Below are positions 1 through 35,242 of a stretch of DNA of 35,242 bases, in pieces. The notes under the pieces were generated by a model. It did no database searches and was not told where the DNA came from. It saw only the letters and a program-made list of their open reading frames with translations. The number at the start of each line of letters is the position of its first letter. Within the stretch, counting starts at the first letter, position 1. The stretch is from Chlorobiales bacterium. Lineage in GTDB: Bacteria; Bacteroidota; Chlorobiia; Chlorobiales; JACMJS01. The position numbers and the translations under genes were made by a program. The DNA is taken from assembly GCA_014380515.1 (NCBI GenBank), contig JACMJS010000272.1, positions 1 through 35,242 on the forward strand. Direction: 5' to 3'.

Positions 1-1
1 G

Positions 2-499
2 ACGGGGGTTTCGCCGGAGCGGATGATTTTCATTGATGATTATATCGATCCCCAATCCGTGCGCATTGCCGATCTCTCGGCGGTTACGGCGATCTTCCCG
101 AAGGCGGGTGAAGAGGAAAAAATCTATCAGGCATTTATCGCTAAGCCGCACCCGCATTTGAAAGTATACCGTAAGTCCGAAGTGCCTATGCGGTTTCATT
201 ATCAAGCGAGCCGACGCATCTCGCCCGTCGTGCTGGTGGCCGACGAAGGTTGGTCGATTTCAACGCGCAATTTTTTTGAAGGTATCAAGGCGAAGAATGC
301 CGGCGGCGCGCACGGTTACGACAATCAATTGCCGTCAATGCGGGCATTGTTCATCGCGCATGGTCAGGGATTCAAGCAAGCTACAACCGTTGAACCGTTT
401 GAGAATGTGCATCTATATGAGTTGATGTGCCATCTGCTTTCGCTCACACCCGCACCGAACGACGGTTCACTTGATTCGATCCGCGGCGTGTTGAAATAA
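2..499 (+). CDS. Nucleotide pyrophosphatase/phosphodiesterase (NPP) family, C-terminal part
   Basis: The reading frame is open from the first bases of the window, so the N-terminus and catalytic threonine lie outside. What remains (about 165 residues) matches the C-terminal half of the alkaline-phosphatase-fold NPP family. It begins with a GVSPER-FIDDYID segment and ends with GAHGYDNQLPSM, a FIAHG motif and a VEPFENVHLYELMCHLL tail. The histidine of GAHGYDN and the one in the FIAHG segment correspond to family metal-site and fold residues. Family members hydrolyse phosphodiester or pyrophosphate bonds of nucleotides, usually outside the cytoplasm. The gene lies 47 bases upstream of upp on the same strand, so co-transcription and a shared role in nucleotide salvage are plausible, but that is inference. 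An internal ATG at 23 is not the true start because homology runs upstream of it. Confidence 0.85.
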   Translation, partial: TGVSPERMIFIDDYIDPQSVRIADLSAVTAIFPKAGEEEKIYQAFIAKPHPHLKVYRKSEVPMRFHYQASRRISPVVLVADEGWSISTRNFFEGIKAKNAGGAHGYDNQLPSMRALFIAHGQGFKQATTVEPFENVHLYELMCHLLSLTPAPNDGSLDSIRGVLK

Positions 500-546
500 T
501 TTTCGTTCGCATCAAAAAAAACTTTTCCAACTTTTCAATTTCACCG

Positions 547-1167
547 ATGAGTCTAACCGTTTTCACTCATGCAATTTTGCAGCGCGACCTTTCCGTCATT
601 CGTGATAAGCACACTTCGAACGACATTTTCCGCGCGACCGTACAGCGGATTTCGGAAGTGATGGCGGTTGAACTGTGCAAAACTTTTCCGCTCACCGAAT
701 TCACCTTTGAGACACCGCTTGAAATCACGACCGGCTACCGGCTTCGGGAAAGTTATGTGCTCGCGCCAGTGTTGCGGGCGGGGCTTGGACTACTTGACGG
801 CTTCCTGAAAATTCTGCCCGATGCGAGCGTTTCGCACATCGGCGTTTCGCGCGATCACCACACGCATTTGCCCAATTATTACTACTCCAACATCCCCGCC
901 AAAATTTCCGAATCGCATTGCATCGTGCTTGATCCGATGCTGGCGACGGGTGGAAGCGCATCGATGGCGTTGGACTTGCTGAAGCAAAAAGGCGCGAAGC
1001 AACTCACGCTTGTTTCCATCGTCGCCGCGCCCGAAGGCGTGCGTGCCGTTGAAGCCGCGCATCCCGATGTGCCGATTTTTACCGCCGCACTTGACCGTGA
1101 ACTGAACACGAGCAAATATATTCTGCCCGGCCTCGGCGACGCAGGCGATAGAATTTTCGGAACTTGA
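547..1167 (+). CDS. upp: Uracil phosphoribosyltransferase
   Basis: Converts uracil and PRPP to UMP in pyrimidine salvage, in the cytoplasm. The 206-residue length is normal for the family. The PRPP-binding loop LDPMLATGGSA is at about residues 128-138, and the uracil-binding C-terminal signature ILPGLGDAGDRIFGT closes the protein. The APVLRAGLG segment near residue 73 is also typical. The start ATG gives the usual N-terminus. The gene follows the NPP-family gene at a short distance and converges with the VanZ-like gene on the other strand, only 17 bases beyond its stop, with no clear terminator hairpin between them. Identification is secure. Confidence 0.95.
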   Translation: MSLTVFTHAILQRDLSVIRDKHTSNDIFRATVQRISEVMAVELCKTFPLTEFTFETPLEITTGYRLRESYVLAPVLRAGLGLLDGFLKILPDASVSHIGVSRDHHTHLPNYYYSNIPAKISESHCIVLDPMLATGGSASMALDLLKQKGAKQLTLVSIVAAPEGVRAVEAAHPDVPIFTAALDRELNTSKYILPGLGDAGDRIFGT

Positions 1168-1184
1168 GAGTTTGTAAGGAAAGA

Positions 1185-1562
1185 CTATATCTCCTTCACC
1201 GGAAAAAACTTGTAGCACAGTGCCGCAAGCGCGATCCCCAACACATCCGCGTTCAAGTCCATGATTTCCGCGCTGCGACCCGGCGTGAAGTATTGATGCG
1301 TTTCATCGGAGATGCCGTAGAGCGTGGCAAGGAGCAGCGTTGAGATGAACCAATGCTCGGCGAGGTAAGAAAACTTTTGTTGATGCCGCACAGCGCGGGC
1401 GAGGGCAAAAGTGAAGATGAAATAGATGCCTGCGTGAATGAGTTTGTCGTAATTGAACAAATCGAGTTTAGGAATATCCTTGCTCGGTATTGACGATTGA
1501 ATGAAGATCGCTAGCGCGCAGAGCACCGCCGGAAACTGATTGAGCCAAAACTTTTTTTTCAC
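1185..1562 (-). CDS. VanZ-like membrane protein
   Basis: A small integral membrane protein of the VanZ-like family. Visible features are four hydrophobic segments and the family pattern DKLIHAGIYFIFTF, followed by SDETHQYFTPGRSAEIMDLNADVLG. The E-x-H-Q and DxxxNxxG residues are characteristic. The open frame runs upstream to 1715, but that part overlaps the 3' end of the EnvC-like gene and contains only basic, low-complexity sequence. I chose the GTG at 1562 because it follows that gene's stop by about 35 bases and gives a 125-residue protein of normal VanZ size; no ATG is available there. VanZ of Enterococcus raises teicoplanin resistance, but the role of most relatives is unknown. It is probably the last gene of the leftward envelope block. 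Confidence 0.75.
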   Translation of the reverse strand: MKKKFWLNQFPAVLCALAIFIQSSIPSKDIPKLDLFNYDKLIHAGIYFIFTFALARAVRHQQKFSYLAEHWFISTLLLATLYGISDETHQYFTPGRSAEIMDLNADVLGIALAALCYKFFPVKEI

Positions 1563-1596
1563 CGTGGATTTTTTGCGGGGAGATGTTGCGGAGGAT

Positions 1597-3006
1597 TTAT
1601 TTTTTCGCCAGCCAGATTTCGGGATCGTGCTTTTCGCCGCGCTGCCAAATTTCAAAATGTACCACCGCGCCCGCCGTCGTGCCGCGTCCCGCAAGGCCAA
1701 TCGTCTGTCCCGCAATCACGGTCTCGCCTTTCTCAACGCGCACTTGCGAAAGGTTTGCGTACGCTGTCAGGTAGGAATTCGAATGCCGCACGATAACCAC
1801 ATTGCCATACACCGGGTTGAAATAAATCAGCGTAACCTTGCCGCCGGAGACCGCGAAAATATCGGCGCCCGTCGGGACGGAAATATCGACGCCGTTGTTG
1901 AACGAAACGATTTTCAAATCTTTGTTTTCATTGCGGCCAAAGGCTTGCACGATCACGCCGCCTTTGACCGGCCACGGCAAGCGGCCGCGGTTTTCATCAA
2001 AGTCCGCCGAGACCGCACTGTAGTCAAAATCATCCGGCGAGGCTTTGAGCGAAGGCAACGCATCCGGCTTTTCAATCGCCACGTCGCTGCGCCGACCGGA
2101 CTTTTCAGCGGCGGATTTTTCAGTTCCAAATTTTTCAGATGATTCGGTCGGACGCGATTTGCGGGCGTCGCTCGATAGTTTTTTGCGGCGGGCGGCTTCG
2201 AACTTCGCTTTCAGTTCCGCGCGGATCGCCACATCTTCCGATTCCATCAACTCCGCGATTTTATTTTGCAACTGCTTGGCGGAAGATTGCGACCGCTCGA
2301 TCTGCTCTTTCAAACTTTGCTTGTTCTGTCGCAGCACCGCTACCGTTTTTTCACGTTCGGCCTTCCGCGATTGGTAGGCCGCCGATTCCGTTCGCTTTTC
2401 ATCCAAGAGTTCTTTGTCCTCCGCATAGCGCAGGGCAAGGTCTTGTGCTTTGACCGCAATCTCCGCCTGCGTTCGGGCGATGTCCGTGATTTTCAACTTG
2501 CCCGCCAGTTCAAACCGCTTGATGTATTCCGTGCGGACAAGGGCTTGATTGATCGAGCCTGCGGAAAAGAGCAACTCCGCATCGTTCTTGATGCCGAGTT
2601 TATAAATGCCCACGGCATAGATTGCAAAATCTTCTTTCATTTTTGCAAGAGCCGTTTCCGCTTTCACAATTTCAACGCGCAGCGCGGCGATTTGTTTTCG
2701 CAGCATCGATTGGCTCACTTCCAACTCGCCGATCAGTTCGTTGTAGACCTTCAATTGCCGGTCGAGGTTCGAGAGAGCTTGGAGCGACCGCTGCTCTTCG
2801 GTGCTCGCCTTGCCCAACCGCGACGCATATTCTTGCACCTGCTTCTGGAGCAACTTCAAGTTTTGTTCCGTCTGCTTGCGCTGCCGCGCGATTTTTTGCG
2901 ACTCGCTTTCCGATGCAACCGCACGGCCCGCCGTGCCCCACACGAGCAAGGTCAGCGTGAGAGCCAACGCGGTTGCAGCGATTCGTTGGTTGAACGGCAT
3001 CGGCAT
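1597..3006 (-). CDS. EnvC-like factor: coiled coil plus degenerate LytM (peptidase M23) domain
   Basis: A periplasmic protein of 469 residues. It has an N-terminal signal peptide (to about residue 31, cleavage near AVAS), a long coiled coil (about 35-270), a charged Ser/Lys linker and a C-terminal M23/LytM domain (about 341-469). The architecture is that of EnvC, which activates cell-wall amidases at division. The zinc-site residues are mostly missing: the first His is Asn370 (NNGVD, Asp374 kept), the catalytic His of YAHLS is Asn418 (YANLS), and HxH reads V-V-H450. It should therefore be a non-enzymatic activator. ATG codons at 3006 and 3000 are both possible starts. It lies just downstream of the terminator of the TonB-family gene, so it may have its own promoter or depend on readthrough. 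Confidence 0.88.
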   Translation of the reverse strand: MPMPFNQRIAATALALTLTLLVWGTAGRAVASESESQKIARQRKQTEQNLKLLQKQVQEYASRLGKASTEEQRSLQALSNLDRQLKVYNELIGELEVSQSMLRKQIAALRVEIVKAETALAKMKEDFAIYAVGIYKLGIKNDAELLFSAGSINQALVRTEYIKRFELAGKLKITDIARTQAEIAVKAQDLALRYAEDKELLDEKRTESAAYQSRKAEREKTVAVLRQNKQSLKEQIERSQSSAKQLQNKIAELMESEDVAIRAELKAKFEAARRKKLSSDARKSRPTESSEKFGTEKSAAEKSGRRSDVAIEKPDALPSLKASPDDFDYSAVSADFDENRGRLPWPVKGGVIVQAFGRNENKDLKIVSFNNGVDISVPTGADIFAVSGGKVTLIYFNPVYGNVVIVRHSNSYLTAYANLSQVRVEKGETVIAGQTIGLAGRGTTAGAVVHFEIWQRGEKHDPEIWLAKK

Positions 3007-3040
3007 AACGAAATGCGGTAGTTGATTTTTTCAGTACGTA

Positions 3041-3068
3041 AAAAAGCCGGTATCACGACCGGCTTTTT
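3041..3068 (-). terminator. Bidirectional-looking hairpin terminator after the TonB-family gene
   Basis: A perfect 11-bp inverted repeat, aaaaagccggt / accggcttttt, with a 6-base loop. The minus strand continues into a T run. It begins 4 bases past the stop codon of the leftward TonB-family gene (3073), so it most likely ends that transcript. The A/T arms let it work in either direction. Confidence 0.85.
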
Positions 3069-3072
3069 GAAG

Positions 3073-3960
3073 TTAGAGTTTGCGCCCGAAGCGGTCGACA
3101 CTACCGAGTTTGAATGTAATCGGAATGATCATCGTGCCTTTCACCGCCTTGCCGCCAAGGGCTTTGGCCGGTTTGAACTTGATATCTTCACTGAGCACGC
3201 GAAAGACTTCATCGTTGAAAAGGTCGTTTGCACCTTTCAAGATTTCCACGTCGGTGGCGTCGCCCTGTTCATCGACATAAACGCGGGCAACGACTTGGCC
3301 TTCAACTTTAATTTTCTTGGCCGCCTCGGGATACTTGATTTTCTTATAAAGCATCTCGATGCCGCCGTCGATTTCGACCTCGTGTTCAGGAATGGCGGAT
3401 GCAACCGCGAAATCGGATTGCTGCTTATCGGCGAGTTTCTGAAGCTCAATCGCGTCTTGCTCTTCCTTGCTGATGGCTGGCGGCGGCGGGACGGATGCGC
3501 CGGGCAGTTGCTCCTTCGGCTGCGCTTCTTTCAAACGCTCGCGCTCCAGACGCAGTTTTTCCAACTTCAATTGTTGCGCCTTGCGGTCGGCCTCGGAAAT
3601 GGCGATGGCTTGCGTGGTCTTGCCGTCGCTTTCGCCCAAGCGAATGTCGAGCCGCACGGTGTAGTTGGAGGCAATCGAAACTTTTGTGCCCCAATCCGGC
3701 AGCCCGCGTTTGGAGGCTTTGATCGTGTAGTCGCCTTCCGGCACATCGAGCAGCGTGTAATATCCCTGAGCGTTGGAAAGCGTGGCTTTGGTTGTCGCGC
3801 CGGAAACATAGACGGTCGTTGCGGCGACCGGATCACCAATTTTATCCATCACCCGCCCGATCAAACGGCCTTGCGCGGTCGCACAAATCGGCATCATCAT
3901 CATCGTCATAGCCAGCGTGCTCTTCAGCAGCATACCGCGATACGGCAAATCTTTATTCAT
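3073..3960 (-). CDS. TonB-family protein with carboxypeptidase-like regulatory domain
   Basis: A 295-residue envelope protein. It starts with a signal peptide or membrane anchor (about 10-29). A carboxypeptidase-regulatory-like beta-sandwich follows (about 31-108, RLIGRVMDKIGDPVAATTVYV and GYYTLLDVPEGDYTI), then a charged coiled-coil and proline-rich linker (about 120-180), and last a TonB C-terminal domain (about 203-285, KYPEAAKKIKVEGQVVARVYVD and VFRVLSEDIKFKPA). Classical TonB links inner-membrane proton motive force to outer-membrane receptors. Here the beta-sandwich in place of a simple proline arm suggests a Bacteroidota/Chlorobiota variant in which TonB_C may serve as an adaptor. No ExbB/ExbD lies nearby. 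An aagga ribosome-binding site precedes the ATG by about 10 bases. Confidence 0.85.
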   Translation of the reverse strand: MNKDLPYRGMLLKSTLAMTMMMMPICATAQGRLIGRVMDKIGDPVAATTVYVSGATTKATLSNAQGYYTLLDVPEGDYTIKASKRGLPDWGTKVSIASNYTVRLDIRLGESDGKTTQAIAISEADRKAQQLKLEKLRLERERLKEAQPKEQLPGASVPPPPAISKEEQDAIELQKLADKQQSDFAVASAIPEHEVEIDGGIEMLYKKIKYPEAAKKIKVEGQVVARVYVDEQGDATDVEILKGANDLFNDEVFRVLSEDIKFKPAKALGGKAVKGTMIIPITFKLGSVDRFGRKL

Positions 3961-4082
3961 CTTTACTTACGTCCTTGTTATATATCTGTGAAACTTTCCT
4001 AAAGCGAATTTAACACCGACTTAACACAATCCGAAACAAAATCTCTGCCGCCTGACCCTGCGCGGGTATCAGCCATTCCCGA

Positions 4083-6938
4083 TTATCGCGTTTGAAACAA
4101 ATCGACGGGCGTTTCGCGCCGCTCAAGTTTGATGTCGCGCAGTTGCGGGGCTTTGAGACCGATGCTGAAAAAGTAACTGCGATAGAGGCCGACGGGCGTC
4201 CACTGAAAACTCATTTCCCAGCAATGCAAATCCCGGCTGACGTAGATCGTCGGAAAGGTAAACTGCCGGTCGGTGAAGGAGTAGCCGCCATTGGCACTGA
4301 TCTTCCAATTCGGCGTCGGTGAAAAACTCGCGTTCGCGTTGGCCGTTGCGACAACGGTTGCGGGTACAAGCGGGTTGGGCTGCGTTGATCTGATATTCAC
4401 ACCGGCGGAGAGTTGCCACGGCACATCGAAATCCACTGCGCCGTCTCCGGCAAGCGTACTGAAATCCGTCGGCGGCAACCCCAAGGCTTTGCGGCGAATT
4501 TTTTCTTCTTCCACACGCAGCGAATCCTGCGGCGAGGTGAGCCGGTCGGGATTGGATTGCTTTTGCCCTTGCAGCGAGGTTGAAAAATTCAAATCGAAAC
4601 TCGTCAGGCGAGCTAGGCCGCGTCCGTCATCGAGCAAATACCGGTTGATGCGCGTGCCCACCGAATCGTAACTGTAGAAATCAAACGTCACCGAGCCGCT
4701 CAAATTCAAATACGGCGCGAGCGTGTTGCTCGTTGCCGAAAGGTTGAGCGGAGCGAGGTTGAACGCCGTCGCGCCGAAGTTGTAGCCGGAACTCAGATTG
4801 ACGTTGAGAAATTGATAGACGCGCTCGTTGCGCTGCGGATCGTCAATCGCCCGAGTCGTGTCTTCGGTGCGCACTTTCACATCAAAACGGTTGCTGAGCG
4901 AGACGGCCAGATTTTGCACCGCGCTCGCGCCGGGCGAATACAACGCGCCTTCGAACTTGCTGTACTTAACCGCCGTCCCCGCACTATCGATGTAAGTTCT
5001 GAAGAAGCCATATCCGTCGGTAGAAAAATCCGGCGTGTATTGATATGAAATGTTCGGTTCAAGCACGTGCCGGAAGGCTTTGATGCCGACTAGATTTTCA
5101 AGCCATTCAGTGTTGGCAATGCCGTAGATGCGCGACGAGAGTCCGAAATTAAATCCGTACGTCGCAAAGCCCGTAGAGCCTTTGGTGAAGCGGGTTACGA
5201 CGGTAGAATCAACCGGGTTGTAAAACTTTTCCGCAGTGCGGTCGACGATAAACTGATTCACACTTACCGACGCACCAAAATTGAAATATCGAAACGCCGT
5301 ACCGCTGATCGCCAGCGGATACACCAGTCCTATGCCGCTGAGGTCGCTTGCGGGCGAGGTATGTTGCAATTGTCCGCTCGCGCTTACACTCGCCGAAATG
5401 TTCGCTTGAAACTCTGTCGAAAATTGTTGTTGATACGCCAGCGAAACTCCCGTGCCGAACGACGAGGTGTTGCTTGACGCCGTGGGCGCGTCTTGCGTCG
5501 AGAAGTTCAGCGATGTGGATGCGGGCGAGATGATCAGTTTCTCCGCGAACGATTGCCCCGTGCCGCCTTTGCGTTTGAACGGGAAAAGTTGTCCGGTAAA
5601 AAACGTCAGCGCGAACGATTGCCCCGCGCTTTGATCGGTCAGCCGCTGGGTGCGAGTGTAGCCGAAACTTAGGCTTGTGTTTTCATTGAAGCGTTTATTG
5701 ATGCTCGCGTTCGAGGTTACGTCCTGATTGACGATGCTGTAGCCGGAAATGCTGTTCAAGCTGAACTGGTTGCCGCCGTTGAAACGCAGATTCAGATTGG
5801 CATCGAGCGTCGGATCAAAAATTTGAGAATGCAAAATGCCAATCGTCCACCGGTCGGTTTGTGAGAAATCAGGATCGGTGGATTCATTGAAGAAGAGTCG
5901 CTCGAACTCCGCGTCAATCGCGCCGGTATAGTCGTAGCGTTTGGCGTAGTTGAAGCGCGAGCCGACGCGGTAGCTGCCGCGCGTGCCCCAATCGCCGTCG
6001 ATTTTAAAGTCGGAGTAATCGTCGATTGCCCAGTAGTAACCGCCTTGCGCGAGGTAGTAGCCTTTGAACGTATCGAAGCCGTAGCGCGGCACGATGATGC
6101 CGGAGGCGCGGCCTGACTGCGACGGAAAGAAGATGAAGGGCAACGCGAAGAGCGGCACGCCCTCGATGTAGAGCACGATGGGACGGGCGAAGATGCGGTC
6201 TTTGGGAACGATCTTCATTTGCTTCGCATAAAAATAATAGTGCGGCGGATTGTGATTGCACGTGGTGTATCGCCCGTCTTCAATGTTGAGCGAGCCGTCT
6301 TCCATGCGTTTAATTTTTTCGCCGCTGTAGTAGCCTTCATCGATCTTCGTGGTGGCGACGGAAACCTTGCCGCGCTTGGTCTTGAAATTATAAGCCATCG
6401 ATGACGCCACATATTCCCCGCCCGCATCGCGGAAGACGGGCTGCGACGTCAATTTTCCGAGCGAATCAAAATGACTTTGCGCGGTGAGCGTACTGCTGTC
6501 GGTGTTCACGGCCACGGCGGGCGCGACGAGTTTAAATTCCTGATACGAAATTTGGCTGCCGTCGCCGTAGAGATACATGCGTTTCGCCTTCAAATCATAA
6601 ATCACCGAATCGGGCGAAGTGTATCTCACCACATCTTCCAACCCCGCGGGCGATTTTTTCGAACTGTCGGATTTGGTGCTGTCGAGTTTTGTGCTGTCCC
6701 GCAGTGCGATTGCGTTGCGCAAGGTGTCCGAAGAGGGAAAGTTCTCGAGTGAATCCACCGCGGTGCGGGATTGCGATGAATCACTCGGCGCACCGTTTTT
6801 TTGGCGAAGTGAATCTTGCAGTTGCGATACAGGTATGGATGCAGTTCTCGCCGTGCCGCACGCTGCGAGACCGCACAGGGCAAAGCCAAGTGCAAACGCA
6901 AGCAGCAGCGATGTTGGGCAGCGATGTTTAGAAAGCAT
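4083..6938 (-). CDS. lptD: LptD-like outer-membrane LPS assembly protein
   Basis: About 951 residues. After a signal sequence and a Ser/Thr/Asp-rich stretch comes an OstA/LptA-like jellyroll segment (VIYDLKAKRMYLYGDGSQ, about 105-260) with the family hallmark TTCNHNPPHYYFYAKQMKIV. The C-terminal region of about 650 residues alternates aromatic and polar residues and ends in a strand, as expected of the large LptD barrel. LptD receives LPS from the periplasmic Lpt bridge and inserts it into the outer leaflet. I start it at the ATG at 6938, which gives a signal peptide. The frame is open to 7070, but that extension is translated repeat DNA. The signal peptide ends in LAAC, which looks like a lipoprotein box and is odd for a barrel protein. 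An LptF/G-type permease lies 6 kb away. Confidence 0.85.
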   Translation of the reverse strand: MLSKHRCPTSLLLAFALGFALCGLAACGTARTASIPVSQLQDSLRQKNGAPSDSSQSRTAVDSLENFPSSDTLRNAIALRDSTKLDSTKSDSSKKSPAGLEDVVRYTSPDSVIYDLKAKRMYLYGDGSQISYQEFKLVAPAVAVNTDSSTLTAQSHFDSLGKLTSQPVFRDAGGEYVASSMAYNFKTKRGKVSVATTKIDEGYYSGEKIKRMEDGSLNIEDGRYTTCNHNPPHYYFYAKQMKIVPKDRIFARPIVLYIEGVPLFALPFIFFPSQSGRASGIIVPRYGFDTFKGYYLAQGGYYWAIDDYSDFKIDGDWGTRGSYRVGSRFNYAKRYDYTGAIDAEFERLFFNESTDPDFSQTDRWTIGILHSQIFDPTLDANLNLRFNGGNQFSLNSISGYSIVNQDVTSNASINKRFNENTSLSFGYTRTQRLTDQSAGQSFALTFFTGQLFPFKRKGGTGQSFAEKLIISPASTSLNFSTQDAPTASSNTSSFGTGVSLAYQQQFSTEFQANISASVSASGQLQHTSPASDLSGIGLVYPLAISGTAFRYFNFGASVSVNQFIVDRTAEKFYNPVDSTVVTRFTKGSTGFATYGFNFGLSSRIYGIANTEWLENLVGIKAFRHVLEPNISYQYTPDFSTDGYGFFRTYIDSAGTAVKYSKFEGALYSPGASAVQNLAVSLSNRFDVKVRTEDTTRAIDDPQRNERVYQFLNVNLSSGYNFGATAFNLAPLNLSATSNTLAPYLNLSGSVTFDFYSYDSVGTRINRYLLDDGRGLARLTSFDLNFSTSLQGQKQSNPDRLTSPQDSLRVEEEKIRRKALGLPPTDFSTLAGDGAVDFDVPWQLSAGVNIRSTQPNPLVPATVVATANANASFSPTPNWKISANGGYSFTDRQFTFPTIYVSRDLHCWEMSFQWTPVGLYRSYFFSIGLKAPQLRDIKLERRETPVDLFQTR

Positions 6939-7000
6939 GATGGCAGTCAAAGCGAGGCGTGTCTCATTCACCGGAGTTGGAAACAGCTCGAATTCAAACT

Positions 7001-7115
7001 CCCCTCCTTGTTTTAAGGAGGGGCGCAGGGGTGGTGGTTCTTCGTTCAACCGCCCCGTCCTCGCGGACACCCCGCCTTGATTTGAGCTTGACGAAATAAA
7101 TTTCGTAAGGCGGGG
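7001..7115. repeat. Structured intergenic repeat, family A copy 3 (inner module flipped)
   Basis: This is a chain of hairpins between lptD and the heparinase-like gene. A 9-bp stem cccctcctt/aaggagggg (7001-7023) comes first. Then a small gtcc-tcgc-ggac hairpin (7057-7068). Last is a large arm pair ccccgcctt (7070-7078) / aaggcgggg (7107-7115) that encloses tttgagcttg and the inner hairpin acgaaa-taaa-tttcgt (7091-7106). The architecture matches the repeats at 12790 and 24415, but the outer arms differ in sequence and the inner module has the opposite orientation. Downstream sequence to 7169 shows nothing else. Confidence 0.75.
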
Positions 7116-7169
7116 AGTGTTGGTTCGTCGGGCGGTGTAAATAGATTCTGAAATTCTTGGGACAGTTTG

Positions 7170-9188
7170 TTAAAAGGTGAAGGTGGTGATGAAGGTCATG
7201 GTGCCAGTAAATTTTTTGCGGAAGCGTAGCACTTTGGCTTGCTCCGAGACCCCATAGCGGCGGGCGACCATGCCATCGGCGATGATAATATCTTCATCGG
7301 TGCGCTCAAAGTCAATTTCCACTTTCAGGCCGCTCGGTTTGTGCGTCAGATAGAGTTTGTTGTAAGAGGATTTCTCGACCTCCATTTCCGGCGCGAAGTG
7401 AAAGAAGAGTTCCGCGTTGTGCGTACCCTTGCCGTAGAGCCAGTCGGATACGACGAATTTATTTTTTTCCTTGTGCAGCGTGAAGGTGCGCCGGTGCGTG
7501 ATGGGTTGCGGCAGATGGGTGTAGGCATAATGCTCGGCCTCAAGCGTGCTTTGGTAACGGTCGTCTTCGAACAAAAGAATTTTCGGCGCGGTGCGATCGG
7601 CTTTGATTTTGAACGGGCCGTCAAATGCGGCGATCTCTTTATCGTCAATCATCACGCTGTTGTGCGCCTTGCCGCTGCGGAAATAGTTTCGAAGCATCGG
7701 GTCGGAAGTGTAGCAGTAGGTGCCGCTATCGATGACGATGTTCATGCCGTTTGCAAAGAGTTCGAACGAGAGCGTATCGTTGTGGCCGTGTCCGCCCCAG
7801 CCGCGTTTGCCCAATTCTCCGGCGTCAATCGTCGCCTGCGCCGCCGCGCTGCGTAGCACCACGAACTGACTTTCGGGAAAGCGAACCGATTGCAAGTTCA
7901 CTTTTACGCTGCGAAGTTTTTCAAACGTCTCGCGGCCATCCGTGCCCGTCAGCCACAGGGCTTGCTCCGAAAACTTTCCGCCCGCCGCCGCTTTGAACGC
8001 TCCGTTATTTAAGAGCACGGCGGCGGCGGCAAAGAGTGATGTGTGATTGTTGAAATCTTCGGCGCGGCTGAACCAAAACAATCGACCGTCGTCCGAGTCG
8101 CCGATGAGCGGTGCGGCGCCGTCGGGTTTGGTATAGCTTACGATGAACGTGATCATTTTCTCAAGCCGCTCGCGGTAGACGGGTGAAAACGGTTGCGCGT
8201 TCAAGTTGCCGAGGGCCATCGCGCTTAAAAACATTTCGGTTACGAGGCGGTGATAGGCGAAACTCATTTCGTAGTCGGCGCCGTCGGGATACGTCTGCGC
8301 GAGAATTTCGGTTTCTAAAATCCGTTTACCCTCCGCCATCCAACCCGCGCCTTCGGCGGTGTGCTTAAAAAAAATGCCGAGCATAAATAAACCCAAGGCG
8401 TCCGAGATCAGATGATTGCCGCTGCGACGGGTGTATTCGAGATTGGATTCGAGGTAAAGTCCGTGCTGGAAGAGCAGTTTCAGAAAGTTCATCCAAAAAG
8501 CGTCCGTCTCCGAAGGCTTGTCCTGATTGACATCGGCGGCGTCTTCATTGCAAAAAAAATAAAATCCGGCGATGAGGTTCATCGCGCGAAGGGCGACTTC
8601 CATCGGTACCATCCAATTGACGCCGAAGCAAAACGGATTTTCTTTTTCCCAATGCGACATGAGTTCGAAAAACTTTTCCTTGTAATGCGGCTGCCGCGTG
8701 AGCCAGTAACTTTTGCCGAGCGGCCAAACGAGACCGAACCGTGAAAGCTCCAGCGGCACTTTGACGTCCGTGCCTTCCGAGAGTTTGACATCCGCGCTGA
8801 ATGTTTTTTCATCAAGCCGCTTACCGGAAATAAAATCCAAATGCCAATCGATACGCTCACCGAACGAGTGCATCGGCGAGCCGAAGACGCTGAAGCGGTT
8901 TTGCATAATGTCGCCGGCCTCTTGCAGGGTCGCCTCCGGGAAGCCGAGTGATTTCATCTCACTCAAAAAAAATTCTTGACGATTGAGCGGACTGAAAAAA
9001 AAACTGTATCGCGTCTTGCTTCGAAACTCCGCGATGAACAGGCTTTCCGATTTTGCGGTGAAGCCCTGAAACGCTGCACGCAGTTCAGCCGTGCTCAAGG
9101 CTGCGATTTTTTGATACGACCATCGAAACCGGTTTTTTTTCCAGACTTGGTGAAGCAATACTTGGGCGTAAGTTTCGATCACAGGCAC
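7170..9188 (-). CDS. Heparinase II/III family polysaccharide lyase-like protein
   Basis: 672 residues with an N-terminal alpha-helical toroid (about 1-400) and a C-terminal beta-sandwich (about 430-672), as in heparinase II/III-like proteins. Recognisable motifs are SGNHLISDALGLF (about 256-268), YEMSFAYHRL (about 306-315), GGHGHNDTLSFEL (about 465-477) and GKAHNSVMIDD (about 506-516). The histidines and tyrosine are the likely catalytic and metal-site residues. There is no signal peptide, so the protein may be cytoplasmic. Relatives often lie in exopolysaccharide or O-antigen clusters and their substrate is rarely known. The start is GTG at 9188 (GTG at 9182 also possible), with an in-frame stop about 50 bases upstream. 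It shares direction with lptD, separated by a repeat element. Confidence 0.85.
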   Translation of the reverse strand: MPVIETYAQVLLHQVWKKNRFRWSYQKIAALSTAELRAAFQGFTAKSESLFIAEFRSKTRYSFFFSPLNRQEFFLSEMKSLGFPEATLQEAGDIMQNRFSVFGSPMHSFGERIDWHLDFISGKRLDEKTFSADVKLSEGTDVKVPLELSRFGLVWPLGKSYWLTRQPHYKEKFFELMSHWEKENPFCFGVNWMVPMEVALRAMNLIAGFYFFCNEDAADVNQDKPSETDAFWMNFLKLLFQHGLYLESNLEYTRRSGNHLISDALGLFMLGIFFKHTAEGAGWMAEGKRILETEILAQTYPDGADYEMSFAYHRLVTEMFLSAMALGNLNAQPFSPVYRERLEKMITFIVSYTKPDGAAPLIGDSDDGRLFWFSRAEDFNNHTSLFAAAAVLLNNGAFKAAAGGKFSEQALWLTGTDGRETFEKLRSVKVNLQSVRFPESQFVVLRSAAAQATIDAGELGKRGWGGHGHNDTLSFELFANGMNIVIDSGTYCYTSDPMLRNYFRSGKAHNSVMIDDKEIAAFDGPFKIKADRTAPKILLFEDDRYQSTLEAEHYAYTHLPQPITHRRTFTLHKEKNKFVVSDWLYGKGTHNAELFFHFAPEMEVEKSSYNKLYLTHKPSGLKVEIDFERTDEDIIIADGMVARRYGVSEQAKVLRFRKKFTGTMTFITTFTF

Positions 9189-9254
9189 GGCGGCTTTCGG
9201 TTTTTTAAAGTGTGGGAAAAGAATGCTTGCAGATCAGCGTGAGTTTTGGCATTT

Positions 9255-9419
9255 TTAGCCGCACCCATCACGCGGCAATGGCAACGCACCCAAATCTTTA
9301 CGGTCTTCAACGGTGATGACTTGCGTTTCAAGAACGCCGCTGAACACTTGCAAAGAAACGCAATCTTGACGCAAATCGAAACTGATTTGAAGAAGAGATG
9401 AAAAACTCCGGCAGTCCAC
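9255..9419 (-). CDS. Possible small ORF, 54 residues, unknown
   Basis: This reading frame lies between the heparinase-like gene and trpB. It opens with GTG directly after an in-frame TAG and ends at TAA (9255-9257). The translation starts [18 protein letters not shown] and ends [10 protein letters not shown]; codon choice looks like that of the neighbouring genes. The start would be 13 bases from the divergent trpB start, leaving little room for a promoter, so it may be a remnant or chance. I recognise no family. The remainder of the gap shows no clear signal. Confidence 0.25.
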
Positions 9420-9432
9420 CTATCCTATTTTT

Positions 9433-10713
9433 ATGATTGAATCTACTTCACTTTTATCCTCGCTGAACCCGATTAGCCCCGTAAAGACGCGGGCCTACGC
9501 CATGCCCGATGCGAGCGGACACTTCGGTATCTACGGCGGCAAGTTCGTGCCCGAAACGCTGATCAAAAATGCGGCGGACTTGGAAGCCGAATACACGGCG
9601 GCCAAACAAGACCGCGTGTTCTGGTCGGACTTTTACGACTTGCTCAAAAACTACGTCGGTCGCCCGACGCCGCTCACGTTCGCCAAACGCTTGACCACGG
9701 AACTTGGCGGCGCGAAAATTTATTTGAAGCGCGAAGATTTAAACCACACCGGCGCCCATAAAATCAACAACGCCATCGGACAAGTATTGCTCGCCAACCG
9801 CATGGGCAAACGCCGCATCATCGCCGAGACCGGCGCAGGCCAGCACGGCGTCGCTACCGCAACCGTCTGCGCGCTCTTCGGTTTGCAGTGCATCGTTTAT
9901 ATGGGCGAAGAAGACATGGCGCGTCAGGCACCGAACGTGGCGCGGATGAAACTCTTGGGCGCCGAAGTTAGGCCGGTCGGTAACGGCAGCCGAACCTTGA
10001 AAGACGCGACGAGTGAAGCGATCCGCGATTGGGTAACGAATCCCGACGACACGTTTTACATTATCGGCTCGGTCGTCGGGATGCACCCGTATCCGATGAT
10101 GGTGCGCGATTTTCAATCGGTCATCGGGCGCGAGACGCGCGAACAGTTTCTCGAAGCCGAAGGCCGGTTGCCGGATGTGATCATCGCGTGCGTCGGCGGC
10201 GGCTCGAACGCCATCGGGATGTTTCATCCGTTTCTCGAAGACGTGCTCGAACATACTTCCGGTGAAACGCGCGGTGAAAAAAAATTGCGGCTCATCGGCG
10301 TAGAAGCGGCGGGCGAAGGGCTGGATAAGCGGCACGCGGCGACGCTCACCAAAGGCAGGCCGGGCGTCTTGCACGGCGCGATGATGTATTTGCTGCAAGA
10401 CGCCGACGGACAAATCGATCTCGCCCATTCCATCTCGGCAGGGCTTGACTATCCGGGCGTCGGCCCCGAACATTCGCATCTGAAAGATTTGGGTTTGGTC
10501 GAATACACCTCGGCGACGGACAGCGAAGCCTTGCACGCCTTGAAACACTTGGCGCGAACCGAAGGAATTATTTGCGCGCTCGAGACCGCGCACGCCGTGC
10601 ATATTGCGATTCAAGAAGCGATGCGGTTGCAGGGTTCGCAGACGATTGTCATCAACGTTTCGGGACGCGGCGATAAAGACCTTGCGACCATCATGGAACA
10701 TATTGATCTATAG
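9433..10713 (+). CDS. trpB: Tryptophan synthase beta chain
   Basis: Catalyses the PLP-dependent condensation of indole with serine to tryptophan; cytoplasmic, and normally a partner of TrpA. The 426-residue protein carries a leader of about 25 residues before the usual start ([13 protein letters not shown]). The PLP lysine is in [15 protein letters not shown] (K110). The phosphate-binding GGGSNAIG is near 255-262, and [13 protein letters not shown] and [11 protein letters not shown] are also present. It resembles the common TrpB1 type. No trpA or other trp gene is next to it. A shorter start at an internal Met (residue 24) cannot be excluded. No Shine-Dalgarno is evident before the ATG. Confidence 0.95.
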
Positions 10714-10754
10714 ATTCGAACAGATTCGAACTGTGGATTCGAATCAGATTCAAA
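10713..10754. repeat. Four phased gattcgaa-type repeats downstream of trpB
   Basis: The octamer gattcgaa occurs at 10713-10720, 10723-10730 and 10737-10744, with a variant gattcaaa at 10747-10754. Start-to-start distances are 10, 13 and 11 bases, close to one helical turn. TTCGAA is itself palindromic. The first copy abuts the trpB stop codon, and the array ends about 100 bases before the histidine kinase start. It could be a regulator-binding array or a slippage product. Confidence 0.5.
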
Positions 10755-10851
10755 AATTTTTCCATTCAGGTTCTACTTATTTTTTTGTTCTCACTTTAAA
10801 AGGCAGTCCGAAACGTGATTGAAGCGGCGACGAACTTTACGATTTCAGAAC

Positions 10852-12246
10852 ATGACCACAGTCGTTTTCTCCCTCCTGAACCGTCTTTACAGCGTTGGCG
10901 ATGAAGCCGTTCATCCGCTCACGATTCGGTTTGGCAACGCCGAACTGGAATCGGAATTTCAGGCGGTACATTCGAAGAAGGCATTGACGGTGCTGCGCGT
11001 GTCGAAGTCGCTGAGCATTACGCTGTTTTGTCTGTTCGGATTTTGGGACCGCATCGCAATGCCGGAGTCTTTTTACTCGATCAGCCTCGTTCGCTTCGGG
11101 CTTATCATTCCTTTTTTACTGGCGATGTTTTTCGTTACCTACGCGGCGAACTACGGACGGTATATGCAATGGTCGCTGGTCGCCGGATTTTGGGCGGCGG
11201 GTGCGGGTTTGATTGCGATGATGGTCATCGAGCCACGGGTCGCCTTGCTCTACGGGTATCCGTCGCTGATGCTGGTTTTTCTTTTCACGCCCTTCGAGCG
11301 GTTACAAGCCGTGTATTCAGCCGTCATCTGCGTCCCGCTGACGCTGCTTTATCTTTTCGTCTCCGCTCTGTGGCTCAACCAACCGCCGACGCTCATTATC
11401 ACGCAAGGCGCGTTCGTCGTTACGGCGTGTCTGATCGGCATTATTATTTGTTATGTGCTGGAGCGATACGCCCGCACGGAGTTTGTTCAATCGCAATTGC
11501 TCGAACGCCGCAGCCGCGAACTTCACGAAGCCAACATGGCCTTGCGCGAAGCCAGCGATTTGAAAACGCAACTCTTGGGAATTGCCGCGCATGATTTAAA
11601 AAATCCGCTTTCGGCCATCATCAACTTCGCCGAACGTGCGCTCACTCATCTTGAAGAATCACCAATCAAGACCCGGCAGTCCGTATTGCTGGTTCAAGAC
11701 CTTTCGCACCGGATGCTGCATGTCATCGATCAATTGCTCAACACCACATCGATTGAAAGCGGCAGGGTTGAATTGCAAAAGCGGGTGATTGACATCGGGC
11801 AGCTCGCCAAAGTCATCGTCGCCGGATATGAATCGCACGCCGAGCAAAAGCATCAGAAGTTGGAAGTTACCGCCGAACCGAATTCGATTGTCGAAGGCGA
11901 TGAAGACCGCTTGCAGGAGGTGATCGAAAATCTTTTGAGCAATGCGTTGAAGTATTCGCCGCCGGAAAAAACCGTGCATATTGATGTAACCAGCGTCGGC
12001 GGTTGCGTGCGGCTTGAAGTGCGCGACGAAGGCTTGGGACTGACGCCGGACGATATGACCAAACTCTTCGGCAGGTTTCAGCGGCTCAGTGCGAGGCCGA
12101 CGGGCGGCGAATCATCGTCGGGCTTGGGACTTGCGATTGTTAAACAGTTGGTCGAGTTGCACAGCGGCAAAGTGTGGGCGGAATCGGCGGGCGAAGGCAA
12201 AGGCGCCACGTTCATTATCGAACTGCCCAAATATATTTCGAACTAA
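10852..12246 (+). CDS. Membrane sensor histidine kinase
   Basis: A 464-residue two-component sensor. The N-terminal region (about 45-205) has roughly six hydrophobic segments with little periplasmic sequence, so it may sense the membrane or an intracellular signal. A short coiled coil (about 210-235) leads to the HisKA domain, with phospho-acceptor His247 in IAAHDLKNPLSAI. The HATPase domain shows the N box (ENLLSNALKYS, about 359-369), G1 (RDEGLGL, about 391-397), the F-box region (KLFGRF) and G2 (GLGLAIVKQL, about 424-433). No response regulator is adjacent, so this is an orphan kinase. I prefer the ATG at 10852 to the in-frame TTG at 10819. Its 5' flank and 3' end both carry ttcgaa-type repeats. 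Confidence 0.9.
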   Translation: MTTVVFSLLNRLYSVGDEAVHPLTIRFGNAELESEFQAVHSKKALTVLRVSKSLSITLFCLFGFWDRIAMPESFYSISLVRFGLIIPFLLAMFFVTYAANYGRYMQWSLVAGFWAAGAGLIAMMVIEPRVALLYGYPSLMLVFLFTPFERLQAVYSAVICVPLTLLYLFVSALWLNQPPTLIITQGAFVVTACLIGIIICYVLERYARTEFVQSQLLERRSRELHEANMALREASDLKTQLLGIAAHDLKNPLSAIINFAERALTHLEESPIKTRQSVLLVQDLSHRMLHVIDQLLNTTSIESGRVELQKRVIDIGQLAKVIVAGYESHAEQKHQKLEVTAEPNSIVEGDEDRLQEVIENLLSNALKYSPPEKTVHIDVTSVGGCVRLEVRDEGLGLTPDDMTKLFGRFQRLSARPTGGESSSGLGLAIVKQLVELHSGKVWAESAGEGKGATFIIELPKYISN

Positions 12247-12261
12247 TTATTTCGAACTAAT
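12234..12261. repeat. Perfect 14-bp tandem duplication at the histidine kinase stop codon
   Basis: tatttcgaactaat occurs at 12234-12247 and again at 12248-12261. The first copy encodes the last residues (ISN) and stop of the kinase; the second repeats the same bases outside the gene. It shares ttcgaa with the repeats upstream of the gene. Confidence 0.7.
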
Positions 12262-12346
12262 CGAACGATGGATGGACGGAATCATTGATGAAGTTCGCTG
12301 GTTGTTCGGGCGGGGATTTTTCATTAACACTAAAACATTTTTCACC

Positions 12347-12778
12347 ATGTTTGATCTTCTTCAATACACTCAGGCGATTCAACAGATGCGCGACGAACTG
12401 ATTCATGTCGGCGTCAAGGAACTGCGGACGGCGGATGAAGTGTCAGCGATTTTGCCCGAAAGCAAAGGCACGACGCTGGTGTTCGTCAATTCCGTTTGCG
12501 GGTGCGCGGCAGGCAAAGCAAGACCGGGGTTTGCGATGTCGCTTCAGAACAACGTCGTGCCCGATCATCTTTACACCGTCTTTGCGGGTCAGGACAAAGC
12601 GGCGACCGAGGAAGCGCGCAAGTTTTTCACTGGCTATCCGCCGTCGTCGCCCAGCGTCGCCCTTTTGAAAGACGGCGAGCTTGTCGGCATGATCGAGCGA
12701 CGCCAGATCGAAGGCCGCAGCGCAAGCGACGTTGCACAGGATTTGAAATCGCTTTACAACAAGTTCTGCGCACAATGA
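12347..12778 (+). CDS. Bacilliredoxin (BrxA/BrxB, DUF1094 family)
   Basis: A 143-residue thioredoxin-fold protein of normal length for the YphP/YqiW family. The signature NSVCGCAAGKARPG holds the CGC active site (Cys51 and Cys53). It continues with HLYTVFAGQDKAATEEARKFF and PPSSPSVALLKDGELVGMIERR, both typical. Bacilliredoxins remove bacillithiol from oxidised protein thiols in the cytoplasm. Green sulfur bacteria are reported to make N-methyl-bacillithiol, which fits the inferred host. The frame is open upstream into the kinase gene, but the ATG at 12347 gives the family N-terminus. It follows the kinase by 100 bases and converges with the LptF/G-like gene, with a structured repeat between. 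Confidence 0.9.
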   Translation: MFDLLQYTQAIQQMRDELIHVGVKELRTADEVSAILPESKGTTLVFVNSVCGCAAGKARPGFAMSLQNNVVPDHLYTVFAGQDKAATEEARKFFTGYPPSSPSVALLKDGELVGMIERRQIEGRSASDVAQDLKSLYNKFCAQ

Positions 12779-12789
12779 TTTCTTTTTCA

Positions 12790-12866
12790 ACTCCCCCTCG
12801 CCCCCTCATTTGAGCCTGCCGAAACTGGTTTCGGATGAGGGGGTGTCCCGAAGGGACGGGGGCGTC
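12790..12866. repeat. Structured intergenic repeat, family A copy 1
   Basis: A 77-bp element between two convergent genes. Outer arms ccccctcat (12801-12809) / atgaggggg (12835-12843) enclose ttgagcctg and the inner hairpin ccgaaa-ctgg-tttcgg (12819-12834). A second small hairpin gtccc-gaa-gggac (12845-12857) follows. It is an inverted copy of 24415-24491, with about six differences over 77 positions, four of them in the inner hairpin loop region. It could act as a bidirectional terminator. Confidence 0.85.
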
Positions 12867-12883
12867 CAAAGCAGGAATCGATT

Positions 12884-13966
12884 TTACTTCTGCACTTTCC
12901 AGAGCAAGCCGATACCGGCGGCGAGGAAAATCACGTTCGGCAACCATGCTGCTACGAGCGGCGGAAGTTCATCTTTGTAGCCCAGCGTTGCAAAGACTTG
13001 TTGCACGCCGATGTATCCGAAACCCAACAGCAAACTAATGCCCGCCTCGAGCGCAAGACCGCTGCGTTTCTTGACCGATGAGAGCGGCACGCCGATCAGC
13101 ACCACGACCAAACATGCAAACGGAAATGAAATTTTTGTGTGGTATTTCACCGACGCTTCGCCGAGCGCGTCAAAGCCGCTTTGTTCCTTCGAGATGAGAA
13201 ACCGTCGGTGCTGCGGCAAGGTAAGTTGATCCAAAGCCGCATTGTTCTCGCGCAAGTCGGCGGCGGAAAACGACAGCGTGATCGTATCGGGCTGCGCGAA
13301 TACGGACAGCGAATCAACGAGGCGTTTTTCCAAAGTGCGGCCATAGACATTGTAAAGCACCCACTGTTTCAGCGAATCGTTATAGACCATACGTTCGGCA
13401 TCTAAACGCGACTGCAATGTTTTGCCTTCAAAGGTTTCGATGCTGACGTTGTAACACGTCCGGCTTTCGTCATCGAAGTACGACATCGTAACCATGCGGT
13501 TCGGGCTTTCCTGCGTGTTGAGGTTCGACCGGCTGCCGCTCGCCTGCCCTTTGCCCAACCGCTTGGCTTCGAAATCCGCTTTCGCTCGCGTCGCCGCAGG
13601 AACGACCCAACCGGAAAAATAAAAATCAATCGCCATGATAAGCAGCGTAGCGACGTAGAACGGCACGAGCATCCGGTACAAACTGATGCCGCCGGATTTC
13701 ATCGCGGTCAGTTCGGTTTGCTTCGTCAGTTGGCCGGTTACATAAAGCGAGGCGAGCAGCGTCGCCATCGGCGTGATAAGCTTGATAATTTCAGGCAGGA
13801 AGTAGAGATAGTATTCACCGATGATGAGCACGGACGATTTGCGGTCGACGAATTCATCAAGGCGCTCGATCAAATCGATGAGGATAAAAAGTGAGACGAA
13901 CGCGAGGATTGCAAAAAGAAACGTCGTCACAAATTGCCGCAGAATGTATCGATCCAAAATGTTCAT
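12884..13966 (-). CDS. LptF/LptG (YjgP/YjgQ) family LPS export permease
   Basis: A 360-residue inner-membrane protein. It has three N-terminal transmembrane helices (about 12-32, 52-72 and 95-115), a large periplasmic beta domain (about 120-260) and three C-terminal helices (about 270-355). The start MNILDRYILRQFVTTFLFA and the first-helix pattern are family hallmarks. With LptBC it would extract LPS from the inner membrane and pass it toward LptD, which is encoded 6 kb away. Only one permease gene is seen here; the family usually works as an LptF-LptG pair, and I cannot assign which one this is. I use ATG 13966; an upstream GTG at 13996 adds ten unconvincing residues. Confidence 0.88.
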   Translation of the reverse strand: MNILDRYILRQFVTTFLFAILAFVSLFILIDLIERLDEFVDRKSSVLIIGEYYLYFLPEIIKLITPMATLLASLYVTGQLTKQTELTAMKSGGISLYRMLVPFYVATLLIMAIDFYFSGWVVPAATRAKADFEAKRLGKGQASGSRSNLNTQESPNRMVTMSYFDDESRTCYNVSIETFEGKTLQSRLDAERMVYNDSLKQWVLYNVYGRTLEKRLVDSLSVFAQPDTITLSFSAADLRENNAALDQLTLPQHRRFLISKEQSGFDALGEASVKYHTKISFPFACLVVVLIGVPLSSVKKRSGLALEAGISLLLGFGYIGVQQVFATLGYKDELPPLVAAWLPNVIFLAAGIGLLWKVQK

Positions 13967-13999
13967 CAGACGTTTATTTTTTAATGGCCGATACACGTA

Positions 14000-14053
14000 C
14001 GTAGGGGCGACAGCGAGTTTAGCGAGCTACCGCTACGACGCCTCGCCCCTACG
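14000..14053. repeat. gtaggggc inverted-repeat element, family B copy 1
   Basis: A perfect 11-bp terminal inverted repeat cgtaggggcga (14000-14010) / tcgcccctacg (14043-14053) with a 32-base interior. It lies between the SPFH gene and the LptF/G-like gene, both leftward. The left half matches the element at 23588 closely. Confidence 0.8.
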
Positions 14054-14077
14054 ACGATGAATAATATTTTTTCCGTT

Positions 14078-14986
14078 TTACTTTTCGCCGATCATCACGG
14101 ATGCGCCCGCGCCTTTGCCACCCATGAAAATCACTTTCGAGTTGGGCGACTTGGCCAGTTCCTGCATCGCTTTGATTTGTTCATACTGCAACTGCTTGTC
14201 GGTCAGCGAGAGACTGACAATGCGTTGGTAATCCGCGATGCCCTGCGCCTCGACCCGCTTGCGTTCAGCTTCCTGCTGCTCCTTCTGCAACACGAACTGC
14301 ATCTTCTGCGCGTCTTGCTCGGCGTTGATCTTCGATTCAATCGTCGCCCGCACCGACGCAGGCAGCGTGATGTTGCGGACGAGCAACTGTTCTAAAAACA
14401 ACCCGCGATCTTTAAAGTCTTTTTCAATCGTCTTGAAGATGCGGCCTTGAAACTCATCGCGCTTCGCCGAATACAAATCGACGGCGTTGTAATAGACCGA
14501 GTTGTCGCGGATTTTCGTGCGCGTGATCGGGCGCACCAACACATCGCGGTAGCCAACACCCACTTCTCGCAAAAGCCGCGGGGCTTCGGTCGGAATGACG
14601 CGGTAAAGCACGGTGAGATCGACGGCGACTTCCAAGCCGTCGGCGGAAAGGACGCGGATGGCGTCGTCGCCTTCTTTGTCGCCTTCGTTGGCTACGCCCG
14701 ACATCGTGTAGTTCTGCGTCTTGGTATCGAACTTGACGACTTCGACGAGCGGATTGACGAGCGTGAGGCCTTCGTTCAAGACGTCGGGTTGAACTTGTCC
14801 GAACAGTTTTTTAACGCCGACGTTGCCGGTTTCAATCTGCTTGACGCTGGCGAAGAGAAGTCCGCCAAGCACGACGAGCACGCCGCCGAGTTTGAACAGG
14901 TTGCCGAGCCGCTCCAGCGACGGGTTTATGGAGCGACCGAAAAATCCGATGGCGAGTAATACCAAACCAATAAATATGATGGACAT
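14078..14986 (-). CDS. Prohibitin-like SPFH/band 7 protein
   Basis: 302 residues. Two hydrophobic segments near the N-terminus (about 2-20 and 30-47) anchor the protein. The SPFH domain follows (about 48-215) with GNVGVKKLFGQVQPDVLNEGLTLVNPL and LTVLYRVIPTEAPRLLREVG. A charged coiled coil (about 220-275, KEQQEAERKRVEAQGIADY) comes next, and the C-terminus is Gly-rich (GGKGAGAS). This matches bacterial prohibitin homologues, which form large membrane-bound rings thought to organise membranes or protect membrane proteases. No FtsH or NfeD partner is next to it. It is transcribed leftward, away from the crtC-like gene, with about 360 bases between. Confidence 0.9.
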   Translation of the reverse strand: MSIIFIGLVLLAIGFFGRSINPSLERLGNLFKLGGVLVVLGGLLFASVKQIETGNVGVKKLFGQVQPDVLNEGLTLVNPLVEVVKFDTKTQNYTMSGVANEGDKEGDDAIRVLSADGLEVAVDLTVLYRVIPTEAPRLLREVGVGYRDVLVRPITRTKIRDNSVYYNAVDLYSAKRDEFQGRIFKTIEKDFKDRGLFLEQLLVRNITLPASVRATIESKINAEQDAQKMQFVLQKEQQEAERKRVEAQGIADYQRIVSLSLTDKQLQYEQIKAMQELAKSPNSKVIFMGGKGAGASVMIGEK

Positions 14987-15348
14987 GGAAAGAAAGGTTA
15001 GTTAGGAAAATGCGGCTCCGGCACACAACCGGAAACCTGCGCCGCCGCAAGCGGTCTCAAAAAATTTCAAAAAAACGTTTGCGAGGTGAAAGACTTACAC
15101 GCAGTGCCGGGCAACGCAGTTTCAGTAAATCCCGACGCTTCGGCAATCCTTCGGTAATCCATCGGATCACTGCCGCTCATCCCGCTTGCGGGCGGGGAAA
15201 GTTCCGCTTTGGTAAAGCGTCAATGCGGTTGCAGAAGCCGTGAAAGCGGGGTTGTGGACAAACGAGTTTGATGCAACATAAACATTTGATAACTTCTCGC
15301 CGCATCTTACCAATAGACCAATAGCATTCCGGCAACCACACGTTTTCA
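14987..15348. other. Divergent intergenic region between SPFH and crtC-like genes
   Basis: About 360 bases without a supportable gene. It must hold the promoters of two divergent genes. It contains a small hairpin tccgg-cacacaa-ccgga (15017-15033) and an A-rich run near 15058-15075. A 77-codon open frame crosses it, but it is rich in Arg and Ser, has no family likeness and no ribosome-binding site. I see no tRNA or conserved RNA. Confidence 0.5.
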
Positions 15349-16482
15349 ATGCGCGTTTTCTCATCCATCAAAGAAGATATTTGGCACGACCTCCGCGAAG
15401 CCGGTTCTTACGAATGGTGGTACTTCGACGCCCAATCGCACGACCACAGATATTCTTTCGTCGCAATCTGGTATAGCGGTTTTCCGTTTTCGCCTTACTA
15501 CCTCAAGCGGTACAGCGATTGGCAACGCTCACAGGGCGAGGCTTCGCAGCCACTGCCCGATCCGCTGGAGCACGCGGCGTTCAGTTTTAATTTTTACGAC
15601 GGCGGCGCGGAGGTCATCAACTTTATTAAAGAAGGCGGCTCGCATTTGTTCAGCAGTTCGGCGCTTGAGCCGCAGGCGCGGTTCGAGCAAAATGCGTTTT
15701 ATTTTGACGCCGCCGAGCAAGCGTTCATCTTGAAGTTTGATTTCTCGATGCCCTCGCGCCGAATGAAGATCAAAGGCGAAGTACGTTTCGCCGTGCAGGC
15801 GGTCGCAGGCATCGGGCACGTCGCCGAACTTTCCGCCGGTGAAGGAATGCATTCATGGGTACTCGCCGCACCTTCCGCCGCAGCCACCGGCAGCTTCGAT
15901 ATTTACGACGGCGCAAAACGCTCAACCGATACCATTAGGTTCGATGGCCGCGGCTACCACGATCATAACTTCGGCACCGTGCCGATGAACACCGATATTC
16001 AAAACTGGTATTGGGGACGCGCGCACACAGAGCATGTCAACGGCCACACCGATCTGGTGTATTATCACATCGCCTATAAAGATGAATCCCGCAAGCCGTT
16101 CACTTTCTTATTGCTCACCGAAACCGATCAAGTCGTTGCGGCGGAAAACAAGTTGCAGGCGGAATTGAGCGGCTTTGCGCGAACGGCCTTGTCGCTGCGC
16201 TATGCCAAACGCTTGTGCCTTTCCAACGACCGCGTACGCTTCAGTCTCGATCATCAGCGGATGCTTGATACCGGCCCGTTCTACTTGCGGTTTCAATCGG
16301 CCTTCACCGTGCAACTGGCGGGCGGCACAGAACTTCGCTTGAACGGCATCTCGGAGTTTTTGCATCCCGACCGCACGAGTCTGGGCGTAGTACAGAACCT
16401 GATCAAAAGTAAAATTTGGCGCGAAGGAAAAACTTCGGCGATGTACACGCTTTATAATTTTTTCAACCGGATTTTTCAGTAA
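15349..16482 (+). CDS. crtC: CrtC-like carotenoid 1,2-hydratase
   Basis: A 377-residue protein of the CrtC/AttH family, which hydrates the terminal double bond of acyclic carotenes such as neurosporene or of monocyclic carotenes in green sulfur bacteria. Motifs are GSYEWWYFDAQS (about 19-30), GYHDHNFGTVPM (about 202-213) and WYWGRAHTEHV (about 220-230), all with family-conserved acidic, His and Trp residues. The length fits the Chlorobi type. It lies directly upstream of petC and petB, the order I recall at CT0301-CT0303 in Chlorobaculum tepidum. Non-photosynthetic relatives with other substrates exist, so the substrate is inferred. The start ATG lacks an obvious Shine-Dalgarno. Confidence 0.8.
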   Translation: MRVFSSIKEDIWHDLREAGSYEWWYFDAQSHDHRYSFVAIWYSGFPFSPYYLKRYSDWQRSQGEASQPLPDPLEHAAFSFNFYDGGAEVINFIKEGGSHLFSSSALEPQARFEQNAFYFDAAEQAFILKFDFSMPSRRMKIKGEVRFAVQAVAGIGHVAELSAGEGMHSWVLAAPSAAATGSFDIYDGAKRSTDTIRFDGRGYHDHNFGTVPMNTDIQNWYWGRAHTEHVNGHTDLVYYHIAYKDESRKPFTFLLLTETDQVVAAENKLQAELSGFARTALSLRYAKRLCLSNDRVRFSLDHQRMLDTGPFYLRFQSAFTVQLAGGTELRLNGISEFLHPDRTSLGVVQNLIKSKIWREGKTSAMYTLYNFFNRIFQ

Positions 16483-16654
16483 GTTCATCAAGTGTTGCAA
16501 CAGGGCGGAACGAACAAACAAAGTTGAGAAGTTGACCCGCGTGCCTTGCCATTCACCGCCGTTCCTTTCAATGACCGCGCTTTCGGTTCGTTTGATCCGG
16601 TTCATATCTTTCTTTCAAAGCCCCCAGAAATGCATTTCGGCTCGTCGGGGCGGT

Positions 16655-16684
16655 TTGCTATTGGTCATCACATTTTCATATACA
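16655..16684 (+). promoter_or_regulatory. Candidate promoter for petC-petB
   Basis: TTGCTA (16655-16660) and TATACA (16679-16684) are separated by 18 bases, about 75 bases before the petC start. Each hexamer matches four of six positions of the sigma-70 consensus. The gap from 16483 to 16760 otherwise holds only short unconvincing frames. An AAGGAG ribosome-binding site lies at 16745-16750. Confidence 0.3.
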
Positions 16685-16760
16685 TCGCCATCCGGCGCAC
16701 AACTCATAACTTTTAGTCGCGGGCGCAATCACAAACGCATCCGCAAGGAGATTTAAAACA

Positions 16761-17324
16761 ATGAACATTGTTCAGGGACAGTACGAAACCTCGCGGCGGT
16801 TGGAAGTGCTTTCGGGTGAAGATCAGCAGCGGCGCAATGTGTTGGATGAATCCCAAAAAGGAATCGTCGAGCACAACAACGGACAGGGCGCGGAAACGAA
16901 CCGCCGCGGTTTCCTCGGAAAAATAGTAGCCGCGCTCGGCGCGCTGTTCGGCTTGTCGGTGATCTATCCGATTGCGCGATACATCTATCCGCCCGATAAA
17001 AAAGTGGTCGAAGAAAACGCGGACTCCGCCGTCGTTGGCAAACTGGCCGAGCTAGCTCCGAACACGGCGAAGAATTACAAGTTCAACGGCAAAGCGGTGT
17101 TCGTGCTCAATCAGGGCAACGAAACCTTGGCGGCGATGTCGGCGGTGTGCACGCACTTGGGCTGCAACGTCGCGTGGAAGAGCGATGAGAAAGTCGTCTT
17201 CTGTTCCTGCCACGGTGCTCGCTACGATCTCGAAGGCAAAAAAATCAGCGGGCCGCAACCGGCGGACTTGCAGCCTTACACCGCCAAGGTGCAGGACGGC
17301 AACATTGTTATTTCAAAAGCATAA
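16761..17324 (+). CDS. petC: Rieske iron-sulfur subunit of the bc/b6f-type complex
   Basis: 187 residues. After a cytoplasmic N-terminal extension of about 45 residues comes a Tat-like NRRGFLGK motif and one transmembrane helix (about 52-75). The Rieske domain follows, with CTHLGC (130-135) and CSCHGA (148-153). Cys130, His132, Cys148 and His151 would bind the 2Fe-2S cluster, and Cys135-Cys150 would form the disulfide. It takes an electron from quinol at the Qo site of cytochrome b. AAGGAG lies 10 bases before the ATG. petB follows after 60 bases on the same strand, clearly an operon. The long N-terminal extension before the anchor resembles Chlorobi Rieske proteins as I remember them. Confidence 0.95.
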   Translation: MNIVQGQYETSRRLEVLSGEDQQRRNVLDESQKGIVEHNNGQGAETNRRGFLGKIVAALGALFGLSVIYPIARYIYPPDKKVVEENADSAVVGKLAELAPNTAKNYKFNGKAVFVLNQGNETLAAMSAVCTHLGCNVAWKSDEKVVFCSCHGARYDLEGKKISGPQPADLQPYTAKVQDGNIVISKA

Positions 17325-17384
17325 TTTCATTTCGCAATCGTTTTCAGGAGTAACTTTCAAAACATAATCACAGCAAGGATTGAT

Positions 17385-18542
17385 ATGGCAGACCTTATTG
17401 CAAAATTGCGGCAAGGCGTTCAGGGCATCGGAGGATTCAGCATCAACAACTGGCTCAGCGAGCGCATCGATGTGCTCGCGCCCGTCATGGCCTACATGGG
17501 CAAGAAAAGCGTGCCGCAACACCGCGCGTCCATCTGGTACTATTTCGGCGGCCTCACGCTTTTCTTTTTCGTCATCCAAATTCTCACCGGCGGTTTGCTG
17601 CTTTTTTATTACAAGCCGACCGAGCAAGCCGCGTTTGAATCCTTCGTCTACATTCAAAAGGAAGTGCCGTTCGGCTGGTTGATGCGGCAGATGCACAGCT
17701 GGTCGGCCAACCTCATGGTGCTGATGATGTTCATCCATATGTTCAGCGCGTATTTTATGAAGGCGTATCGCAAGCCGCGCGAACTGATGTGGCTCACCGG
17801 ATTTATTCTGTGCCTGCTCACGATTGGCATGGGCTTCACGGGTTATTTGCTGCCGTGGAATCAATTGGCCTACTTTGCGACCAAGATCGGTATGGGCGTT
17901 GCGGGCGAAGCTCCGGGCGGACAGATCATCGCCAACATTCTGCAAGGCGGCCCGGACGTTTCCGGCGAAACCCTGACGCGGATGTTCAGCCTGCACGTCG
18001 TGCTTTTGCCGGGCATTATTCTGCTCGTGCTTTCCGCGCATTTGCTGTTGATGCAAGTGCTCGGTACATCGACGCCGATTGGCTACAAGGAGCAAGGCTT
18101 GGTCAAAGGCTCAGAGCCGTTCTTCCCGAACTTTTTGATGAAGGATTTCATCGGCTGGATGATCGGGTTTGCCCTTTTGATTTTCCTTGCGGTGATGTAT
18201 CCGTGGGAGATCGGTGAGAAAGCGGATGCGCTCGGCGTGCCCGCACCGGACATCAAACCGGAGTGGTATTTGTGGGCGCAGTTCCAACTGCTGAAGGATT
18301 TCGCGTTCATCGGCGATTGGCATTTTCTGCCGGAAGTGCTGCGTGAAAAATTACCGTCGCTGATTCCGATCACGTTCTTCGGCATCATGACCGTGCTGTG
18401 GGGCATCGTGCCGTTCATTGATCGCAAGGCGTCGCTTGAGCAAAAGAGTCCGATGTACACCATTTTCGGATTGCTCACGCTCGGATTTTTCCTTGTGCAA
18501 ATCGCCCGCGTGTTCGTCTGGACGCAGGGGTTCAAGCACTAA
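17385..18542 (+). CDS. petB: Cytochrome b of a Rieske/cytochrome b complex
   Basis: 385 residues, a fused protein covering b6 plus subunit IV-like helices. Haem ligands are His104/His118 (13 residues between) and His204/His219 (14 residues between); the 14-residue spacing in the fourth helix is typical of the b6 type. The Qo motif reads PEWY (292-295). The cysteine that holds the extra c-type haem in cytochrome b6 aligns with Tyr53 (IWYYFGG), so that haem is probably absent. No cytochrome c1 or f gene follows; instead there is a terminator, as expected for green sulfur bacteria. An AAGGA site lies 5 bases before the ATG. It drives quinol oxidation and proton transfer at the cytoplasmic membrane. 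Confidence 0.95.
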
Positions 18543-18566
18543 CGCATAAAGCCATTTATTCTTTTT

Positions 18567-18610
18567 CAGAAGCCGCTCCGTCCTGCGTGGAGAGCGGCTT
18601 CTGCGGTTTT
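18567..18610 (+). terminator. Rho-independent terminator of petC-petB
   Basis: A 12-bp stem cagaagccgctc (18567-18578) / gagcggcttctg (18592-18603) with a 13-base loop is followed by cggtttt. It begins 25 bases after the petB stop and closes the operon without room for a cytochrome c gene. Confidence 0.8.
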
Positions 18611-18714
18611 AAACCATCCGACTTTATATTCCCAACAAGGTTTTCAATCAAACTTTCAACGGGCATGTCCTGCCGTTGCGGTTAAGTTCCGCTTCAATTG
18701 CTCTCTGCGGTTTC

Positions 18715-20823
18715 ATGCAAGAAAATTCACCCGCTCCGTTTCTATTCACCTTACCCGCCGGACTTATCACGCTGGGACTTGATGCTGCGCTTCGGGCGGC
18801 GGCGGATGATTACGACCGTGTGGATGTGCTCAACGATTTCTCGCAAAAGTTTTGGTACATCAACGCTCAACATGCGTTGCACTACGCCGAAGCCGCTCGC
18901 AGCCTTGCCGAAACACTTGACTACCGTGAAGGTCTGGCCATCAGTCTTTTTTATATCGGCACCTCGCAATGTATGCTCTCCGATTATACTGAGGCTACCC
19001 AGCACCTTCGGACATCACTCCACGTTTTCGAATCGGTCGGTGATCTACCGCGTCAGGCACGGGTTTGCAATCAACTGGGACTTGCCTTCGATCAGCGCGG
19101 CCTGTTTGCCGACGCCCTCAAGATTTATTTCCAAGGCGTATCGTTTGCCGAATTGAGCGGCGAAGGATTTATGCGGGCGACATTGCTTGACAGCATCGGA
19201 ACGGTTTACAGAAACTTGGGCGACCTATCCGCCGCTCTTAAATATTATCTCGAAGGTTTAGCGTTCGTCGAATCAGGCGAGGCTTCGCCGGGCGCAGAGA
19301 TGCTGACTTGCGCGTTAGCCAATAACATCGGTTCGGTGCAACAGGACTTGGGAAACTTCACCGGCGCGTTGGAGAACTACCTGCGCAGCCTTCGCCTCGC
19401 CGAACAACAGGGCAACCGCATTACCGAAGCCGCCACGCTCAATAACATCGGCGAGATTTATGAACAGCTCGGCGATAAAGGCAGCGCGCTGCGGTACTTT
19501 CTACGCAGCGTCAAGTTGAAAGCAAGTCTCGGCAGCAAACATGCGGAAGCCTATTCGCTTTTCAACATCGCCCGCCTCTACGAAAGTTTGGGCGACGATG
19601 CGAGTGCTCGCGGTTACTACGAACGCAGTTTCAAGCTGCGCGAAGACGCCCGCGACAAAATCGGCTTGATCGAAACACGGCTTGCGCTCGGCGAATGGTT
19701 TTTGCGGGCGGGCGATCTTTCGGAAAGTTTGTTGCATCTCAACCTTGCGGCCTTAACGCTAACGGACGATACGCCGTCGCCTTTGCGGGCGCAAGCACAC
19801 TTGCGACTTTCAAACGCCTATGAGCGACACCGCGATCCGGCGAAGCGGATACAGCATCTGGCCGCACACCGCGAGGCGGCGGGCATCGCCCTGCGCGAAC
19901 GCAACGCCGCCGAAGCCAAACGCATGATGACGCTGTTCGAACTCGCCGCCGCGAAGCGCGAAGCTTTAGAACTTGGATTGAGCAGTGAAGACCTCGCTCA
20001 GGTTCACCTTGCCTCCGAACGCGCCGCCGAACTTCGTGATGCGCCGCAAGCAACGAACGAGGAACTCCCGATCGAGCACGTTGAAGTAAAAACTTTCGGC
20101 GTGTTCAGCGTTCGCATCGGCGGACGTGAAATTTCCAAAGAGGCGTGGCAGCGCAAAAAAACCCGCGATGTCTTTAAAGTTCTTTTGCTCCGCTACCGCC
20201 AAGCCGTAACGACCGACGAACTCTGCGACTTGCTCTATCCCGACGCCGCCACGAAAAACGTTGAACCCGCCCTTCTCAACGCCGTTTCATTCCTACGCAA
20301 AGCTCTTGAACCTGATCTCGAACCGCGCAAGCCCTCGCGCTACCTGCGTCAGCACGACCGTACATACACGCTGGACTTGGGCGAGTTGGCCACCGTCGAT
20401 TTTCTGGAGTTCAAAAAACATCTTGCAACCGCCAAAACCCTGAGTGATGCCGGTGTCCGCAGGTCGCAGTATGAAAAGGCGATTTCCATTTACGCCGGTG
20501 AATTTCTCAAAGAGGATTTGTATGAAGAATGGTCTGCTTACGAACGCGAAACATTGAAAGAATTTTATCTCACGGCCTTACGCACGCTTGCGGAAGATGA
20601 CGCCCGTCATGGCCGCATCGATGCCGCCCTCGTGCAGACCCAACAACTGCTCGCCACCGACCCGACCGACGAAGCCGCCTACGATTTCGCCCTCGCCCTT
20701 CTCACCACGCATCACCGCCTCGCCGATGCGAAGAAACTTTATAAGCGGTGCGTCGCCGCGTTTCAAAAAGAATACGGCACGCCGCCGCCCGTCCGCTTGC
20801 AACACTACCTCGGCTCCCGCTAA
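18715..20823 (+). CDS. TPR-repeat protein with SARP/BTAD-like DNA-binding C-terminus
   Basis: About 702 residues. The N-terminal two thirds (about 45-390) is a run of tetratricopeptide repeats, several with the same beginning (LANNIGSVQQDLG, TLNNIGEIYEQLGD, LFNIARLYESLGDD). The C-terminal part starts with VKTFGVFSVRIGGREIS (about 458), a winged-helix of OmpR/SARP type, with KKTRDVFKVLLLRYRQAVTTDELCDLLYP as the helix region. A bacterial transcriptional activation domain follows (about 560-702, FLEFKKHLATAK to EYGTPPP). This order is reversed relative to classical SARP-TPR regulators. It is probably a transcription factor controlled by a protein or ligand bound to the TPRs. I prefer ATG 18715 to the TTG at 18676. 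The target is unknown; the adjacent secreted-protein genes are candidates. Confidence 0.85.
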   Translation: MQENSPAPFLFTLPAGLITLGLDAALRAAADDYDRVDVLNDFSQKFWYINAQHALHYAEAARSLAETLDYREGLAISLFYIGTSQCMLSDYTEATQHLRTSLHVFESVGDLPRQARVCNQLGLAFDQRGLFADALKIYFQGVSFAELSGEGFMRATLLDSIGTVYRNLGDLSAALKYYLEGLAFVESGEASPGAEMLTCALANNIGSVQQDLGNFTGALENYLRSLRLAEQQGNRITEAATLNNIGEIYEQLGDKGSALRYFLRSVKLKASLGSKHAEAYSLFNIARLYESLGDDASARGYYERSFKLREDARDKIGLIETRLALGEWFLRAGDLSESLLHLNLAALTLTDDTPSPLRAQAHLRLSNAYERHRDPAKRIQHLAAHREAAGIALRERNAAEAKRMMTLFELAAAKREALELGLSSEDLAQVHLASERAAELRDAPQATNEELPIEHVEVKTFGVFSVRIGGREISKEAWQRKKTRDVFKVLLLRYRQAVTTDELCDLLYPDAATKNVEPALLNAVSFLRKALEPDLEPRKPSRYLRQHDRTYTLDLGELATVDFLEFKKHLATAKTLSDAGVRRSQYEKAISIYAGEFLKEDLYEEWSAYERETLKEFYLTALRTLAEDDARHGRIDAALVQTQQLLATDPTDEAAYDFALALLTTHHRLADAKKLYKRCVAAFQKEYGTPPPVRLQHYLGSR

Positions 20824-21079
20824 CCTCCCGCAAGTTACTTCGCGCTTGTTGCGACATCTCCGCGATATCTCCGGTGTTTCAAAAATCTTGATGCACTCGC
20901 CACAGGCCATGCGCAAAAAAAATTTGACGTTTTCAGCATCGCTTCGGCATCGCCCGCAAATGGTGAGAAGACGGTGAGTGCGGTTTTGCATCTTGCCCCC
21001 ATCAACACGATCTGTCAAACGATCCATCACACAGCCAATCGCAATGCACATTTCAATTCACATCAAACGCTTTATCGCC

Positions 21080-21442
21080 ATGAAAATTTTACTCGTCCTC
21101 ATCGGGCTTCTTGCGATCTCTTTCGGTTCCGCATCGGCACAAAAGAAAGGCGATGTTTCCGGCACGTATCAAACCGACTTCGGCGTGCTGACGCTCTCGC
21201 AAAGCGGCACGGCAGTTACCGGCTCGTATTCTTATCCGGGGCCGGACGGCAAGCCCGTCGCGGGGTCGCTCACTGGTACGCTCAAAGGCAAAGGCTTAAA
21301 GTTCACTTGGGAACAGCAGCAGGGCGAAGGTAAATCGGGCGGCGACGGTCAATTTGTTTTCGCGGCGGGCATGAAGAGTTACAAAGGCACGTGGAGCGAC
21401 ATGAAAGGTCAATCGGGAAAGTGGTCGGGTACTCGCAAATAA
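21080..21442 (+). CDS. Small secreted beta-rich protein, unknown function
   Basis: 120 residues with a clear signal peptide (MKILLVLIGLLAISFGSASA, cleavage before QKKG). The mature part is a run of short beta strands with Gly turns (GTYQTDFGVLTLSQSG, GSYSYPGPDGKPVAGSL, YKGTWSD) ending in SGKWSGTRK. The layout resembles a half lipocalin-like barrel of the kind seen twice in the protein at 23747. The open frame extends upstream to 20978, but the ATG at 21080 gives the signal peptide and is preferred. About 256 bases separate it from the SARP-like gene, with no other feature evident there. The function is unknown; periplasmic or surface location is inferred. Confidence 0.7.
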   Translation: MKILLVLIGLLAISFGSASAQKKGDVSGTYQTDFGVLTLSQSGTAVTGSYSYPGPDGKPVAGSLTGTLKGKGLKFTWEQQQGEGKSGGDGQFVFAAGMKSYKGTWSDMKGQSGKWSGTRK

Positions 21443-21510
21443 AAAAAGCGGCAGCCCTGTTTTTCGTGCAACCGCGCCATCCGTAAGCCTTTCCAAATTT
21501 GAACCGCGAA

Positions 21511-21720
21511 ATGCGTCAGACTTATATCCTTCGGCTTACGGCGGCGACATCGGAATCACCACGCGGCCCGAATGTTTCGATCTCGCTGCGACGCATCGCA
21601 ACCGGCGAGCAGATGACGTTTCAAAATCTTTCGGAACTCGCCGCCTATCTGGAGAAGCAAGCGGATAGCGGGCGGGTGCCGGAATGTCCGCCGCCTTTCG
21701 GACCGGACGTAAAATTTTAA
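21511..21720 (+). CDS. Small hypothetical protein
   Basis: 69 residues, acidic to neutral, without signal peptide or membrane segment. The core TYILRLTAATSES, SLRRIATGEQMTF and NLSELAAYLEKQ suggests two or three strands followed by a helix, a pattern I have seen in short uncharacterised bacterial proteins that end in a helix of the form S-L-E-E-L-x-x-Y-L. ATG 21511 is used; a TTG at 21499 would add four residues. It lies 68 bases after the secreted protein on the same strand and could be co-transcribed. No function can be given. Confidence 0.5.
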   Translation: MRQTYILRLTAATSESPRGPNVSISLRRIATGEQMTFQNLSELAAYLEKQADSGRVPECPPPFGPDVKF

Positions 21721-21839
21721 TGCTGTACATCTTTACAAGGTTGTTCTTTGCGAGCCTTGCCGCAGGTGCGAAGCGGGGTTTTACCATCGCCGGAGCGCCG
21801 GTTTCTAAGAGGGAAATTTCGCGGCAATAAAGAGTAACG

Positions 21840-21872
21840 CGGCTTGCCAAATCAGGGTGAAGCGGCAAGCCG
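21840..21872. repeat. Hairpin upstream of the secreted-protein pair
   Basis: A 9-bp perfect inverted repeat cggcttgcc (21840-21848) / ggcaagccg (21864-21872) with a 15-base loop. It is followed by gttgctttaaaaag rather than a T run, so it is a poor terminator. It sits about 80 bases before the gene at 21951 and could be a leader structure. Confidence 0.4.
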
Positions 21873-21950
21873 GTTGCTTTAAAAAGTCTTGTTTTCTTTT
21901 TCAATCAACGATTCACTCACACATCACTTAAATCCTAAACGGGGATCAAC

Positions 21951-22994
21951 ATGAAAAAAAATATTTCGATTTTCGCGCTGCTGCTCATGCTTACAGCCTC
22001 AGCCTTCGCTCAAGTCCCGCAAACGCTTTCCTACCAAGGCATCTTGACGGACGCCGCAGGCAATCCGGTTGCCAACGGCATGCACACGGTGATCTTCGAT
22101 TTTTATCCGCTTGAGTCCGGCGGCTCGGCGGATTTCAGTATTGGACCGATCAATGTATCGACGAACAAAGGTTTGTTCACCACGCTCTTGGGCAACATTC
22201 CTGATTCACTCGGCAAGAAGCAATACTATGTCGGCATTATCGCTGACGGTGAAGTGCTCGCGCCGCGGATTACGCTCTCGAGCGTGCCTTACGCGCTCAA
22301 GGCACTTACGGCTTCAACGGTCGCATTGCCGCTCAGGGGTGTGGGCATATTTAATAGCTCCACAACAAGTGATGGCTATAGATCATCGGTTGTTACCGGC
22401 ATCAATGTAGCGAACGGGGTACCTGACGGAAATGCAGCCGGTAATGGTCTTTATGGTGAAACAGCTTCAGCAGCCTTCGGAGCGAGTCAATATGCAGGCG
22501 TGCAAGGCCGCAGCACCGCAGCAACGTTCGGCTTCGGCGTTTCCGGTTCAGCTGCTGGTACAGGCTCGGCGGGCGTCTACGGTTCAAGCGACAACAACGG
22601 CGTTTATGGTTACACCAGCAACGGCGCAGGCGTTCGCGGCAAAACCGTCGGCACAGGCGCGGCGGTGGTCGCGGAAGGCAACGGCGCGACTTCGCTCGAA
22701 ATCAATAACGGCGCGCTTAAAGTCAGCGGCGCGGCCAAAACCGCGTTCAAGCACGAAGCCGTTATAGCAAACACAATCGGCAACTATACGGTGATCGATA
22801 ACCCACTGTGCAACGGCGACCCGAACGCGATTATCATTGTAACCCACAACTACAACCGTCCAAGCGGCGGTACATCATACCTCAACAAAGCATTCGGAGT
22901 GTATTACGCCATCGGGCAATGGCGCATCTATTTGGAAGATCAAGCGACGTCCATTGTTGATCAGGCGTTCAATGTGCTCATCATTAAACAATAA
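21951..22994 (+). CDS. Secreted Gly-rich surface protein, first of a two-gene pair
   Basis: 347 residues with a signal peptide (about 1-20). The first domain (about 21-120) has the pattern TLSYQGILTDAAGNPVANG, then VIFDFY and SVPYALKA, widespread at the N-terminus of secreted proteins of Bacteroidota, Chlorobiota and Ignavibacteria. The middle (about 128-260) is rich in Gly, Ala and Ser with short beta repeats (AGVYGSS, NGVYGYT, AGVRGKT), as in tail-fibre-like stalks. The C-terminal 60 residues (NAIIIVTHNYNRP, FGVYYAIGQWRIYLED, FNVLII) look like a compact beta domain found in other secreted proteins. It has no type IX sorting domain itself; the next gene, 30 bases downstream, has one. A structural or adhesive role is inferred. 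Confidence 0.7.
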   Translation: MKKNISIFALLLMLTASAFAQVPQTLSYQGILTDAAGNPVANGMHTVIFDFYPLESGGSADFSIGPINVSTNKGLFTTLLGNIPDSLGKKQYYVGIIADGEVLAPRITLSSVPYALKALTASTVALPLRGVGIFNSSTTSDGYRSSVVTGINVANGVPDGNAAGNGLYGETASAAFGASQYAGVQGRSTAATFGFGVSGSAAGTGSAGVYGSSDNNGVYGYTSNGAGVRGKTVGTGAAVVAEGNGATSLEINNGALKVSGAAKTAFKHEAVIANTIGNYTVIDNPLCNGDPNAIIIVTHNYNRPSGGTSYLNKAFGVYYAIGQWRIYLEDQATSIVDQAFNVLIIKQ

Positions 22995-23024
22995 CCCGCC
23001 ACCACACTTTAACCGGAGACACTG

Positions 23025-23573
23025 ATGAACAAAATATATTTTCCCGCTTTTGCACCGATGCGATTTTTCCTAACGCTCGTGATGCTGCTTGTGATCACTT
23101 GCAAGGTATCCGCGCAGCAAATTCCGTTTCAAACGTTCAGCACCGCAGGCGGACAATCCGTAACCAGCGGCACGCGCACACTTCACGGCGCGTTCGGACA
23201 AAGTTTTGCGGGCGGCGGAGTCGGTTACGGCGCGGGCTTCTACAGTTTTCAAGGCACCAGCTTGATGCTCGATGTGCCCGTGTTCAGTCCCACCGGCGCG
23301 GGCAAGCCGCAGCGGTTTGAACTGCAACAGAACTATCCGAACCCGTTCAATCCATCGACGACGATTGCCTACGCGGTCGCCAAAGGAGGCGACGTCTCGC
23401 TGAAAGTTTACGATGTGCTGGGACGCGAAGTAATGACGCTCGTCAGCGGACGCCGCGAGGCCGGACGCTACGCCGCGCGGTTTGATGCCAGCCGGTTTTC
23501 ATCGGGCGTGTATTTCTACAAGTTCACTTCCGCAGCATTTACCGAAACGAAAAAGATGATGCTCGTCAAATAG
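23025..23573 (+). CDS. Small secreted protein with type IX secretion (type A) sorting domain
   Basis: 182 residues. A long signal peptide (about 1-30, ending VSAQQ) precedes a short domain (about 31-76) with the pattern GGQSVTSGTRTLHGAFGQSF and GYGAGFYSF, a motif common in surface proteins. The rest is a T9SS C-terminal domain (about 98-182): NYPNPFNPSTTI (about 103-114), VSLKVYDVLGREVMTLV (about 124-140), SSGVYFYKF and KKMMLVK. The domain routes the protein across the outer membrane and is usually cleaved. The passenger is unusually short. The ATG is preceded by ccggagac. It lies 30 bases after the gene at 21951, so the two are probably co-transcribed. Family B repeat and a terminator follow. 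Confidence 0.85.
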   Translation: MNKIYFPAFAPMRFFLTLVMLLVITCKVSAQQIPFQTFSTAGGQSVTSGTRTLHGAFGQSFAGGGVGYGAGFYSFQGTSLMLDVPVFSPTGAGKPQRFELQQNYPNPFNPSTTIAYAVAKGGDVSLKVYDVLGREVMTLVSGRREAGRYAARFDASRFSSGVYFYKFTSAAFTETKKMMLVK

Positions 23574-23587
23574 GCATTCTCTATGTC

Positions 23588-23638
23588 GTAGGGGCGATAG
23601 CGAGGTTACGAGTTGACGCTCTGTGGCCTCTCCCCTAC
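23588..23638. repeat. gtaggggc inverted-repeat element, family B copy 2
   Basis: gtagggg (23588-23594) and cccctac (23632-23638) bound a 51-base element. Its left end cgtaggggcgatagcgag is nearly the same as that of copy 1 (cgtaggggcgacagcgag). It lies just after the T9SS cargo gene and 22 bases before a terminator. Confidence 0.75.
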
Positions 23639-23660
23639 AATGGTCGTTTTCACTTCGGGT

Positions 23661-23695
23661 GCGGCGTCAGAAATGGCGTCGCCCTTTTTTATTTT
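23661..23695 (+). terminator. Terminator with AGAAAT loop, copy 1
   Basis: The stem gcggcgtc (23661-23668) / ggcgtcgc (23675-23682), with two G-T pairs, closes on the loop agaaat. It is followed by cc and then ttttttatttt. It should end the 21951-23573 transcript. The loop and much of the stem recur at 24510. Confidence 0.7.
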
Positions 23696-23746
23696 AGGCG
23701 GCCTTGAAAGAGAATCGTTTTTTTAAACATCAAACTTTTTTCGAGT

Positions 23747-24406
23747 ATGAAACTCTCTTCACTTTTCTTCGCTGCGATGCTCGTGTGCTTGGAGCCGCTT
23801 CCGGTTGTCGATGATGTTGCAGGAACATGGAACATCACCGATGCAAAACTGTTGGGCGGAAATTCTTATACCGGCACGGTCGCCATCGCTAAGCAAGGCA
23901 GTGTCCACAACGGACTCTATAACATCGATTGGAAAACGTCCGCCGGAGACTATTCGGGCTTGGGATTTCATCAGGACGGCGAACTCTTTATCGGTTGGGG
24001 CACGAAGGATTACGGCGTCGTGCTCTACACCATTGGCAACGGCACCTTGGACGGACAATGGACGGGGACGGACATGCAGAACAGCATTGCAACCGAACAA
24101 GCGGGCGGCGGCACGGCGGGGAAAGTTGAAGGGACTTACAAAGTCAGCGGCAAACATTTGAACGGGGCATACAAAGGCACGCTCGTGATCACAAAAACCG
24201 GCGAGGTGTATCAACTGAAGTCTACCATCGATGGCGGAAAGTCCGTTACCGGCGTGGGTTTGCGGTCGGGCGATAAACTGGCGGTCGGCTGGGGCATCGG
24301 CGGTGGGTTCGGCGTGGTGCATTATACTTTCAACGGCAAAACCGCCACAGGCCAATGGGCGTTGCCGAACGAAAGCAAACTCGGCACGGAAAATCTGAAG
24401 CGATAG
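23747..24406 (+). CDS. Secreted protein made of two tandem beta domains, unknown
   Basis: 219 residues. A short N-terminal hydrophobic stretch (about 5-19) is probably a signal peptide. The rest is an internal duplication: residues about 25-115 and 128-219 share the order GTW/GTY, YTGT/YKGT, I-K-G-V, then FIGWGTKDYGVVLYT / AVGWGIGGGFGVVHYT and LDGQW/ATGQW. Each unit looks like a small lipocalin-like or half-barrel sheet. A single-unit relative may be encoded at 21080. No sorting domain or lipobox is seen, so it is likely periplasmic. The gene has its own terminators on both sides, which suggests separate transcription. The start ATG at 23747 follows an A-rich region. Confidence 0.7.
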   Translation: MKLSSLFFAAMLVCLEPLPVVDDVAGTWNITDAKLLGGNSYTGTVAIAKQGSVHNGLYNIDWKTSAGDYSGLGFHQDGELFIGWGTKDYGVVLYTIGNGTLDGQWTGTDMQNSIATEQAGGGTAGKVEGTYKVSGKHLNGAYKGTLVITKTGEVYQLKSTIDGGKSVTGVGLRSGDKLAVGWGIGGGFGVVHYTFNGKTATGQWALPNESKLGTENLKR

Positions 24407-24414
24407 AATCGTCC

Positions 24415-24491
24415 GACGCCCCCGTCCCTTCGGGACACCCCCTCATCCGAAATTTATTTCGGCAGGCTCAATGGAGGGGGCGAGGGGGAGT
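24415..24491. repeat. Structured intergenic repeat, family A copy 2
   Basis: 77 bp, the reverse complement of the element at 12790 with about six differences. Parts in order: gtccc-ttc-gggac hairpin (24424-24436), outer arm ccccctcat (24438-24446), inner hairpin ccgaaa-ttta-tttcgg (24447-24462), caggctcaa, and an outer arm that matches only in part (24472-24480). It lies between the tandem-domain secreted protein and zwf, 18 bases before a terminator. Confidence 0.85.
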
Positions 24492-24509
24492 TTGTTTCGA
24501 ACACGCCTC

Positions 24510-24548
24510 AAGTGCGACGTCAGAAATGGCGTTGCACTTTTTTATTTT
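24510..24548 (+). terminator. Terminator with AGAAAT loop, copy 2
   Basis: A 12-bp stem aagtgcgacgtc (24510-24521) / ggcgttgcactt (24528-24539), with two G-T pairs, closes on agaaat and runs into ttttttatttt. It ends the transcript of the gene at 23747. It also shows that the zwf frame, open back to 24471, does not start there. Confidence 0.8.
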
Positions 24549-24590
24549 GAAGCGATCTTAATTCAAAACCATTCACACACAAAACTCTTT

Positions 24591-26075
24591 ATGCCAAACC
24601 ATACGAGCGTCGTCATCTTCGGCGGCAGCGGCGACCTGACCAAACGCAAACTCATTCCCGCCCTTTACAGCCTCGCCGCCCGCGGCATGACCGACAAAAC
24701 TTTTTCCATTATCGGTTTCGCCCGCACCAAAAAATCAGACGATGCGTTTCGCAACGATCTCACCAAAGCCATCCACGAATTTAAAAAAGATGTGAATGAC
24801 GCGGTGTGGCAATCGCTCCTGAAAAACATTCACTACGTCTCCGGCGGCTACGGCGACGCCGCCGCACATCAAGCCTTGCACCAAAAAATTGCCGAGATCA
24901 ACGGCGTGGCGGCGGAAGAAGTAAACACGCTCTATTATCTCTCGACGCCGCCCGAAGAATTTCAAAATATCATTGAACAACTGGGCGCGATCTACAACCG
25001 CGCCAACCGCCGCGAAGACGTCTATCGCCGCATCATCATCGAAAAACCGTTCGGCTATGATCTCGCTTCCGCCGTGCACTTGAACGACATCCTCGCTACC
25101 TATTTCCGCGAGCGCGATATTTTCCGCATCGATCACTATCTCGGCAAAGAGACGGTTCAAAACGTGCTCGTCTTCCGGTTCGCCAACGCGATCTTCGAGC
25201 CGCTGTGGAATTCACGGTTCATCGATAACATTCAGATCACGGTCGCTGAGGATATCGGCGTCGGTAGCCGCGCGGCGTACTACGATAAGTCGGGCGCACT
25301 CCGCGACATGATCGAGAACCACATTTTGCAAGTGCTCAGTTATGTAACGATGGAAGCGCCCATCGCCTTGACGGCGGATGCGGTTCGGGATGAAAAAGTC
25401 AAACTCTTGCGGTCGGTGAAAATTTACACGCCGGAACAAGCGAACGGCAACAGCGTGCGGGCGCAATACTCAGGCGGCGTTGTGGATGGCGAGAACGTCA
25501 AAGGCTACCGAGAGGAAGATGAAAGCGTGAAAGATTCACAGACGGAAACGTACGTATTGTTGAAACTGGAAATTGATAATTGGCGGTGGTTCGGCGTGCC
25601 GGTTTATGTGCGCACGGGGAAACGCATGACGAAACGCGCGACGGAGATCTCCGTTGCTTTCAAAGCCTCGCCTTCCGTGCTCTTCAATGCCGGTGCGGAT
25701 CAAACGCTGGAGGAAAACGTGATTGCGATTCGCGTGCAACCCAACGAAGGCATCTCGCTGCTTATCGATGCGAAAGTGCCCGGCGGTACGGCGACGGAAA
25801 TCAAATCGGTGCAGATGGATTACCGCTACAAAGAAAACTTTCAGCGCGATACGCCCGAAGCCTACGAACGGCTCTTGCACGACGCCATGACGGGCGACCC
25901 CGCGCTCTTTATTCGACGCGATGAATCCGAAACCGCATGGCACATCGTTGAACCCTTTCTCACCGCATGGCAACAGCCTGAAGCTCCGCTCTACACCTAT
26001 CCCGCAGGCACGTGGGGACCGAACGAAGCCGATGAGTTGATTCACCGCGATAACCGGCACTGGCACCGTGTTTAA
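24591..26075 (+). CDS. zwf: Glucose-6-phosphate 1-dehydrogenase
   Basis: 494 residues, the usual size. It oxidises glucose 6-phosphate to 6-phosphogluconolactone, making NADPH in the oxidative pentose phosphate pathway. The dinucleotide-binding motif GGSGDLTKRKL is at 11-21, EKPFG at 151-155 and the substrate and catalytic signature RIDHYLGKE at 179-187. The C-terminal domain ends NEADELIHRDNRHWHRV. The ATG at 24591 puts the nucleotide motif at the expected distance from the N-terminus; the open frame further upstream runs through a terminator and a repeat. No gnd or pgl gene is adjacent. Green sulfur bacteria often lack a full oxidative pentose pathway, so its presence hints at a more heterotrophic or aerobic relative, which is inference. 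Confidence 0.95.
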   Translation: MPNHTSVVIFGGSGDLTKRKLIPALYSLAARGMTDKTFSIIGFARTKKSDDAFRNDLTKAIHEFKKDVNDAVWQSLLKNIHYVSGGYGDAAAHQALHQKIAEINGVAAEEVNTLYYLSTPPEEFQNIIEQLGAIYNRANRREDVYRRIIIEKPFGYDLASAVHLNDILATYFRERDIFRIDHYLGKETVQNVLVFRFANAIFEPLWNSRFIDNIQITVAEDIGVGSRAAYYDKSGALRDMIENHILQVLSYVTMEAPIALTADAVRDEKVKLLRSVKIYTPEQANGNSVRAQYSGGVVDGENVKGYREEDESVKDSQTETYVLLKLEIDNWRWFGVPVYVRTGKRMTKRATEISVAFKASPSVLFNAGADQTLEENVIAIRVQPNEGISLLIDAKVPGGTATEIKSVQMDYRYKENFQRDTPEAYERLLHDAMTGDPALFIRRDESETAWHIVEPFLTAWQQPEAPLYTYPAGTWGPNEADELIHRDNRHWHRV

Positions 26076-26117
26076 ATATTTTTATTGTCCTTTGCATCAT
26101 CACTTATCGTCGATCTT

Positions 26118-26175
26118 CATGTCATTCCCGCCATGCGAAACTTGTTTCGCTAACGCTCAAAGCGGGAATGACATG
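26118..26175. repeat. gtcattcccgc inverted-repeat element, family C copy 1
   Basis: Perfect 14-bp arms catgtcattcccgc (26118-26131) / gcgggaatgacatg (26162-26175) enclose an inner perfect hairpin gcgaaac-tt-gtttcgc (26135-26150). It fills most of the gap between zwf and the next gene. The inner gaaac/gtttc hairpin resembles the inner hairpin of family A copy 1. Confidence 0.85.
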
Positions 26176-26208
26176 TAAAAACAAGAACCGCATCAACAAA
26201 GAAAAACC

Positions 26209-26787
26209 ATGAAAACATCAACGAAAATTATCATCGGCCTCATCGTGCTTGCGGTTGTGCTCATCGGCGGCTGGTGGATTTATTTTACCAACTTCACCGG
26301 ACGCACGGCCTCGCGCTACTTGGGCAAAGAATACCGGCAGCGGATCGAGTTGGATAACGCGGTGGAAGTCGTCAGCGTCGCCTTTCAAGGCACGGACGAC
26401 CGCACGAACACGACGAAACTCATCACCTACAAAGCCCTCGATGGCTATGTCTATACCGAAGAATACCGCGACCTCTCACCGCTTACGGGCGCGGTGCGGT
26501 GGCTCCCTTACGGCAACAAAGAATATGCGCCGAGTTGGTACCGCTCGCGCCGCTTCACCCGCATCTTCGGCGGTGTGATTGATTATGAGTTGCCGCAAGA
26601 CTGCGCGACGGTGATGAGCGTCTCCGCGATCAAAGACCCCGACCCGAACAAAACCGCATACATCAAAAATCTCGTCTACCGCTCAACATCCGGCACGGTG
26701 CTTTCAAAAGAATACCGCGACGGCTTCATCGACCGCGCCTTCGAGGGCTGGCTCGAAATCAAAGTGCGCGATGAGAATGTGAAGTAA
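26209..26787 (+). CDS. Membrane-anchored protein of unknown function
   Basis: 192 residues. One N-terminal transmembrane segment (about 7-28, IIIGLIVLAVVLIGGWWIYF) precedes a soluble domain of about 160 residues that is probably outside the cytoplasm. The domain contains two related stretches, LITYKALDGYVYTEEYRDLS and an echo near the C-terminus, LVYRSTSGTVLSKEYRDGF, which may mark an internal repeat. The charge pattern and Arg/Tyr content suggest a beta-rich fold. I do not recognise the family. The downstream ORF6N gene starts 15 bases after its stop, so the two are likely to be on one transcript. Confidence 0.7.
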   Translation: MKTSTKIIIGLIVLAVVLIGGWWIYFTNFTGRTASRYLGKEYRQRIELDNAVEVVSVAFQGTDDRTNTTKLITYKALDGYVYTEEYRDLSPLTGAVRWLPYGNKEYAPSWYRSRRFTRIFGGVIDYELPQDCATVMSVSAIKDPDPNKTAYIKNLVYRSTSGTVLSKEYRDGFIDRAFEGWLEIKVRDENVK

Positions 26788-26802
26788 CACGAAGATAGAA
26801 TT

Positions 26803-27348
26803 ATGGCGACGAAAAAACTTGCAATACCGACGGAGCACATCGCTCGCTCGATTTACTTTCTGCGCAGTGCGAAAGTGATGCTCGATTCCGATCTTGCCGC
26901 CCTTTACGGCATTTCGACCAAACGCTTCAACGAACAAGTCAAGCGCAATCTTGAGCGTTTTCCGCCTGACTTTATGTTTCAACTCTCGAAGGAAGAATAT
27001 GAAAACTTGAGGTCGCAACTTGCGACCTCAAGTTCAGGCTACGGTGGACGGCGATATTCGCCTTACGCTTTTACCAAACTCGGCGTAGCGATGCTTTCAA
27101 GCGTGTTGAACAGTCCGAAGGCGATTGCGGTCAATATCGAAATCATGCGGGCGTTCGTCAGACTGAGGGAAGTGATGGCGACGCATAAAGATTTGGCGCG
27201 GAAGGTGGAAGCGTTGGAGCGAGAAGTCAAAGACGACCGGCAAGAAAATCAAGAAAAGTTTGCCGCGATCTTTGAAGTCATTCAGCAACTTATCGAGGCT
27301 CCTGAACCGAAGAAATCAGAGATGGGTTTCCGGCCTGAGAAATCTTGA
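26803..27348 (+). CDS. ORF6N-domain protein
   Basis: 181 residues. The ORF6N domain (about 9-95) is clear: IYFLRSAKVMLDSDLAALYG, then TKRFNEQVKRNLERFPPDFMFQL, and YSPYAFTKLGVAMLSSVLNS followed by MRAFVRLREVM. A coiled coil follows (about 120-165). ORF6N proteins are found on phages and in many bacterial chromosomes and are thought to bind DNA; their cellular role is not settled. A perfect 31-base inverted repeat lies within the coding sequence at 27004-27034, in the stretch where family members vary most. Upstream neighbour is a membrane-anchored unknown 15 bases away. No phage genes surround it. Confidence 0.9.
   Translation: MATKKLAIPTEHIARSIYFLRSAKVMLDSDLAALYGISTKRFNEQVKRNLERFPPDFMFQLSKEEYENLRSQLATSSSGYGGRRYSPYAFTKLGVAMLSSVLNSPKAIAVNIEIMRAFVRLREVMATHKDLARKVEALEREVKDDRQENQEKFAAIFEVIQQLIEAPEPKKSEMGFRPEKS
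27004..27034. repeat. Perfect 15-bp inverted repeat with one-base centre inside the ORF6N gene
   Basis: aacttgaggtcgcaa (27004-27018), centre c, ttgcgacctcaagtt (27020-27034). It encodes N-L-R-S-Q-L-A-T-S-S in frame. Thirty of 31 positions pair, which is far beyond what codon bias would produce. Confidence 0.9.
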
Positions 27349-27408
27349 CGATATACCCAAGCCCCGCAAGTATCTTCATCCGCACACACAACTTCACCAA
27401 GAAATAAA

Positions 27409-28650
27409 ATGACTCAACCGGAACTTCATCCGATCACGAACGGCAGCGAGGCCGCACCAACCGCGCTGCATCCCGATACGCTGCTCATTCACGCGGGCGA
27501 CGAGCATAACTTGACCGCCGCCGTCGTGCCGCCCATCTGGCAAACCTCGACGTACAAAGCCCCGTCCTTGCCCGAAGATTTTTCCACACTTGCGTCATCC
27601 GTCAATCCCGCCCATTTCTATTCGCGGCACGGCAACCCGACGAATGATCAGGTGCAAGCGATTCTGGCGAGGCTCGAGCACACGGAAACTTCGCTCGTTA
27701 CAGCGTCGGGCATGGGCGCGATCACGGCGGCGGTGTTATCCGTCGTCAAGTCCGGCGATCATATCGTTACGCAGTCATCGCTCTACGCCGCTACGGTGCT
27801 GCTCTTTCGCAACCTGCTCTCGAAGTTCGATGTCTCGGTGAGTTATGTCGATCAAACGGATGTCGCCGCCTTCGAGGCCGCGCTGCAGCCGAACACAACT
27901 TTGATTTATGTGGAGACGCCTTCGAACCCATCCATGAAACTGACCGACCTTGCCGCCATTGCCCGTCTTGCCAAATCGCGCGGCGTTATGACGATGTGCG
28001 ATAACACGTTCGCCAGTCCCGTCAATCAACGCCCCGCAGACTTCGGTATCGATCTCGTCTTGCACAGCGCAACGAAATATCTCGGCGGGCATTCGGATTT
28101 GACGGCGGGCGCGGTGTGCGGCTCGGAGAAAACCGTCGAGGCCGCATGGCGCACGATGATCATCACCGGCGCATCGCTTGCATCATTCGATTCGTGGCTT
28201 CTGTTGCGCGGCCTGCGCACGTTGAACATGCGGGTCGAAAAGTCGAATCAGAACGCGCTTGCGCTCGCAGCGTTTCTGGAGTCGCATCCGAAAATTGCGC
28301 ATGTCTTTTATCCGGGTCTCGCATCGCACCCGCAGCACACGCTCGCAGCGGCACAGATGACGGGCTTCGGCGGCATGATGAGTTTTGAACTGGCGGGCGC
28401 AACCGAAGCCCTGCAGTTCGACGCCGCGCAAACCGTCGTGCGCGAAACCAAACTCGCAACGAATGCGGTGAGTTTGGGCGGCGTGGAAACGCTCATTGTG
28501 CATCCGGCCTCGATGTGGAGTTTGCACTACTCCGCCGCCGAGAAAAAATCTATGGGCATCAGCGCGGGCTTGCTTCGGTTATCCGTTGGCATCGAACACG
28601 CCGGAGATTTGATCAGAGATTTCGAGCAAGCCCTCGCGCAAATCAAATAA
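27409..28650 (+). CDS. Cys/Met metabolism PLP-dependent enzyme (cystathionine gamma-synthase/lyase type)
   Basis: 413 residues, the length of the trans-sulfuration family. The PLP-binding lysine is K223 in LHSATKYLGGHSD. Other family signatures are TLLIHAGDE, PPIWQTSTYKAP, YSRHGNPTNDQ, ASGMGAI and YVETPSNPSM, plus HPASMWS and LLRLSVGIE at the C-terminal end. Possible activities include cystathionine gamma-synthase, gamma-lyase, O-acetylhomoserine sulfhydrylase or methionine gamma-lyase; sequence reading cannot choose between them. It has an N-terminal extension of about 20 residues. No other methionine or cysteine gene is adjacent. It converges with the permease gene, with a family B repeat between them. 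Confidence 0.88.
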   Translation: MTQPELHPITNGSEAAPTALHPDTLLIHAGDEHNLTAAVVPPIWQTSTYKAPSLPEDFSTLASSVNPAHFYSRHGNPTNDQVQAILARLEHTETSLVTASGMGAITAAVLSVVKSGDHIVTQSSLYAATVLLFRNLLSKFDVSVSYVDQTDVAAFEAALQPNTTLIYVETPSNPSMKLTDLAAIARLAKSRGVMTMCDNTFASPVNQRPADFGIDLVLHSATKYLGGHSDLTAGAVCGSEKTVEAAWRTMIITGASLASFDSWLLLRGLRTLNMRVEKSNQNALALAAFLESHPKIAHVFYPGLASHPQHTLAAAQMTGFGGMMSFELAGATEALQFDAAQTVVRETKLATNAVSLGGVETLIVHPASMWSLHYSAAEKKSMGISAGLLRLSVGIEHAGDLIRDFEQALAQIK

Positions 28651-28679
28651 TTGGCGAGTATGATGTAATTGATCTCTTC

Positions 28680-28735
28680 GTAGGGGCAACCCTTGTGGTT
28701 GCCCTGAAGACGATCAGCCACAAGGGCTGCCCTAC
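28680..28735. repeat. gtaggggc inverted-repeat element, family B copy 3
   Basis: gtaggggcaacccttgtgg (28680-28698) faces ccacaagggctgccctac (28718-28735); the arms pair with one indel and one mismatch. It lies between convergent genes, and its right arm contains the stop codon of the leftward permease gene (28732-28734). Confidence 0.8.
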
Positions 28736-30498
28736 AATAGGGTTGAAGGTTCAGCGGGCGGAGCGAGGAGTTTGCTGTGCGTGCGTCCGTAGAGAAAATA
28801 AACGATGAGGCCGAGCAAGAGCCAGCCGATAAAGCGCGTCCAGTTCGTAATGCCGAGTTCCGTCATCAGGTAGCCGCACGAAAGCAGCCCGAGCACGGGA
28901 ATCAGCGAGAGGTTTTTCGTGAAGCAAAAATACATCAGCACCGTAGCCGCAGCGAGGTAAACCATCAGCGGCAGTTTATGCTTGTCCGTTTCCCAATCGC
29001 CGAACGTCAAAAATATTTTCATGCTTTCGCCGTTGAACACGAACACGCCCGCGAGCAGCAGGGCGAAAAGCAGCGGTGCGAGAAATTTCGAATTGAAATA
29101 CGGCACTTGAAATTTGCGTTCGATCTTCTCGCCGGATTGCTGCACGATCAGCACGCCGCCGCAGACGAGCACAAACGCAAACAGCGTCCCGATGCTTGTC
29201 AGGTCGGTAACTTCCGTCAGGTTCAGAAAGAGCGACGGAATCGCAACGACGAATCCGGTTACAACCGTCGCAAACCACGGCGTTTTAAACTTCGGGTGAA
29301 TGGCGGCGAAGATTGGCGGAAGCAAGCCGTCGCGCGACATCGCCATCCAGATGCGCGGTTGCCCCATCTGAAAGACGAGCAGCACGGTCGACATGGCAAT
29401 TACCGCGCTCACCGCCACGATGCCCGAAATCCACGGCAAGTTCACGCCGCCCGAGCCAAAGACGAACGCCAGTGGATCGCCGACCGCGAGCAACTTGTAA
29501 CTGACCATGCCCGTCAATACAAGCGAGACCAGCACATACAGCACCGTGCAGATGACGAGCGAATACATCATGCCGCGCGGCAAATCGCGCTGCGGGTTGT
29601 TGCACTCCTCAGCCGTTGTTGAAATCGCATCGAAGCCGATGTACGCGAAGAATACCGCCGAGACGCCTTTGAGCACGCCCGCCGCACCGTTGGGCGCAAA
29701 CGGACTCCAGTTTTTCGGATCGATATAAAAGGCGCCCAACACGATCACCATAAAAATCACCGCAAGTTTCAGCGCCACCATAATGTTTGATGCGCGCTTC
29801 GATTCCCGAATGCCGATAAAAACCAGCGTGGTAATAATGAGGACGATGACGAGCGCGGGTAAATCACACACGACATGAATACCCGCAATGACGGGCGAAG
29901 TCGTCCATGCCTGATACGCCGCGTAGACCGAGCCGATGTCCGTCATCACGGCAATCTGCTCCAGCGTGTTTCCGGCAGTAAGGAGTTCGGAAACTTTGGC
30001 GAAGCCGCGTGAGGCCGTCAGGAAATCCATCGTTAGAAATTGCGGCACATTGACGCCGTAGCCGGAAAGCAAGCCGGTGAAGTAGTCGCTCCATGAAATC
30101 GCAACGGCGATGTTGCCGATGGCATATTCCATCAGCAAGTCCCAGCCGATAATCCACGCGATGAGTTCGCCGAACGACGCGTAGGCGTAAGTATAAGCCG
30201 AACCCGCGACGGGAATCATCGCCGCAAACTCGGCATAGCACAAGGCGGAAAAGGCGCACGCAATCGCCGTGAAGATGAACAGGAAAACGACTGCGGGGCC
30301 GCCGTTGTAGGCCGCGTTGCCGATGGTTGAAAAAATCCCCGCACCGATCACCGCCGCAATTCCGAACGACGTGAGGTCAACGACCGTCAGGGTACGTTTC
30401 AGACTGTGCGAGCCTTCGCTGTCGCTAAACCCTAAGGCGGCGTCGCGCTGAATTTTCTCGATGGATTTTTTTCGGAACAGGTTGGAAAGCGAGCTCAT
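28732..30498 (-). CDS. APC-superfamily amino acid permease (cationic amino acid transporter type)
   Basis: 588 residues with about 12-14 transmembrane segments. The first helix carries the substrate-binding signature GIAAVIGAGIFSTIG (about 48-62). IPVAGSAYTYAYASFGE and FFAYIGFDAISTTAEECNNPQRDLP follow, the latter typical of the CAT/YfnA branch. A long N-terminal cytoplasmic stretch (about 40 residues) includes SHSLKRTLTVVDL. It probably takes up amino acids by proton or sodium symport. The C-terminal residues (PSTLL) and stop codon fall into a repeat element, so the end may have been altered by it. A universal stress protein gene lies 41 bases upstream on the same strand, a common pairing. 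Confidence 0.9.
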   Translation of the reverse strand: MSSLSNLFRKKSIEKIQRDAALGFSDSEGSHSLKRTLTVVDLTSFGIAAVIGAGIFSTIGNAAYNGGPAVVFLFIFTAIACAFSALCYAEFAAMIPVAGSAYTYAYASFGELIAWIIGWDLLMEYAIGNIAVAISWSDYFTGLLSGYGVNVPQFLTMDFLTASRGFAKVSELLTAGNTLEQIAVMTDIGSVYAAYQAWTTSPVIAGIHVVCDLPALVIVLIITTLVFIGIRESKRASNIMVALKLAVIFMVIVLGAFYIDPKNWSPFAPNGAAGVLKGVSAVFFAYIGFDAISTTAEECNNPQRDLPRGMMYSLVICTVLYVLVSLVLTGMVSYKLLAVGDPLAFVFGSGGVNLPWISGIVAVSAVIAMSTVLLVFQMGQPRIWMAMSRDGLLPPIFAAIHPKFKTPWFATVVTGFVVAIPSLFLNLTEVTDLTSIGTLFAFVLVCGGVLIVQQSGEKIERKFQVPYFNSKFLAPLLFALLLAGVFVFNGESMKIFLTFGDWETDKHKLPLMVYLAAATVLMYFCFTKNLSLIPVLGLLSCGYLMTELGITNWTRFIGWLLLGLIVYFLYGRTHSKLLAPPAEPSTLL

Positions 30499-30539
30499 CA
30501 GAAGTTGGTTGGATTGTCAGTGCGGTGTGATGATAAATT

Positions 30540-31421
30540 TCATTCCGACTTGCGGACGATCAAAACCGGACATTCGCTGCGGCTGGTAATATCGATGGCG
30601 GTTGAGCCGAGGAAAAATTGCTTGTAGCCCGACGCGCCGTGCGCGGAAATGACGATCAGATCAATGTTGTTTTCCTTCGCGTATTTCAAGATGGCCGAAC
30701 CCGGTGTTACACCTTTGATTTCATCGTTGAGCGTTACATGCGCCACGCCGTTGCGCGTCGCGTCGCGCTTCATGGTTTCAAGTTCCTTTGCCGATTCCTT
30801 AAATACTTCGCCGTGCATCTGGTGAAAATGTACGAGGTGAAAATCCGAACCGTATTCTTTGGCAAACTTATAGGCATATGGCAGGGCTTGAAACGAGAGC
30901 GGTGAAAAGTCGGTCGGAAATAAAATTCGGAGTGCGCGAAACTTTTGTTCGGGACGCGAAAAAATCATCAGCGGGCAGGGCGCCGTGCGCACGATTTTAT
31001 ACGTCGTGCTGCCCAAAATAAATTGGTTCGTCAGCCCGGCACTGCGCGTCGCCATCATAATCAAGCCGACGTTTTTTTCTTTGCTGAACCGCGGAATCTG
31101 ATCAATCGCTTTGCCGTAAGCGGTAACGAATCCATACTTCGTATCGCGGTTTCGAAACTTCGTCGCCACTTGAGTCGTCATCTGGTTTTGCGAATCTTGC
31201 TCGAGCGTGCGGCGGAGCATCAGCAAATCTTTTTCCGTCTTGCGGTAGGCGGCATACTTCGCATCCATATCATCGACCACGTTGAGCACGGTGATGTCGG
31301 CGTTGAACACTTCCGAAACGCGAAGGGCGTGCTCGACGACGAACTTGGACTGTTCGGAGAAATCGATGGGACACAAAATCGTTTTGACGGCGGGGGCAGT
31401 GTGCGGGTTGGCGAGCATCAC
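30540..31421 (-). CDS. Universal stress protein with two UspA domains
   Basis: 293 residues forming a tandem UspA protein. Domain 1 (about 12-155) starts VKTILCPIDFSEQSKFVVEHA and ends ILGSTTYKIVRTAPCPLMIF. Domain 2 (about 163-291) starts LRILFPTDFSPLSFQALPYA and ends with the nucleotide-site pattern HGASGYKQFFLGSTA then SECPVLIV. Domain 2 keeps the G-x-x-G and G-S-T residues for ATP binding; in domain 1 the first glycine is Ser. Such proteins help cells survive stress and energy limitation. It is directly upstream of the permease gene (41 bases), so it may regulate or accompany transport. Two adjacent Met codons are possible starts. Confidence 0.9.
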   Translation of the reverse strand: MMLANPHTAPAVKTILCPIDFSEQSKFVVEHALRVSEVFNADITVLNVVDDMDAKYAAYRKTEKDLLMLRRTLEQDSQNQMTTQVATKFRNRDTKYGFVTAYGKAIDQIPRFSKEKNVGLIMMATRSAGLTNQFILGSTTYKIVRTAPCPLMIFSRPEQKFRALRILFPTDFSPLSFQALPYAYKFAKEYGSDFHLVHFHQMHGEVFKESAKELETMKRDATRNGVAHVTLNDEIKGVTPGSAILKYAKENNIDLIVISAHGASGYKQFFLGSTAIDITSRSECPVLIVRKSE

Positions 31422-31501
31422 AATCGGATAAAGTTAAGTTTGAACCGCCTGTATCTCCTTATCAGTAAGGGCGCGGCGGCGCGGGGCGGTAGCGGCAATA
31501 T

Positions 31502-31525
31502 ATCGGATTCGGCATCGGATTCGGC
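31502..31525. repeat. 12-bp perfect tandem duplication
   Basis: atcggattcggc at 31502-31513 and again at 31514-31525, in the 131-base gap between holA and the universal stress protein gene. A looser echo follows. It could be slippage or an operator in the upstream region of the stress gene. Confidence 0.5.
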
Positions 31526-31552
31526 GTTGGCATCCGGCACGGCGAAACGGGG

Positions 31553-32629
31553 CTAAGATAAAACTTTTCTCATTAAGACAAGCATGAGCAGCTTATCGCG
31601 TTCGTCCTGCGAGGTCGCCGAAATCGTCCGCTGCCCTTTCAAGGCAAGGTCGGTTTCATGCAAGGCCACGAGCGCGGTTTGAATTTGCTCCGGCGCAAAG
31701 GCGGCGAGATAACTTTTGTAATTGCCCAAAAAAAAGGCTTGTCCGCCGAACATACCGAGTTCCTTAGCCGCATCGCCATCCGACATCCGTTTCACTTCCG
31801 GCGTCCCCAGTTTCCACAGCCGCACGAAAAATACGGTGAGGTAATTGACAATCGACAGCGGCTCGCCGTCTTTCTCCAGCATCATCAAGGCGATGCCCGA
31901 CGCCTGACGCAAATCGCGGGAGACGATGGCTTTCTCCAGTTCGAACACATTGTACTCGCGCGAGACGCCGACGACTTCCATCACGTCCGTTTCTGTGAGC
32001 ACTTTTTCCGCACGGCCTTCGGCATAAAGCGAAAGTTTTTGAAGCTCGCCCGAAATATCGCGCACCGCATTGCCGGTATGCTGCATCAAAATTCGGAGCG
32101 CGCCCGGCAATAAATTCCAGCCAAGCGATTTGGCACGGTCGCTGGCAAAACCCGCCGCATCTTTCATCGGCGCGAATTCATAGCCGACATCAGCGAGCAA
32201 TGAATACGGTTCTTTAGCGAGTTCTTTTTTATCGAGGTCGGCGGCGGTGAGCACGAGCACGGTGGCGGGCGCGGGATTTTTCAGATAGGCGGCAAGCATT
32301 TCCATCTGCACTTTTAGTTTTTCCTTCGTGCGTTCTTTTCGAATCCGCTCGAAGCCGCGCACGATGACGAGCCGCTCCGCAGCGAACATACCGAACGCCG
32401 ATGCCTGCGAGATCACTTCGCCGATACTCGTTTCCGAACCCTGCAGCATCACGGTGTTCATCTCCGCATCGGCTTCGGAATTGAAAACGTACCGGCGAAG
32501 CAGCAGGGTGATTTCATCGATGAAAAAATCTTCCTTGCCGTAAAGGAAATACACCGGCTGAAATTTCTTTTTCTTAATCGCCGTTTCTAAATCGCTGAAC
32601 AGGGCTTTCTTCGCCACAGGATTTTTCAA
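31553..32629 (-). CDS. holA: DNA polymerase III delta subunit
   Basis: 358 residues. HolA opens the sliding clamp as part of the clamp loader. Recognisable features are the N-terminal QPVYFLYGKEDFFIDEI (about 24-40), RRYVFNSEADAEMNT, a delta-type AAA fold with no Walker A motif, the segment ERLVIVRGFERI and the C-terminal helical collar with ALVALHETDLALKGQ (about 317-331). The length fits. It is transcribed leftward and diverges from the BatA-like gene. Together with the stress protein and permease it may form a leftward run, but the 131-base gap to the stress gene suggests a separate promoter there. Confidence 0.9.
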   Translation of the reverse strand: MKNPVAKKALFSDLETAIKKKKFQPVYFLYGKEDFFIDEITLLLRRYVFNSEADAEMNTVMLQGSETSIGEVISQASAFGMFAAERLVIVRGFERIRKERTKEKLKVQMEMLAAYLKNPAPATVLVLTAADLDKKELAKEPYSLLADVGYEFAPMKDAAGFASDRAKSLGWNLLPGALRILMQHTGNAVRDISGELQKLSLYAEGRAEKVLTETDVMEVVGVSREYNVFELEKAIVSRDLRQASGIALMMLEKDGEPLSIVNYLTVFFVRLWKLGTPEVKRMSDGDAAKELGMFGGQAFFLGNYKSYLAAFAPEQIQTALVALHETDLALKGQRTISATSQDERDKLLMLVLMRKVLS

Positions 32630-32666
32630 TTGAAGGTTGATGCGAGCGTCTGAACCGTTTTGAAGT

Positions 32667-32688
32667 GAAGCCGAAAATATACGGCTTC
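32667..32688. promoter_or_regulatory. Inverted repeat between divergent holA and BatA-like genes
   Basis: gaagccg (32667-32673) and cggcttc (32682-32688) enclose an A/T-rich 8-base centre. The gap between the two start codons (32630-32748) must hold both promoters, so this may be an operator or a leader hairpin. It is not followed by a T run. Confidence 0.35.
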
Positions 32689-32748
32689 GGTATGATAACG
32701 CTTCGGGCTTCGGTTATATTGACCGCATCACACACCACATTTTTTGAT

Positions 32749-34959
32749 ATGTCATTTCTCAATCCCGCCTTGCTGCTCGGCCTTGCCGCTGCCGCCGTGC
32801 CGATTCTGATTCACTTGCTCAACCTGCGCCGCAGAAAGCAAATGGACTTCAGTTCGCTGATGCTGCTGAGGGAAATCGAACGCAGTTCGCTGCGCCGGTT
32901 CAAAGTGCGGCAATGGTTGCTGCTGCTGCTACGCAGCCTTGTCATTTTTTTCCTCGTCTTTTCCTTTTCCAAACCGATCATTTCCGGCTACCTCGCCGGT
33001 TCCGATTTTGCGAGCCGCACCAAAACCTCGGCATTCATTTTAATCGACGCTTCGCCCTCGATGACCTACACCGACGGCAGTGCGGACGTGTGGCGACAGA
33101 CCAAAGCCGCCGCGATCAAAGCCCTTGAAAACCTTTCGGCGCAGGATGAAATTTTTCTATCGCTGTCTGCGGAAGATGCCGCTTCGGTTGCACCGCTCTC
33201 TTACGCCGAAGCGCGGCAAAAAATTATTCAGGCCGAACCCGCCGCCGCCGCAAGGCCAAGCGAGGAGCGGCTTCGCGGGGCACTGGCGACGCTCGGCACA
33301 TCGCGGCATTTCAACCGTGAAATTTATCTCATCTCGGATTTTCAGCAAAGCGGATTTGCGGCGGCGGATACGGGCACGGCGGATGAATCATTGCGGGAGC
33401 GATACAAAGAAATCAAGTTTTATGCGGTGAATGTATCGCCGCAGTCGAAGCAAAACGTCGGCGTTGTGCGCACCGAATTGCTCACAAAAATTCTTGAGCC
33501 GGGCAAAAGCGTGCGCGTGCGGGCGACGCTTGTACTTCACGCCAATCTTAATACAACTTCCGATACGAACATTGATTCTCTCGCATCACCGCAACGCCTT
33601 ACCCAAAGCACCCGCGTGCGACTTTACTTCAACGACAAACTTGCGGCGGAAGATAATCTGGAGTTGATCTCCGGTCAGCCCGCCGAGATCACGCTCTCGG
33701 CCACGCCCGCCGCGACGGGCATAATCACCGCCCGCGTGGAGTGCGATGCCGATTACCTCGAGGCCGATAACAAACGCTTCTTCACTTTTTTTATTCCCGA
33801 ACGCTTGCGGCTGCTCATCGCTTATTCGAACCCGCAAGACATTTCATATTTGAAACTCGCCCTCGAAAGTTTTCAGAACCGGAATTTTTTCGATCTCGCA
33901 CTTGCAACGGAATCGTCGCTCGATGCCCGCGACTTCAACCGCTTTGACGCGGTGGTGCTCTGCGGCCTCTCGCAAGTTTCGGCGGGCGCGACGGAAAAAC
34001 TGCGGCAGTATCACCGGCAAGGCGGCGGTGTTATTTTTTTCGCCGCCGCAAAACAAAACTATTTGCCCGATAATCAACTGCTCGCGGCACTCGGCGGCGG
34101 TACACTCACCGCGCAGCCCGCCGCGCCCGCCGCGGTCGAAACGATTGACACGCGCAGCCTCATCTTCGAAGGCATTTACGACCGGCGAAAAGGCGCGCCG
34201 CGAAATGCACCCGGCAACGATGAACGGATCGAAGTTTTTTCCGCGCCGCGTTATCAGAAGTCGGTAAGGGAATCAGCGGTGATGGCCACGGCGGGCGGTC
34301 AAAGCGTGATGACGGTCTCGCGTCTCGCGGCGGAAGGATCGCTCGTGCTTTTCACGCTGTTGCCGGTGCCGCAAAGCAGCACGCTTGCCGTGCAACCGCT
34401 TTTTGCACCGCTCATGTTCCGTTCGATTTTTTATGTAAGCAGCAAATCCCAAGCCGCCGCGTCTTACACGGTTGGCCAGACGGGAGAGTTGAATCTTTCG
34501 GCGGATGGACGTTTGTCAGGCGGCGCAGCCCCTGCGGGATTAACGGTTCGAAAGCCGAGCGGTAAAACATTCGTTGCGGTTACGGCAGCGCGGCGGAACG
34601 AAACGAAACTGTTGATTGATCCGTCGCTCTATGATGAAGCGGGAATTTATGAAGTGATCACGGCGTCGAGCGGGGCGGGCGAATCCACTTCATCCGCGCG
34701 GTTGAAACTGGCGATAAACTTGCCTGCGCCGGAATCCGAAACGCGGTCGATGGCGAGTGGCAAGATCAAAGCGGCTGCGGTGAAGACGGGGCTTGACGGG
34801 AAAAATGTTTTCTATACCGACGCGGCAACTTCGGCGGAGAAAGTTGCCGAGATGATTTCCGGTTCACGCTTCGGCTTTGGCATCTGGAAATACTTGGCGG
34901 GACTTGCCGCAATCTGTCTCGTCGCTGAAAGCTTGCTCTCCCGCCGCTCACAAGCGTAA
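32749..34959 (+). CDS. BatA/VWA-domain membrane protein
   Basis: About 736 residues. The N-terminal BatA domain has a first transmembrane helix (about 5-25, ending LIHLLNLRRRKQMDFSSL) and a second (about 58-78). A von Willebrand A-like domain follows (about 93-260), with a metal-site motif DASPSMTYTDGS. Next come Ig-like beta segments, a class I glutamine-amidotransferase-like region (VVLCGLSQVSAGATEKLRQY, then GGGVIFFAA, about 400-460) and a final transmembrane helix before RRSQA. Such proteins are common in Bacteroidota and Chlorobiota, often near MoxR/Bat genes; their role is unclear. The ATG at 32749 is preferred over an upstream start at 32665, which overlaps the regulatory gap. Confidence 0.85.
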   Translation: MSFLNPALLLGLAAAAVPILIHLLNLRRRKQMDFSSLMLLREIERSSLRRFKVRQWLLLLLRSLVIFFLVFSFSKPIISGYLAGSDFASRTKTSAFILIDASPSMTYTDGSADVWRQTKAAAIKALENLSAQDEIFLSLSAEDAASVAPLSYAEARQKIIQAEPAAAARPSEERLRGALATLGTSRHFNREIYLISDFQQSGFAAADTGTADESLRERYKEIKFYAVNVSPQSKQNVGVVRTELLTKILEPGKSVRVRATLVLHANLNTTSDTNIDSLASPQRLTQSTRVRLYFNDKLAAEDNLELISGQPAEITLSATPAATGIITARVECDADYLEADNKRFFTFFIPERLRLLIAYSNPQDISYLKLALESFQNRNFFDLALATESSLDARDFNRFDAVVLCGLSQVSAGATEKLRQYHRQGGGVIFFAAAKQNYLPDNQLLAALGGGTLTAQPAAPAAVETIDTRSLIFEGIYDRRKGAPRNAPGNDERIEVFSAPRYQKSVRESAVMATAGGQSVMTVSRLAAEGSLVLFTLLPVPQSSTLAVQPLFAPLMFRSIFYVSSKSQAAASYTVGQTGELNLSADGRLSGGAAPAGLTVRKPSGKTFVAVTAARRNETKLLIDPSLYDEAGIYEVITASSGAGESTSSARLKLAINLPAPESETRSMASGKIKAAAVKTGLDGKNVFYTDAATSAEKVAEMISGSRFGFGIWKYLAGLAAICLVAESLLSRRSQA

Positions 34960-34967
34960 CATCTAAT

Positions 34968-34990
34968 AGACTTCTTGCTGAAGTCTTTCT
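34968..34990 (+). terminator. Weak terminator after the BatA-like gene
   Basis: A 7-bp stem agacttc (34968-34974) / gaagtct (34980-34986) with a 5-base loop, followed by ttcttg. It is 9 bases after the stop codon at 34959. The T run is poor. Confidence 0.4.
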
Positions 34991-34993
34991 TGT

Positions 34994-35063
34994 GTCATTC
35001 CGGCTTGACCGGAATCCTTCTTGCAGCTGAGTTAAGAAGGATTCCCGACGTGGCGAGAATGAC
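34994..35063. repeat. gtcattc inverted-repeat element, family C copy 2
   Basis: Outer arms gtcattc (34994-35000) / gaatgac (35057-35063). Inside lie further nested arms: attccgg with ccggaat, and aatccttctt with aagaaggatt. It is more divergent than copy 1 at 26118 but shares the gtcattcc edge and nested design. It lies between convergent genes. Confidence 0.7.
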
Positions 35064-35083
35064 TTTCGCAAGAGGTCTAATTT

Positions 35084-35242
35084 TCAATCTGCGTCCGCGT
35101 TGCCGAATAAAGCGATCTGCTGCTGTTCCGACGCGGCATGTTTCAAGCGTTCGTTTGCAATGGCAAAAAAATCCGCTTCCAATTCATAGCCGGTAAAATT
35201 TCGGTTGAGTAAAATGGATGCAACACCCGTCGAGCCGCTACC
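35084..35242 (-). CDS. DNA methyltransferase, C-terminal fragment (gene runs off the window)
   Basis: The minus strand is open from the window edge to a TGA at 35084-35086, giving 52 residues. They begin GSGSTGVASILLNRNFTGYE and continue LEADFFAIANERL. This is the S-adenosylmethionine-binding motif I (FxGSGTTxxA) followed by G-x-E-x-x-x-x-x-x-x-A, the standard C-terminal end of beta-class N4/N6 DNA methyltransferases of restriction-modification systems. The second Thr of the motif is Ser here. Target base and whether a restriction enzyme accompanies it cannot be seen. The tail QQQIALFGNADAD is polar and short. Confidence 0.85.
   Translation of the reverse strand, partial: GSGSTGVASILLNRNFTGYELEADFFAIANERLKHAASEQQQIALFGNADAD

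Follow-up and report, generated by a model that had tools for sequence, protein, structure and literature searches.

The window, the whole 35,242-nt stretch of DNA analysed here, corresponds to contig C352 of a 3.57-Mb assembly (420 contigs, 97% complete). It encodes an ORF6N-domain protein resembling phage antirepressors (26803-27348, E 2e-34) amid an otherwise housekeeping region, and a domain scan detected a T9SS sorting domain, which would fit an origin in the Bacteroidota/Chlorobiota area. Reading of the window sequence located the three palindromic elements reported in an earlier note, in which we saw the gtcc hairpins, outer arms, TTGAGC-TG stretch and inner CGAAA...TTTCG hairpin (Table 1); this architecture is confirmed by sequence and folds alike. 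The elements are of two kinds, designated C1 (12789-12866 and 24415-24492) and B (7049-7120). The earlier note had described a pair of copies of one element and a further copy with changed arms. Both exist, but the pair consists of the 12789 and 24415 copies, which share 92% identity in opposite genome orientations, and the changed copy is 7049-7120. Missing from that description were the left half of the 124-bp inverted pair to which the 7057 element belongs as the right half (6997-7120, DNA fold z -5.75, with about ten similar inverted pairs elsewhere in the genome), a fourth window copy at 26120-26173 (core covariance model, E 2e-5; RNA fold z -5.6), the roughly 55 copies across the genome, and many host palindromes without the module. 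The arms of the 24415 copy pair at 7 of 9 positions, and the folds of the three elements are stronger than those of dinucleotide shuffles (RNA z -1.9 to -4.8, DNA z -2.9 to -5.8).

Table 1. Palindromic elements of the window and their parts.
Feature	Position	Strand	Basis or remark
AB composite, inverted pair of palindromic units, REPIN/BIME-like	6997..7120	+	sequence; similar pairs elsewhere
Unit A, aact-CCCCTCCTT-gtttt-AAGGAGGGG-cgca-GGGGTGG, empty loop	6997..7039	+	sequence and fold
Unit B, loop filled by inner module in minority (flipped) orientation	7049..7120	-	sequence
gtcc hairpin linker of unit B	7057-7068		sequence
Arms of unit B, ccccgcctt/aaggcgggg	7070-7078/7107-7115		9/9 positions paired
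Inner module TTGAGCTTGACGAAATAAATTTCGT	7082..7106	+	stem 7091-7096/7101-7106; covariance-model match E 2.8e-15 (window)
C1-type element, aactccccctcg + arms + gtcc hairpin + gggggcgtc	12789..12866	+	RNA fold z -4.2
Arms of this C1 element	12801-12809/12835-12843
gtcc hairpin of this C1 element	12845-12857
Inner module TTGAGCCTGCCGAAACTGGTTTCGG in its loop	12810..12834	+	covariance-model match E 5e-18
C1-type element, same inner orientation as 12789-12866	24415..24492	-	opposite genome orientation to 12789-12866
gtcc hairpin of the 24415 copy	24424-24436
Inner module TTGAGCCTGCCGAAATAAATTTCGG in its loop	24447..24471	-	covariance-model match E 3e-19
Module variant TTGAGCGTTAGCGAAACAAGTTTCGC within the loop of another palindrome, TGTCATTCCCGC/GCGGGAATGACA	26120..26173	-

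The outer units follow the form aact-CCCC-arm-loop-arm'-GGGG-linker-GGGG-(t/c)ggttg, in which the linker is cgca in A and the gtcc hairpin in B and C1; A and B are often joined as an inverted pair. C1 elements run from aactccccctcg through the arm ccccctcat or a near variant, the 25-bp module, atgaggggg and the gtcc hairpin to gggggcgtc. The inner module (TTGAGCYTG + CCGAAA-N4-TTTCGG) is optional within the outer palindromes; in it, a 6-7-bp stem with a short loop comes after the near-invariant, unpaired TTGAGCYTG. On contigs C194 and C414 (L134, L146), the gtcc hairpin of the B unit is itself enlarged in its loop by further palindromes (catcccgctcaatgcgggat...).

Across the 3.57-Mb genome, a covariance model of the core returned 55 matches at E<0.01, and DNA searches with single copies returned 38 and 55. 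The outcomes that would have refuted the earlier note, no further copies or arms that no longer pair, did not occur, as many additional copies with pairing arms exist. The exact inner-module pattern occurred 35 times here, compared with no more than two occurrences per genome among 296 others of the phylum, all from outside its own family, and zero or one time with control patterns. With one mismatch allowed, 37 matches were obtained versus none for the reversed control, and the exact arm palindrome gave 21 matches in each direction, some of which overlap at a single locus, versus none for its control. The dispersed family is not a product of chance. Beyond single stray matches, the module was not found in 60 genomes of the same order, nor was the outer AB pair found in 97 other genomes of the order, except for two short partial matches. 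Four exact module matches in GTDB contigs and four in viral contigs had no matching arms and look like chance. Searches turned up neither an Rfam family nor a relative, and a literature search for the motif sequences found no repeat paper.

Using a home-made gene caller on the stretches around matches and counting tandem copies separately, we placed 34 of the 58 scored matches between co-directional genes, at a median distance of ~50 nt from the upstream 3' end, seven between convergent genes (including 12789-12866) and two between divergent genes. Seven others fell inside an ORF call, of which at least two are genuine while some are probably over-extended starts, and eight were undetermined. 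Such a distribution matches that of REPs, which are mostly extragenic and close to gene 3' ends (PMC3733652).

A position close behind stop codons, together with strong folds and inner-stem covariation, would also suit a structured 3' UTR regulatory RNA, such as an mRNA stabiliser, attenuator or processing site, with its fold under selection. We consider this function, raised in the earlier note, improbable: no Rfam covariance model matched, the elements stand in both orientations relative to genes and in empty and filled forms, the window reveals no common gene class, and the 60 same-order genomes do without the family beyond their stray matches. The seven convergent cases would be compatible with bidirectional intrinsic terminators, the other function proposed there, but most copies lie between co-directional genes, and a scan of the 7057 and 12790 cores reported no T-tract behind either; the adjacent A hairpin alone has a weak T run behind it. 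As a general account, termination is therefore very hard to credit.

The module behaves as a guest of hairpin loops. Its hosts include the loops of A, B, C1, ctcccc-type and TGTCATTCCCGC palindromes, one of them apparently unrelated. Exact C1 arms enclose an empty 3-6-nt loop at 11 loci and the module at seven; among AB pairs, the module occupies loop A in C233, C238 and C399, loop B in C87, C126, C194, C270, C374, C414, C415 and the window copy at 7057, and neither loop in some. The TGTCATTCCCGC palindrome recurs elsewhere in the genome, its pairs enclosing either small loops or the same variant module, TTGAGCGTTAGCGAAACAAGTTTCGC. The sequences flanking the module pair at -9 kcal/mol or below in 74% of copies, compared with 10% of random sites; several of the non-pairing copies have an enlarged or tandem loop, so that the fixed 25-nt cut misses the right arm. 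Tandem module copies with a 23-25-bp unit were found in C194, C253, C374 and C414, and the loop of the module itself contains another palindrome (TCAGCC..GGCTGA) in C48, C407, C415 and C420. Two armless, in-frame copies lie inside related histidine kinase genes (G000:C126:33487 and G000:C382:3280), where the module encodes DAIEPAEMNFGG, within HATPase_c in the one kinase scanned; the two copies probably reflect one insertion before gene duplication. Module subtype follows the host, with ACG..CGT in A and B, CCG..CGG in C1 and GCG..CGC in the TGTCATTCCCGC host.

We scored module orientation ourselves by noting on which side of TTGAGC the gtcc hairpin lies. The hairpin lies 3' versus 5' of the module at 7:1 in B, 6:6 in C1 and 1:4 in the ctcccc subfamily, and thus both orientations (14 versus 11 copies) recur in three outer subfamilies, in agreement with the earlier proposal that the module has been inverted with respect to its outer surroundings. 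In 7049-7120 the gtcc hairpin stands on the other side of the module than in C1, and the flip is therefore real; it is the 7057 copy whose inner stretch is reversed relative to its outer arms and gtcc hairpin. Its module, 7082-7106, is the sole B exception, the other seven filled B units having the opposite inner orientation, and it is letter-identical to the unflipped B copies in C87, C194, C374 and C414, which favours a single inversion in place. In C1, the unpaired bases next to the module turn along with it; inversion of the stretch from arm to arm would have this effect.

We think it probable that these elements are lineage-specific, non-autonomous, REP/BIME-like selfish palindromic repeats whose loops have been inverted in place by template switching during replication. 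A non-autonomous, dispersed palindromic element is also, of the classes offered in the earlier note, the best fit. Under this explanation the outer hairpins would be selfish non-coding DNA scattered through the genome, for the most part shortly behind genes, and the ~25-bp module a second, smaller palindromic unit, an unpaired tag with a covarying stem, living in their loops. Copies would be mobilised as single-stranded hairpins, with a Y1/HUH-type or other transposase acting in trans. The flip would arise in place if replication changed from one arm of an extruded hairpin to the other as template and took the loop sequence from the opposite strand, which would explain the changed but still paired arms together with the reversed inside and would need no invertase. 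For rRNA hairpins and a microRNA, loop inversion by template switching, accompanied by compensatory stem changes, has been inferred (PMC8794818). The inverted loops in the rRNA cases are mostly 4 nt and at most 7-8 nt long (PMC8794818), whereas the inverted loop here measures ~25 nt, which counts against template switching. Also counting against our preferred explanation, no Y1/RAYT gene (PF01797) was matched in the organism's own 97%-complete assembly, and the presumed mobiliser is therefore missing. PF01797 is present in 39 of the 61 genomes of the set, and Y1 is common in other families of the order; the Y1-transposase loci of related families had no common palindrome nearby. The module was also considered as the right end of an IS605/TnpB element, a candidate rejected because the apparent right end of the single TnpB element (C172), inspected by eye, is another hairpin (cctacgcttttaagcgtaggTCAAT). 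Separately, a decayed module copy was observed directly after the stop codon of the genome's only TnpB gene (G000:C172:26761-27055).

The main rival treats the module as a tiny mobile unit that enters the single-stranded loops of palindromes in either orientation, so that the flip merely records the polarity of insertion. Independent insertion in both orientations would give the same C1 pattern. Occupancy of several palindromes' loops alongside empty ones, the further palindrome in the module's own loop and the armless copies in the two kinase genes all fit such nested insertion, and REP dimers within palindromes have been described (PMC3733652, section 7). On the other hand, the correspondence between module and host subtypes implies few captures, after which the host and its module were mostly spread together, and the 7:1 polarity in B is difficult to reconcile with entry in either direction. 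We further know of no enzyme for module insertion, which counts against this alternative, and we hold it to be possible but doubtful. A more novel, and in our estimate unlikely, proposal is that the ~25-nt tag-plus-hairpin is an independent mobile element that targets the single-stranded loops of extruded palindromes, including its own, thereby building hairpin-in-hairpin stacks, and that it continues to change orientation within the population.

These repeats bear on the origin and diversification of REP-type palindromes and on the way in which their arms stay perfectly paired. Since empty, filled, tandem, doubly nested and inverted hairpins occur in one genome, the template-switch and loop-insertion models become directly testable. 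Under the template-switch model a single replication error would yield both the compensated arms and the inverted loops; compensated arms by themselves do not prove selection on an RNA fold.

Less well supported is the earlier note's claim that the changed but paired bases suggest selection for the fold, since covariation is strong in the inner stem but modest in the outer arms. Among 26 aligned copies, 98.9% of inner-stem cells were paired, a value reached by no shuffle, and 17 cells carried double changes versus 5.7 in shuffles (0 of 500 as good). Pair counts from 43 sequences, two of which look like chance matches, indicated the same covariation, with CG 24, AT 12 and GC 4 at the outer pair, CG 38 and TA 3 at the second pair, and TA 25 and CG 16 at the loop-closing pair. 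Nearly all copies have paired outer arms, but pairing is almost as good when arms are exchanged among copies (44 of 1000 shuffles as good), a modest margin that arises because nearly all arms are C-runs facing G-runs. The outer arms are therefore weak evidence for selection; they were not modelled as pairs in the covariance model because a single alignment cannot hold all arm registers. Template switching, moreover, can create compensated stems without selection (PMC8794818), which further weakens the claim.

In several respects the family resembles the GTAG and CGTC REPs, the BIMEs of E. coli and the REPINs of Pseudomonas, which are dispersed palindromes of 20-40 nt, mostly extragenic near gene 3' ends, with inverted pairs and variable loops (PMC3733652, PMC3116915). 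As high-copy extragenic palindromes that often form inverted pairs, the present repeats are REPs or BIMEs in the broad sense. Unlike those systems, the outer units carry no GTAG or CGTC tag, the genome has no RAYT, and the loop holds a separate module in either orientation. No GTAG stands at the hairpin foot; the unit ends are aact../..ggttg, and the tag of the module is the unpaired TTGAGCYTG. The inverted doublet, which is the unit of spread in REPINs, is represented by about ten AB pairs, alongside C1 units that spread as singles, in a genome lacking a RAYT. By the definition of CGTC-type REPs used here (CGTC/TGTC tag, 8-9-bp stem starting AT, CCA tail), the host at 26120 has TGTC and the ATTCCCGC stem, with a tail that is GACA or absent; from its sequence, the TGTCATTCCCGC palindrome appears to resemble this type. 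Of the features of a MITE derived from a classical IS (terminal inverted repeats, a target-site duplication and a parent IS), inverted ends are present (aactcccc..ggggagtt), and no target-site duplication was noticed by eye.

Variable REP loops and palindromes nested in palindromes have been described (PMC3733652, sections 5 and 7). A likeness exists to the REP dimers within palindromes of A. variabilis (GTAG-15), T. roseum (GTAG-23) and H. neapolitanus (CGTC-1) (PMC3733652, section 7). A. variabilis and H. neapolitanus yielded no empty host copies (PMC3733652), whereas here empty and filled forms coexist, with several hosts and three nesting levels. New against the REP literature compared is the presence together, in one genome, of loops that are empty, filled, tandem, doubly nested or inverted, with a conserved 25-nt module common to several host palindromes. 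REP palindromes are also the preferred targets of IS1397, IS621, ISKpn1 and ISPpu9 (PMC1525189), which, unlike the present repeats, are full transposons with their own transposase. The in-frame DAIEPAEMNFGG insert in the histidine kinases recalls the Rickettsia palindromic elements, although only two related genes are involved here. Nostoc, of a different phylum, reportedly contains small dispersed repeats (SDRs) that form 21-27-nt hairpins with compensatory changes and nested insertions; the likeness is one of description.

A second dispersed palindrome family, TGTCATTC-TGAGCGNNAGCGAA-GAATC...GAATGACA, was observed at L110, L129, L135, L145 and other sites, and has a TGAGCG..GCGAA loop motif in common with the present repeats. 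The exact TGTCATTC-type pattern matches 82 viral-contig stretches, and that family is therefore widespread.

Follow-up and report, generated by a model that had tools for sequence, protein, structure and literature searches.

The analysed window is a stretch of 35,242 nucleotides from a contig of a Chlorobiales bacterium. Within it, a perfect palindrome, AACTTGAGGTCGCAA-C-TTGCGACCTCAAGTT, lies in frame inside an open reading frame of 181 codons (Table 1). Its 15-bp arms are 100% complementary and flank a 1-nt centre at 27019, the first position of codon 73, and the dyad encodes residues N68–S78. The chance expectation for perfect palindromes of this design (15 bp, 1-nt spacer) is about 3e-5 per 35 kb. 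The product matches the Pfam ORF6N profile PF10543 with 118.1 bits at a cut-off of 27.8 and is a member of this family, which confirms the original prediction of a perfect 31-base palindrome within an ORF6N coding sequence. The Rha profile PF09669, which represents the family of HK022 Roi, reaches 20.9 bits, under its cut-off of 29.9, and the protein is not a member of that family. The Pfam profile matches of the product include no replication, nuclease or recombinase domain. The ORF6N profile finds a single gene in the genome, and no second copy of the palindrome is present in its 3.57 Mb at up to 3 mismatches; as the sole copy, the gene itself is the only full site in the genome. On the minus strand, a scan flags this dyad as resembling a terminator. 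Another perfect inverted repeat, with 14-bp arms (CATGTCATTCCCGC) and a 30-nt spacer, is located at 26118–26175, in the gap between the gene that ends at 26075 and the one that starts at 26209.

Table 1. Features of the ORF6N gene and its palindrome (window coordinates).
Feature	Position	Strand	Basis
ORF6N gene, 181 aa, presumed reader of the palindrome	26803–27348	+	ORF list; PF10543, 118 bits; single in genome
ORF6N DNA-binding domain	26848–27105	+	Pfam profile match on genome
Codons 39–48, predicted recognition helix with K40, R41, E44, R48	26917–26946	+	AlphaFold2 model; columns covary with palindrome bases
Codon E44; family code gives G at offset 4 (27015, mirror 27023)	26932–26934	+	Glu-G 48/50, Gln-A 62/63, Lys/Arg-C 16/16
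Codon R48; family code gives C at offset 3 (27016, mirror 27022)	26944–26946	+	Arg-C 130/130, Asn-A 4/4
Palindrome, presumed operator; arms 27004–27018 and 27020–27034, centre 27019	27004–27034		Exact dyad; family-wide; sole genome copy at up to 3 mismatches
Codons 81–85 (GGRRY), covarying with offsets 8 and 10; possible DNA-contacting wing	27043–27057	+	Covariation; weaker, codons adjoin palindrome
Codons 105–164, long helix, possible dimerising coiled coil	27115–27294	+	AlphaFold2 model; role inferred

The dyad recurs across the ORF6N family. The fair sample consists of 65 non-redundant ORF6N domains from the phylum of the window, one further phylum and three viral contigs, all fetched by Pfam or protein match and never by the palindrome. 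A strong dyad, defined by a score of 9 or more, occurs in 85% of these domains, nearly always at the same codons, compared with 1.3% when synonymous codons are permuted within the gene and 0.8% when codons are drawn from a pool. In homologues from the same order and on viral contigs, compensated arms of other sequence occupy the same site, e.g., AAACTTGAGGTTCCAAATTGGAACCTCAAGTTT and TATTGAAGTCGAAATTTTCGACTTCAATA. The original prediction had proposed to align ORF6N genes at this point and had named an isolated accident as the opposing view; the alignment reveals differing inverted repeats at the same place, and the frequency of the dyad argues against an accident. It had also described the encoded residues as variable. 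The arms do vary, but the peptide is a recurring LR/KSQ-x-A/VTS motif, which is the family's way of encoding the dyad. Loci found by the palindrome pattern add many other phyla, among the matches listed. In-gene copies occupy the same codons in an almost always identical reading frame, and among the relatives compared neither a clean insertion boundary nor a site-less close relative was seen. The family itself is patchy, and its members are often present in several copies and often decayed.

Two variants of this arrangement were observed. A distant ORF6N-like gene (L009, 3703–3727) carries the palindrome in a different reading frame (VEVANCDLN), as would fit conservation at the DNA level rather than the peptide level. 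In loci L012, L014, L101 and L268, one ORF6N gene contains a tandem pair of ORF6N-type palindromes, and the loop after the LRSQ motif is longer.

The bases of the palindrome follow protein residues encoded outside it. For 134 non-redundant genes, the base at each offset from the centre was compared with those protein columns that lie outside the palindrome. The column equivalent to E44 matches the base at offset 4 and that equivalent to R48 the base at offset 3, almost without exception (Table 1, counted by base). Whole helices read out as words, each with its half-site: KR--E---R goes with GTCGCAA, KV--Q---R with GTCACAA, KN--K---R with GTTCCAA, KY--R---R with GTGCCAA and KR--E---N with GTCGAAA. 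Both half-sites obey the code in 47 of the 49 fairly sampled genes and, among the matches listed, in 79 of the 85 pattern-found genes. The helix of the window protein reads K40 R41 F N E44 Q V K R48 and its site is GGTCGCAA, as the code predicts. The usual protein–DNA contacts include Gln-A, Arg/Lys-G, Glu-C and Asn-A, and the pairs E44/offset 4 and R48/offset 3 correspond to such recognition contacts. In the left arm, offset 4 falls on the third position of a Ser codon, where TCG and TCA are synonymous, and this base tracks the residue in the helix: with Glu it is G in 47 cases and A in 2, with Gln it is A in 63 and G in 1. Coupling between protein positions is no explanation for this match. 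The GGRRY residues covary with offsets 8 and 10; because their codons adjoin the palindrome, the argument relies on the helix and less on this motif. The computation supports residues equivalent to K40, R41, E44 and R48 as those which probably specify the bases at offsets 3–8 of each half-site.

A tree of the genes was built without the specificity columns; it is short and many of its branches are unsupported. Residue and base shift jointly on this tree, which carries 48 changes of the residue, 47 of the base and 48 of the combined state. Of the contrasts on supported branches, all 12 (6 Glu/Gln, 4 Lys-Arg/Gln, 2 Lys-Arg/Glu) run in the expected direction and none in the opposite one; with certain random pairings, a single Glu/Gln contrast out of the six is without a difference. 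One genome has ORF6N genes of four types; their helix/site combinations are also four, and each gene matches its own. The fit of each site to the protein of its own gene, as predicted from these comparisons, is well supported.

The AlphaFold2 model of the window protein (mean pLDDT 87.7) contains a helix-turn-helix at residues 28–35 and 39–48, with K40, R41, E44 and R48 on the second helix. Residues 68–78, encoded by the palindrome, comprise a helix end and the least confident stretch of the model (block mean 69). Such a loop suggests that this part of the gene may have freedom to function as DNA. No sequence relative was found in the PDB, and the fold search gave Dachshund/Ski as the nearest match, which is weak (E 0.16), with nothing at E 1e-3.

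The reading that we favour, with good confidence, is that the palindrome acts as an operator of the ORF6N protein inside the codons of its own DNA-binding domain and is bound by this protein, most likely for negative autoregulation. The physical binding of the protein to its own coding sequence is the part that we strongly infer. Negative autoregulation is the simplest use of such a site and, taken alone, is likely. In this mechanism, a dimer would sit about 215 bp into the gene that encodes it, each subunit on one half-site. The bound protein would limit its own transcription, either as a roadblock to the elongating polymerase or by blocking initiation nearby, and the resulting feedback loop would not depend on the promoter. 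The mode of regulation can be no better than guessed, since a scan found no recognisable promoter just 5′ of the window gene. The helix codons and the operator are only about 60–90 bp apart, so they would move and recombine together, and this joint inheritance would allow frequent changes of specificity without breaking the self-recognition. For a family that is patchy and often present in several copies, the in-gene place would also make this control independent of promoter context.

The upstream region is the expected place for a repressor site, and the copies found there count against autoregulation, as they are rare and often misfit the residue of their own gene. Any strong upstream palindrome is present in 9 of the 64 fairly sampled genes, four or five of these looking ORF6N-like. 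The upstream sites of Gln genes have 10 A and 6 G, and those of Glu genes 6 A and 5 G. As upstream palindromes are few and of mixed specificity, a promoter copy as the general looping partner was rejected. Locus L127, a single case from a selected sample, has lost its in-gene dyad and carries a fitting site 82 bp 5′ of the domain; compensation of in-gene loss by an upstream site was rejected as a general reading, as it relates to this locus and this sample. Our guess is that the upstream sites may serve other ORF6N proteins.

Such mixed specificity, suggesting that copies may read each other, is also one of the points in favour of a different use of the bound in-gene site, namely in replication, in recombination or in the recognition of one copy of a mobile gene by another, by analogy with lambda O and the origin within its gene. 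This use would draw on the same evidence of binding (dyad, code and tree) and would suit the patchy, multi-copy and often decayed family. It is nevertheless unlikely, as the product has no replication, nuclease or recombinase domain and the genome has one site only.

The level at which selection acts was addressed by the pairing statistics of 168 unique in-gene sites. Watson-Crick pairing is kept at offsets 2–13 in 84–100% of genes, most positions with several pair types, and declines to about 60% at offsets 14–15, 26% at 17 and 14% at 18. The dyad, judged from this pairing, is about 27–31 bp in extent. An mRNA hairpin controlling translation, decay or termination would agree with the strong RNA folding of the arms and with the terminator-like match on the minus strand. 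An RNA stem is expected to tolerate G-T mismatches, but at offsets 1–13 they number 17 against 51 A-C, with no preference for G-U, counts that are supporting evidence only because amino-acid constraint shapes some of them. The innermost A:T pair, which is unable to form across a 1-nt RNA loop, is retained in 81% of sites, the bases track the residues of a DNA-reading helix, and the dyad has no Rfam match. The hairpin, one of the ideas of the original prediction, is accordingly disfavoured and very improbable. The terminator reading was rejected, as the sites are symmetric and family-wide with variable flanks. Selection of the site as duplex DNA is well supported by these patterns, and the suggestion made from the first reading of the locus, that selection acts at the DNA level through autoregulatory binding of the gene by its product, gains strong computational support; differing repeats do recur at the same place.

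The pattern search lists at least 179 palindromes, of which at least 103 are in ORF6N genes, 23 upstream and 5 downstream of them, and 48 have no ORF6N gene detected nearby. The last group includes some clusters, intergenic phage sites and decayed copies. Similar palindromes outside ORF6N genes, some of them clustered or in phages, would be expected if a mobile palindromic repeat or a recombination site had landed in these genes by chance. Such an origin has very little probability in view of the same codons, the almost always same frame, the covariation with the helix and the single copy in the window genome; the latter also leaves the earlier idea of a recombination site without support. That conservation of the peptide LRSQxATS produced the dyad, this motif being encodable as a palindrome by chance, has a negligible probability, as the motif is conserved in the family but the synonymous nulls are far below the observed frequency and the synonymous Ser base tracks the helix residue.

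Several of the sites without an ORF6N gene deserve a description of their own. A phage helicase-like gene carries an in-frame ORF6N-type palindrome reading FLKSQFATSK (L184, 1721–1743; L177, 6500–6522). A 58%-identical relative has FIRERFRNKK there, and its equal length indicates that the palindrome arose by substitution, not insertion. Rows of ORF6N-type palindromes with LRSQ-like or EVANCDL-like readings occur in L053 (near 3295), L138 (near 6416) and L095 (near 1384), and no intact ORF6N gene was detected near them. In a 176-kb viral contig, a palindrome is located between two genes, just before a likely ribosome-binding site (L007, 10889–10913); no ORF6N gene was found in the examined stretch around it. 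The phage collection holds relatives at E 1e-8 in only 4 records.

In-gene dyads are also present in related families. They occur in 48% of KilA-N genes (n=29; synonymous null 3.4%) and in 38% of Rha genes (n=37; 1.9%), percentages that are rough, as some genes are near-copies and the reading frame used was the longest one at the match. These dyads have their own centres and recurring coding positions, which differ from the ORF6N type. For Bro-N (n=8) the in-gene dyads are suggestive only. Examples of such palindromes are TTTAATTCCATCGAATTCGATGGAATTAAA (KilA-N, L324) and TTCACTGAGCGCAATTTTGCGCTCAGTGAA (Rha, L342); own kinds are further seen in KilA-N loci L302 and L325, Rha loci L288 and L341, and Bro-N locus L299. 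ORF6N (PF10543) belongs to the Bro/KilA-N network of DNA-binding domains from phages and viruses. We give slightly better than even chances to a general rule for this network (ORF6N, KilA-N, Rha and perhaps Bro-N), in which a palindromic target lies in the codons of the same domain. The rule would describe a portable, self-addressed feedback unit, spreading between genomes and quickly changing its specificity, with a code readable from sequence. Where a cell has several related copies, these may also recognise one another's upstream sites.

ORF6N proteins are widespread, and for most members the gene sequence alone now provides a predicted site and a residue-to-base code. The arrangement suggests how a regulator can often change its specificity yet keep its target, as the reader and the target are co-inherited within about 100 bp. 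It also calls for caution, since codons seemingly conserved for the protein (LRSQxATS) may be kept largely for the DNA.

In the literature searched, which covered few subscription papers, no reported DNA site or in-gene operator of the ORF6N family was found, and searches on the sequences and in-gene operators of these families returned nothing relevant. Clerget and Boccard are said to have described in 1996 (J Bacteriol) that Roi of phage HK022 binds a sequence inside the roi gene, adjacent to an IHF site. Such own-gene binding resembles the ORF6N case, but Roi belongs to another domain family (Rha-type), its gene has no palindrome of score 7 or more, and we know of no family-wide site or residue-base code for it. 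The lambda O protein binds origin iterons inside gene O and initiates replication at these repeated sites. As in ORF6N, the sites are in the coding sequence of their reader and the two are linked; ORF6N differs by one long dyad in the codons of the DNA-binding domain and by the lack of replication evidence. Autoregulated helix-turn-helix repressors act through dyad operators, including intragenic ones as in gal. ORF6N genes have two properties of an intragenic operator, a DNA-level dyad within the gene and a site fitting the specificity of the encoded protein. The palindromic operator, the helix-turn-helix dimer as reader and the feedback control are shared with such repressors, as predicted on the ORF6N side. 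Unlike the operators of these repressors, the ORF6N site overlaps the codons of the DNA-binding domain, is found at a constant position in many phyla and coevolves with its reader.
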